Shown piece by piece: positions 1 to 64,000 of a DNA stretch of 64,000 nt. The notes beneath the pieces were generated by a model. The model was not told where the DNA came from, ran no database searches, and saw only the letters and a list, made by a program, of their open reading frames with translations. Each line of letters opens with the position of its first letter. Positions within the stretch are counted from its first letter, which is position 1. Origin of the DNA: Liolophura sinensis (Eukaryota; Mollusca; Polyplacophora; Chitonida; Chitonidae); the NCBI RefSeq assembly GCF_032854445.1, contig NW_027017978.1, forward strand, positions 1-64,000, written 5' to 3'. The position numbers and the translations under genes are program-made.

Positions 1-2610
1 TGAAATAGTACCGGCTATCATACTACCTGACTTTACTGAAACTGAAACTAAAGCAGTACCGGCTATCGTACTGCCTGGCTATACTGAAACTAAAGCAGTA
101 CCGGCTATCGTACTGCCTGGCTATACTGAAGCTAAAGCAGTACCGGCTATCGTACTGACTGGCTATACTGAAGCTAAAGCAGTACCGGCTATCGTACTGA
201 CTGGCTATACTGAAGCTAAAGCAGTACCGGCTATCGTACTGCCTGGCTATACTGAAACTAAAGCAGTACCGGCTATCGTACTGACTGGCTATACTGAAGC
301 TAAAGCAGTACCGGCTATCGTACTGCCTGGCTATACTGAAACTAAAGCAGTACCGGCTATCGTACTGACTGGCTATACTGAAGCTAAAGCAGTACCGGCT
401 ATCGTACTGCCTGGCTATACTGTAACTAAAGCAGTACCGGCTATCGTACTGACTGGCTATACTGAAGCTAAAGCAGTACCGGCTATCGTACTGACTGGCT
501 ATACTGAAACTAAAGCAGTACCGGCTATCGTACTGACTGGCTATACTGAAGCTAAAGCAGTACCGGCTATCGTACTGACTGGCTATACTGAAGCTAAAGC
601 AGTACCGGCTATCGTACTGCCTGGCTATACTGAAACTAAAGCAGTACCGGCTATCGTACTGACTGGCTATACTGAAACTAAAGCAGTACCGGCTATCGTA
701 CTGCCTGGCTATACTGAAAATAAAGCAGTACCGGCTATCGTACTGACTGGCTATACTGAAACTAAAGCAGTACCGGCTATCGTACTGACTGGCTATACTG
801 AAGCTAAAGCAGTACCGGCTATCGTACTGCCTGGCTATACTGAAACTAAAGCAGTACCGGCTATCGTACTGACTGGCTATACTGAAGCTAAAGCAGTACC
901 GGCTATTGTACTGACTGGCTATACTGAAACTAAAGCAGTACTGGCTATCGTACTTCCTGGCTATACTGAAACAGTACTGGCTATCGCACTGCTTGGCTTT
1001 ACTGAAACTGAAATAGTACTGGCTATCGTACTGCCTGGCTATATTGAAACAGTACTGGCTATCATACTGCTTGGCTATACTGAAACTAAAGCAGTACCGG
1101 CTATCATACTGCCTAGCTTTACTAAAACTAAAGCAGTACCAACTATCATACTGCCTGACTTTACTGAAACAGTACTGGCTATCGTACTCCCTGGCTATAC
1201 TAAAACTAAAGCAGTACCGGCTATTGTACTGCCTAGCTTTACTAAGAATAAAGCAGTACCGGCTATCGTACTGCATGGCTTTACTGAAACTAAAGCAGTA
1301 CCGGCTATTGTACTGCCTGGCTTTACTGAAACTAAAGCAGTACGGGCTATTGTTTTGCATGGCTTTACTAAAACTAAAGCAGTACCAGCTATTGAACTGC
1401 CTGGTTATACTGAAACTAAAGCAGTACCGGCTATCGTACTGACTGGCTATACTGAAACTAAAGCAGTACCGGCTATCGTACTGCCTGGCTATACTGAAAC
1501 TAATGCAGTACCGGCTATCATAGTGCCTGGCTATACTGACACTAAAGCAGTACCTTCTATCGTACTGCCTGACTATACTGAAACTAAAGCAGTACCGGCT
1601 ATTGTACTGACTGGCTATACTGAAACTTAAGCAGTAACGGCTATCGTACTTCATCGCTTTTCTTAAACTTAAGCAGTACCAGCTATTGTACTGCCTGGCT
1701 ATACTGAAACTAAAGCAGTACCGGTTATTGTTTTGCATGGCTATACTGACACTAAAGCAGTACCAGTTGTCATACTGCTTGGCTTTACTGAGACTAAAGC
1801 AGTACCAACTACCGTACTGCCTGACTTTACTGAAACACTACTGGCTATCGCACTGCTTGGCTTTACTGAAACTGAAATAGTACTGGCTATCGTACTGCCT
1901 GGCTATATTGAAACAGTACTGGCTATCATACTGCTTGGCTATACTGAAACTAAAGCAGTACCGGCTATCATACTGCCTAGCTTTACTAAAACTAAAGCAG
2001 TACCAACTATCATACTGCCTGACTTTACTGAAACAGTACTGGCTATCATACTCCCTGGCTATACTGAAACTAAAGCAGTACCGGCTATTGTACTGCCTAG
2101 CTTTACTAAGAATAAAGCAGTACCGGCTATCGTACTGCATGGCTTTACTGAAACTAAAGCAGTACCGGCTATTGTACTGCCTGGCTTTACTGAAACTAAA
2201 GCAGTACCGGCTATTGTTTTGCATGGCTTTACTAAAACTAAAGCATTACCGGCTATTGTTTTGCATGGCTATACTGACACTAAAGCAGTTCCGGCTATTG
2301 TACTGCCTGGCTTTACTGAAACTGAAACAGTACCGGTTATTGTACTTTCTGGCTTTACTGAAACTAAAGCAGTACTGGTTATCGTACTGCCTGGCTTTAC
2401 TGAAACTAAAGCAGTGCCGGCTATTGTACTGCCTGGCTATACTACAAGTAAAGCAGTACTGGCTATCGTACTGCCTGGCTATAGTGAAACTAAAATCAGT
2501 ACCAGCTATAGTACTGATTGGCTGTACTGAAAATGAAGCAGTACCAGATATTGTACTGCCTAACTATTTTGAAACTAAAGTAGTACCGACTATTGTACTG
2601 TTGGCTTAAA
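1..2610 (+). repeat. 42-bp minisatellite, array A (about 60 units)
   Basis: Head-to-tail units of 42 bp, with some 36-bp units lacking six bases. Each unit reads GGCTATACTG, then AAACTAAAG, then CAGTACCGGCTATCGTACTG, then CCT. Because 42 and 36 are multiples of three, two plus frames and one minus frame stay open for hundreds of codons (plus frame repeat GYTETKAVPAIVLP; minus frame repeat RQYDSRYCFSFSIA). I do not take these as genes. A block at about 960-1400 recurs at about 1825-2230 (offset 864 bp), a higher-order duplication. Units toward the right edge (2430-2610) are more diverged than central ones, as expected where unequal exchange homogenises the centre. Confidence 0.95.
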
Positions 2611-2834
2611 TTACATGTAAAGTAGTACTGGCTATCATAGTGGGTGGCTATGCTAAAATGAAACCACTACCGGTTATTGTAAAGTAGTACCAGTTATTTT
2701 AGTGCTTGGCCATATTGAACCTAAGGCAGTAAACTGACTTAATACAGGCTATTGTACTGCCTGAAGTTAATGCATTACTGACTATCATACTGCCTGAAGC
2801 CCAAGCAGTGCGGGCCAATGTGCTGAAGCTAAAG
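2611..2834 (+). other. Degenerate array edge ending in a strong splice donor
   Basis: Decayed 42-bp units run into the stretch GTGCTGAAGCTAAAG followed by GTAAGTATC, a near-consensus 5' splice site after 2834. The copy B counterpart ends at 28840 with the same donor. The last part is open in the same frame as the array's GYTETKAVPAIVLP reading in both copies (copy A about 2735-2834) and would splice in phase 0 to the next exon-like segment. Upstream of that stretch the frame is broken by TAA/TGA. This suggests that the array was, or still is, part of a spliced transcript; there is no proof of coding. Confidence 0.45.
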
Positions 2835-3102
2835 GTAAGTATCTTTGTATGAAAATATTATGATTCATATGAACCCATGTCACTCAATTAGTCAGCTTGC
2901 TGTAAAGATATTGAGAGATCTCTTTGTCCTATGACTGAAATAATGTTTTAAACATTACATCGAAAATAAGTCACTCACTCATTCACTTATCCTAAAAAAA
3001 CAAACATTTAAACACCGTTAAAATGGGAAAACACTTTTGTACATAGCTTAATCGTGTAATGTTCATACTTGTGTTTAGTGTACTGGATTTGTTCTTTTAC
3101 AG

Positions 3103-4476
3103 GAGCTTTGGTCTTGGAAATCTTAGTAACTGTTGGCACTGGAGCTTGTGGGAGAAAAAAAACTTCTGATAACTGCAACTGCAACTTCCTGTGAAGTGAA
3201 ATACCAGAAATTCAGTGCTTATCGATGCAGCTCAAATTGTATCCCAGTTGTCTTCTAGTTAATGTAAGTATGTCATGTATTTAGTTTAAAATGTTTATGA
3301 CATCTTCCATTTTGGTATTTGACATGGTAATTTACACTTGTAGTGTTATGCTCAGACTATAACATATCACGTTCACTAGCCATTATGTGTAAACACATGC
3401 CTCTGACGGGGCCTCTTTAATATTAGATTTGATGGGAGTTCAGTTTATGTAATAATTTTAGATTGATTACTTGATCTCTGCTAATTATTGTGTTATAAAT
3501 AAACCTATGTTTCCTAAATTTATTTCTAGAGCCAACCTATTTAAAACGTTGGATAGAAAAAACAGGCACTTCAGTGATCAATTTCTGAGGATCTTGGTGG
3601 CGAGATGGACGACTATGGCAGAAACGTGCTGTTAGGACATCATTTGTTGGAGACCTCCGGCAGTCCACCGCAGTATAATATAAGTAAGGAAGTTATTAGT
3701 GACTTGGCACTATTCCTGTAAAACTACTGAATAAATCTTGGTCAAAATTCTCAAACTTGTGAATAAATTTGTGATCTTGAACTTTCATGTAATATAAATG
3801 AATGTCTCAAAACCAGTTTCGATTAACTCCATTACATGTAACTTAAAAGACAGGAGAAATTATATATTAGCTAAAATAACACACAAGCAAAGGCAGGGTG
3901 GATATATCCAGGTACAGCTGTAAGAGTCGTATGAATAGAATATTGTGGGCGTTAAGATCACTTCAGGGAATCGCTTGTTTATAAAGCTAGTACAAAGGGA
4001 CTGAAAGTCTCTTAAAGTGACACTATATTTGACTGAATTGTCTTCACTGGTTTCATGTTAATGTTAAAATATGACTATTTTCAGGTGCTCTCCTCCTCTC
4101 ACCAATACCACTCCGCGTTTATCTTCGGATAGACACTGGCGGCTCAGGACCTTATGGAATGGACCAGTATATCCCGCAAAAATGGAACAAAATGGCAGCA
4201 AAGAACTCAAAAGTCATATATGCCATCTTAAGTCAGTATCACTATGGATGATGGAGAGCAACATATCCATCTAAACAAATGTTGCCCCTAGAACACTAAT
4301 ACTGCGAAGAACTTGCGCATGTGGTTTCTTTTTATGACAACTTGACAAGTCTGTCTTATATAGTTAAATCTGCTGAGAAGGATGATAAGATGTTAGGTGT
4401 GCTGAGAGGCATGATTCGTATGGCAAATCAAGAAAATTGCCAAATGACAGAAGCTATCGGCTGGCTGGAAAGTTGA
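3103..4476 (+). pseudogene. Unrecognised exon-like segments, broken frame (copy A)
   Basis: Three segments carry canonical splice signals conserved in copy B: 3103-3263 (acceptor TTCTTTTACAG, donor GTAAGTATG), 3530-3683 (acceptor TTATTTCTAG, donor GTAAGG) and one starting at 4085 (acceptor ATTTTCAG). Joining 3605-3683 to 4085 onward gives an 81-residue frame starting MDDYGRNVLLGHH and ending at TGA 4249-4251. The same frame continues past a second stop (TAA 4297-4299) into a reasonable C-terminal-like stretch (YCEELAHVVSFYDN to AIGWLES) ending at TGA 4474-4476. I do not recognise the protein. Frameshifts between the copies argue for a decayed gene or an old transposon-carried gene fragment. 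Exon calls rest on splice signals and conservation only. Confidence 0.35.
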
Positions 4477-4677
4477 AGATAAAACATCTAGATTGAATTA
4501 AATGATGGCCTTTAACAGCAACATGTAACAAACCCTGTATGATGGTAACATTTATTGGTGGTAACATCTGAATGACCTGTCTTGTAGATACTTCAGTAAC
4601 TGTACCGTAACACCATCATGTGAAACTGAAACTGTAATTCAAAATTGAGGTGATATATATTCGCCTTACATACCTCA

Positions 4678-4865
4678 AATCGCTGTGAGTTCAACTCCAC
4701 CGCATGCTATCTTCCTCTCTGGCTGTAAGTGGAAAGGTCTCAGCAACCTGCAGAAGGTCGTGGGTTTCCCTAGAGCCCGGTTTCATCCCACCATATTGCT
4801 GGCTGCTGTCGTATAAGTGAAATATTCTTAGCACGGCGTAAACACCAATCAAATAAGTAAATAAA
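4678..4865 (+). mobile_element. SINE, 3' body with molluscan tail (copy A)
   Basis: The sequence runs from GTGAGTTCAACTCCACC through GTGGGTTTCCC and CCCGGTTTCATCCCACCAT to a tail with TAAGTGAAATATTCTTAG, CACCAATCAAATAAG and TAAATAAA. The same body and tail occur at 14195, 30765 and 35956 and in reverse at 45741, so it is a dispersed family. The tRNA-like head is weak or lost here. It lies at the same place in copy B (30765-30973), so insertion preceded the block duplication. Confidence 0.8.
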
Positions 4866-6263
4866 GACATACCCCAATGTATGGACATATCTGATTTTTG
4901 TAAATACAATTACAGGGCTGGAAAAATGTGGATTTTTTTTAGGCGCTCTGGCAGGCAACCAAGACGTTCAACTGTGGTTGGCCCCTTTCACCTTGGTTGC
5001 CGCCCACTTTTTATGTCATTTTGGTATGTGATCATTTAAAGTACAATACAATAAAATACAATGACATAAATAATATCTGATAAAAGTGATTTTCTGATTG
5101 GTGCTGAAATCATTAATACTGAGAAATGGTTAAATACGTTTTGATCCATCAGTTATGTTGCCTTTGAATACCCTTTTGAAAAGTATGGAATGGAATTTTT
5201 AGGCAGCCATATGCATTTTCATTGATGTACGGTTCGGATGACAGTCCAATTACATTTTTGTGAACAGAATTTTTTGGACATGTATTTTTTGACCAAATTC
5301 AAAGCACGGTCGATTCATGAATGAAATGTACACTTCATCCAAACATAGCGGTAAGCCAACCTATTTCCTGGATGATACAGAAGACGGCTTATATTGTATA
5401 TGTAGTAGCAGAATAGTGACGTATGTTTTGTACGGTATATTGGACCGTGAATATAATATTTTATATTTTGTTGTTGTGTGAGACGACACCGTAGGGTGAA
5501 TTAAGTTTTGTAACAGAAGATATAAACCAAGAGAAACGTTGTTGAGCGATTATACAGTACGAAGCATTTTCATTTTTATTATGTACTGTGAAGAATTCTT
5601 TTCCGTCGAGCCTCAGTAAGCGTCAATATCATTTAGCTTGTTTATGTACGATTGGTACAACTAGCTGGCCGACAAGGTCGATGGGAGTTTGAACGGCTAA
5701 ACGATGATTAATACTGAATCGGAATCTGAAACTTCCGCTTGGTACATGTTACATTGTGTTTTGGCAAAGTAGTTCCAAAGGGCAGAACTCTTGATCAGTG
5801 ATTGTTTCTCCCAAGTAAAGTTCGACCATGGAAAGACTGCAGTTTTGCGGACGTGCATGCCTGGCTTTCCCGCTGAGCGAGTCACGCGGTCGCTCAAATG
5901 GGGCTTCACTTATGGGGTCGTCTCAAATTTTCGAATGGTCATTTATCTATTCCAATTCGGCCAATTTTCTAACCGTTTACGGGTCCCCCCTTTTCGACGC
6001 TACTTCTGATATATATATGTCACTTTACCTGAATAAAGAAAATGTACTTTTCACTTTGGTGTTATTCATTTGCTGTATATTTTCAACAATCCCCACCAAT
6101 TAAACAGTTTACTTTCTTCACGGGCATTAACATACATATATAATGGAAAATATTTTGATTTCTATACAGCACAGTGACAGAGGCTTGTGCAGTTAGGTTA
6201 ATTAAAGTGTGTACAAACAATACATGTACTTTCAATTTGTGCCCACATTATCAAATATATATC
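4866..6263. other. Non-coding part of block A, no gene seen
   Basis: AT-rich unique sequence matching 30974-32299 of copy B. It contains only short chance reading frames (for example 91 codons at 5828) that are not preserved in copy B. An AATAAA lies in the stretch CCTGAATAAAGAAAATG near 6030 and is conserved in copy B near 32060; it could be a polyadenylation signal for a transcript of the block, but nothing else supports this. Confidence 0.6.
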
Positions 6264-6500
6264 GACCGCCTCGGTGGCCTATTGGTTAGAGTGTACACCT
6301 CGAAGTCGAAATATACGAAAGGCATTAAAATGGTACTTGTTGGCTCGATTGGCGCCCAGCGCTAAGGGCTTCGAGCAAAGAGACCGGACTCGTCAGCCCG
6401 ATGTCAGTTTATAAAATGATTGGCTGAGGTGTCTTGTGTCTTCGGTATGGTGTTTCAGTGGCGGCAGAACTTTGACGGCATTCGCCCTGCCGATCCAATA
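6264..6500 (+). mobile_element. Second tRNA-derived SINE family (copy A)
   Basis: The head GACCGCCTCGGTGGCCTA followed by TTGGTTAGAGTG is a good tRNA 5' half with a pol III A-box. It is followed by a diverged body containing TTAAAATGGTACTTGTTGG, GCCCAGCGCTAAG, TCTTCGGTATGGTGTTTCAG and GGCGGCAG, which I recall as the body of a common molluscan tRNA-SINE. The T-arm region is eroded, so this is an old copy and not a tRNA gene. The same insertion is present in copy B at 32300. Confidence 0.7.
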
Positions 6501-6719
6501 ATACACGGACCGTATAACATGATCAGGTTAACATATAACGTGGCCACAGTAAAGAGAAGTGGGTGTGGGCGAAACAAAGATAACTTTTGGAAATACATAT
6601 ACAAGATACACTGGTTGAGGCAATCGCTATTATAGTGCAAACCAGACAGGAGAACATATATATGAGACATACTCTTCGCAGCCATCGGTACATTGTATTA
6701 CACTACATAGTTTGTAAAT
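6501..6719. other. Spacer in block A
   Basis: Non-coding sequence between the SINE and the 320-bp tandem unit, matched in copy B. A short piece, AATAATACACGG, recurs at 10190, showing further internal reuse of block segments. No gene seen. Confidence 0.5.
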
Positions 6720-7330
6720 GTGGTAAATATGCCTTTGGACATTACTTGAAAACGTATATGTCCTGTGTTTGTTGAAACAGATCACAGATTTTCAGCACAC
6801 ATAGAGTACATGTGTAGCGCTTTACACTCAGTAATTTTCAACTTTACGGCTGTTACGGTTTTCTCGCAACAGACCTCGAAATATGGTGACAAATTGCGCT
6901 TTTTAACGTTTTCATCGCCATTTGCAGCAGAACTATGCGTCGCCGGAAAGAAATAAGTCCACATTCATGATTAGGACGTCAAACTACGTCGCGTAGCATG
7001 TTTACATTGTTCGTGCCTTCATCCTAGTCGAAGTGCCAAATATAGCAAATCGGCCTTTGCACAATATTTGAAGCATTGCAACTCCCACATTTATTGGCAC
7101 ACTATCATGATTTTACGCACGCCTACAGTACTCATATAGCCCTTTGTACTCAGTCATTTTCAGCTCCACAGCTGCAGCGGTTGTGTGTCACGTTCCCTCC
7201 AAACATCGGCGAAAATTGTACTTTTTCGCATCTTCATAGCAATTCGCGACAAAACTATGCGTCGGAGAAAGAAAAAACCACCAAATTCGTCATCAGAACA
7301 TCGAACTACGCCTAGCAGCCTACTTGAAAC
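6720..7330 (+). repeat. Diverged tandem pair, unit about 320 bp (copy A)
   Basis: Two units align from about 6725-7005 and about 7048-7320. Shared landmarks in order are GCCTTTGGACA/GCCTTTGCACA, ATTTTCAGCACACAT-type text, CACTCAGTAATTTTC/ACTCAGTCATTTTC, ACAGCTG or ACGGCTG, AACTATGCGTCG and a stretch ending in ACTACG. The pair is also present in copy B (32765-33410), so the tandem doubling came before the block duplication. Confidence 0.65.
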
Positions 7331-7629
7331 CTTGAAATTCACAACATTTTCATCGCCTGACAGATTGGCTAAGCTGGGATCGAACTCTGACTTGACTGAC
7401 TGGCGTCACACCACGCACCCGGGAGACGGTTAGCGTTTAAATCCTTGTGTAATTAGGTAAAGTCTTAGAAAATTTCGCCAGCATTTCCCCTACCACCCAC
7501 ACTATTGTATATCTGGCGTAGTCCCCAAGGCAGTCGCAATTCTCACTTCAAGTCTGCGTACAAATTTTCTTTATGCTTTCATCTTTTATATGAGAGCATA
7601 AGTTATTGGTCGAAAATCCACACATAACT
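7331..7629. other. Non-coding spacer in block A
   Basis: No gene, RNA or named repeat recognised. Parts match copy B near 33410-33500, where the interval is shorter. Confidence 0.4.
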
Positions 7630-8568
7630 AGCTACACGGTTTTCAAAGTTTCGATGCGACCTTACACCGTTTGTCACTGAGGCAGTCGGCCGGTCATTCC
7701 CTATTCCCTTCCTTGGCATACTTGGCTCGCTGTGTGTAAGAAATAATGCAAAAACAAAGCCCGTGTAAGAGCAAATTTGAACTTCCACGTCTCAATCCAC
7801 GACCTGCCATGCACAGACTCAAAGCTCTACTCATAGCTCGGCTGTTGTCAGAAAGTCAACACTTATAACACATGTCCATACCCTGACCTGGTTAGCGTAT
7901 AGTAAAAAAGACAAGGTCTGCCCAAAACAAAGCTAACTTTTACAGGTCCACGTCGTTTGCTGTTGTAGTTAGATCTCTACGCCATCTAATAGAGTACTGG
8001 AGTTAGATGGGAACTGGAATCAATGTCATCCTACAACCGTTTCGGGAGATCACGGACAGTGTAGCCGAAAGCATCAGGTGAAATACTACAAACCCAGTCC
8101 AGTCCCCATCTAACTCCATGTTAAATCAATAGGATTCCCATCTTTTTCTGAACAAAAAACGGTGTTGTCATTTAAACGCTTCTAGCGAAAAAACTATTGA
8201 TCGGAGCTGAAATCCGTTGACGAATGCTCGAAAGAGCATGTCTTGGGCTACAATTTCGTGCAAATTGCACATTTCTAGCTCCCACAGATCTCGAGTTACA
8301 GGTCATTAAAATTACGTAACTTTTTTGAGTTTTTTGCTCATATCTCAAAAAGTTACACAGATATGGAAAAAATACGACCAGATTCAGAATCAGCAGCTCA
8401 AGATACACCAGAATGCGTTCAGAACATTTGAACTTTGAGAACTTTTTGTGACGTCACAAATTCGACCAATGGCGAGCTTCCAGAATTTTGACCGGAAGTG
8501 AACCATTTTCGCAAACTTTAAAGAACTCGTGACTTACTAGCTGCATGTCAAATTTGAAAACGATCGGT

Positions 8569-8599
<31 letters not shown>

Positions 8600-8752
8600 G
8601 TTTTACACAAAATCCAATATGGCGGCCGAACCACGTGACATAGCAAAAAAGTGGAGAATTTGTCCCGAGATATTCACCGCCAGAATATGTGTGCAAAATT
8701 TCAGACCTGTATGTTGAACGGTAAAAAAGTTTCCATGCGAACAAAGTCGGTG

Positions 8753-8823
8753 AAAAAAAAATAATAATAATAATAATAACTAGAATGGATCTGCGAATAG
8801 CAGATCCTAGGCCGGGATCCCGG
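8753..8823. repeat. (TAA)n tract with two palindromes, unit 1
   Basis: An A-run and (TAA)n at 8753-8779 are followed by a perfect hairpin at 8787-8807 (stem GGATCTGC, loop GAATA, stem GCAGATCC) and a 12-bp palindrome CCGGGATCCCGG at 8812-8823. It closes the 1.3-kb unit. The matching site in unit 2 is 10073-10164. In copy B the same position holds a different palindrome family (35166-35371). Confidence 0.85.
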
Positions 8824-10072
8824 ATCGGATCGATGAAGTTTTCCCCTTCATGTTCTGTGTTCGAAGGACACATGTTTCACATACACGGCTTTCAAATTTT
8901 CCATGCGACCTTACACCTTTCGCCCTTAAGGCAGTCGGCCGGTCATTTGCATTCCCTCGAATAGATTGGCGACCTTAATGATGCTACGCTATGCCCAGTG
9001 AAAAACGGTCGTTCCTTGGCAGACTTAGCCCGCTAATTGTAAGAATTAAGGCAAAAACACGACCAGTGTAACAGCAAGTTTGTACATTCACATCTCAATC
9101 CACGACATGCCATGCACAGACTAATTGCTCCACTCATAGTTCGGCCATCGTTAGAAAGTCAGCACTTGGACCAGTTCACATATCCATATTTGTTAATCAC
9201 CCTGGATTGTTTAACGTATAGTAAAGAGCACGAGGTCTGCGCAAAACAAAGCTAACTTTTACAGGTCCATGTCGTTTGCTGTTGTAGTTAGATCTCTACG
9301 CCATCTAATAGAGTACTGGAGTTAGATGGGAACTGGAATCAATGTCATCCTACAACCGTTTCGGGAGATCACGGACAGTGTAGCCGAAAGCATCAGGTCA
9401 AATACTACAAACCCAGTTTTGTCCCCATCTAACTCCATGTTAAAGCAATAGGATTAGCACCTTTTTCTAAAGAAAAAACGGTGCTGTCATTTAAACGCTT
9501 GTAGCGAAAAAACTATTGATCGGAGCTCAAATCTGTTGACGAATGCTCGAAAGAGCATGTCTTGGGCTACAATTTCGTGCAGGTTGCACATTTCTAGCTT
9601 CCACAGATCTCGAGTTACAGGTCATTGAAGTTACGTCACTTTTTTGAGTTTTTTGCTAATGTCTCAAAAAGTTACACAGATATGCAAAAAATACAAGCAG
9701 ATTCAGAATCAGCAGCTCAAGATACACCAGAATACGTTCAGAACATTTGAACTTTGAGAACTTTTTGTGACGTCATAAATTCGACCAATGGCGAACTTCC
9801 AGAATTTTGACCAGAAGTGAACCATTTTCGCAAACTTTAAAGAACTCGTAACTTACTAGCAGCATGTCAAATTTGAAACCGATCGGTTCAGTGGTTCTGG
9901 AGAAGAAGATTTTTAAAGATTTTACACAAAATCCAATATGGCGTCCGAACCACGTGACATGGCAAAAAAGTGGAGAATTTGTCCCGAGGTATTAACCGCC
10001 AGATTATGTGTGCAAAATTTCAGACCTGTATGTTAAACGGTAAAAAAGTTTCCATGCGAACAAAGTCGGTGA

Positions 10073-10078
10073 AAAAAA

Positions 10079-10116
<38 letters not shown>

Positions 10117-10164
10117 GAAACTAGAATGGATCTGCGAATAGCAGATCCTAGGCCGGGATCCCGG
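10073..10164. repeat. (TAA)n tract with two palindromes, unit 2
   Basis: A longer (TAA)n tract (about 10080-10116) is followed by the same hairpin as in unit 1 (stems 10128-10135 and 10141-10148, loop GAATA) and CCGGGATCCCGG at 10153-10164. The palindromes are unchanged between units while the TAA tract length differs. Confidence 0.85.
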
Positions 10165-10195
10165 ATCGGATCGATGACGTTTTCCGCACCCAATA

Positions 10196-10561
10196 ATACA
10201 CGGTCCTTATCACAGAAAGTTTAGACTTTTACGTATCAATCCACGGCCTGCCATGCACAGTCTAGCCGGCCCCCTCCTTCCTCTTGACAATGGGGCTAGG
10301 CAACCATCCATGCAGTTATATATATAATTCTTTGGGTGTACAGGTTGGAGATTTATATCCGTAAAGGTTAATTGCGTTATTTGCAATTATGTAGTCACTG
10401 CTAAATCAGCTTTTAGGTTTTAATTCATGATCTTTTTTATTTGGTAAAATTCGCGCTGTACATTGAACGTGTGTGTAGGCCTATATATGTTGAAAGCGGG
10501 AGGGGTGTGTATTAATGCATGGAGTCATATTCCGCTACATTGAGTCATATTCCGCTACATT
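10196..10561. other. Start of the unique segment between the two block copies
   Basis: Mostly featureless non-coding DNA. A perfect 20-bp tandem doublet occupies 10522-10541 and 10542-10561 (unit GAGTCATATTCCGCTACATT), directly beside the SINE target-site duplication at 10562. Confidence 0.6.
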
Positions 10562-10930
10562 GAATGAAGAGTGAGTGCTTGGGGTTTAACGTTGTGCTCA
10601 ACAGTTTTTCAGTCATGTGACGACGAAGGAATCCTTAGGGTGTATTTAATGAACATCTTGTTGCAGGACGATTTTCCACCGCTCTTTTATCTAAACTTAC
10701 CGAAGGCAAGTAAGCCGCCCCGCTTACCCCGCTTGTCCGAGACATAATACTGATGCGGATCAACCAGTCGTTGCACTATCCGCTTCATGCTGAACGTCAA
10801 ACGAGAAAGTTGCAACTTCCTCTTTTAAAGTCCTAGGTGTGACTCGACCCAGGATTGATCCTGGATATAGGCCTACCGCTCCGAAAGCGGACGCTCTACC
10901 AACTGTGCTATGCAGAGATCGAATGAAGAG
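10562..10930 (-). mobile_element. tRNA-derived SINE with 10-bp target-site duplication
   Basis: Read on the minus strand from about 10920, the element starts with a tRNA-like head: CATAGCACAGTTGGTAGAGC, anticodon arm CCGC-TTTCGGA-GCGG and a T-arm-like CCAGGATCAATCCTGG. It continues through GAGGAAGTTGCAAC, TGAACGTCAAAC-side text, GGATAGTGCAACGACTGG and GCTTACTTGCCTTCGGTAAG to a tail complementary to GAGTGCTTGGGG. Direct repeats GAATGAAGAG at 10562-10571 and 10921-10930 flank the body (10572-10920) and are the target-site duplication. The tRNA head has a shortened T loop and no proper acceptor stem, so it is a SINE and not a tRNA gene. A 5'-truncated relative lies at 45909-46147. Confidence 0.9.
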
Positions 10931-10950
10931 GGGGGGGGGAGGGGGGGAGG
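10930..10950 (+). other. G-rich tract, possible G-quadruplex
   Basis: Runs of ten and seven G broken by single A residues, directly at the head end of the SINE. A similar tract, GGGTGGGGGGAGGGGGGGGG-like, lies at 13144-13164 in the Helentron intron, and a run of 13 G at 41412-41424. Confidence 0.5.
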
Positions 10951-12802
10951 CTGCCCAGTTCAAGTCGCTCTTATTCATACAATGTTTGTTGTATGACTTT
11001 CCTTGTTAGAAGTATGTTAAAATGTTGAATAAATATGTAATTAATTGCATAATAAATAATGCCTGCATCGCTAATTACATTGTATATTTTGATAGGCAAC
11101 ACATATTAATTTTCCTCAAAGAACCAACACGCACGACTTCGTTTAAGTCTAATTTATCATTTTTTCTCTGGCACATTTATGTCATTAGGCTAATATCAGG
11201 GCAGTTGTAGGCCTACATACACATAACAAATATGAAAATCAGCGTTCAAGCACTATGTCAAGCATGCTTCGCTAAAATGCGATCAGGTACATTTGTTCAC
11301 TGTATGAGATTAATGCACTTCTGGTAATATTTCTCTGAACACTGCCTTTGGAACTTGGTCATTCATTTGAAATTGTCACTTAACCTCATTGTGATTGTGT
11401 AGCTCATATAATGCATTCCCTACTGGTGCGCTCTCAACTCTGTGTGGATATTTGGTGGCAATTGCGGAGGAAGAGGTGGGGGGTGGGGGTATTTGGTTTG
11501 CATTTGCTTTTCCTGCCTACATGGCAACTGCGAAGTGTCAGTCTATTTTTAGCGCATGACATCATTATATGTGACCAATGAACGTCGGCCAATCCCACTT
11601 TCTGCTTGTTTTCAGCTAGCTGGTGAAAGATTTTGTATATCGGTATTTCTTTTGCAAGTGTTCGACGAAAACAGAGTTTGCTGTTTCATTAGATTGACAG
11701 AGCATAGTGTAAGTTACTCATACATGTTCTCACTTATTTGGAATTTTGCTGTTGGGGTAGAATTCATGTGTATTACCGATGAACTTAAAACGATACGGTA
11801 CTGCTGATACTGACTGGTATGCCGTGCGTGTGGTGCAACAACAACAGGCGTACATTACACCACATGCATTCGTCTCAAAACAGCCGTTACAGGCATTTAC
11901 TAATACCCTCTAACGGTTTTTCTCAAAATTCAGAGAAAGACAAGCAGTTACATACTAACAACTATTTTGAGACAAAGTCCTGTTGTTAGACTTGATTGTA
12001 AGTTACAGTGAATGTTCTTAGTAGCTTGGATTATTATCAAAAGCGATTTGCTGGTCTTCTAATAGACATACGGGTATTGATAGATAGAGTGGGTAGGGGT
12101 CAACAAAACTACAGTGGTAGTGTATGAGAACTCAAACCCAGGCCTCCCGTTTTTTCCCAGTCTTTTTGGACAAGCTTAGCTTAGAGCAACATACATTCAC
12201 ACGCTATTTCGGTAGATGATGGGTTACATTTCAGGGCAATGTCTTGAACAGAAGTGCCAATTAGAATGAACTGATCGATTAGATGTGCCTTTTCATTGCA
12301 GGAACATCACTTCGTTCAATTTCTGTGGTTGCCATGTTTATCTGGTATCTATTTTCCTACATAATGCCATCAACTTGGTAGGGTTTACTGTCAAGGAGAT
12401 AGCTGGTTTGGTTTTGCTAGTGTAGTTTTTAGTGGAGGCATAGATAGAGGGACAGTGATGTGTAATGACAGTGGATTCAAGTTTGTGCTTATCCATGGTT
12501 ACCGATTAGCCATTTTCCCCTATAATGGTTTGCTATTAAGTATGGTCTCGTGTCCTCGCTACAAAGACAATTGTTTTGCTTGTTCTGTTTAGATTATTAG
12601 GTATAGTTTGGTGTTAATCTGGGCTTGTCTCACGATTGTATTGTAAAGGGTGGGCATTCTACATGCATGCTAGCATATGGATTATTGTTACTAGTTTATT
12701 GTTACTAGTTTAATGTTGTTTAATGTCCTGCAACAAGGAGGTTCATTAATGTTTGTTATAGGCGTATATTGAGTTCACCTGAACTCTTGTTTTCATTTGC
12801 AG
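10951..12802. other. Upstream region of the Helentron, no gene seen
   Basis: AT-rich sequence with no reading frame I can support (longest about 83 codons at 11556). The 5' end of the Helentron, its promoter and any 5' untranslated exon must lie here or in the preceding SINE-bearing stretch, but I cannot locate the terminus. A 3' splice site, TTCATTTGCAG, ends the stretch at 12802, so at least one upstream non-coding exon is implied if the exon model below is right. Confidence 0.4.
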
Positions 12803-12808
12803 TGCAAC

Positions 12809-12850
12809 ATGCCACGGAAAAAGTACTGGAGAAAAACAAGATTCCATAAG
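12809..12850 (+). CDS. Helentron protein, predicted first coding exon
   Basis: ATG at 12809 begins MPRKKYWRKTRFHK, a short, strongly basic N terminus, and is followed at 12851 by the donor GTAAGG. An acceptor, TTTCATTTGCAG, precedes it at 12802, so the exon (12803-12850) would have six untranslated bases before the ATG. The donor is in phase 0 and joins in frame to 14761. I chose this start because the main open frame has no upstream ATG before a splice-like acceptor and because its first internal ATG lies after the conserved GHFHQGHPQF segment. Basis: splice signals, phase and the basic composition; no transcript evidence. Confidence 0.65.
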
Positions 12851-14760
12851 GTAAGGTGGGGCTCAATGTATTATGTGCATAATATCATGTCTGTTTAGTT
12901 TTTACAAGCATTGATACATGAACTGTATTCTTATTAGTGATTATATTTGACAGTCTGCAGAAAAAGGGTGTATTTAACACTAATAAAAGGGACATTTTTA
13001 TGTTTTAAGGAAAAATGGAGCTAAAGTTCAGGAATGTTCAACTCTTGTACTGACTGCATAATGATGGGGAAACAGGAGTTTACAAATGACATTGGATAGG
13101 GCTTGCATGGTTTTTAACTGCTGTTTTATGCTTAGTATAATGCGGGTGGGGGGAGGGGGGGGGGATCATCAGATGCACCTAATTGGACCAAGATATCCCT
13201 TATACATGTACACTGGAACTGTTTTACTGTGGACTCTCACTGTAACGATACAATAGTTAGACGGAGTTTTCTCCCAGTAAGTTATGCAGCACACCTGTAA
13301 TAAATGGTGATATTTTCTAATGTGGGATATTATAAGACAGTGTTTCTTTGCAGAGATATGTTTTTTTCTTTACTCATGAAGATGTACTTGTTTGGTCATG
13401 GTCACAGATTGGTTATGGTCACAGATTGCAAATTAATTGCTGGTTGTCATAGTTTCTTCTGTTGAGAGACTATGCCTTAGATTTTGTACAAACAATCGGT
13501 AATGGCTAATCAAATCAAACTTTAGCTATTCTTCCTGAATAAGCAAAATTATGACTTCTCAGAAAATACCACCCCCATTTTTGTACTGTTTACCGTTTTA
13601 AAAAAGCAGTAAAGTTTGTAAAAAGCTATAATATGACCCGAATTATTCATTCGTAATGAGCTCTGGAAGATAACATGTTATTTCTAAAATGGACACATCC
13701 ATGAAATCCTGGACTTCAGGAAACACGACTGACATATGAACTTGTCAGCACTTTGAAGTTCACCTGCTGAAATCTGTGGCTGACATGGATGGGTGGGACT
13801 AACCATTCTGTTGCCCTGTTTTGGTTTTACTTTTTGAGCTGTGATGTGTTTGCATATCGAGAAATATGCTGACATTCACACTTTTTGCCTGAAACAGAAC
13901 ATAGCTCCAATATCCAGGATTTGTCCATATGAGTCCAGAAGGGATGAAATTGGACTGATCTTATTCTGTCTGTGACCAGAATTCTACAGATGTAATGACT
14001 CAAGAAACGTATTTATGACAATCCATTACCTTGATTAAGTATGGCGTGGAATAGACAATTTGACATTATCAGCATTACCTGTATCGTTTTCTCCATAAAA
14101 TCTTTACTCATCTGAGTATTTTCCTGGATAGTTTATTGGTTAACACCAATTCTAATGCATAAACGTAGATTTTAACATGGAAACCATAACCAACAGCAGC
14201 GTGCTATGATTTTGTACACTGCGGATGGTCGTGGATTTCCCGCGGGTTCCACCCACCATAATGCTTACCGCTGTCGTATAAGTGAAATATTCTTGAGTAC
14301 GTTGTAAGACACCAATCAGATAAATAAATAAATAAATTTAGTACAACGCACGGCAGAGCTCGCACCAGACGCACATAAGTGTGTATGTCATATGGTATTG
14401 CATTACCAGTTTAACAAAAGCTGCCAGGTAATGGTGATGTGTATTGAAAGTCGTCTGCACTTTTTTTTTATTACAAAAATGAAATAACACCTTCTGTGCT
14501 AAGGTAATTAAATATTGGAAAACTTCATTTTTTCTTAGCTTTACAGTTGTATTTGGGACTGTCTGTATTAGCTGTACTTGATGTTTTGGATAAACTGGTA
14601 GCCTTTGTTACTCACAAGCAATACAAGTAAACTCCTCATATCAGATCGTGAGCCCAAAGCCTCAAATAATGGGGCAGCTCCCGCGCACAGCAAATTATGT
14701 AGACAATAATAGCATGGATGGCTGAAGTTCATTTCTTGATTCTATATCTTTCTTTTTAAG
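12851..14760 (+). other. Predicted intron of the Helentron gene
   Basis: A 1910-bp interval bounded by AAG/GTAAGG and by the pyrimidine-rich acceptor TATCTTTCTTTTTAAG. It contains a G-rich tract (13144-13164) and a SINE fragment (14195-14336). Reading frames inside are short. No other gene seen. Confidence 0.6.
14195..14336 (+). mobile_element. SINE 3' part inside the Helentron intron
   Basis: The sequence GGTCGTGGATTTCCC, CCACCCACCATAATGC, CTGTCGTATAAGTGAAATAT, TCTTGAGTACG and CACCAATCAGATAAATAAA matches the family seen at 4678, 30765 and 35956. The 5' part is truncated or strongly diverged. It must have inserted after the Helentron arrived, or been carried with it. Confidence 0.8.
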
Positions 14761-17700
14761 GAGACAAAAGGGGATGGAAACGTGTCAAAAAAAAATGACA
14801 GTGACGAGTCTGGGACTGTTGTTTTTACAGAGATAAGTACAGTTTCTGGACATTTTCATCAAGGACATCCACAATTTATGCCAAATAGTGGAGCACAATG
14901 TGTGGCTAATAGTTGCTCAGCTATTCTGTATGATAAAGTAAAGCCAGTTTCTATGTGGACTAGTAATGATCTTGATGCTGTATTGATTTCTGGTGATGAA
15001 TTGTACTCTAATGTTAAACCTAATCTTCCTGCTGGTGAGACCTTTTTGCTCATTTCAGACATTCCAGATGTGATGGACATGCACAATGGTACTTTCAGTA
15101 TAAGGGCAGGTGAATCTTTGACAGGTTATGTACTTGGTAGTGTTCATGCAGATCTGCAGTCTGATATTTTCATGCCACTGAGAGATGCTCTTGATAGAAC
15201 ACTATCTGTGTTTACTTCGTGCCTTATAACCTTCAACTCTTCTACATTTGCTATCATTAAACGAGACCAGTACTTATATGTCATTGATTCTCATTCCAGG
15301 AATGTAGAAGGTGTACAAGTTGTTGATGGAACTGCTGTAAGCATCAGATACACAGGTCTAGAAGGGGTGTTTCAACACTGTACTCGTCTGGCTATTTCAC
15401 TCAACACTGGTGAGTATGAACAGTTTGAGATTACTGGCATTGATGTAGTTACTCATGAGGATCGTGCTGATTCTGGTGATGTCATGCATGTACAGACTAC
15501 ATGGACATCTTTATCATTTAACCCACTGACAGACGAAGACCAAAGTCTAATGTGTAGGAAGCTAGAATTGCAGAAATTACCAGAACTTGATGCTCTTGGA
15601 TCATGCTCCTTCCTTGGTGAACCATGTAGGACAAAGAAGATTAAAATGGATGGGAACTGTTTTTTTAGAGCATTGTCTTTTGCAATATCTGGCACAGAGG
15701 AGAACCATAGACGACTGCGACTATTAACAGTAAAACATCTTCTGGAAAACTCAAGGCTCTTCTCCCCATACCTTCGAGATGGACATGTCACTGTAGAAAG
15801 ATATGTACAGTCATCGAGGATGAAGTACTTACATACATGGGCCACTGAAGTAGAAATTTTCGCAGCGTCAGACATGCTCCAGACTGACATCTACACCTAC
15901 AGTGAATCATGGTTGTTGTTTTCCAAGTCTCAGGCTCGGGAGCAGATGAACAATTCAACTAGGGCTATTTATTTACATCATGTTTCAGGTTGTCATTATG
16001 ATGTGGTTATTTGTGTAAAAAATCAGTCATTAGATCTTTGTACTGGAAATTGTTTACTGTGTAGTAACTACAGTACTGAAGGAATACAAAGCATAACACA
16101 TGTGAAATGTGAGGAAGATGACAATATTGTCATAGGTGATGCAGTTAGTTCACGAAAAGACATCGGGAACAAATGCTTCCTTGGAAAAGAGTTGAAGAAG
16201 AAGATACATCGTGAACATATCCAGCAGAAAAGGCTCAAAACAGTGCATGACTGTACTGATGTGATGAAGAAATCCGCAGAACTACAAAACACCAAGAAAG
16301 ACCGAAACACATATGCTGCAAATGTGTCATACAGGAGACATGTTTTGGCAGTTTATAAGGAGAAATATGCCAAACCAGACCACAGGGAATCGGCAATCCG
16401 ACAGGGCAAGCAGAGATACAGCAGTGATGAATTGTACCAAAATAGGATTAAGGCGTACAGCAAGGCCAAATATTTGTCGGACACCAGGCATAAACAGAAG
16501 GTCAAAGCGTACAGCAAGGAGAGGTATTTATCAGACACCAAACATAAAGAAAAGGTCAAAGCGTACAGCAAGGAGAGGTATTTGTCAGACACCAAACATA
16601 AAGAAAAGGTCAAAGCGTACAGCAAGGAGAGGTATTTGTCAGACACCAAACATAAAGAAAAGGTCAAAGCGTACAGCAAGGAGAGGTATTTGTCAGACAC
16701 CAGGCATAAACAGAAGGTGAAAGCGTACAGCAAGGAGAGGTATTTGTCAGACACCAGGCATAAACAGAAGGTGAAAGCGTATAGCAAAGAGAAGTATTTG
16801 TCAGACACCAGGCATAAACAGAAGGTGAAAATGTACAGCAAGAGAAAGTATATGATGGACACCAGACACAAAGAGAAAGTGAAAACATACAGCAAGAGGA
16901 AGTATATGATGGACACCAGACACAAAGAGAAGGTGAAAATGTACAGCAAGAGAAAATATATGGATGATGAGTTTAGGAAAAACAAGCAATCACAGCTGAA
17001 AAAAAAGTATTCAGAATCAAAGTCATACAGGAAAGATGCAATAAATAGACAGCTGGAACGCAGACGACAGAGGATAGCAGACCTTTCTTGTACTGATAGA
17101 GTAACATCTGTTTTTCACCACTTAATAACTGATGCACCACACCACATATGTGCTGTTTGCCATCGACGTTTTTTCAGAGGACAGGTTGTCATATGTAAAA
17201 GGGAATCTTACTCACAAATAGGTCAAGTGGCTCGAAAATTTGCTGCCAAATGTATATCAACAAGATACGTTCACACATGCTCCTCAGATTGCAATGTTCC
17301 CTGTATTATTTATCTATCTCCGTATTCCAAACTCTGGATTTGTTACACGTGCCATAGGAAGATCAGATCAGGCATTTTACCAGCTGAGGCATCTGTTAAC
17401 AGTCTACAGGTAGAAGGTGTGCCGTATGAATTGTCTTGTTTGAACCAACTAGAGCAACATTTAATAGCAAAACATATTCCCTTTGCTAAGGTGGCAGCCC
17501 TTCCTAGAGGTGGTCAGAGAAGTGTCCATGGTCCAGTTGTTTGTGTGCCATCCAACATTGACACAACAATTTCCTCTCTTCCACGACCAGAGTCAGATGA
17601 TCAGCTGATAAGGGTAAAACTCAAGCGGAAATTGTCATATAAAGGGCATTATAGGTATCAGTTTGTAAACACTGCACGAATTGAAAGGGCACTCGAATAT

Positions 17701-20700
17701 TTGAAAGAAAATAACCCACACTATCAGGATGTTAATTTCAACAACAATTGGGTTAACAACTTGTCATCAGCAGGAAACGACAAAGAGAGTGATAATGATA
17801 GTCTACCAGATTTATGCGACCGTGAACAACCTGGCAGTAATGAAGGTGGAAAGACTGATACAGGAAATGATGTTGAATATCTCCACTCAAGCCATACAGG
17901 AGATCAGGGGCTGATGATAGACAGTTGTCTGCAACCAGTTGACATAGGACAAGAAATACTTGATCAGTTCGCAGATAATGTACTTTGTTTAGCACCGAGT
18001 GAAGGCAATGATCCAATTAGACTTCTGATGAATGAAGAAAATGAAGCAAAGGCATTCCCTGTCTTGTTCCCTAAAGGATCACCGACATACCACGACAAAA
18101 GAGAAAAGAAAATAACTGTTTCACGCTATCTGAATACCAGGCTGATGCATGCAGACTCCAGATTTGCAAAAAGTACTGAGTATATATTTTATGCTCAGTA
18201 TCTCTCAGAAGTTCAGCAGGTACTTTCAACTGTCTCTATTGCACTGAGAAAAAGTCGTCAATCAGACAATGAACAAACGATAAATAAACTCACCGATTAT
18301 GACTCCTTGAGAGAAATCCTAAAGACTGACTCTGGATTCAAGTTCTTAAAGCCAATCCGAGGAACTCCAGTATACTGGCAATCTGCACAGAAGGATTTAT
18401 TTGCTATGCTGAGACAACTTGGCATTCCAACATGGTTTTGTTCATTTTCTGCTGCAGATATGAGATGGCCTGAGTTTATTCAAGCACTGCTGGTGGAAGA
18501 AGGCCGTGATACTGACATTACTGATATGGACTGGACAGCTAAATGTGAATTGATCAGAGAGAACCCTGTTATGGCAGCACGGATGTTTGAACATCGATTT
18601 CAGTGCTTTTTGAAGGAATTTCTGCTGTCCCCTGCAAACCCTGTTGGGAAGATAATAGACTACTTCTACAGGGTAGAGTTTCAACACCGTGGATCACCAC
18701 ATACTCATTGTTTATTTTGGGTTGAAAATGCTCCCAAACTTGACCATAACTCAGATGAAGAGGTGACCGCCTTCATTGACAAGTATGTGACATGTGAAAT
18801 GCCACCAACAGATGATGAAGTGCTGCAAGAGATTGTGTCCTCTGTACAGAAACATAGTAGCCTTCATTCAAAGAGCTGTCGGAAAAAAGGTACGAAATGC
18901 AGGTTTAACTTTCCAAGACCACCAAGTAAGTGCACTTTCATCTCTAGGCCAAGCTCTTCAGATGTTCACAACAATGATTGTAATGAAGCATCGATAGAAA
19001 GGGAGATGAATTGTGAAGAAGCTAAGCGAATCCTTGAAGCGTTGTGGGAGGCTCTCTCAAATCAAGATCATGCTTTTGGGAACACAGAAGATTTGTTCAC
19101 TGCTGTTGGAATTAACCAAGATCAGTTCCAGGAAGCATACACGATGCTGTCAAAGCGGGCTAGTGTTGTGCTCAGACGGGGCGTGGATGATGTATGGTTG
19201 AATCAGTACAATCCTGACCTTCTGCGCGCATGGAATGGGAATATGGATATTCAGTTTGTGCTCGATGCTTACTCTTGCATTGTATACATTATATCATATA
19301 TTTCTAAGTCAGAAAGAGAAATGGGTCTTCTTCTGGAACAGGCAAGAAAGGAAACTTTGAATGGCAATGAAGACACTAAACAAGCATTGAAGAAACTTGG
19401 AGCAGTGTATCTTCAGAGTAGGGAAGTAAGTGCTCAAGAGGCTGTGTTTCGAGTCTGTAACCTGCACTTGAAGGAATGTTCAAGATTTGTTCAGTTTATT
19501 CCTGTTGGTGATGCCATAAGGATGAGTCTGCCCCTGAACGTGATCCAAATCAAGCTCAGTGGTGGCGATTTAAATGTAGATGATGTGTGGATGACAAGTA
19601 TAATTGACCGTTACAAGAACAGACCAGATGGTGATGAATTTGAAGCTATGTGCTTGGCAACATTTTGTTCCGAATTCCGAGTTCTGCCCAAGACAGAGAA
19701 AATTTCCAGTAAAGCTCAAAAGGAGGGATTGGTACATAAACTGAGGAGTAACATGGGGTACATTCGTAGAAGAACACGAACCAAACCAGCTGTGGTAAGA
19801 TATCCAAGGTTTTCACCAGAGAGTCACTCAGAGAAATATTTCCAGAGCATTTTACAACTGTTTTTGCCATACAGAACAGACTCACAGCTGAAACCTGATG
19901 GGTTTAATTCGTTTGAATACTTCTTTGAGACTGGTGCTGTAAGTTTGCTGAATAACACTGGTGTTGAGCTTGTCAAGGATATAGTTAGCAGAAACAAGGC
20001 ATCATTTGAAACAGATGCTGATCAAATCACCAGAGCAGCGGAAATCCTTGAAATGGGTGGTCACTTAGAAGATGCATGGGCACAGATGTATCCTGAAAGT
20101 GAAGCAGAAAGGATTTCTTGTTTTGATGAAATTGAAGAGCTTGACAAGGTCCCTTGTGAGGCAAAAGACATACCAGATTTAGTACCAAATCAGAAGTCAG
20201 ATTACACTATTGAGCCTCAACAGGGAGTTCTATCCGGGAGTGAAGCAAAAGATCTTCTGCGATCGCTGAATGAACGACAACTGGAGGTCTTCTACAAAGT
20301 TCGAAAATGGTGTTTAGAAAAACTCAATGATCTGGACCCAGAACCTTTCTATCTTTTCATCACGGGAGGTGCAGGAACTGGCAAAACCCATTTGATTAAG
20401 TCTTTGCATTTTGAAGCCAACAGGCTTTTAGCAAGGTGTTTGTCAAAGCCAGATGACACATCGATTTTATTAACAGCTCCGACAGGTGTTGCAGCTTTTA
20501 ACATTAGTGCTTCAACCATTCACAGTACGTTTGGTATTCCTGTAGATGTAAAATTACCATATCAGCCATTGGGAGAAGAAAAACTAAACACGTTACGTTT
20601 AAAGTATAACAGCCTTCAAATTTTAATTATAGATGAAATCTCTATGGTGGATCATAAGTTACTTGCTTACATCCATGGAAGGTTACGACAGATCAAGCAG

Positions 20701-22359
20701 TGTAATGATTACTCTCCATTTGGAAAAGTGTCTGTGATTGCTGTCGGAGATTTCTATCAATTGCCACCAGTAAAAGGGAAGCCTTTATACAAAGACGACA
20801 TTGGATTTAATCTCTGGTCTGAGTTCAAAATAGTGGAACTAACTGAAGTGATGAGACAGAATAATCCAAGCTTTGCAAATATGTTAAACCGTCTTCGTAT
20901 CCGAAAAAAGACTGAGAGAATCACAGCTTCGGATATTTGTATGTTGACTGAGCGCGAGACCGGAGAAGAAGAAGAAGGTGATATTCATATATTTGCAACG
21001 AATCAACAAGTTGCAGAATTCAATCTCTCTAAATTGTCTCAAAGTGAAGAGGAAATTATTGCTTTTGATGCTGAAGATTTTGAGAAGGATCAAAGGACTG
21101 GAAAACTTCAGAAAAGAGACAGTCAGTTCATAAGTACGGTGTATTCTAATTTGCCCAGAAAACTGTCTTTAACAGTGGGAGCTCGAGTGTTACTTATGAA
21201 AAACATTGATGTTTCTGATGGTCTCGTGAATGGTGTCTTTGGCACAGTCTCACATATTCCAGGTCCAGCAAGAGGTGAAGATGTACCAAATGTGATTTAT
21301 GTTGTGTTTGACAGTGACAGAGTTGGTACTAAGATGAGGAGAGAAAGTCAAATCCCTGATTGTGTACCATCCAGCAGTACACCAATTCACCGGGTAGAAG
21401 ATAGAGTGAGTGCACGTGGTGGAATCAGAAGACAGTTTCCCCTGAAGTTAAGTTATGCTTGTACTGTACACAAGCTACAAGGTGTCACTCTTGACAGAGC
21501 AGTTGTTTCCCTGGACAAAATATTTGCTGCAGGCCAAGCTTATGTGGCATTAAGTCGTGTGAGATCACTGGAGGGGTTGACCATTCAGGATTTTAAAGAG
21601 TCTGTTATTTATTGTAATGATAGTATTACTGAAGCACTCTTGTCCATGTCGCCTTTCCTGAACTTTACATCTGAACACACCAATGATCAAGAAGCTAGTT
21701 TTGCGGAATTCAAGTTCATTCTTCATAATGTACAAGGATTAAGATCTCATGTTCATGACATCAAAGGGGACAAAAGATTTACAACATCGCATGCGATCTG
21801 TATTACAGAAACTTGGCTGTCTTCTGATGAATCAAGAGAAGGACAGTACTTAGAGGGATTCACATTTAACCATAAGACCAGAGCTCAAAGCTATGATCAA
21901 AGCAATCCGTTGTTCAAGGAGTTAAAACAACAAGCTCATGGAGGGGTTGGCATTTTCCACAAATCTAATATAAAATGTGAAATGTTGGATCTCGCTATTC
22001 CTAACCTGGAGAGTATAGCATTCTACTTTAATGATCCAAACTTCGCTGTCATTGTCATTTACAGGCCATTGTCTTATAGTCTTCCTATTTTCATACAAAA
22101 TCTAGATAAACTATTGAAAAAACTGGCGAATCTTCCATATGGTTGTGCAGTAGTTGGAGATTTCAATGAGAACATATTGAAGTCGAATGTCATTTCAAAA
22201 CTGTTTGCCTCTTACCATTTTCAGCAGCTTGTGAAAGAACCAACCACAGAAAACGGGACACTGATTGATCATGTTTATGTCAGACATGTCCATTTGAAAA
22301 CAGTCAAAGTCATCCCAACTTATTTTAGCTACCACGATGCCATTATGTCCATATTATAA
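14761..22359 (+). CDS. Helentron RepHel-endonuclease polyprotein, main exon
   Basis: Residue numbers count from codon 14782, the first residue of the uninterrupted 2525-codon frame; the exon adds seven residues upstream (ETKGDGN). Domains in order: C76-like papain-fold protease candidate, about 23-215 (GAQC with C40; DSH with D169 and H171); OTU protease, about 283-412 (DGNC with D290 and C293; HYD with H405); ten 18-residue basic repeats, 555-735; Cys/His-rich region, 790-857; DUF6570-like region, 880-985; Helitron-like N domain and HUH Rep, about 1090-1510 (PHTHC with H1307 and H1309; tyrosines Y1502 and Y1506); PIF1-type helicase, about 1840-2270 (GGAGTGKT 1862-1869, DEIS from D1951, GDFYQLPP, SRVRS); AP-endonuclease-like domain, 2310-2525 (E2343, GDFN with D2460, H2518-D2519). 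All key motifs are intact. Known role of the family: nicking and strand transfer by HUH/Tyr, unwinding by the helicase. The protease and endonuclease roles are inferred. Confidence 0.95.
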   Translation, partial: ETKGDGNVSKKNDSDESGTVVFTEISTVSGHFHQGHPQFMPNSGAQCVANSCSAILYDKVKPVSMWTSNDLDAVLISGDELYSNVKPNLPAGETFLLISDIPDVMDMHNGTFSIRAGESLTGYVLGSVHADLQSDIFMPLRDALDRTLSVFTSCLITFNSSTFAIIKRDQYLYVIDSHSRNVEGVQVVDGTAVSIRYTGLEGVFQHCTRLAISLNTGEYEQFEITGIDVVTHEDRADSGDVMHVQTTWTSLSFNPLTDEDQSLMCRKLELQKLPELDALGSCSFLGEPCRTKKIKMDGNCFFRALSFAISGTEENHRRLRLLTVKHLLENSRLFSPYLRDGHVTVERYVQSSRMKYLHTWATEVEIFAASDMLQTDIYTYSESWLLFSKSQAREQMNNSTRAIYLHHVSGCHYDVVICVKNQSLDLCTGNCLLCSNYSTEGIQSITHVKCEEDDNIVIGDAVSSRKDIGNKCFLGKELKKKIHREHIQQKRLKTVHDCTDVMKKSAELQNTKKDRNTYAANVSYRRHVLAVYKEKYAKPDHRESAIRQGKQRYSSDELYQNRIKAYSKAKYLSDTRHKQKVKAYSKERYLSDTKHKEKVKAYSKERYLSDTKHKEKVKAYSKERYLSDTKHKEKVKAYSKERYLSDTRHKQKVKAYSKERYLSDTRHKQKVKAYSKEKYLSDTRHKQKVKMYSKRKYMMDTRHKEKVKTYSKRKYMMDTRHKEKVKMYSKRKYMDDEFRKNKQSQLKKKYSESKSYRKDAINRQLERRRQRIADLSCTDRVTSVFHHLITDAPHHICAVCHRRFFRGQVVICKRESYSQIGQVARKFAAKCISTRYVHTCSSDCNVPCIIYLSPYSKLWICYTCHRKIRSGILPAEASVNSLQVEGVPYELSCLNQLEQHLIAKHIPFAKVAALPRGGQRSVHGPVVCVPSNIDTTISSLPRPESDDQLIRVKLKRKLSYKGHYRYQFVNTARIERALEYLKENNPHYQDVNFNNNWVNNLSSAGNDKESDNDSLPDLCDREQPGSNEGGKTDTGNDVEYLHSSHTGDQGLMIDSCLQPVDIGQEILDQFADNVLCLAPSEGNDPIRLLMNEENEAKAFPVLFPKGSPTYHDKREKKITVSRYLNTRLMHADSRFAKSTEYIFYAQYLSEVQQVLSTVSIALRKSRQSDNEQTINKLTDYDSLREILKTDSGFKFLKPIRGTPVYWQSAQKDLFAMLRQLGIPTWFCSFSAADMRWPEFIQALLVEEGRDTDITDMDWTAKCELIRENPVMAARMFEHRFQCFLKEFLLSPANPVGKIIDYFYRVEFQHRGSPHTHCLFWVENAPKLDHNSDEEVTAFIDKYVTCEMPPTDDEVLQEIVSSVQKHSSLHSKSCRKKGTKCRFNFPRPPSKCTFISRPSSSDVHNNDCNEASIEREMNCEEAKRILEALWEALSNQDHAFGNTEDLFTAVGINQDQFQEAYTMLSKRASVVLRRGVDDVWLNQYNPDLLRAWNGNMDIQFVLDAYSCIVYIISYISKSEREMGLLLEQARKETLNGNEDTKQALKKLGAVYLQSREVSAQEAVFRVCNLHLKECSRFVQFIPVGDAIRMSLPLNVIQIKLSGGDLNVDDVWMTSIIDRYKNRPDGDEFEAMCLATFCSEFRVLPKTEKISSKAQKEGLVHKLRSNMGYIRRRTRTKPAVVRYPRFSPESHSEKYFQSILQLFLPYRTDSQLKPDGFNSFEYFFETGAVSLLNNTGVELVKDIVSRNKASFETDADQITRAAEILEMGGHLEDAWAQMYPESEAERISCFDEIEELDKVPCEAKDIPDLVPNQKSDYTIEPQQGVLSGSEAKDLLRSLNERQLEVFYKVRKWCLEKLNDLDPEPFYLFITGGAGTGKTHLIKSLHFEANRLLARCLSKPDDTSILLTAPTGVAAFNISASTIHSTFGIPVDVKLPYQPLGEEKLNTLRLKYNSLQILIIDEISMVDHKLLAYIHGRLRQIKQCNDYSPFGKVSVIAVGDFYQLPPVKGKPLYKDDIGFNLWSEFKIVELTEVMRQNNPSFANMLNRLRIRKKTERITASDICMLTERETGEEEEGDIHIFATNQQVAEFNLSKLSQSEEEIIAFDAEDFEKDQRTGKLQKRDSQFISTVYSNLPRKLSLTVGARVLLMKNIDVSDGLVNGVFGTVSHIPGPARGEDVPNVIYVVFDSDRVGTKMRRESQIPDCVPSSSTPIHRVEDRVSARGGIRRQFPLKLSYACTVHKLQGVTLDRAVVSLDKIFAAGQAYVALSRVRSLEGLTIQDFKESVIYCNDSITEALLSMSPFLNFTSEHTNDQEASFAEFKFILHNVQGLRSHVHDIKGDKRFTTSHAICITETWLSSDESREGQYLEGFTFNHKTRAQSYDQSNPLFKELKQQAHGGVGIFHKSNIKCEMLDLAIPNLESIAFYFNDPNFAVIVIYRPLSYSLPIFIQNLDKLLKKLANLPYGCAVVGDFNENILKSNVISKLFASYHFQQLVKEPTTENGTLIDHVYVRHVHLKTVKVIPTYFSYHDAIMSIL
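16444..16986 (+). repeat. In-frame 54-bp coding minisatellite in the Helentron ORF
   Basis: Ten tandem copies of an 18-residue unit, KVKAYSKERYLSDTKHKE, place a tyrosine every 18 residues (564 to 726). Several adjacent units (about 16519-16680) are identical or nearly identical in DNA, while the last three have drifted to KVKMYSKRKYMMDTRHKE. The composition is basic and predicted helical. It sits between the OTU domain and the Cys/His region, so it may be a nucleic-acid-binding linker; that is inference. Confidence 0.95.
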
Positions 22360-22566
22360 GAAGAGCAGGTAAATGATAGGTATAATATGGACCTTAATGA
22401 TGACTTGTTTTGCTGACAACGGGCCTACTGATTGACCTGAAAATTCAGAAACTCCATGTTGCACAAAGGCTACATACTTTATAAATATTGTATTCTGTAA
22501 CAAAACAGTAATGACTATGCTGCAACTGTATTCTGATGCCAAAGTGATACATGGCTGTCCAACTTA
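22360..22566. other. Helentron 3' flank
   Basis: About 200 bp between the Helentron stop and the first decayed 42-bp unit (GGCTATACTACAAGTAAAGC at about 22567). The element's 3' terminus should lie here; I could not identify a convincing terminal hairpin by eye. An AATAAA at 22624-22629, just inside the array edge, is a possible polyadenylation signal about 265 nt after the stop. Confidence 0.4.
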
Positions 22567-23069
22567 TGGCTATACTACAAGTAAAGCAATGGTTTGAATA
22601 CTGTCCTTCCACACTGTACTCACAATAAAGCAGTACACAGCTATCATACTGCCTCGCTTTACTGAAACTCGAACAGTACCGGCTATTGTACTGCCTGGTT
22701 TTACTGAAACTGAAACAATACCAGCTATCGTATTGCCTGGATTTACTGAAACTGAACCAGTACCGGCTATCGTACTGCCTGGCTTTACTCAAACTAAAGC
22801 AGTACTGGCTATTGTACTGTCTGGCTTTACTGAAACTGAAACAGTACTGGCTATTGTACTACCTGGCTTTATTGAAACTGAAACAGTACCGGCTATCGTA
22901 CTGCCTGAATTTACTGAAACTGAAACAGTACTGGTTATTGTACTACCTGGCTTTATTGAAACTGAAACAGTACCGGCTATCGTACTACCTGGCTATACTG
23001 AAACTAAAGCAGTACCGGCTATCGTACTGCCTGGCTATACTGAAACTGAAACAGTACCGGCTATCGTAC

Positions 23070-24248
23070 TGCCTGGCTATACTGAAACTGAAACTGTACC
23101 GGCTATCATACTACCTGGCTTTATTGAAACTGAAACAGTACTGGCTATCGTACTACCTGGCTATACTGAAACTCAAACAGTACTGGCTATTGTACTGCCT
23201 GAATTTACTGAAACTGAAACAGTACCGGCTATCGTACTACCTGGCTATACAGAAATTGAAACAGTACCGGCTATCGTACTGCCTGAATTTACTGAAACTG
23301 AAACAGTACCGGCTATCGTACTACTTGGCTTTATTGAAACTGAAACAGTACCGGCTATCATACTACCTGGCTATACTGAAACTAAAGCAGTACCGGCTAT
23401 CGTACTGCATGGCTATACTGAAACTAAAGCAGTACCGGCTATCGTACTGCCTGGCTATACAGAAACTGAAACAGTACCGGCTATCGTACTGCCTGGCTAT
23501 ACAGAAACTGAAACAGTACCGGCTATCGTACTCCCTGGCTATACTGAAACTGAAACAGTACCGGCTATCGTACTGTCTGGCTATACTGAAACGAAAACAG
23601 TACCGGCTATCGTACTATCTGGCTATACTGAAACGAAAGCAGTACCGGCTATCGTACTGCCTGGCTATACTGAAACTGAAACTGTACCGGCTATCATACT
23701 ACCTGGCTTTATTGAAACTGAAACAGTACTGGCTATCGTACTACCTGGCTATACTGAAACTCAAACAGTACTGGCTATTGTACTGCCTGAATTTACTGAA
23801 ACTGAAACAGTACCGGCTATCGTACTACCTGGCTATACAGAAATTGAAACAGTACCGGCTATCGTACTGCCTGAATTTACTGAAACTGAAACAGTACCGG
23901 CTATCGTACTACTTGGCTTTATTGAAACTGAAACAGTACCGGCTATCATACTACCTGGCTATACTGAAACTAAAGCAGTACCGGCTATCGTACTGCATGG
24001 CTATACTGAAACTAAAGCAGTACCGGCTATCGTACTGCCTGGCTATACAGAAACTGAAACAGTACCGGCTATCGTACTGCCTGGCTATACAGAAACTGAA
24101 ACAGTACCGGCTATCGTACTCCCTGGCTATACTGAAACTGAAACAGTACCGGCTATCGTACTGTCTGGCTATACTGAAACGAAAACAGTACCGGCTATCG
24201 TACTATCTGGCTATACTGAAACGAAAGCAGTACCGGCTATCGTACTGC
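23070..24248 (+). repeat. Higher-order duplication in array B, 588 bp (14 units)
   Basis: A run of distinctive variant units (ATCATACTACCTGGCTTTATT at 23107 and 23695, units with CTCAAACAGTAC, and units with GAATTTACTG) is repeated at an offset of exactly 588 bp, which is 14 times 42. The two 14-unit blocks are almost identical, so they arose by a recent unequal exchange or slippage of a large segment. Confidence 0.9.
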
Positions 24249-24319
24249 CTGGCTATACAGAAACTGAAACAGTACCGGCTATCGTACTACCTGGCTATAC
24301 TGAAACTGAAACAGTACCG

Positions 24320-25010
24320 GCTATCGTACTGTCTGGCTATACTAAAACGAAAACAGTACCGGCTATCGTACTATCTGGCTATACTGAAACGAAAACAGTA
24401 CCGGCTATCGTACTGCCTGGCTATACAGAAACTAAAACAGTACCGGCTATTGTACTGCCTGGCTATACTGAAACTAAAGCAGTACCGGCTATCGTACTGT
24501 CTGACTATACTGAAACTAAAGCAGTACCGGCTATCGTACTGCCTGGCTATACTGAAACGAAAACAGTACCGGCTATCGTACTATCTGGCTATACTGAAAC
24601 TAAAACAGTACCGGCTATCGTACTGTCTGGCTATACAGAAACTAAAGCAGTACCGGCTATCGTACTGCCTGGCTATACTGAAACTGAAACAGTACCGGCT
24701 ATCGTACTGTCTGGCTATACTGAAACGAAAACAGTACCGGCTATCGTACTATCTGGCTATACTGAAACGAAAACAGTACCGGCTATCGTACTGCCTGGCT
24801 ATACAGAAACTAAAACAGTACCGGCTATTGTACTGCCTGGCTATACTGAAACTAAAGCAGTACCGGCTATCGTACTGTCTGACTATACTGAAACTAAAGC
24901 AGTACCGGCTATCGTACTGCCTGGCTATACTGAAACGAAAACAGTACCGGCTATCGTACTATCTGGCTATACTGAAACTAAAACAGTACCGGCTATCGTA
25001 CTGTCTGGCT
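24320..25010 (+). repeat. Higher-order duplication in array B, 378 bp (9 units)
   Basis: The variant unit with GTCTGACTATACTG occurs at 24503 and 24881, an offset of 378 bp (nine units), and flanking variants repeat in the same order. A second, smaller higher-order event next to the 588-bp one. Confidence 0.85.
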
Positions 25011-28000
25011 ATACAGAAACTAAAACAGTACCGGCTAACGTACTGCCTGGCTATACTGAAACTAAAACAGTACCGGCTATCGTACTGTCTGGCTATACTG
25101 AAACTAAAGCAGTACTGGCTATCGTACTGTCTGGCTATACTGAAACTAACGCAGTACCGGCTATCGTACTGCCTGGCTATACTGAAACGAAAACAGTACC
25201 GGCTATCGTACTGTCTGGCTATACTGAAACTAAAGCAGTACTGGCTATCGTACTGTCTGACTATACTGAAACTAACGCAGTACCGGCTATCGTACTGCCT
25301 GGCTATACTGAAACGAAAACAGTACCGGCTATCGTACTGTCTGGCTAAACTGAAACTAAAACAGTACCGGCTATCGTACTGTCTGGCTATACAGAAACTA
25401 AAGCAATACCGGCTATCGTACTGCCTGGCTATACTGAAACTAAACCAGTACCGGCTATTGTACTATCTGGCTATACTGAAACTAAAGCAGTACCGGCTAT
25501 CGTACTGTTTGGCTATACTGAAACTAAAGCAGTACCGGCTATTGTACTGCCTGGCTATACTGAAACAAAAGCAGTACCGGCGATTGTACTATCTGGCTAT
25601 ACTGAAACTAAAGCAGTACTGGCTATTGTACTGTCTGGCTATACTGAAACTAAAGCAGTACCGGCTATCGTACTGCCTGACTTTACTGAAACTAAAGCAG
25701 TACCGGCTATTGTACTGTTTGGCTATACCTAAGCTAAAGCAGTACCAGCTATCGCACTGTCTGCCTATACTGAAGCTAAAGCAGTACCGGCTATCGTACT
25801 GTCTGGCTATACTGAAACTAAAGCAGTACTGGCTATCGTGTTGCTTGACTTTCCTGAAACTAAACCAGTAACGGCTATTGTACTGTTTGGCTATACTAAA
25901 AACTAAGGCAGTACCGGCTATCGTACTGTCTGAATTTACTGAAACTAAAGCAGTACCGGCTATCGTACTGTCTGGCTATACGGAAACTAAAGCAGTATCA
26001 GCTATCGTACTGTCTGGCTATACCGAAACTAAAGCAGTACCGGCTATCGTACTGTCTGACTTTACTGAAACTAAAGCAGTACTGGTTATCGCACTGTCTG
26101 GCTATACCGAAACTAAAACAGTATCAGCTATCGTACTGTCTGGCTATACCGAAACTAAAGCAGTACTGGCTATTGTACTGTCTGACTTTACTGAAAATAA
26201 AACAGTACTGGCTATTGTACTGCCTTGCTATACTGAAACTAAAGCTGTATCGGCTATCGTACTGCCTGGCTTTACTTAAACTGAACCAGTACTGGCTATT
26301 GTACTATCTGGCTATACTGAAACTAAAGCAGTACCGGCTATTGTACTGCCTGGATTTACTGAAACTAAAGCAATACCGGCTATCGTACTATCTGGCTATA
26401 CTGAAACAGTACCGGCTATTGTACTGCCTGGCTATACTGAAAGTGAAACAGTACTGCATATTGAGTGCCTGACTTGACTGAAACAGTACCGCATATCGTA
26501 CTGCCTGTCTTGACTGAAACAGTACCGGCTATTGTACTGCTTGGCTATTCTGAAACTGAAGCAGTACCGGCTATTGTACTGCCTGCCTTTACTGAAACTA
26601 AAGCAGTACCGGCTATCGTGCTGCTTGACTATACTGAAACTGAAGCAGTACCAGCTATTGTACTGCCTGCCTTTACTGAAACTAAAGCAGTACCGGCTAT
26701 CGTACTGCCTGGCTATACTGAAACTAAAGCAGTACCGGCTATTGTATTGTCTGGCTATACTGAAACTAAAACTGTACCGGCTATCGTACTGCCTGGCTAT
26801 ACTGAAACTAAACCAGTACCGGCTATCGTACTGCCTGGCTTTACTGAAACTAAACCAGTACCAGCTATTGTACTGTCTGGCTATACTGAAACTAAAGCAG
26901 TACTGGCTATCGTACTGCCTGACTTTACTGAAACTAAAGCAGTACCGGCTGTTGTACTGTCTGGCTATACTGAAACTAAAGCGGTATCGGCTATTGTACT
27001 GTCTGGCTATACTGAAAGTAAAGCAGTACTGGCTATCGTTCTGTCTGGCTATACTGAAACTAAAGCAGTACCGGCTATTGTACTATCTGGCTATACTGAA
27101 ACTAAAGCAGTACCGCTTATTGTACTGTCTGGATTTATTGAAACTAAAGCAGTACCGGTTATTGTACTGCCTGCCTTCACGGAAACTAAAGCAGTACCGG
27201 CTATCGTGCTGCCTGACTTGACTGAAACAGTACCAGCTATCATACTGCTTCGCCATATTGAAACTAAAGCAGTACTGGCTATCGTACTGCCTGGCTTTAC
27301 TGAAACTGAAGCAGTACTGGCTGTGGTACTGCATGGCTTTACTGAAACTGAAACAGTACCAGCTATTGTACTGCCAGACTTTACTGAAACTGAAGCAGTT
27401 CAGGTTATTGTACTGCCTGGCTATACAGAAACTAAAGCTGTACCGGCTATTGTACTGCCTGGTTATACTGAAACAAAAGCAGTACCGGCTATTGTACTGC
27501 CTGGCTTCACTGAAACTGAAATTGTACCGGATATTATACTGCCTGGCTATACTGAAACTAAAACAGTACCGGCTGTCGTACTGCCTGGCTATACTGAAAC
27601 TGAAACAGTACTGGCTATCGTACTGCCTGACTTTACTGAAACAGTATCGGCTATTGTACTGCTTGGCTATACCTAAGCTAAAGCCATACTGGCTATCGTA
27701 CCGCCTGGCTATACTTAAAGTGAAACAGTACTGGCTATCGTACTGCCTGACTTTACTGAAACAGTACCGGCTATCGTATTGCTTTTCTATACTGAAACTA
27801 AAGCAGTACCGGCTATCGTATTGCTTGACTTGACTGAAACAGTACTGGTTATTGTACTACTTGGCTATACTGAAACTAAAGTAATACCGGCTATTGTACT
27901 GCCTGGCTTTACTGAAACTAAAGCAGTACCTGCTTCTGTACTGGCTGGCTTTACTGAAACTAAAGCAGTACCGGCTATTGTAGTGCCTGGTTTTACTGAA

Positions 28001-28700
28001 ACTAAAGCAGTCCCAGCTATTGTACTGCCTGGCTTTACTGAAACTAAAGCGGTACACAACTCTTTTGCCACCTAGCAATACTGAAACTAAAGCAGTGCCG
28101 GCTGTCGTACTGCCTGGCTTTACTGAAACTGAAACAGTACCGGCTATCGTACTGCCTGGCTTTCCTGAAACTAAAGCAGTACTGGTTATCGTACTGACTG
28201 GCATTACTAAAACTAAAGCAATACCGGCTATTGTGCTGCCTGGCTTTGCTGAAATTAAAGCGGTACCAGGTATCGTACTGCCTGGCTATAATGGAACTGA
28301 AGCAGTACAGGCCATCGTACTACCTAACTATACTCAAACAAAAGTAGTACCGGCTATTTTACTGCAAGGCTACACTGAAACTAAAGCAATACCAGTTATC
28401 GTACTGATTTGCTAAAGCAGTGCCCGCTGTCGCACTGCCTGGCTATAGAACAAGTAAAGCAGTACTGGCTACCGTACTGCCTGGCTATAGTGAAACTAAA
28501 AGCAGTGCCAGTTATCGTTCTGCCTGGCTGTACTGAAAGGGAAGCAGTACCAGATATTGTAGTGCCTAACTATTCTGAAACTAATACAGTACCGGCTATT
28601 GTACTGCCGCCTTATATTACAAGTAAAGTAGTACCGGCTATTGTAATGGGTGGCTATGCTAAAATGAAAGCATTACAGGTTATTTTAAAGTAGTACCAGC

Positions 28701-28840
28701 TATATTACTGCTTGGCCATATTGAACTTAAGGCATTAAACTGACGGAATACAGGCTATTGTACTGCCTGGAGCAAATGCATTACTGACTATCATACTGCC
28801 TGAATCCCAAGCAGTGTGGGCCAATGTGCTGAAGCTAAAG
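28701..28840 (+). other. Decayed array edge with splice donor (copy B)
   Basis: Counterpart of 2611-2834. The frame reads ESQAVWANVLKLK up to AAG/GTAAGTATC and would continue in phase 0 into the segment at 29100, ending within ten codons. Donor and frame are kept in both copies. Confidence 0.45.
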
Positions 28841-29099
28841 GTAAGTATCTTTGTAGGAAATATTATCATTCATATGAACCAGTGTCGCTCAATAAGTCAG
28901 CCCCCTATAGATATTTGGAGATCACTTTGTCCATGACTGAAATAATGTTCTAAACATTACATCGAACACAAATTACTCACTCATCCTCAAAAAAAAAACC
29001 CACTTAAAAACCGTTAAAATGGGAAAAAACTTTTGTACATAACTTAATCGGGTAATGTTTCTTAGTTGTGTTTAGTGTACTTGATTTGTTCTTTTACAG

Positions 29100-30502
29100 G
29101 AGCTTAGGTCATGGAAATCTCAGTAATTGTTGGCACTGGAGCTTGTGGGAGAAAAAAACTTCTGATAACTGCAGCTGCAACTTACTGTGAAGTAAAATCC
29201 CAGAAATTCAGTGCTTATCGATGCAGCTCAAATTGTATCCCAGTTGTCTTCTAGTTAATGTAAGTATGTCGTGTATGTAGTTTAAAATGTTTATGACATC
29301 TTCCTCTTTGGTATTTGACATGCTAATTTACACTTGTAGTGTTATGCTCGGACTATAACATATTACGCTCACTAGCCATTAGGTGTAAACACATGCCTCT
29401 GACAGGGCCTCTTTAACATTAGATTTGATGGGAGTTCAGATTATGTAAGAATTTTAGATTGATTAATTCATCTCTGCTGATTATTGTGTTGAAAATAAAC
29501 CTATGTTTCCTAAACTTATTTCTACAGCCAACCTATTCAAAACGTTGGTCAGAAAGAAAGAAATTAATGACAGAATTTTGTGCATAACAGGCACTTCAGT
29601 GATCAATTTCTGAGGGTCTTGGTGGCAAGGTGGACCATTATGGCAGAAACGTGCTATTGGACATCATTTGTTGGAGACCTGCAGTCCACCGCAGTATAAT
29701 ACAAGTGAGAAGTTATCAGTCACTCGCCACTATTCCTGTAAAACTACTGGATAAATCTTCGTTCAAAATCTCAATCTCGTGAATGAATTTGTGATCTGGA
29801 ACTTTCATGTAATATAAATGAATGTCTCAAAACCAGCTTTGATTAACCCCATTACATGTAACTTAAAAGACAGGAGAAAATATATATTAGCTAAAATAAC
29901 ACACGTGCAAAGGCAGAGTAGATATATCCAGGTACAGCTGTAACAGTCTGTAACAGACATGAATAGAATATTGTGGGCGTTAAAATGACTTCAGGGAATC
30001 GCTTGTTTATAAAGCTAGTTCATCAGACTAAAAGTCTCTTAAAGTGACACTGTTTGATTGAATTGTCTTCACTGAATTCATGTTAATGTTAAAATATGAC
30101 GGTATTTTCAGGTGCTCTCCTCGTCTCACCAATACCACTACCCGTTTATCTTCGGATAGACACTGGCGGCTCAGGACCTTATGGAATGGACCAGTATATC
30201 CCGCAAAAATGGAACAAAATGGCAGCAAAGAACTCAAAAGTCGTATATGCCATCTTAAGTCAGTATCACTGTGGGTGATGAGAGTAACACTTCCATCTAA
30301 ACAAATGTTTCCTCTAGAACACTAATACTGCGAAGAACTTGCGCATGTGGTTTCTTTTTATGACAACTCGACAAATCTATCTTATATGGTTAGATCTGCT
30401 GAGAAGGATGGTAAAATGTTAGGTGTGCTGGGAAGCATAATTCGTGTGGCAAATCAAGAAAATCGCCAGATCACAGAAGCTATCGGCTGGCTGGAAAGTT
30501 GA
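29100..30502 (+). pseudogene. Unrecognised exon-like segments, broken frame (copy B)
   Basis: Counterpart of 3103-4476, with splice signals at matching places: 29100-29259 (donor GTAAGTATG), 29528-29704 (acceptor TTTCTACAG, donor GTGAGA) and a segment from 30112. Relative to copy A there is one A fewer in the A-run near 29150, a one-base deletion near 29655, a three-base deletion near 29680 and a one-base deletion near 30280, so the joined frame of copy A is not preserved. The C-terminal-like stretch ending AIGWLES at 30500 is still open. This pattern fits a decayed gene. Confidence 0.35.
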
Positions 30503-30764
30503 AGATACAACATCTAGATTGAATTAAATGATGACCTATAACACCTACAGAAAACTCTCGCTATTTCTAATTCAGGTATTAACCATTCCGGATGTGAGCT
30601 ACGTGTAACAAGCCCTTTATTATAGTAACATTTATTGGTGGTAACACCTGAATGACCTGTCTTGTAGATACTTCAGTAACTGTACCGTAACACCATCATG
30701 TATGCGAAACTGAAACTGTAATTCAAAATTGAGGTGATATATATTCGCCTTACATACCACAAAT

Positions 30765-30973
30765 CACTGTGAGTTCAACTCCAGCTTATGCTATCTTTTT
30801 CTCTGTTTGTAAGTGGAAAGCTCTGGCTGTAAGTGGAAAGGTCCGACAGCAACCTGCAGAAGGTCGTGGGTTTCCCTAGAGCCCGGTTTCCTCCCACCAT
30901 AATGCTGGCTGCCGTCGTATAAGTGAAATATTCTTTAGCACGGCGTAAACACCAATCGAATAAGTAAATAAAG
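30765..30973 (+). mobile_element. SINE, 3' body with molluscan tail (copy B)
   Basis: Orthologous by position to the SINE at 4678-4865. It has a short internal duplication (TAAGTGGAAAG twice near 30810-30840) absent from copy A. The tail has TAAGTGAAATATTCTTTAGC and CACCAATCGAATAAGTAAAT. Confidence 0.8.
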
Positions 30974-32299
30974 ACTTACCCCAAGGTATGGACATCTCTG
31001 ATTTTTGTAAATACAAATACAGCGCTGGAAAAATGTGGATTTTTTTAGTCGCTCTGGCGGGCAACCAAGGCGTTCAACTCTGGTTGACCCCTCTCACCAT
31101 GGTTGCCACCCACTTTTTGTGTCATTTTGGTATATGATCATTTAACGTACAGTACAATAAAATGCAATGACATAAAAAATATCTGATAAAAGTGATTTTG
31201 TGATTGGTGCTGAAATGGTTAAATACGTTTTGATCCATCAGTTATGTTGCCTTTGAATACCCTTTTGAAAAGTATGAAACTAAATTTTTAGGCAGCTATA
31301 TTCATTTTCATTGATGTACGGATTGGGTGACAGTCCAATTACATTTTTGTGAACAGAATTTTTTGGACATGTATTTTTTGACCAAATTCAAAGAACGGTC
31401 GATTCATGAATGAAATGTACACTTTATCCGAATATAGCCGACATATTTCCTGGATGATACAGAAGACGGCTTATATCGTATATGTAGTAGCAGATTAGTC
31501 AAGTATGTTTTGTACGGTATATTCGACCGTGAATGTAATATTTGATGTTATATTTTGTTGTTCTGTGAGACGACACTGTAGGATGAATTAAGTTTTGTAA
31601 CAGAAGATATAAACCAAGAGAAAGGTCGTTATTAAGCGATTATACAGTACGAAGCATTTTAATTTTTACCATGTACTGTGAAGAGTTCTTTTCCATCGAG
31701 CCTCAGTAAGCGTCATTTTCATTTAGCTTGTTTATGTACGATTGGTATAACTGTGTTATGGCAAAGTAGATCCGAAGGGCAGAACTCTTAATCAGTGATT
31801 GTTTCTCCCAAGGAAAGTTCGACCATGGAAAGACTGCACTTTTGAGGACATGCATGCCTGGCTTTCCCGCCGAGCGATTCACGCGGGCGCTCAAATGCGA
31901 CTTCACACTTACGGGGTCGTCTCACATTTTCGAATGGTCATTTATCTATTTCAATTCTGTCGGATTTCTAACCGTTCACGGGTCACAACCCCCCACCCCC
32001 TTTCCCCCGCCCTCCTTTTTTTTTTTTCGGCACTAGTTGTGCTATATATGTAACTTTACCTGAATAAAGAAAATGTACTTTACACTTTGGTGTTATTCAG
32101 TTTGCTGTATATTTTCAACAATCTCCACCAAATAAACAGTTTACTATCTTCACTAGCATTAACACACACACATATATACTGGAAAATATTTCGATTTCTA
32201 CACAGCACAGTGACAGAGGCTTGTGCGGTTAGGTTAATTAAAGTGTGTACAAACAATACATGTAATTTCAATTTGTGCCCACATTATCAAACATATATG
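30974..32299. other. Non-coding part of block B, no gene seen
   Basis: Matches 4866-6263 with scattered substitutions and small indels, including an 80-bp-scale loss near 31740. A C-rich then T-rich stretch near 31988-32028 differs from copy A. Reading frames are short and not shared between copies. Confidence 0.6.
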
Positions 32300-32535
32300 G
32301 ACTGCCTCGGTGGCCTATTGGTTAGAGTGTACACCCCGAGGTCAAAATGTACCAAAGGCAATAAAATAGCACTTGTTGGCTCCAATGGCGCACAGCGCTA
32401 AGAGCTTCGAGCGGGAAACCGGACTCGTCAGCCCGATGTCAGCTTATAAAATGATTGGCTGAAGTGTCTGGTGTCTTCGGTATGGTATTTCAGTGGCGGC
32501 AGCACTTTGACCGCATTCCCCCTGCCGATCCAATA
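32300..32535 (+). mobile_element. Second tRNA-derived SINE family (copy B)
   Basis: Positional match of 6264-6500: GACTGCCTCGGTGGCCTA then TTGGTTAGAGTG, followed by the same diverged body. Present in both copies, so it predates the block duplication. Confidence 0.7.
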
Positions 32536-32764
32536 ATACACGGACCGTATAACATGACTAAGCTAACGTATAACGTGGCCACAGTAAAGAAAAATGGGCG
32601 TGCGCAAAACAAAGATAACTTTTGGAAATACATATACAAGATACACTGGTTGAGCCAATCGCTATTGCAGTGCAAACCAGACAGTTAGGAGAACATACAT
32701 ATGATGCATACTCTTCGCAGCCATCGATACATTGTATTACACTACATAGCTTGTAAATGTCCCA

Positions 32765-33410
32765 AATGTGGTAAATATGCCTTTGGACATCACTTGAAAA
32801 CGTATATGTCCTGTGTTTGTTGAAACAGATCACAGATTTTCAGCACACATAGCGTACATGGGTAGCGCTTTGCACTCAGTAATTTTCAGCTTTACAGCTG
32901 TAACGGTTTTCTCTTAACAGACCTCCAAATATGGTGGGAATTGCGCTTTTTCGCGTTTTCAACACAATTTGAGGTAAAACTACACGTCGCCAGAAAGTGC
33001 AGATTCATGATCAGGACGTCAAACTACGTCGGGTAGCATGCTTACAATGTTTGTGCCTTCATCCTAGACGCAAATGCATTTAAAATGCATCATATAACAT
33101 GGGGGCGTCAAAGTGCCAGATATAACAAATCGGCCTTTGGACAATATTTGAAGCACTGCAACTCCCTCATCTATTGACACACTTCCATGATTTTCCGCAC
33201 GCCTACAATACACACATATAGCCCTTTGCACTCAGTCATTTTCAGCTCCACAGCTGCAGCAATTTTGTGTCACGTGACCTCCAAACATGGTCTAGAATTG
33301 TACTTTTTCGCACTTTCATAGCAATTGGCGAAAAAAACCCGTGCGTCGGAGAAAGAAAAAAACACCAGATTCGTCATCAGAACATCCAACTACGCCTAGC
33401 AGCCTACTTA
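32765..33410 (+). repeat. Diverged tandem pair, unit about 320 bp (copy B)
   Basis: Counterpart of 6720-7330. Landmarks GCCTTTGGACATCACTTG and GCCTTTGGACAATATTTG start the two units, and AACTACGTCG/AACTACGCC close them. A short insert with TTAAAATGCATCATATAAC near 33070-33115 is absent from copy A. Confidence 0.6.
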
Positions 33411-33561
33411 AAACCTTGAAATTGACAACATTTTCATCGCCTGACAAATTGGCTAAGCTGGGATCAACCTCTGACATGACTGACAGGCATCAGCGGTAAG
33501 AGAAAACAAAGAAAGAAGAAAAATCATAGTTTGTACTTTTATATCTCAATCCGTGACCTGC

Positions 33562-34800
33562 CATGCACAGACTCACAGCTCTACTGATATCTAGGCCGTT
33601 GTTTGAAAGTCCACACCTGGACCAGAGCACATGGCGATGTCTGTCAATCACCCTGGCCTGGTTAGCGTATAGTAAAGAAGACAAGGCCTGCGCAAAACAA
33701 AGCTAACTTTTGCAGGTCCACTTCGTTTGCAGTTGTAGTTAGATCTCTACGCCATCCAATAGTGTACTGTATAGCTCAATGTCATCGTACAACCGTTTCG
33801 GGGTATCACGGACAGTGTAGCCGAAAGCATCAGGTCAAATACTATAAATCCAGCCCATCTTTATCTAGACAAAAAAACGGTCTTGTCATTTAAACGGTTC
33901 TAGCGTGAAAACTTGATTGGAGCTCAAATCCGTTGACAAATGCTCGAAAGAGCATGTCTTGGGCTACAATTTCGTGCAGGTAGCACATTTCTAGCTGCCA
34001 AAGCTCTCGAGTTACAGGTCATTGAAGTTGCGTCACTTTTTTTAGTTTTTTTGCTTATATCTCAAAAAGTTACACAGATATGGAAAAAATACAACCAGAT
34101 TTGGAATCAGCAGCTCAAGATGCACCAGAATACGTTGAGAACATTTGAACTTTGAGAACTTCATGCACAGACTCACAGCTCTACTGATATCTAGGCCGTT
34201 GTTTGAAAGTCCACACCTGGACCAGAGCACATGGCGATGTCTGTCAATCACCCTGGCCTGGTTAGCGTATAGTAAAGAAGACAAGGCCTGCGCAAAACAA
34301 AGCTAACTTTTGCAGGTCCACTTCGTTTGCTGTTGTAGTTAGATCTCTACGCCATCCAATAGTGTACTGTATAACTCAATGTCATCGTACAACCGTTTCG
34401 GGAGATCACGGACAGTGTAGCCGAAAGCATCAGGTCAAATACTATAAATCCAGCCCATCCCCATCTAACTCCATGTTAAAGCAATAGGATTCCCATCTTT
34501 ATCTAGACAAAAAAACGGTGTTGTCATTTAAACGGTTCTAGCGTGAAAACTATTGATCAGAGCTCAAATCCATTGACGAATGCTCGAAAGAGCATGTCTT
34601 GGGCTACAATTTCGTGCAAATTGCACATTTCTAGCTGCCATAGTTCTCGAGTTACAAGTCATTGAAGTTACGTCACTTTTTTTAGTTTTTTGCTTATATC
34701 TCACAAAGTTACGCAGATATGCAAAAAATACAACCAGATTTTAAATCAGCAGCTCAAGATACACCAGAATACGTTGAGAACATTTGAACTTTGAGAACTT
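33562..34800 (+). repeat. Young tandem duplication, offset 600 bp
   Basis: From CATGCACAGACTCACAG at 33562 and again at 34162 the sequence repeats with an exact 600-bp offset for at least the first 170 bp, and by landmarks to the end (TTTGAACTTTGAGAACTT at about 34144 and about 34784). The junction at 34161/34162 cuts directly from the end of one unit into the start of the next. The first unit has lost some internal bases (near 33855). This event is private to copy B. Confidence 0.85.
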
Positions 34801-35108
34801 TTTGTGACGTCACAAATTCGACCAATGGCGAGCTTCCAGAGTTTTGACCTGAAGTAAACCATTTTCGCAAACTTTAAAGAACTCGTAACGTACTAGCAGC
34901 ATGTCAAATTTGAAACCGATCGGTTCAGTGGTTCTTGAGAAGAAGATTTTTAAAGGTTTTACACAAAATCCAATATGGCAGCCGAACCACGTGACATAGA
35001 AAAAAAATGGAGAATTTATCCCTGGAAAATTACCGCCAGAATATGTGTGCAAAATTTGAGACCTCTATGTTGAACAGTAAAAAAGTTTCCTTGCTAACAA
35101 GGTCGGTG

Positions 35109-35371
35109 AAAAAAAAATAATAATAATAATAATAATAATAATAAGAAAAAACAGAACGATTACAATAGGGATCCCGTTCGGGAAGAACGGGATCCCTAAA
35201 AACAGAACGATTACAATAGGGATCCCGTTCGGGAGAACGGGATCCCTAATAATAATAATAATAATAAGAAAAAACAGAACGATTACAATAGGGATCCCGT
35301 TCGGGAGAACGGGATCCCTAAAAAACAGAACGATTACAATAGGGATCCCGTTCGGGAGAACGGGATCCCTA
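35109..35371. repeat. (TAA)n tract and four perfect stem-loops
   Basis: Four near-identical stem-loops at 35166-35198, 35217-35248, 35289-35320 and 35340-35371. Each has the stem TAGGGATCCCGTTC, loop GGGA (GGGAA in the first) and stem GAACGGGATCCCTA. Each is preceded by ACAGAACGATTACAA, and (TAA)n tracts with AAGAAA lie before the first and third. Stems are perfect at 14 bp. They sit where copy A has the unrelated GGATCTGC hairpin, after the same (TAA)n tract. Confidence 0.9.
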
Positions 35372-35380
35372 AAAAAGATC

Positions 35381-35955
35381 ATCTATTGCTCTAGCAAGTG
35401 ACTGAGAAGGCAAGAACGAGTGGTCTCCCCTTGACCCTCTTCCAGTTTGCAGCTTTCAAAGCGAATGGCGCGACATCGTGTGGAGAAAGAACAGACCGAA
35501 GATGTTTCATTTGTTATCGAAGTCGAGCCTCTCAGCTGTAACGTAGAATGACCAATGTAGGTAATATCTATCCAGTTTCCGTGAAGAAGAATTAGTAGGA
35601 TTAATTAGACGGACAAAAGTTCCTCCTTTGAATTAGTAAACTGACGGGTCTCGTGTCGCAGGATCAACAGATGAAAGCGTGACTGTAGTGTGTGCAACTA
35701 CAACACTTCACACAGCAGTTCGCTGTTCACCATCAGAATGATGATCTGTCAGATATAGATATTTGTTTTCAAATATATATAAGTATATTTGTTTTAAAAA
35801 TTCAGCGTTCTATTACTGGAGGGTTTGAGGGCGGTTCTAAAGACAATTGTGGCCCTATTGTTGATCAAGGAGCTCCTTCTCAGATGTTCAATGTGAAAAT
35901 GAATTGATGTCACTTTACCACGTGACACCACCTTCAAGTTTCAAATTCACAGTTT
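35381..35955. other. Right flank of block B, no gene seen
   Basis: Unique sequence, not related to the right flank of copy A. No reading frame I can support. Confidence 0.5.
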
Positions 35956-36207
35956 GCCTGCCTGGCTGAGAGGGTTAGCACGCCAGCTCGGCGCAATGAC
36001 CCAGGAGCCTCTCGCCAATGTGGTCGTTGTGAGTTCACGTCCAGCTCATGCTGGCTTCCTCTCCATCTGTATGTGAGAAGCAGCCTGAAGATGTCCGTGG
36101 GTTTCCCTCGTTCTCTGCCCGGTTTCCTCCCACCATAATGCAGGCTGCCGTGGTGTAAGTAAAATATTCTTGAGTACCACGCAAAACACCAATTAAATAA
36201 ATAAATA
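35956..36207 (+). mobile_element. Near full-length tRNA-derived SINE
   Basis: The best copy of the main family. A tRNA-like head, GCCTGGCTGAGAGGGTTAGC, gives the pol III A-box; GTTGTGAGTTCACGTCCAGC gives the B-box. The body has GTGGGTTTCCCTCG and GCCCGGTTTCCTCCCACCAT, and the tail has TAAGTAAAATATTCTTGAG, CACCAATTAAATAAATAAA. It is about 250 bp. I did not find a confident target-site duplication. Confidence 0.85.
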
Positions 36208-39200
36208 ATCAATATAAGAGCGTATACAATACAGGCATAGACAACAATCAAACAGATAGATAAACAAACAGAAGAGCATATCAGTTCCACAAACGGGGTT
36301 ACACTGACTAACTTACAATTCAATGACAGTTTGGCCCTGTTCCTTGCAAATCCATCAGCGTAAGGGCTGATCAAGTTTTCATTGAGCTTCTTGCGCAGAG
36401 TCACTCTATTCATTTCCTGTGTTTCCTTATAATTATGTTCTTTTCACGTGTTAATTTCTTTGTAGTCCCTAGCTTTTCGTTATATTGAAGGGAAAAAAAC
36501 AGTTCCCTACCGAAACTACCCCAGTACAGTTGGGTTATGCCTAGCAAAGAATTGTTTAAAGGAGATCCCCAACAACTTTATTTTCACACTAACGTTCCCT
36601 AGACACAATATTTATGGTATGTTAGTCTGTAAACTGCATTTAACAAAATGTTACATCAACTAGCTCCATCTTACGTCATGCCGGTAAGACCAGTCAGAGT
36701 TATGTAGTGAAAAACCCTGCAAAACATAGCCAAATCCATGCATTAGGCTTATCAGTGAAAGGAACAGTGGAGCTAATCTTTATGGTTTAAAAAAGTATCA
36801 CTGACAAAAATAGATAAGGTTTGAATTATATTGAATGGAAACAACGATTGGTAACACAGAGAAATGGCAATTTAAATTTTGTCTGGGATCCCGTTATGGG
36901 CTTCAAGGTGAGGCATGCTGTGGAGTATCACACGCGCACAGCGGCCTGTAGGCGAGGTGTGAACTGAGCTGGAGGGCTGCCCTGTAACCTCGTGGCTGTT
37001 GTAGGGTAAAGACTAGCAGCGCCCAACAGTTCATGGGGTGTCACAGCCTGCTGTTTCAAACAAGCAAGTAGCTAAACAACTTCTGCATTCAGGGAGTGAA
37101 AACCCGGGTGCCTTTCCCTTTTCGTTTGTTTTTTTGAGGAGGGATATTATATAAGGCTCCTTCTGCTGCGGCCTTTGCTTTTAGAAGGTACGGCTCTTAC
37201 GAGTCCCCTGTAAATTAAAGGGCGTTTTTAATGAGATTGGTTCATGTTTTCTCAATCTTTGGCATTTTATTTGGGCCATGTTTGTAAAGTTACAGTATCA
37301 TGCCTAAAGTTTTTGCAGTTGCAAGCCACACTTGGGCATGAACTAATCTTGAAAATAGCTGTAAAAGTATAGCGATTGTCTCCTGTTATCTGTGTTGTAT
37401 ACATAGAGAAGCCTCACATGCCTGCAGCAAATGTACCTCTGTGACGTCACAAGGTCAACGGTGGCTTGGTTGTAGTGGAGTAGATTTTCTGACGTTTGAT
37501 CATCAAATTCTTGTGTATTCTTTTCTGTTTTCGATGTTTTTTGAAGGAGAAGAAAACTTAAAATTATGACACTGTAGGCTGAAAAGAGAACATTTTTGTC
37601 TATCTGGTGGTGCCTGCTTGGTAATTTTGCGATTTTTCCTCCCCATACACGTAAAGCCTGAAAACGGCAAAGCTGGCATAAATCATCCATCATGTCCTCT
37701 GCCTTTAACACCCTGTAATTTATGCTGGGGGTGTGTTGCCTCTCAGCCAGTGAGAATGGTTATAACTGCTGGCTTGTTCGTGTAAACTTAGAACGTACGT
37801 CCAACATTCAGGTTTCCTGATCGTCATGCGGAAAACAAACTGTACTATTCACTACTTTATGGGCTAAAGAGTTCTGCTGAACTGCACTTCGGCGGTTTCC
37901 GACGGTAATTCTCCTCCTAACACAGAAGACTTCAGGACTAGTTCTTAAGCAAAATGGAGTCGCTCACAGCAGTCTTTGGCACTGACTTTATACTTTATCA
38001 ACTTGAGGCACATATTAGAATTTTTATAGTATGCACCTGTGAGAAAATGCATACTCTTTTAAATGGTATTTGTTTGATATTTAAGTTTTTCTTCTCCTTT
38101 AACTAATTAGAGTCGATTCAGGTGACGTTTTACCATGGATCTGCTGTTCGCAAGGCGCAACATCAGGGATCTACTATAATAATGGCCTTATCAGGTGCTA
38201 TATCCATATAATCCTTGTTTATTATCTGTGCTGTTTACAGTGTAACATGAATTCAAAAAGTTATCAGATGAGTGAAAGTGTTTGGGTGAAAGGAGTTGTT
38301 TTAGGCGTCTTTCCAAGACAGATTATTACACATGTTAATAGGACTGTTATGTTCATTTCCACCCCTTCATTATCAATTGATGGTTGTAATGGTGATAATG
38401 CTGCCATCTCAAATTTCTCATTTTTCTGCAATGCGTTATGTATCATGAATGGCAAGGCTGTTTTCATTCCTTTGCCAGAAGGATTGTGGGATGATCAGGC
38501 TGGACAAGAAGGGTGGTGCTACATATCATGGTTTATTTTTAAGACTTCTCGTCATGTATCACACATGTTATAAACATTTGTACACCACTAGTACATATCA
38601 GCTCGTGTAGCCAGTCTGGAAAGAATATTTCATAAGAGCAGTAGAAATAGTAGTGTGTTTGAAAATAGTGTTACTGGCTTGGAAACCAGTCAGAGAGCTG
38701 TCTGAAGTGTAGACTAAACCCTTGCCGACATCTCCGTATTTACGCCGCTGTTAGGTTACCATAGTTGACTTTATAGTTGCTTTGCTGATAAAAAAATTAT
38801 ACAAACATATTCTGTTGCTTGTATATTGCACCTGCTTGTTAAATAACCATACCATTTTTTTCAGCGTAGAAGATTGCATGTACTAATTTGTTTGTTTGGA
38901 CCAAAAGAACATGTACAGGTTATGGGAAGTACAATGCTAAATAGAAATTAAAAACAGACATGCTGTGGTGTGAATAAGACCAGTGCAAAACAAAAAAAAA
39001 ACAAGAAAAAAACAAAAACAAAAAAAAAAAAAACATGAACATTATAATTTAAAGTTTTTTTTCTATTTAGGATTGCCAAACTGATAGATCACCGAGTTAT
39101 TACTTTCGGTTTTGGAGGCATAATGTGCTTGTAGTGTAAAGTCATTTCTATGGTAAATACATATACATGTATTCTGTAAGACGGAGCTAGAGACCACATG

Positions 39201-40433
39201 ATTTCCTTAGTTAGTAACAAATGGCGTGAGTGAAGAAAACAGCCCTCCCAACACTATTTGCATAGGAAAATGCCTATTTTTGAATCGCTGTCAGCGATAT
39301 TGTAACCATTGGATTTGTATAATTGTCAGGTTTCCAGATGGTCTGAGTATTGCTGCAGAGCTTTTGTGAGGTTATTTTGTACAGCTAGGCATTACTGAAG
39401 TGGCAGAAAGTGATCTTTTCTTCAGTGCTTTAATATTGGGCAGCCATTTTGTTTTCGACCTCCAACTTTATTCGTCTAACAGAATGAGCTGTAAATGCAA
39501 ACTCATGCAATTCAGTGTCAGATTGTAAAGCCAACACTATTTAAGCTGTATACGAGGTGACATTGGTTAATGTGAGGTGGAATCGCATCTGATCAGTGTG
39601 CCCATGTATTACCACTAGATTAGAAGCATGATGATGAATGTTAATGACTGTTTCTGGTATAATTACTAGGGCTCTGACCCACATCTCTGTACTGTACATG
39701 TCTGCAGGCCCTTGACCAGGCTTAATGTAAGCAATTTTTTGGCCTGAGTATGGACACGGAATCTGAGAAATGTGGGCCAGGGGCTAGTTATGAGAGAAAT
39801 GCCCTCCTGATTAGAGTAGACCAGGTGTTAAGTGTGCCAAAGCAGTTCAGTTCAGCTGGCCATTGACCATGTGGTGGTCATTAGGAGGTGCTCCTCTAAC
39901 ATTGTGTTTGGCATCCACATGGGGCACCAAGTGCCCTATGCACAATTGACCCACAGGCATTTGATGCCCATCTCTTTCATGATACCCTCCGCAGAGTTGC
40001 ATGTATAGTAGCCCGTTAGCTACATGTTCAAGTCAAATGTATACATTGCTCTGAGAACATGTACACGTACAATCAACATACATGTTCTTTTTGTCTTGTT
40101 TTATTGTGACATATAAACACCCAACATCATCACCCCCATCCCAAGTTTAAATGGTACATTCAGTATAGAATTGTGATTTATCAACTAAATCGCTCAGCTA
40201 AACCAATTTTAATTTGTGCAGTAGGAATTGATTGTAGCTGATGTTAATAGGTGACAGACCATTGCCCAAAGCATTGTGTTTGCAGGATTGTGCAACGTAC
40301 AGTGGCACTTGTAGTTCTGTGAGGTTATCATGGCCTATGTATTTCACTGAACTGATATGAAATAAAGTGCAGTTATTAATTCTGCCTTTTGTGTTAAGAG
40401 TTAGGGGACAGGATGTATTTGCACTTGTCTTCA
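36208..40433. other. Non-coding stretch, no supported gene
   Basis: Only isolated, unrecognised reading frames: 122 codons on the minus strand (37343-37711) and 108 codons on the plus strand (38247-38573), neither with a motif or partner exon I can identify. An A-rich simple stretch with interspersed C and G lies at about 38985-39035. A somewhat GC-richer patch lies at 36900-37110. Promoter or first exons of the PHLDB gene could lie here, but no signal decides it. Confidence 0.4.
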
Positions 40434-41085
40434 TAAAACTGCACAACACACCATAGTCCTTCATAAAACTGTATACACACACCATAGTGCTTCATAAAAC
40501 TGCATACACGCCATAGTCCTTCATAAAGTTATATACACACCATAGTCCTTCATAACATTGTGTACACACCATAGCCCTTCATAAAACTGTATACACAGCA
40601 TAATCTTTCATAAAATTGTATTCACACCATAGCCCTTCATAAAACTGTATACACACTATAGCCCTTCATAAAACTGTATACACACACCATAGTGCTTCAT
40701 AAAACTGCATACACACCATAGTCCTTCATAAAGTTATATACACACCAGTCCTTCATAACATTGTGTACACACCATAGCCCTTCATAAAACTGTATACACA
40801 GCATAATCCTTCATAAAATTGTATTCACACCATAGCCCTTCATAAAACTGTATACACACCATAGCCCTTCATAAAACTTTATACACACACCATAGTCCTT
40901 CATAAAATTATATACACACACCATAGTCCTTCATAAAACTGTATACACACCATAGTCCTTCATAAAATTATATACACACACCATAGTCCTTCATAAAACT
41001 ATATACACACCATAGTCCTTCATAAAATAATATACACACCATAGTCTTTCATAAAATAATATACACACAATAGTCCTTCAAGATG
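40434..41085 (+). repeat. Minisatellite, unit about 29 bp (about 22 units)
   Basis: Units of the type CATAGTCCTTCATAAAACTG then TATACACAC, with length varying through the (AC)n end. A group of variant units (GCTTCATAAAACTGCATACAC, then AAGTTATATACAC, then ATAACATTGTGTACAC) appears at about 40487 and again at about 40693, a higher-order duplication of about 206 bp. Confidence 0.9.
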
Positions 41086-44000
41086 AATTTTCGGCCCTAT
41101 CCATTTACTCTTGGGAAGTGCATATTCAAGGTGCATGCTTATCTGACGTTTAATTTTCGAAAAGTTTTTGTCCATGCCATTAACTGTTGATCTAGTTTTT
41201 TTGGGAGGAAAGTGGCTGGTGGTGTATTTGTATAGATTGTTGTAGCAGGTATGGGTCTGCATCAATCTCTTGCTTGGCTCTGTTATTGGAGCCTTGTAGG
41301 TTACTTTTCCATAGATTTTGTGACCAGGTGGTGATGTATTTACAAATATATGAGGACGTGCCCATTTCTATTTTAGCAACTCTTCTCAGTTGTACTGACA
41401 TATAATAGAAAGGGGGGGGGGGGGTATACATAGACTTAAGTACGTGTACTAAATTCCAAACTGATACAGCCATCATTGTTCTGAAGATGGATTAGAGAGG
41501 CTTAAGTTGTAGGCTGAATGTTTGCGATTCCAGGTTGAGGTATTGTAAGGCTTGGCCTGTCCGCAGAGGAAAGTTAAGGATTGTGTTTTGGAAAGGATCA
41601 CAGCAGGACTGAAATAGTAGCAGGGCAAGAGTTAAGTTAAGAGGAAGAGAACCTTGTGGTTGTTGCTTATTATCAAAACATTCCCTCCCCCAGAACATTG
41701 TTCAGCTGGTGTGGAGAAGAAGGAATTGCTGCAGGATGGAGACGATGCAAGGTCTGTCAGTGCTGGGTGTAGGGGTACTGATCTCTTACCACCGAGAATC
41801 CACCTTTTTAGACCTCTGCTCTCTCAGGTGGTGCATGTACCTTTACATCAGGCTCAAACCCATTTCCATACAATCTGGGGAAGTGCATATCCTTTTTCAG
41901 AGATAAAAAAAGCCCCAAAAAGATCTAAATTTTGTATGATCATTATCTGCACGAGCATGTACCTGTTTATGTTTGTACATGTAGGCATGTGTTCTGTTTG
42001 TCTTGCCATTGTTATCTGTATTCCTTTTCCTCTCCGAGTATAAGTGAAATGGTTTGGTGGACTTACATTGCAGATGTATTGTGTGTCGCATTCAGTGTGG
42101 TATGTAAAATTGCATGTTCAGAAGCACACAAAGGCTTTAAAATGAGACTTTGGATGCCAACTGAGGAGTTTTTTTTATAATAAATTAATCAAGCTTCACA
42201 AAAAAACTTTCATGTGGCTCTCTATAAGGCGAATGGATCAGTCAGATTCAAGTAAAATTTGTCACTTAAAAAAGTCCTTGACTCCAATTTGAAACCTTGA
42301 AACTACTGCACCATGGATATGAAGATAATGTGAAGAGATTGCAAAATCATAGGTTTTAACACTTTGCCGTTTGTACCTAAATAGGGTATGATGTCCAAAA
42401 AGATGGGGAATTATATCTATTAGGGCTTAAATGTCACATTAAATGTTTTTACCATTTTATTGTTTTTATTTTCTTCGACATGAAAATTGACATTTATATA
42501 AGTTTGAATTCTAGGTGTTATGTGGACAACGTGAAATACTGTTGTAAACAGTAGTTGATCATGTGATGGTTGCAGTGCAGTGTAGCCCTAACGATTCTAC
42601 CACCCCAGAGTTTTTCAGTTCTTTGCTGCCCTAAGCTGGTGTCAGACCAACCAACATAGCACTGAGGTTTATGGAATGTCATACTGTGATCATTTAAAAG
42701 GCACCCAGTTGAGGACACATGTGGTGAACAATCACACACGCCATATTGTTTTTGCTATGTACACCCTTGCCCTTTGAGAAAGGGAGGGTGTTTGTTGTGA
42801 ACTGGTGGAATTGACAGTGTTTTTTTGGTCCAGAGTTGGAGACTTCCGCCTCGGTGACTCAGCCCCCATGTCTGCAGTGTGACATGGCAGCCACATTGGC
42901 ACTGCATGTAAGTGCATGTCGCCAGCTTAAATGTGGATTGAACTGCAAAGACCAGCTGTTTTTGCATTTTACACCAAGTGTTATAAGTAGGCATAATTGC
43001 CGACTTGCCACAGAAAGTACAATGGAATTTGTCAGAAAGATCTGACTGTTTGACTCCCAAATTTTTAGCCAGATCAGAGAATGTGGTTAAAAAAAGTTAC
43101 CTGTAATGCAGTAAAGCCTTGACTTATTGAATATGAGAGTAAATTCAGTTAACACATACTTGGAAATCTTAGTTTAATAAAAAGATTTTCTTCATATAAT
43201 CCTCATGGATGTGAAGCTGGCAGTGCTTAAAGATTCAACTACTCTCCCGAGTCCTCTTGTGTTCTTACCGTACAGAGCCAGGATAACTTTGAGCTGTCTT
43301 TTGATCAGTTATTGGTCATATGGGTGATTTGCACCATAGTTTTTCTGACTTATGATCTAAATTGTTAGCCTGCATTTTGCTCCATGTTTCCTCTCGTGTT
43401 TTCACACGTGTATGTGGTACAAGTATAAGATAGCTGTATCATATTTACTACTATTTTCTCTGGTTGTTTGCATTTGAAACTTAGGTCTGTAACAACATAT
43501 ATATTACCTGTGAGATCGCTTAGCCTGTAGTGACACCGGCTAATGAAGTGCTTACAAGGCCACAAGAAGTTCAAGTGTGGAATTAGGGTTGTTTTTCCCT
43601 CTAGCCCCAACTTGAACAGGTGTGCTGTTTGAAGTGCCGTGAGTGATGATCTGTTGCCAACAGGAAGTGTTTTTTTGATATGCTTTTGTTGCAATGAATG
43701 TGTTTAGGCCTTAATAACTTAGAATTTAGATGTTCTTGTATGAAGACATTAGGTGCACATACATGTTACTTTGCACACAGCCATTGCTGTTTTGTATCAG
43801 GTGTCAGACCCCCGAAATCTCCTGCGGTCATCAAGGAAGTTTTTAACATGGATTTTGTGGGGTGTTATGGCAAGAGGGATCATGGTGCAGAAAAGAGAGA
43901 ACGATTAACTTAGCTGTCAAAAATGGTGTTTTTGAGCCATTTTGTGTTTTTAGCACTTCTTAACATAGCAACTAGAGAATCATGTGATTTCTGATTGTAT

Positions 44001-44087
44001 GGATGTATTTCTTAGCAAACTTGCTGAGGTACATGTATAAAGGGTTATGCATATGAGCCAATGTTTCCATTTTCTCTTTCTTTTTAG
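41086..44087. other. Non-coding stretch, no supported gene
   Basis: AT-rich sequence with a 13-G run (41412-41424). The longest frame, 129 codons at 41654, has no recognisable domain and no splice context. Nothing else seen. Confidence 0.4.
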
Positions 44088-44220
44088 ATCTATGAAAGAA
44101 GAAGATCCTGTTATGTGTTTGATGTTGGAGTTATGACTGTAGGACAAGAGGTGGATAAGATTCCTTCCATTGCATGAGCAGTCACTGATCATCAGCTGTT
44201 TGTCGTGCTTGCAATCTCAG
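44088..44220 (+). other. Candidate non-coding exon
   Basis: A 133-nt segment framed by a strong acceptor (TTTCTCTTTCTTTTTAG, ending at 44087) and a strong donor (CTCAG/GTAAGA at 44220/44221). All three plus frames are closed by stops, so if real it is untranslated. It lies about 18 kb upstream of the first coding PHLDB exon on the same strand, and that exon has its own acceptor and only 30 untranslated bases, so at least one upstream 5' exon must exist. Assignment to PHLDB is inference. Confidence 0.35.
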
Positions 44221-45740
44221 GTAAGATAACAACTTAGCTAGGTGAACTTTTTGCTAGTGCTTGCTACTGCATATCAGTGTGACATTTACATGTACCTCAC
44301 AGAAACAAACACAGTGAGTATGACATACACATACCTGTGCATATGAAGGTAGAATTTGGTATTCTTGGTGTTAACATGTTTTCATAGTAAGTATGGTTTT
44401 TAAATAAGAATGTTTCACCGTGAGAGTAATTCCATTGTATTGTGATGAGATTTCAGAGCAAGGTAGGAAGGTTTCCAGAACTCAGTTCATTCATTATTAC
44501 TGGCCAGTGAATATTCAGTTTTGGAAGTTGAAACTTAAAAAATGTGTAGGTTGTTAGAAGATATGTCAGCCAGTAGCTAGTGCATGCCCATTTACAGTGT
44601 AAAGGCATGGTTTAATTTCATGTATCTTTATTGTGGTATTATGCCATAGATGTACATGTACTGTTTATTTAATAAACATGCAAGTATACTCTACAAGAAA
44701 GTCTTAAGACGGACAATCTTTTGGAGTACCTTAGATGTTTCCCATTTCATGAGTGTAACATTGACTTTTCTATTGCACACAACAGGGCAGAATACATGGT
44801 ATATCAGCAGTGATACTGTCAGCAGTATGTTATAGTACAGTATCACTGAGGTGGGGAGCATACATGTGTGGTTCTTCAGTTCAGGACCCCTATGCACTCA
44901 TACTGGTTTATCTATATGTGATGTAGGAAGAAGTTAGAGGCCTGGCCTATTTTGGGTGGAGCATGTTGTGCAAAATGAGGACATGTTTTTTGGCTGGTTC
45001 CTGTGGGGCAGCAGTTGTGGAACCTGACATAATTATTGCTGTCCTTTTTATACCATTGCTTCTCCTGGGTCATTTACGCTGGCATCTGTTATTAGCTCAA
45101 TGGCTGCAGAAAAAAATGGGTAAATCAGGCAGAAATAATCACTCTTGGAATTACTGACATTTTCATTTGTTCTTTTCATAGGTTTTTTATTATTTCTTCT
45201 GTTATCTTGCTCTAAGCTTCACACCTTCTGCACATGAAGCTCTTATGTTAAGGACTATTCACCTGAGTGAAAATTTCATATTTAATCTTTGGGCAATGTG
45301 TCTCACTCTTAACTGTAGATCAGTATTGACCCTTTTTTCTACCTGATGTACTTAGTATAAGTGTGGTGTATGCTGTGACAAGGGACTTTGATACATGTAC
45401 CTAATTATTCTGTTGTCAGAGTTTGTGTGATGGTCACTAGTGAAATCACAGCCATATGTAAAGACTGATTATTGGGCCTAGATGCAAACATGTAAATCTG
45501 GGTGCAAGGTTTTTGGAGAATTCAAACTCCAAACTTAGTTGCCATTGTCCCTATGTAAATGTATGTAATGTAAGGCAGTGCAGACACATTCCACCATGCT
45601 TTCTTTCATACCATTTAATATGTTTACATCTCTACAGCTTCAGAACATGCGCCATGAATGTAAGCAGTTTCTAATGATTTGACTAGAGGTTGATTTACAG
45701 TTAATACATGGTTGGGATTTTACCTGCAACAAGCAGTTCT
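44221..45740. other. Non-coding stretch, nothing recognised
   Basis: No gene, RNA or repeat family identified beyond scattered ACATGT palindromes. Confidence 0.4.
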
Positions 45741-45835
45741 ATATTTATTTAATTGGTGTTTTATGCCATACTGAAGAACATTTCACTTATACGAAGACAG
45801 ACAGTATATTTCTCTTATGTGACACTATGGTGAGC
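45741..45835 (-). mobile_element. SINE tail fragment, minus strand
   Basis: The plus strand reads ATATTTATTTAATTGGTGTT, TTATGCCATACTGAAG and AACATTTCACTTATACG, the complement of the main SINE tail. The body is 5'-truncated or too diverged to follow. Confidence 0.7.
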
Positions 45836-45908
45836 AGCTCTATAAGTCGCTTGATCAGTTAATCGGTCAGTCAGATATTTGATATACCATCTTTTAACAT
45901 GTTAAAAT

Positions 45909-46147
45909 GGCGTTCAGCATGAAGGGGATAGTGCAATGACTGGTTGATCCGTAACAGTATAATGGCTCGGGCGGGGCGGCTTGCTTGCCTTCGGTAAGTT
46001 ATCTCAGTGAAGCAGGACTAGATAAGAGAGGTGGAAATCCTTCCTGCGACAAGGAGGCACATTACATACATCCTAAGGGTTCCTTCGTCGTCATATGACT
46101 TAAAAATTGTTGAGTACTACCTTAAACCCCAAGCATTCACTCACTCT
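45909..46147 (+). mobile_element. 5'-truncated SINE, family of 10562-10930
   Basis: Starts GGCGTTCAGCATGAAGGGGA and passes through GTGCAATGACTGGTTGATCC, GGCTCGGGCGGGGCGGC, TTGCCTTCGGTAAG, TCCTTCGTCGTCATATGACT and TTAAACCCCAAGCATTCAC to the tail CTCACTC. The tRNA head present at 10840-10920 is missing. It lies next to the minus-strand SINE tail at 45741. Confidence 0.85.
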
Positions 46148-49100
46148 TTTAACATGGACTGTTGAATTAATGACAGGCCTGGGCATATGCCTTTAATCTC
46201 TGCCACACTTACGCAGTGGTTTTGGTGATAGAAATGTACACTTAAATCTGTGGCAGCAGAAGAGTTGCATAGAGATAAAAATTGTCTACATCAGTGTGAT
46301 CGTGCATCTTCATCTTTGACAGAAAAAAGACAGAAAAAGAAAACTATTGCAATCAGATTTATAGAACATTTGGTTGGACAAGTAAACATCCATATCACCT
46401 ATATTATCAATCAAGACAAACTTGCAAGGATGTTTTTTCTTGTACCAGTATCTGGACCCACAATTTACATGTATGTAGTGTCTATACAATATTTGTGGAT
46501 ATTTGTGGCGCACTGTAAGGTGTCAATTCTAAACGACATATAGATATTATTAAACAAAGTAACAAAAAAATGTTTATGACAAAGATGTTTATAGTATATA
46601 CAACACTATGCTATATACAAGTGTCTGTTGTGAATGAGACAATTAGTCCACTCTCAGATGAAAAATAAAATACTTTGCAGTGCAGGCCATTAAATACTTT
46701 TAATATTTGGCTTCCAAATTATGTAATATCATTAATTTATTGTTAGGTATAATTGCGTAAAATCATTATTATGTTATGTGGGAGGGAGTATACATGTCCT
46801 TATAACACGAAACTCTGGCAAAACATTTTTGTGCAGCTGTGAATTCAACGAGGGCTCAACGATAATAATAACAAAGTTGAGGCATTGCCACATAAATGTA
46901 TGAGGTTTCATAAGTTTCAACTGTCTTTTTACCAAGCTATATATATGTATATATATGTGGGGATGCCTCAGCTTTATTTATTATCATTTTTATATCATTA
47001 TGAACATAAAATGTGGAGGAGTAAGTACCCATCAGGTGCAAAACTGTAGCTCTGTATGCTGAAAAATTCTACTGTCCTTTTTTTTCGCGTAGAAGCGTGA
47101 TTAAGCGTCTTAGAAATGAGGGACTGCTGGTGAAACTGTTTAGTAGGGAACATGATGAGAATAGAGGGAAGTGACAAATAAAATCATACAATCAAAATTT
47201 CTAGCACAGAGAACTTTGCCAGTCAGGTACGTGTCCATGTACACATATTTCTATGTAATACAAGTACTATATATGAAGCACCACTAACATACATGTGTAA
47301 GCATTGATTGGATCCAAGCCTGTTGTTTGCCAGCACTTATATCTCTGATACTATCACAGTGGCCTGTCATTCCTAATGGAGTGTATCATTAATATACTGA
47401 AATCAGCTGTTGTGTTTACCAGCTTTTTACAATAGAAATATCATGGAAACTAACCGTGAATATTGTAACTCAGATTTCTCTTCATAATCTGTGTGTGGTA
47501 ATTACCGTTGAGCAAACATTTACCTGTGATTGCAATTCAGGTGATGTGATGTGTGCAGGTAGTGTCTGTGTACACTGCATTAAAGGGTTGGAACTCTATC
47601 TCCTGCCTACATATATGTAATACACACACGTGTCTATAGTTGAGCTGTGTTGCTGTACAGAAAGATGTCTGTCTTGATATTTTTGTCTCTTAATTTTTTT
47701 TTAAGGAACAGTGTAAACTCCCAATGTTGACAAATGGTTCTAATGTAGCACCTTCTGGGACTACATTCTTGTTGTTTTCTGGTTTTTATGGTCTCTACCT
47801 CAAACATGTATGTTGGTGTAATTTTATCTGCTGCATGCAGCATCAGCCTAGTGTAAACATGAGGCCATAAATCTCTTCACCAACTATTCAAGAGCCACAA
47901 CTCACAGGAACTACAGCTTAAAGCCAAGCCATGATGTTACATTATAATCTGGCAATATATATGGTCCTGCCTCTAGCTGGTGACCTCATAGTTTGCTAAG
48001 ATTTTGCTTATATTTCCTGAGATCAGTAATATGTTCGTGTGAGCATCTGGCAGTCTCTGTGATTCTGGTAAAGTAAACTTGATGAAGAGAGCCCCAGCTG
48101 GCGCTTGCGTTAAATGTGACTAGATGTGGGTGAACTGTAAGTCTAGTTTCCTCCCTTGTGAATCTCTAGTGATAATGTGTGTGGACTGTACCAGCATGGA
48201 GCAAGGTAAATTGAATCCAAAACCATCTGCTTACGTTGATTAAGTTGGTTGTCATAGATGAAGGAGATTAAGTATTTCTGTCATGGCGAATGTTAGCAAT
48301 ATTGACTGTATTCTTCCCGTATGATCCACATGAAGAACTGTACATGTGACTTATGTCTACTTTAATAGTCCCTGAATAATGACATGCAAACATAGTGGGA
48401 ATGCTAACTGTGAATGGAAGTGAAATACTCTTGAATATGTTGTTAAGTACCAGTCAAGTAAATAGTTCAATAAATCTCAACAAGCTTTATTTTCTGGACA
48501 TTGGAGGGATTGGATGGATGGATTGTGTGTGGTCCTCGGGTAAATTTCAATTCCTGCCTTAATCCAGCGGAAGACTAATAAATCATAGGGTTCATCATGA
48601 TGCTTCGCCTGGCAAGTTCATCCCTGGCAGGTATCAGTGTAGTAAGGGGCCAGTCTACATGTGCCTGTAGGACATTCTGTTTTGTCTTAGGGCCACGCCA
48701 CTTTCCAACGCTTCCACAACATTTTAGTCTCTTGTAAGTTTTTTGAAATCAAGTCCTAGGTTATAACACTGTAACACGCCAAGAAAAAATGATAGCGATA
48801 CACACTAAAATGGTTCAGAACAGCACTGGTGACTTCATTGTGATGAGGGACTTTGATGATACCGTGAAGTACATGTATAAACATTTTAAAACCGTCAGAA
48901 ACAAAATTGAAATGAAACAGATATATGAAAGAAACATGACAGATGACACAGAGTGATAGTGTCAACAAAATGATAGGAAAATATGAATCATTGAAGTTTG
49001 CTTGTGTAAGTGATTGGATGAGAACACAAGAAAGGGATTAAATGTTTATCATGTAAATGAGAAAGTCTTCGCCAAATGACATGCATACTGGGCAACAAAC

Positions 49101-52100
49101 TTATCTAAAGCGACTGGCACTTGCTTTCCTCGCGAATGCAGTTCTAACAACTACTCCTCGGATTTACAGTACTTGGGTACATATCTGGAAATAATGGTGT
49201 GAAAATGAAAGGATGAGTCTGATGAATGAAGCAGCGAGGAGAAATGTCAGTCAGAAGAATACACCCATTCTAACACAGCCGTGCAGGTTAAGTAGAACAA
49301 GTAGAAATATCACACATGTGTTCGTTGTGAAGGGAATTGTGCAGTTAATTAGGGTATTTTTTATCCTTTGTGGCTATGGTAAGTAAATTAACTGCCTCCC
49401 ACATGAACATAGTCACATGATGCTATCTTTATATGTGGTACTCCCACTAATCACATGGCCACCAAGCGTGCAGATTGCAATTGAGCGGAAATTTTAATAA
49501 GCACACCCTGATATACTGTACTTGGTTGGACTTCAGAGGTCGAGGGAATCTTATTACGTGTTTATTCACATCAACTTTTTTTGGAAAGTTTAGAATGGTG
49601 AAGTTTAACTTTAACAAAGTTAGCAGCACGTTTTAAAGTTTTGAATTTAGGGCAGCTGTTGTATTTGTGGAGCTGGCTGTGCTTGGCGGGGTATTTGCAC
49701 AAGTGCATTGTTTTCCCTTTATGTTGAGGGGATTGCATGTCATTCAAGGTCGCAGCATGTGGCCAGTGGGGCTGGCCATAGTTGTGAGTAGTGACTGAGC
49801 TGACTGGCTTCTGGTTAGGAGCCAAAACATTGTTATATACTTAGTACATGTAGATGTACCATAAGTATAGCAGACAGCAGAGTCTAGCTAACTAATGGTG
49901 GCAATTACATCCAATTCTGAGTCATGGACCAGTCTGGGATATATGGACTTTCAACAAGTTGACATTTTATTGTGGTGAGGTCCCAACTGGGTCCTCTGGC
50001 AAATCTGTGGCTGAGTGGCGAGCAGCGTAAGGACTGCCTTCAGTGAAGGACCCTCATCTCTTTGAGGATGCTATGCCCAGTTAGCACATGTTCAGGGATA
50101 CATACACATGTACATGTAAAGATGTCAGAAGCTGACCTCTCTCTCACTAAGTTTAATAGAGCTGAGAAAATTTATTACTTCTTCAGTACCTGATTGGAAA
50201 GTTGGATCCCTGAGAGATGTGTGAAAAGATACCCATGCAGGGAGACTACATGTCAGAGAGTTTAATAGGCTGTCTGTCCCTGGTGGGCTAAGGCTGGGGC
50301 TCAGGGCTACTGTCTGTGCCCCTGTACAGCCAGCTAAGTGATATAGGCAGCTGAAACCAGCCAGTCAGAGAGGAGGTGCTGATTTTCACTGATGTACATC
50401 TACTGGTACTCTTTAATCCTACTCAGAGTGACATGTACACAGGTAAATGTATGAGTTTTTCTATTGGACTGGTCAGTTTGTCTTGTGCATGTGTGAAGAC
50501 CCATTCATTTTCTGTTTTGCATGAATTGTTATGATTGAGTGCAGCCAAGCATTGACAGTGACAGAAAAGGTTAGGCTTTAGGATTGGGACAGTTATTCCA
50601 GGTTAAAAGGGCTTCTGGGCTGTAAAAATGTTTCCCTCAGTGTTTAACATGTGGCTGATATATCTTCGCCAGAACATAGGCACAGTCTGTAATATACAAG
50701 CTGATGACAGACTGAGATCAGCCCACCCAAACTGTCACTCATTTCTTAACTCTGACAACACCTGTACACATGTACATGTAAAAGAACATGCAGGTACGGT
50801 ACATTTACTTGTATTTGTTCTCTAAGAGGCATATAGAAGTTGACAGTAACATCATGAAGTTTTTTTATGGTTAAGAATTTTTGTTTATTTTTACCAAAGT
50901 TTCAGTGTACGTTCTAGCATCAGTTGAATCTTTATGTGCTTGATAACGATGTTAGAATGTACATCGAAACGTTCTTTAAAATAAATCAGAAGTTGTCTAA
51001 ATGACCAGAAAGAAACTGTGATATTACATATGTATGTGTTTTTGTGTAGGGTTTACCTTTGTTATTACAGTATACTTATAGTATATACACAGTGACTGTT
51101 TATATAAGTTTACATGTATGTGTACAAAACCGTCAGGTGGTTTCCATGTCAAGTCATCTGCCCACACATTTACTAGCATCTCCATAATATAATCCATCCA
51201 TAAGTACATGTATTCACTACCTTATGCAGAAGATTTACATGTGAATCATTATGCATGGCTACATAGTGGGCAAACTGTTCAGTAATACCACATGTATTTT
51301 AAACTTCTATGCAATCTTGATACATATAAATACATGTTTTTATATCTGTTTATTATATTTACTTACAAATTTGTAAATTGGACCTCTACAGATTTGAAAC
51401 ATTTACATGTAATTAACTGGCAATGTTAAGTGTTCATTGACGTGACTGATATCCATTTAATGCGTTGAACATATGCTTTGAGCTTTGTGTAAGACGGGAA
51501 ATCTGTGCTGTAATTACTGTGCTTGAATCCCTCTCTTGGGAAATGACATGTTTGGGACACATGCCAGTTGACTCATGGACCTTTGTATCGATTCCATTCT
51601 GTGTAGACAGAAACACTGACCTTGAGCCGGACTCCGACACTACGGGGAGTTCACGGCCCTCTCTCTCCATGTAGCCAGGTGCTCATGATTTCAAATCGTT
51701 ATGTCAAAATAAGGTAGGGAAAATCACCTTTCTCTGTGATGTTATCTTACCTGTTGCGGTAAGGTGAAACAGGAGTTCTCACAAAGCAGCGGTAAGGTTA
51801 TTTATATCCAGACCTAATTTTAACAGGTGTAAGAAAGAAGGAAGAGGATGTTGAAGTGATGACTAGAGTGTACATGGGCATGTATTCTTTACCCGTTAGA
51901 AAAACGTGTTCAAAGAATATGACTTATCAATATATTAGTGATTTGTAGTGGTGTATTTCTGTATGATTAATATACTTTATATTTACATGTAATAGTGAAG
52001 TGCTTGATGCTGACATGACATCTAAAGGTTACATAACTGGTATGTGTGGTCGATAATATTTCCATATTCATAGAATTGGCTGTACATGATCACATAGTCT

Positions 52101-53230
52101 TTATTGACTGTTGTTAGGTTTGCTTATAATACATTCAGGCCTGTAGCTTTCTTTAGTGCGGTAAGCCTCCACTCTGGACTGCATAAGCAAATGTACTTTA
52201 ACCCTAGCTCATCTTCACACTCGTGCCTTTGTGTATACATGTATTGTGAAGAACCGCAAACGTGTTCAAGTTTATAATGCGGGGGTGCAAGTGCTATTTG
52301 TAACTTGGTCAACAGTAGTTCTTGACTTGTACATTACACATGTACCACTTTACTAGAGGCTGCTTTGTGCAACGCAGAGGAGCTGGGGACACTGCACTCT
52401 TTTTTCATGTTGGTTTGTTTGTTGTTGGATTAGTTTAATCCAGATTAATCCTAAAGTTAGCACTTAGTGTTGAGTTGACCTTTGATCCGCGATGTAAGTG
52501 CACATTAGCCTCCAGGCTAATCTGTTTACATCACCATATTACAAGCCTGCTCTCAGATGAACATTCTGCTGCAAACTGTAAGGGGATATAATAGGCTGTG
52601 GATCTGTACCTGTGATATACAGTAATGACATGACCACAGGTACGTATTAAATTAGGTCAGTCCTCAGTCCTGTTAAGTGCAAGCTAAGGCTGCTTAATCT
52701 TGAAGACGAAAGCTGTCCATATTGACTCTCTTAGTTGTACTTTTGTAATATGTTCTAGTTTGGATTTTTTAAAAATGTATTTTGAACTGAGATGAAACCA
52801 TTAGCCTCACACAGAGAAGAGATACTGTGTTGGCAGTTTTCATTTTATTGCTCTTTGTAAGATCAGTTGAGTTGAATACAACTTCTGTACGTGAAGTGCT
52901 TCACCTCAAGATGTCGAGGAAGTACAAACAGTTGCACTAGAGAGTATCTGACCATGGATAACAGCGGATGTATAGTTTCCTACACATAATTCTTCTTGTT
53001 GCTAATTGTGCTTGAGCGGAAAAAAGCACTACACTCAGAGTTCATCATAGTCTTATTGAGCTGCAGCCAGGAGGTTAAATAGAAACCTAGTACAATGCAT
53101 TAACGGGCATATTTCACCCAGATTTTTCTACTGTTTTACAATTTAATGTTGTGCACTACAAGATCTTAAAATTTTAGATACCCAGTGCATTTATTTTACT
53201 ATACTTAAACATGTGTATATACCAGTATAA
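46148..53230. other. Non-coding stretch with one old SINE remnant
   Basis: No supported gene. A diverged SINE tail lies at about 48395-48475 (GAAGTGAAATACTCTTGAAT then CAGTCAAGTAAATAG). Reading frames are under 100 codons. Palindromes such as CACATGTACATGTA (50767) are frequent. Probably intron or intergenic sequence of the downstream gene. Confidence 0.4.
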
Positions 53231-54412
53231 TGTGGGACCAGAAAAAATTGTTGGTTTCGACAGGTTCTCATTTTGTACTTCAGTGCATGAATGCTGTATG
53301 ATACATGTGTAATGTGGGACCAGAAAAAATTGTTGGTTTTGACAGGTTAGCATTTTGTACTTCAGTGCACGAATGCTGTATGATACATGTGTAATGTGGG
53401 ACCAGAAAAGATTGTTGGTTTCGACAGGTTCTCATTTTGTACTTCAGTGCACGAATGCTGTATGATGTGTAAAGTGGAAACCAGAAAAAATTGTTGGTTT
53501 TGACAGGGGGGCATTCTGTACTTCAGTGCATGAATGCTGTATGATGTGTAAAGTGGGACCAGAAAAAATTGTTGGTTTTGACAGGGTGGCATTCTGTACT
53601 TCAGTGCACGAATGCTGTATGATGTGTAAAGTGGGACCAGAAAAAATTGTTGGTTTTGACAGGGTGGCATTCTGTACTTCAGTGCACGAATGCTGTATGA
53701 TGTGTAAAGTGGAAACCAGAAAAAATTGTTGGTTTTGACAGGGTGGCATTCTGTACTTCAGTGCACGAATGCTGTATGATGTGTAAAGTGGGACCAGAAA
53801 AAATTGTTGGTTTTGACAGGGTGGCATTCTGTACTTCAGTGCACGAATGCTGTATGATGTGTAAAGTGGGACCAGAAAAAATTGTTGGTTTTGACAGGGT
53901 GGCATTCTGTACTTCAGTGCACGAATGCTGTATGATGTGTAAAGTGGAAACCAGAAAAAATTGTTGGTTTTGACAGGGTGGCATTCTGTACTTCAGTGCA
54001 CGAATGCTGTATGATGTGTAAAGTGGAAACCAGAAAAAATTGTTGGTTTTGACAGGGTGGCATTCTGTACTTCAGTGCACGAATGCTGTATGATGTGTAA
54101 AGTGGAAACCAGAAAAAATTGTTGGTTTTGACAGGGTGGCATTCTGTACTTCAGTGCACGAATGCTGTATGATGTGTAAAGTGGGACCAGAAAAAATTGT
54201 TGGTTTTGACAGGGTGGCATTCTGTACTTCAGTGCACGAATGCTGTATGATGTGTAAAGTGGGACCAGAAAAAATTGTTGGTTTTGACAGGGTGGCATTC
54301 TGTACTTCAGTGCACGAATGCTGTATGATGTGTAAAGTGGGACCAGAAAAAATTGTTGGTTTTGACAGGGTGGCATTCTGTACTTCAGTGCACGAATGCT
54401 GTATAATACATG
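53231..54412 (+). repeat. 78-bp minisatellite (about 15 units)
   Basis: Units contain GTGGGACCAGAAAAAATTG, TTGGTTTTGACAGG, GTGGCATTCTGTACTTCAG and TGCACGAATGCTGTATGAT. A one-base-longer variant has GTGGAAACCAG. Two unit orders alternate in blocks, a higher-order pattern. The first three units are more diverged. 78 is a multiple of three, so long frames on both strands are open by periodicity; the 79-bp variants interrupt them. Confidence 0.95.
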
Positions 54413-56481
54413 TATATTCAGGTGGCAGCATACATATATTGTGCACATTTCAACTTCACTTTAATAATAATAACTACTTCTTTCATATTCAGATGCTGTG
54501 AATTTGTTGTAAACATCTTTTCAATGATTTATTTATTCTCCTGTTTTTGCTTTTGTTCCCTCCATGGTTTATTTGATGATAGATGAGAAATGGCTGTTAT
54601 TTTGGGGAAAGTACTTTTAAAATGCGTAGATAATGATCAAGCCATTAAGAAATTATTTGTAAAGTGGATGTAGCAAACCTTAAAAAAAATTTTGGAAACT
54701 TTGTTTCCTTTCACCAGGCTTGATATGCATTTTTTAGAGGGCATATGTGCAATATTCCATATACATGGTTGCCTTAGAAGAGCATCATGGTAGTGTGGTT
54801 TCAGTGAAGTGGGTGGTAAAACATGTCCCAGTTAAGTGCATGCCAGACAAAGATTCGGAAGTGTGTTCACTTGCATAGGAAGTAGTCACTTGATGGTAAC
54901 TTCCCTATGCTCAGTATAACTGTCTCTTGGGTTAATATTAAGCATAAGGCCACTGAGGCCTTTATGAATGGGCCACTATTTGCCCCATGTGTTGTCGCTG
55001 CAGGCTCCAATTTAAAACTCACAAGGCTATCATTGTAGTATGCCCTGGCCACTAACCTTATTTTAGCAGTGGTAATGAAGGTTAAATGAATTTGCAGTTT
55101 GTTAATGTTTACAAATCAGAGGTGATATTATTGTGTTGACATAGTTTGCGTTTCAGTTGGTGTTGTTCAAGTAAACAATGCGTGCTTATTTTCTATGCTT
55201 ACTTATGAGTAAAATATGCCTGGTGCACTAATTGTGTTTATATTTCGTGCATTTTGGTATGATTTGCCCATCCCTGTTTTTTATTACTGACATGATGTAG
55301 TATTTGGAAGAGTGATGCTCTGATAGTTGATGATAATGGCCGGCCTTATGTAAACTTAGCTTACAATACTTGGTGTAAATGTGATGAATGAAGGGCATTA
55401 ACAGTTCCTTGTTTTGTTGTCACCATTGCACACATGTATACACAGAATTAAACCTGCATTGTTTGCATAGTTTTAATTCATTCAGGTAATATGAATTATT
55501 GTCTGAGCTTTATCGAAAACTGAAGTCACTAGTGCTCTCTATTAAAGGTTTGGGACTTGTAGCATGATAGCTCATCTGAAAAGTAATACATACATGTGCA
55601 TTTCACGGAATTTTGAATATTAAGATTGTAACAATGGAGTATTGTACTGTTAATAATGGTAACCCCACTTTTGTAATTACTGTGTAGAGAGAGCCAGGAC
55701 TTATTTGAATGGGATTACGATTATGTCTGAATGTGGTTATGACAATGGCATCACCTGTGAACTGTCTAAGACCCCTTGTAAGATTGTGTATAGGACCTGT
55801 TATGTCCCCTTGCCTATATGCAATAGTTGTCTAGCTGTCTGAAACCCAGATTTAGCAGCATTCCAGAGCCGAGGTGGCTGCTGGCTGTTTTACTGGGGAC
55901 TGAATGTTGTCTGGGGGTACAGGGGAACTGACACACATACCACAGTGTGGCAGACTTTGATGACACAAGTTCCCATATCCCGTTAGCTCACAGTTAGGTA
56001 ATAATGTTGCCTATTGTGCTACTGCCTTTGTGATAAGAATCACCGCTGAGGGTTGAAATCATCCTCGCTCAGATTTGACCTATGTGGTTACATGCTTAAT
56101 ATCCGCTATCTGTTCAGTTGTCACAAATCTGGTGTACACTCAATGAGCTACGTGGTAGTAATCCCCATAAAGATTTGTCAAATTGATCTCTTTTGTAAGG
56201 CATGATTTATACTTGTTTCCAGAGGAGGCTTTGATTTAACTAAAATATGTCTTTGTTCTTTCAGCAAGTTTGTGATAAATCACACAAAATGCAACTTAAT
56301 TTGTATAATCTGTGTATTATAAAAGCAGATAACACCAATATCAGAGAGTTTTTAAATAGACTGAATCATAAACCGCCTGGCATACATAACATAACACAAC
56401 ACAACACAAGGATACAAGTGATAAACGGTTTGATCACTTCTCATAGAGCCACTTTGTTTGTGAAAACTATTTTATTTCTTT
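54413..56481. other. Non-coding stretch, nothing recognised
   Basis: No gene or named repeat seen. Confidence 0.4.
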
Positions 56482-56979
56482 TCCTTGTAAGACTTCATTT
56501 GTCTTTCCCTTGAAACACTTCATTTCTCTTTTCCTTGAACCACTTCATTCCTCTTTCCCTTGAACCACTTCATGATCCTCTAATTCCTTGAACCACTTTT
56601 GATCCTCTGTTGTGTTGAATCACTTCATGATCCTCTAATTCCTTGAACCACTTCATGATCCTCTAATTTCTTGAACCACTTCATGATCCTCTAATTCTTT
56701 GAACCACTTCATTCATCTTTCCCTTGATACACTTTATTTCTCTTTTCTTTGAATCACTTTATTCCTCTTTCCCTTGAACCACTTCATGATCCTCTAATTC
56801 CTTGAAACACTTCATGATCCTCTATTTTGTTGCACCACTTAATGACCCTCTAATTCCTTGAACCACTTCATGATCCTCTGATTCCTTGAACCACTTCATG
56901 ATCCTCTATTTCCTTGGACCACTTCATGATCCTCTAATTCCTTGAACCATTTTGTGCTCCTCCTTTTCCTTGGACCACG
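56482..56979 (+). repeat. 28-bp minisatellite (about 17 units)
   Basis: Units of the type CCTTGAACCACTTCATGATC then CTCTAATT, alternating with a TTCATTCCTCTTTC-type variant. Many units are diverged, so this is an older array. It fades into related CACTT text up to about 57180. Confidence 0.85.
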
Positions 56980-57359
56980 ACAGAGATGAGAGCGCTTTCA
57001 TCCTTGAATCACTTTGTGGATGAGAACTGTTTGATCACTCCTTCATGAACCACTTTTTTTTGTGAGAATTTAAACTTTTTAATCACTTTCCTTTGAATTA
57101 CTTTATTGATGAGAGCTAGTTGTTTAATCACTTGTCTGATATCCATTGATTAGAACTGTTCCATCAGTTTCCTTTAAACCATCTTGTGGATGAGAACAGT
57201 TTAATCATTTGGACAACAGCTACATTGCGGGCAACGTTGTTTTAACTTTTTCCCTGTGTCTCATGATTTCAGATGATATCTGATCGTGTACATGTGCAGC
57301 GTCGTATTCAGTAAGAATCATTTGTAGGTGAATTTCCAATGTGTGCATGTTGATCCTTT

Positions 57360-58033
57360 TTGTAGCATACAGTAATGAATTTACGATGTGTATCTTTAGG
57401 TTTGTTGCATACAGTAATGAATTTACAGTGTGTATCTTTAGGTTTGTTGCATACAGTAATGAATTCACGGTGTGTAACTACAGGTTTGTAGCATACAGTA
57501 ATGAATTTACAGTGTGTATCTTTAGGTTTGTTGCATACAGTAATGAATTTACAATGTGTCGTTAGGTTTGTAGCATACATTGATGAATTTATGATGTGTT
57601 GTTAGGTTTGTAGCAGACAGTAATGAATTTACAGTGAGTATCTTTAGGTTTGTAGCAGACAGTAATGAATTTACAATGTGTCGTTAGGTTTGTAGCATAC
57701 ATTTATGAATTTACAGTGTGTATCTTTAGGCTTGTGGCATACAGTAATGAATTTACGATGTGTATCGTTAGGTTTGTAGCAGACAGTAATGAATTTGCAG
57801 TGTGTATCATTAGGTTTGTAGCATACAGTAATGACTTTACAGTGTGTATCTTTAGGTTTGTAGCATACAGTAATGAATTTACAGGGTGTATCTTTAGGTT
57901 TGTAGCATACAGTAATGAATTTACAGTGTGTATCTTTAGGTTTGTAGCATACAGTAATGAATTTACAGTGTGTATCTTTAGGTTTGTAGCATACAGTAAT
58001 GAATTTACAGTGTGTATCTTTAGGTTTGCAGCA
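57360..58033 (+). repeat. Second, unrelated 42-bp minisatellite (about 16 units)
   Basis: Units have TTTGTAGCATACAGTAATGA then ATTTACAGTG, TGTATCTTTAGG. Some 37-bp units lack part of the TATCTTTAGG segment. The last six units are nearly identical. The sequence is unrelated to the 42-bp arrays at 1 and 22567; the shared period appears coincidental. Long frames are open only because of the 3n period. Confidence 0.9.
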
Positions 58034-61000
58034 CAGATGCCCTTATTGTGTATCATAAACAGGCGTTTGGTACAAGTTTAAGTGGGTGTGGGGGGCAGAC
58101 TAGGTGACTGTCGGTCTTTCTTCTGGGGTGCCAGTCCAGGACAAGAGCCCTCTGTTTCCCCTAGTAGCATATCACAGCTGTGATAACATGAGGGGTTACC
58201 CACACTTGGTAATGATATTCACAAATGGACCATCATAACTGTGATGTAATCTGTCAAACTAAATGTCAGAGACGGATACATGTTTAATTCGGGCCAAGTT
58301 ATGATCTGTATGAAATGTAAAACTGTGATATGTATGTAGTGATGTGTTTAATGTGTGTATATCAAGTAGCAGAATGTAAATGATACAAGTAGAAGAAAGT
58401 GAAGCTGAATTCATTAAGGACTTTACATACTACATACAGTAACTACACATTTCAGAGATAAACTTATTACATGTATTCAGTCAGCTGCTCTTGTCAGTTT
58501 GAGCGCTTTGTGTCTTTATCAACTGAATTCACCTTTGTCTTTGCTGATTTTGTATTAATGATTGTTAGGAAAGTGTTAAGACTGCATAGTTAAGATGTTT
58601 TTTTTCTTCAGTGGCAAGGATTCATTGAATGTGGGTTCAAGCCCAGCTTCTGATTGTGAGTCCTTGGTATTCACTGCCGCCACTTTTCATGTGGGTGCAG
58701 TAAGTGGTACTTGTACACAGCACTTGTACACTTATTTGGTGGATCTTGAATGAAGTTAGATGAAGATCATTTCTATTATGGTATGCACATGGAGTTTGGT
58801 TGTTGAAAATCTGTGGTATATTTTGAAAGTTTGTACTTACACATGTACTTGCCAAAGTCTGGTATTTTAGCATGCCAGTTTTCACCATCCATAAAGTTGA
58901 CCAGGTTACAAATTCTTCAGTATGGCCCAGGACAGAAGTCAAATAAATCAATGAATTAAATGTCTGCTTTCTCCTATAAAGCCCTGCACAACTCTCGTTA
59001 GGTTACCACTCACACCATAGCTGGCACTTTTAACTTTGACATATATTGACATTTTGATCTCAACTTGTATAAAATGTCAAAAATGTCTGAGAGAATGTTG
59101 ACATAGTGTCGGTCAGCGTTCACTGTTTGTGTGACTAACAAGCTGTGAGGGCTGTTACATAAGTACAGTACATTGTGATTTAGCTCTATTTAATGTATAT
59201 ACGTGATACATGATGTGGAATGACGTGATACAGTTTTACGCCTCATTGCTGACACTAACACTTAACATGGGTAGTTTGCCTGACATATTTTCTGCTCCAG
59301 TGTATATTTACATGTACAAGTAGTATGAGATGTTTGAAGAGAACTTTGTTCGGAGTTCACACTTGTCGTAATTCTCATTTCAGCCAGGACTGTTTGGTTC
59401 GTTTAATTTGTGCAGACTTCATTTATTGCGGTACTCAAACCAGTAGCATTATGACTGAAGTGTTTGATTGCTCAAGAAGAAACTTTCGTAAGGGCTGTCT
59501 GAACTAGCTCTTATAAAGGCACTTATCCCGTAATTCAGTAGCACATGTAATGCTGGAATACCAGACTACTCCATGTTGCCTGCTTGAACACTGCCAGGCT
59601 GGCATGTTACATGAAAATATGTGTGAGCTGGCAGCAAAAAGTAGCAGTGGGAATGAAATTATTATTATCATTTGATTAATTAGAAGTAGATTATGCCATG
59701 TCACGCCTCGCTGTGATGAGGTGTTTTTACTTGCACACAACTATGGTACAGGTATGTAATGGAGGTACAGCTTTATGTATAGTGTCATCGCTTAATGATA
59801 TGCATATATATACATGTATGCATGATATGCACAAGTTAACAAGTTGTGAGTTAGGCACATATGGTGAACAGCTCCAGATTTGCACTTCATGTATGTACAT
59901 GTACTTTCAGAAATTTATGCAAGTAGAAAGTGCACGTAAGGTCATACATTGATAATGAATGCTGTATTTGGCCTAAATTTTCCTGTGGAGATCGCATTTT
60001 TAGAGGCAAATAAAGGTAATAAAAGTTTTGGTGCTGAAACTTAAATTTTTCCAGTAGGATGTCATTCTACCTTACAAACAAACCTCAGAACACCAAAATT
60101 CTAAGCTCAACAGAACTCTGTGAATCAAGCAAAATGAGTAACTTAGTAAAGGACAAAATTTTATGTTTGATACAGGGTGTACAAGCATGTACAAAATTTT
60201 CACACGTTGGGATGTGTCTGTCAGAATCTTTAGTTAATCATGCATTAGGATGTAGGAGTACATGATGTACATGTAGATAGGGTACCCCCCAGCCCCTGAC
60301 CTGGTAAACCCTGTGACTGATGTTATCCCAGGGAACTGAAGCTAGTCTGGGAACAGTTCTGTCAGAAATGGACCAGCTAAATACCTGTAATTGGCGTCCT
60401 AATTATGACCAGGCGTCCCCTGACTGATAACCTGCCAGCAGCAAACTTGGGCTGCACATTTGGTGCAGTCGCCACTTTCGGCGTGTAATCAGCCCTAATC
60501 AAGAATTTGTGAACATAATAATTATTAAAGTGGACAGGGTTTCTAGTACATGTACATGTAAGTATAAACCCCTTGTTTTATACACTATCTCACCATCAGT
60601 GTTATACACAGCCAGAGATCCAGTACTGTAATTCATCAACCTTAATTTGCATATTCAAGCATATTCTTAAGGCATTATTCCTTGTACACTGGTAAAGTGA
60701 TACTTTTTTTTGGAAAACCCTGAAACTGACCAACCCACCCAATGTATTTTTGTCTCCAAAATTAAAAATGTGCATAAATGGTGCCGAAAGTTGCGCTTTC
60801 AAGTTCTGAAAGGTTAAAGAATTAGGGTAGTAGCCATCAAACAAAATGCATCTTACCGTAGAACCAGTAGATTTCCTATCTGCGATGTAAATCCATGAAG
60901 AGGATGTTTTTAATGAAGCTCCAAAATGAGGATCTGGAAGCATAATGTGCTTGTTACCACAGTTTATTCAAGATTTGGCATTGGGAAGATCTGAATTGTT

Positions 61001-62045
61001 TAAAGACGAATAGTCTTCATTATTAAGGCCTTGCTTTACATATTTAAAATGTAGAACAAGATAAGACTTGTCTTGTTGCCTTTACATCTTCAGAAGTCCT
61101 TAACGTTCTCTCTATGTATGTTAGGTTCTGTGTTTGGAAGGGCAGCAGTTGTATACTTTGGGAGATACCATGGAGCCAGATAGGCGCAAATGTATGCCGC
61201 AGGATAAAATGGATTTTAATACATGTACATGCAATTAGGATTATGTTGGCTGTCCAAAGATTTGTTAAAAAGAAGATTAAATGCATTGTTCAAAGGAATT
61301 AAAATAAAAGACCTTTACAGGTAAACTACATTACCTTATGACCTCAAAGTCTGCAATTTTTTCTTACTTTAAGTTTAATGCAGGATTAAATGGACATTTC
61401 TTGTAGTTTAAACTTGTTCATGTACAGGTTTCTAATTTATATTGGGATTGTCGCTAGTGGCATATAATTGAATACATTGACATCAGTTCATACTCCTTCT
61501 TTGAAACACCAATTAAATAGTATAAAGTGATTAATGAGTTGGAGTGCACATGCACTGTGATGTTATTTGTCCGTGAGTGTCGTCATGTACATGTTTATTT
61601 TCCTTTCTCATCAGCCTCTGGAATCAGCATACTTGTAGGTTTAATATTTAGCAGTGAATGCTGATTGAACTTGTTTACTCAAAGCAATGTTTACATACAG
61701 TTAACTGTTACACACCTAAATACAGAGTACATATAATGTATGTTGGAGCATGTAGACTGATGTGACTTGGTTATGGGTGTAAAGACAAAGGTGGAATGTA
61801 TTATTTATGAGCAGATACTTGCAGTTGTACTGTACATCATGTATTCTTATCTCAAGACGGTCACTCTAACTTGGGCAGCCTGTTAACTTGATTTTGTCTG
61901 TGAGTGTGATTCGGTGTTGAAAGGAAGGAACGGTTGCCATAGATCAGGAAGATAGGGCCTGGTATTAAATCACTGCCTAAGATCAATACTGGGACATTTT
62001 ACTGCTTTTGGTTTTGTATTATATTTCCTTGTTTGCTGCTTACAG
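58034..62045. other. Upstream intron of PHLDB, no other gene seen
   Basis: Non-coding, AT-rich, with many TACATGTA palindromes (for example 60548-60560, 61220). It ends with a pyrimidine-rich acceptor, TTTGCTGCTTACAG, at 62045. Confidence 0.45.
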
Positions 62046-62129
62046 GTTGATGTGGTCAGAATGTCTTAGAGTACGATGGACAACGCGAGATTGTACAAGG
62101 TGACGGATCTCACGACTCGGCCGGCTAAG
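62046..62129 (+). CDS. PHLDB: PHLDB (LL5-like), first coding exon
   Basis: An acceptor, TTGCTGCTTACAG, ends at 62045; 30 untranslated bases precede ATG 62076, and coding runs to 62129 (MDNARLYKVTDLTTRPAK), followed by the donor GTGACA in phase 0. The frame closes soon after the donor, which supports splicing. The link to the next exon rests on phase, order and strand, and on the downstream exons being the start of an FHA domain, which in PHLDB proteins lies near the N terminus. At least one untranslated exon must lie upstream. Coordinates include the 5' untranslated bases. Confidence 0.6.
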
Positions 62130-63286
62130 GTGACACCTGTATGTACATGTATCACAACATTTCCCCTGATCAGAAAGGCGTTCATATACTTAAGGACTGC
62201 ATGCATGCTTTGTTGTGTTTTGTCATTCGCGACCTGACATACCTGTTTTCTCGCAGTCTAATGTTTGTTGAAGACTTGGTCTTTCACCAATATGGTTTGC
62301 CCATCTGCAAGTCACATGTGGGAAAGTTTGTCAGGAACTTGCCAAAGGTGGGTAGGCTTTCCAGGGTACCCCCGTTCCCTTAACAGATGAAGTTGACTGC
62401 TATGGTATAAGAGAAAATTCTAGAGTAGACATGTAGTGTTAGATAATGATAATCAGTCAGTCAATCAGTCAAGATACACATGCAGTTGGCTGTTTAATCT
62501 CATGTAACTATAGGTGTTAAACATCGATGTACTTGTACATTTTCTTGTAAGCAGTTTTGTTTTGTTGAATCAGTATAGTGAAGACTTGTCTCAAATTATG
62601 GCTTATGTTCTGAGAAAGAATATTTTCAAAATTATATACATGTACCATAAAGCTGAATGGATTTGCATCAGTTTGACATTTTCTTAATACCCTGTTTTTG
62701 CAATGCACCTAGATACCTATACTTAATGTTTATTAAGTCTTGATTGCATTTGGAAAAGGCTTGGTTATTGGAAAAAGTTGCTCTAGATATGTACAAGTAA
62801 TTTTATAATAGATCAAACACAGGTGAAAGTCTACAGATGAAACACCACACTGCCTACATATAAGTCACTACAGGTACTGAGTGCTCATATGGTTACCTCT
62901 GTGTACGTAAATGTACATATATAGGTAGCTGAAGGACAATGTTGCCATTATTTAATTAAAGGGGAAAGATTTATGCCCATATCAAATTGCTAGGCTCATA
63001 AATTGTGGGTGGCCTGAAGCTGGTTTTAATAATAATTATTAACAACAGATTTGAGTCCTGGCTGACATTGTATATGAACACTTGTCTGCCTGTTGGGTTT
63101 ATTACGTGTACTTGTATATGTCTTGGAATGTGGGAATGAAGGAATATTTGAATGACTAATGTTTGAATGATTTAGTGATTGAGATTTCAGTGATATGCAA
63201 CACAATTTCATTGATTCAAGTGTATGACCACACAAGCATGGTTATTAGTCATTAAATTTGTACATGGTGTGATGGCTGTGTTGTAG

Positions 63287-63407
63287 GATCAGCTGGAGGT
63301 GACCGAGTCTGGGAATGCTGTCAAGGTTCACTCCGATGTGCCTCACCTGGTTAGCCTGGGTAGTGGGCGCCTCAGTACAGCTGTCACCCTACACCCTTTG
63401 CCTGAAG
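63287..63407 (+). CDS. PHLDB: PHLDB (LL5-like), exon 2, start of FHA domain
   Basis: Acceptor GTGTTGTAG, donor GAAG/GTGAGT, 121 nt, ending in phase 1. It reads DQLEVTESGNAVKV, then HSDVPHLVSLGSGRLST and AVTLHPLPEG. The segment PHLVSLGSGRLSTA is a hallmark of the N-terminal region of PHLDB1/PHLDB2 (LL5 alpha/beta), just before the FHA core. These proteins bind PIP3 through a C-terminal PH domain and organise cortical microtubule attachment and synaptic or adhesion sites in animals (family knowledge). Only the N-terminal part is in the window. Confidence 0.9.
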
Positions 63408-63840
63408 GTGAGTAGTCTTATCTTATACACACATTTGTGTTGATTAACCAAAAGTATGTAACAATGTTGCCAAATACAATCATTCAGTATGAAAATGTCC
63501 TGCTATTTATCATGTTATGTAGAAATTTCAAGTGGGCACAACTGGAGTCAGAATAATGTAGGGACCAATCAGATTGAGTTATCTCCCTTTCAACAAATGA
63601 CAGTTTTGGTGATTGTGTACATACAGCAAATGCAAATAGTTTTAAACTTCAATTAAGCTGCTATTGAACTATTATTTGTGCAAATACTCAATTATGTACA
63701 TGTGCATATGTAAGTAGGGACAAATATAGCATGAATAAATGATAGTTCAGTTATGATACATTTGCTGATATCAGTAGAACTGGATTCTATTTGAGAATTT
63801 CTCATATCTGATTATTAACCGCATTCTTTTCCCATTGCAG

Positions 63841-64000
63841 GGTGCACCACCATTGGCACAAACCAGTCCAGCAGCCCTCAGGATATTGTGGTGCAGGGGA
63901 CTGGGGTACAAGCCAACCACTGCTCCATAGAAAACCGGCATGGTGTCATCACACTCCACCCGCTGGCGAAGCCTTGTGCTGTGGATGGTTTGCTCATTGA
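63841..64000 (+). CDS. PHLDB: PHLDB (LL5-like), exon 3, FHA core, cut by window end
   Basis: Acceptor CCCATTGCAG at 63840. It enters in phase 1 (glycine split across the junction) and reads CTTIGTNQSSSPQDIVVQGT, then GVQANHCSIENRHGVITLHP and LAKPCAVDGLLI. The pattern TxIG, then H-C-x-IE-N, then LxP and VDG is the FHA core as found in PHLDB proteins. Compared with vertebrate members the spacing between the TTIG strand and the HCSIEN strand looks normal. The exon continues beyond 64000. Confidence 0.9.

Follow-up and report, generated by a model that had tools for sequence, protein, structure and literature searches.

The first 64,000 nucleotides of a contig of Liolophura sinensis (C39:1-64000, here called the window) very probably hold a nested array of Helentron-type rolling-circle transposons, built like Russian dolls through the insertion of elements, all in the same orientation, into the linkers of resident copies. 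The window comprises the tail of one autonomous element (Helentron #1, 1-8779), a non-autonomous derivative (8780-10120), and a second autonomous element (Helentron #2, 10121-35197), while three more pieces, each formed by a linker plus a hairpin, follow the hairpin of Helentron #2 (Table 1). Their end-to-end arrangement most likely arose when newcomers jumped into a spot near the end of older copies, and what is new here is the direct record of this growth of the array.

Table 1. Features of the nested Helentron array and its flank in the window.
Feature	Position	Strand	Remarks
42-bp satellite of Helentron #1	1..2680	+	Cut by contig start
Non-coding tail of Helentron #1	2681..8779	+	Last part is its own (AAT)n linker, interrupted by the next unit
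Non-autonomous HINE-type unit (Helentron head + tail)	8780..10120	+	Within the Helentron #1 linker; end AAGAAA
Helentron #2	10121..35197	+	25,077 bp from the CTAG start to its hairpin; lies within the linker of unit 8780-10120
Element start	10121..10164	+	CTAG, 8-bp-stem hairpin, CCGGGATCCCGG palindrome (Helentron 3' end on the - strand)
ORF of Helentron #2	14782..22359	+	2525 aa
42-bp satellite of Helentron #2	22567..28687	+	
Tail of Helentron #2	28688..35115	+	Internal duplication of ~600-640 bp (33562-34161 / 34162-34800)
Linker and terminal hairpin of Helentron #2	35116..35197	+	(AAT)nAAGAAAAAACAG
Linker remainder and hairpin	35198..35247	+	AAAAACAG; assigned to unit 8780-10120; left break AAGAAA, 3+5 A
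Linker remainder and hairpin	35248..35319	+	(AAT)nAAGAAAAAACAG; assigned to Helentron #1
Linker remainder and hairpin	35320..35370	+	Assigned to an inferred outer unit beyond the contig start; left over after pairing
Host flank	35371..38900	.	Counterpart without array on C1:86.01 Mb (...CCCCCCAAAAAAGATC...)

Evidence for Nested Insertion

Within the arrays, element starts follow one another with no terminal hairpins in between; these hairpins are instead found together at the 3' end of the array, and each carries the remainder of a broken A-rich linker. The type of remainder was predicted by the type of break in 40 of 41 pairs, with the last-opened copy being closed first. Breaks after AAG pair with remainders that lack AAG (8/8), and those within the AAT run pair with remainders that hold it (32/33), an association with a Fisher p of 9e-8. 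When labels were shuffled within the arrays, the observed concordance (89/91 units) was reached in 1 of 20,000 shuffles. Units within one array are not fully independent in these tests. In addition, the A's to the left and right of the insert sum to eight in seven of eight cases, while linkers that hold AAG have six (81/85), and the two extra A's per insertion are either a 2-bp duplication or the terminal A's of the element. These data support the serial, oriented self-insertion of the elements into the A-rich linker just inside the terminus.

The window provides an example of this pattern, in which the break at 10120 and the piece at 35198-35247 fit as the two halves of one linker, 25 kb apart. 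The displaced hairpin of the non-autonomous unit was assigned through this pairing of break and remainder, and that of Helentron #1 through a break inside its AAT run, which pairs with a remainder that holds AAG. Given that first-in-first-out pairing fits the window as well as last-in-first-out pairing, the window does not by itself decide the order. The left end of its array lies beyond the sequence seen.

A few arrays depart from the pattern. The sole pair against the order, in C13b, has its outer unit outside the fetched stretch, and one break after AAG in C1_3.88 has no remainder. Two of the eight pairs with breaks after AAG are less regular, given that the break in C1_8.90 reads CAGAAA rather than AAGAAA and was entered by a special rule, and that the remainder in C8_12.0 is AATAAACAG. 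The balance of starts and hairpins was scored in 11 multi-unit arrays with outer edges in or near the fetched stretches, with the interiors of the Helentrons in C7 and C8 left out of the count. Five arrays are balanced (C1_19.7, C8_32.46, C1_58.57, C7, and C5_6.54, the last when a broken outer unit upstream is counted), five are off by one (C6_73.35, C7_17.97, C1_3.88, C3_5.8, and C8), and C6_36.1 has four starts and no hairpin seen in 7.8 kb.

Genome-wide, the 28-base sequence that opens the element occurs in 522 exact copies, against none for the reversed control. Exact junctions, in which 0-11 bases separate a hairpin end from the initial 12 bases of a start, number 184, a count made at a different stringency from that of the starts; on C13, junctions are scattered across ~104 kb, and on C71 across ~99 kb. 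Of the 100 starts that head the list, 79 have a same-strand neighbour within 4 kb and none has one on the opposite strand. Twelve units were hand-picked from the 21 isolated ones in this set, of which eight have exactly one start and one hairpin, two lie inside an older unit with a second hairpin, and two have no hairpin in the stretch fetched. A non-autonomous unit sits directly in the linker tract of six of nine autonomous tails, with both window copies counted. In addition, the sequence on C1 that matches the host flank represents an allele without the array.

An array of this kind might also arise as a concatemer, in which a circular template is copied repeatedly and inserted as a ready head-to-tail multimer. 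Helentrons are thought to use rolling-circle replication, the units are ordered head to tail at the listed places, and this origin has been proposed for tandem Helitrons elsewhere, such as the plant arrays covered in a review (PMC12628747). However, fresh units would be expected to be near-identical, and the median identity of adjacent units is 92.0% (47 pairs), as compared with 91.7% for non-adjacent units of the same array (118 pairs) and 91.5% for units of different arrays (2916 pairs), with the adjacent unit being the nearest relative in 6 of 79 cases. Near-identical units, each with both ends, were not found in the arrays analysed, and the hairpins are often stacked with matching broken linkers, rather than there being one per unit. 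Given that the similarity of adjacent units does not exceed that of units from different arrays and that the hairpins are stacked, both concatemers and tandem duplication are disfavoured as the main cause, and the concatemer is considered highly improbable.

The Repeated Block and Its Copies in the Genome

An earlier note on this DNA had described two direct copies of a non-coding block (A and B), with a Helentron between them. The self-comparison of the window bears out their common order and orientation, with matches of 7-5662 to 26036-31752 and, after masking the satellites, of 2775-5662 to 28781-31752 (87%) and 5755-7408 to 31752-33492 (85%), the masked matches both on the same strand with an offset of ~26.0 kb. 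Block A is cut on its left by the contig start, and the 42-bp satellite opens both blocks (TRF 41-2600 and 22626-28664). The distance from the stop of the Helentron ORF to the first decayed unit of array B (~22567), given in the note as ~210 bp, measures ~207 bp. The repeat is real, and its kilobase-long matches speak against chance, but block A is not a single unit, as it joins the tail of Helentron #1 to a separate element of 1341 bp, and the sequence from 10121 onwards already belongs to the head of Helentron #2. Block B is that element's own 3' half. The duplication consists of the satellite-and-tail halves of two Helentrons.

The 3' piece of the Helentron has seven copies in the genome, and the block, that is, the 42-bp satellite and the tail, lies downstream on the same strand in 7/7. 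The tail has nine full copies, these seven and two (window block A and C23) that reach contig ends through the satellite. Since the block follows all seven 3' pieces and the two other copies run into contig ends, it is the 3' half, in the sense of the ORF, of an autonomous Helentron of ~25 kb. In the uncut copies, the satellite spans ~3.5-8.4 kb, as given by the extents of the matches.

The link between block and Helentron, one of the options raised in the earlier note, is borne out by their co-occurrence in 7/7 copies, the ends of the element are the same across the copies examined, and the layout of the window recurs at other loci with identical unit boundaries. The origins that it had suggested for this layout fare less well. 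A passenger captured from outside the element by read-through does not fit, given that satellite and tail both belong to the element itself and lie behind 7/7 Helentrons, while long direct terminal repeats do not agree with a block that lies downstream of each of the seven, and not at both ends. A block close upstream was seen only for the Helentron of the window, where it belongs to another element. Chance insertion after a segmental duplication is likewise not supported, as the second block copy is the tail of another Helentron, with the rest inserted in its linker.

Segmental or tandem duplication by unequal crossing over, whether of the ~26-kb unit or of the 1.3-kb module, would account for the direct copies formed by blocks A and B and for the odd AATCATAAT common to two neighbouring linkers of C8_54.7, a private variant which fits a local duplication. 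Sister units would nevertheless be expected to be nearest relatives, which holds for the 6/79 reported above, and outside the satellite block A is only 85-87% identical to block B, against ~100% to the copy on C71. The latter identity, of 99.6-100% in steps of 250 bases up to 8657, has no mismatch between 8000 and 8836 and many beyond, so that it stops just past the element boundary at 8780. Duplication is likewise highly improbable as an explanation of the arrays. Slippage could be another source of identical hairpins. An independent block of host DNA, satellite, or other transposon, flanking the Helentron as long direct repeats or carried by read-through, agrees with the layout of this single window but is barely conceivable, given the distribution of the nine full tail copies, the position of the one other long partial tail match (C4) downstream of decayed Helentron sequence, and the satellite search, which found no copy outside these loci among the matches listed (nine candidates, nine scored), although a miss in such a search is no proof of absence.

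Other readings of these sequences were rejected. A host parent of the tail was sought in C4, the only long partial match outside, which sits behind decayed Helentron sequence, as noted above. A spliced host gene in the tail was considered from GT/AG-like sites seen by eye near 2833, 3102, and 3243, and six tail ORFs had no Pfam match above the cutoff (best E 0.076). The loci on C7 and C71 were not accepted as alleles of one site, as their left contexts differ (only 12 bases in C71). A coding role of the satellite was also considered: the 42-bp unit has three of six frames free of stops, and hence long ORFs on both strands; in frame TETKAVPAIVLPGY, codon-position diversity has no third-position excess (A 0.082/0.068/0.055; B 0.104/0.084/0.072), and in frame LKLKQYRLSYCLAI it reaches a slight maximum at the third position (0.082 and 0.104), so that a weak coding signal is conceivable there.

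Assignment to Helentrons

The elements can be assigned to the Helentrons from their sequence features, that is, their domains, Rep motif, ends, and insertion site. The ORF of Helentron #2 has herpes-tegument-like, OTU protease, DUF6570, Helitron_like_N (Rep; E 1e-32), PIF1 helicase, and Exo_endo_phos endonuclease domains. The Rep motif of the Helentron type, (V/I)ExQxRGSPHxH, is present as VEFQHRGSPHTH; the PIF1-family helicase lies downstream of Rep in the same ORF (PF05970, E 5e-28, at 1854-2031), and an AP-type endonuclease is found at the C terminus (PF03372, E 2e-7, at 2315-2510). The RPA gene is frequent in Helentrons, albeit not universal; it was not found in a scan that covered the main ORF and the six tail ORFs. 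No known RNA family reached its gathering score in the window.

Read antisense to the ORF, GGGATCCCG runs from base 2 of the 5' end, a palindrome lies 8-28 bases from the 3' end, and GGGATCCC falls inside 33-44, slightly nearer than published; the subterminal repeats described for mite Helentrons lie 2-4 nt from the 5' end and ~38-60 bp from the 3' end, and the 3' palindrome of Helentrons lies 8-35 bp from the end (PMC4067079). Read along the ORF strand, AA is found before the start in 95/99 cases and after the hairpin in 101/101, which corresponds to the TT at both ends of Helentrons, whose insertion sites are T-rich and have no clear target duplication. The non-autonomous unit is, as in HINEs, a deletion derivative with the head and tail of the autonomous Helentron, given that its bases 1-65 are 98.5% identical to the head of Helentron #2, and ~1.1 kb is 91% identical to the tail of Helentron #1. 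A single 19-base match of the element end to bacterial genomes, in one record, was taken as chance.

Proposed Mechanism

The A-rich linker of each element, (AAT)nAAGAAAAAACAG, is located ~50 bases in from the terminus downstream of the ORF, and on the other strand it reads as a T-rich tract immediately within the canonical 5' end. Newcomers, either autonomous (~25 kb) or non-autonomous (~1.3 kb), would enter between the A's of this linker, oriented like the resident, and displace the resident's hairpin downstream. Repeated rounds would give a head-to-tail array, with starts gathering on the left and displaced hairpins piling up on the right in last-in-first-out order. The insertion is presumably performed by the Rep/helicase/endonuclease protein through rolling-circle transposition, with a T-rich preference of the endonuclease possibly driving the self-targeting, and nesting may immobilise the resident. 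The missing left half of Helentron #1 and a further outer unit would lie beyond the contig start.

More tentatively, the T-rich tract might serve as a self-made landing site, which would generate satellite-like arrays, spare the host, trap older copies, and allow non-autonomous elements to disable autonomous ones. A rolling circle that starts at the displaced hairpin of a resident would reach the 3' end of the newcomer before the body of the resident, and it is because this end would be met first that earlier copies could be trapped and autonomous ones disabled.

Comparison with Known Systems

The origin of tandem arrays of Helitrons and Helentrons is unsettled, with concatemers, bypassed termination, and repeated insertion all having been proposed (PMC4067079, PMC5148889, PMC12628747). 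Self-insertion illustrates how elements of this kind can assemble long tandem arrays, and how a transposon can give rise to satellite-like ones. Given that insertions leave matched pairs of scars in the broken linkers, a single assembly is enough to reconstruct the order in which they occurred, in the manner of nested brackets. This opens the question of array origin to direct tests in any long-read genome that holds elements of this type, and the pairing of scars offers a read-free check on assemblies of these arrays.

The Helentrons and HINE/DINE-1 elements described by Thomas et al. 2014 (PMC4067079) are alike in the Rep motif, PIF1 helicase, C-terminal AP-type endonuclease, and OTU protease, in the A/T-rich target, bordered at either end by AA (TT on the complementary strand), and in the palindromic subterminal repeats, 3' palindrome, and non-autonomous deletion derivatives. 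In contrast with those elements, the autonomous element here spans 25 kb with a 42-bp satellite inside it, its ORF is antisense to the canonical polarity, for which one case is described there (Helentron-Da-40), and copies nest in each other's linker to form long arrays. The Cg_HINE of the Pacific oyster (PMC7492417) is described with Helentron-type ends, central, satellite-like tandem repeats, and T-rich insertion sites with no target duplication seen; its authors could relate no autonomous element to it, whereas here autonomous and non-autonomous elements share ends and arrays.

Long tandem arrays with several 5' ends are also known from plant centromeric Helitrons (Xiong et al. 2016, via review PMC12628747), for which the rolling-circle amplification of truncated circles was invoked, whereas the units here are diverse and the hairpins nested. 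In Metarhizium, the choice between insertion and rolling-circle replication for three tandem copies was left open by the authors (PMC5148889). The FoHeli (Helitron2) elements of Fusarium, as reported in the same paper, have multiple 5' termini, one element inserted next to the 5' end of another, and a reversed ORF in some cases, and self-insertion was suggested; few such cases are given there, whereas many junctions favour insertion here.

The repeated block as part of the Helentron

Self-comparison shows that a 42-bp satellite followed by a tail occurs twice in the window in direct orientation (blocks A and B), at an offset of 26.0 kb and with the Helentron ORF in between, as the earlier note had described. 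The ORF encodes herpes-tegument-like (N-terminal), OTU protease, DUF6570, Helitron_like_N, PIF1 helicase and endonuclease (C-terminal) domains. The genome searches covered the 609-Mb assembly of 632 contigs, whose contig C39 begins with the 64-kb window. A piece of the 3' half of the ORF (20300-22550) has seven genome copies with 95-100% identity (seven candidates, seven scored), and downstream of every one of them come, in the same orientation, first the satellite and then the tail, which bears out the suggested link between the block and the transposon. The tail piece (3000-5000) has nine full copies and one long partial copy, its other matches being a short dispersed repeat. The two tails with no visible Helentron are block A, truncated where C39 begins, and a copy on C23, where the satellite extends to base 379030 of a contig of 379032 bases, while the partial match on C4 sits downstream of decayed Helentron coding sequence. 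All matches of the satellite search (nine candidates, nine scored) fall inside Helentron/tail loci, in a search that skips simple repeats, so that a missing match does not mean absence. The layout stands, and what gives way is the description of a Helentron lying between two copies of a block. Given this co-occurrence, the tails at contig ends, the restriction of the satellite and the context on C4, block B belongs to the window's Helentron (Helentron #2) as its 3' half, and most of block A likewise forms the 3' half of a different one (Helentron #1). Among the matches compared, the ORF has no stops in C39, C71, C189 and one C13 copy, and has stops or breaks in C7, C8 and the second C13 copy.

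Features of the window and their positions
Feature	Position	Size or copies	Remarks
Element starts	8780 and 10121
Non-autonomous unit	8780-10120	1341 bp
Helentron #2	10121 to own hairpin at 35197	25,077 bp
54-bp in-frame tandem repeat	16450-16962		within the Helentron ORF; coding repeats of type KVKAYSKERYLSDTRHKQ
Direct internal duplication	33562-34161 / 34162-34800	~600-640 bp	90%; Helentron #2 tail; no element start between the copies
29-bp tandem array	40429-41080	22 copies	outside Helentrons
78-bp tandem array	53228-54404	15 copies	96%; outside Helentrons
25-28-bp tandem array	56477-56978		outside Helentrons
42-bp tandem array	57359-58033	16 copies	different unit; outside Helentrons
Dispersed short repeat	4680-4864, 14219-14332, 30848-30972, 36024-36208		one in each Helentron tail, one upstream of the ORF, one in the flank; ~83-87% identity in best matches, on many contigs; presumably SINE-like

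Termini and polarity

Isolated units have constant termini, with the start reading CTAGAATGGATCTGCGAATAGCAGATCC... and the end ...GGGATCCCGTTCGGGAGAACGGGATCCCT, and both fold, with an 8-bp stem at the start and a 14-bp stem at the end (the hairpin). Among the loci fetched, 95 of 99 starts have AA before them, and all 101 hairpins have AA after them. The isolated sample comprised 12 fetched units out of the 21 without a near neighbour among the first 100 starts listed; eight have one start and one hairpin, two lie inside an older unit, each with two hairpins, and for two starts no hairpin was found within the stretch fetched.

The strand complementary to that of the ORF has the repeat adjoining its 5' end, and a palindrome followed by CTAG forms the 3' end, with TT outside. 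By the end criteria set out in PMC4067079, the termini are Helentron ends when read on this strand, and the ORF is therefore antisense to the canonical Helentron polarity, an orientation that the same source describes for one other Helentron.

The non-autonomous unit is a deletion derivative of the Helentron; its first 65 bases are 98.5% identical to the Helentron head, and ~1.1 kb matches the tails of Helentrons #1 (91%) and #2 (88%). At window position 10317, the C71 head exceeds that of the window by ~8.6 kb, a stretch with no stop-free frame of at least 150 aa; the C7 head is also longer there, its first ~0.9 kb being of the non-autonomous type.

Nesting of the units

Ordered and oriented self-insertion at a fixed tract is supported. 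In the arrays, starts often follow one another without an intervening hairpin and the hairpins are stacked downstream, every extra hairpin having in front of it part of the linker (AAT)nAAGAAAAAACAG, the A-rich tract just inside the hairpin. An insertion within the AAT run is predicted to leave a remainder that keeps AAG, and one after AAG a remainder without it. The test set was 29 loci, made up of 8 isolated units plus 21 arrays or nested cases, and in each the last-opened unit was paired with the first-closed hairpin. Breaks after AAG go with remainders without AAG in 8/8 pairs, and breaks in the AAT run with remainders bearing AAG in 32/33 (Fisher p 9e-8, the units of one array being treated as independent). 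Among the eight, a special rule was needed to admit the locus C1_8.90, where the break reads CAGAAA, and C8_12.0 has the remainder AATAAACAG.

When unbroken units are included, 89 of 91 are concordant, which a within-array shuffle of the remainder labels matches in 1 of 20,000 (array units again treated as independent). First-in-first-out pairing is worse in six of the seven arrays having a break after AAG and equal in the remaining one, the window itself. The A's to the left and right of the insert total 8 in 7/8 cases and linkers holding AAG have 6 in 81/85; each insertion therefore adds two A's, whatever its position.

In the window, the stack begins with Helentron #2's own linker. The next piece, the remainder AAAAACAG, is assigned to the non-autonomous unit, whose break is AAGAAA, and the one after it, which bears AAG, to Helentron #1, broken in the AAT run; the last, AAAAAACAG, calls for one further outer unit beyond the start of C39.

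The one contradicting pair among 41 is in C13b, whose outer unit lies outside the fetched stretch, and the second discordant unit of the 91, in C3_5.8, has a degenerate sole hairpin. Starts and hairpins were counted against each other in 11 multi-unit arrays with outer edges in or near the fetched stretches: the counts agree in five (in C5_6.54 only if a broken outer unit upstream is included) and are off by one in five, and C6_36.1 has four starts and no hairpin within 7.8 kb. Helentron interiors were left out, and counts are incomplete for the partly fetched C13a, C13b, C189, C71, C23, C8_54.7 and C2_7.37. C1_3.88 breaks after AAG without any remainder, and a local duplication is likely in C8_54.7.

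Relatedness of neighbouring units

If the arrays were fresh concatemers, or had arisen through tandem duplication, adjacent units would be expected to be closest kin, and the opposite is observed. Among 79 units with recognisable bodies, all from fetched loci, the adjacent unit is the nearest relative in six, and the median identity is 92.0% for adjacent units (47 pairs), 91.7% for non-adjacent units of the same array (118 pairs) and 91.5% for units of different arrays (2916 pairs), the closest pair (99.8%) having one member on C2 and the other on C13.

The Helentron #1 tail and its copy on C71 are 99.6-100% identical per 250-base step up to 8657, the step straddling 8780 has 96.4% and subsequent steps 91-95%; base by base, there are zero mismatches over 8000-8836 and many beyond. 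Because the first ~65 bases are nearly alike among the units compared (the Helentron #2 head and the non-autonomous unit), this change appears, within that resolution, to coincide with the element boundary at 8780.

Possible mechanism

An endonuclease preference for T-rich DNA has been proposed for Helentrons in PMC4067079, and it would turn the element's own T-rich tract into a landing site for self-insertion. A resident hit there would be separated from its 5' hairpin by the 3' end of the newcomer, and could then be mobile by read-through only. A non-autonomous unit sits directly in the tract of 6/9 autonomous tails.

The comparison with earlier work draws on PMC4067079, PMC7492417, PMC5148889, PMC12628747 and PMC2773423. 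Tandem Helitrons are known, and have been ascribed to bypassed termination or rolling-circle amplification; self-insertion was suggested and left open for fungal Helitrons (PMC5148889), and according to one review dimers can also arise when a single site is hit by insertions repeatedly (PMC12628747). In the open-licence literature, mostly at title level, we found no published report of nested scars of this kind.

Genome-wide extent and flank

Exact starts number 522 genome-wide (197 forward, 325 reverse; 0 in the reversed control), and 290 are preceded by AATAATAA. A same-strand neighbour lies less than 4 kb away for 79 of the first 100 starts listed, and an opposite-strand one for none. There are 184 exact junctions in which a hairpin end is followed, after 0-11 bases, by the first 12 bases of the next start, and by hand count the spacer is a linker prefix in 98/100 among those listed. 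On C13 the places listed span ~104 kb (3,956,731-4,060,717), and the corresponding figures are ~99 kb for C71 and ~39 kb for C9, these being spans of places and not proven unbroken arrays.

The Helentron head region recurs in part (83-91%) at C11:22275936-22277324 and C11:22303902-22305289, 28 kb apart and on the same strand. Neither site is among the listed matches to the ORF piece or protein, and the two perhaps represent another non-autonomous family.

The right flank of the window array is 98% identical to C1 at 86.01 Mb over 3.5 kb, where C1 reads ...CCCCCCAAAAAAGATCATC and C39 reads ...GGGATCCCT / AAAAAAGATCATC. Most likely, the empty allele is the one on C1, with C39 as the other haplotype; the comparison fixes the right terminus of the array, the pre-insertion site being known from the right side only.
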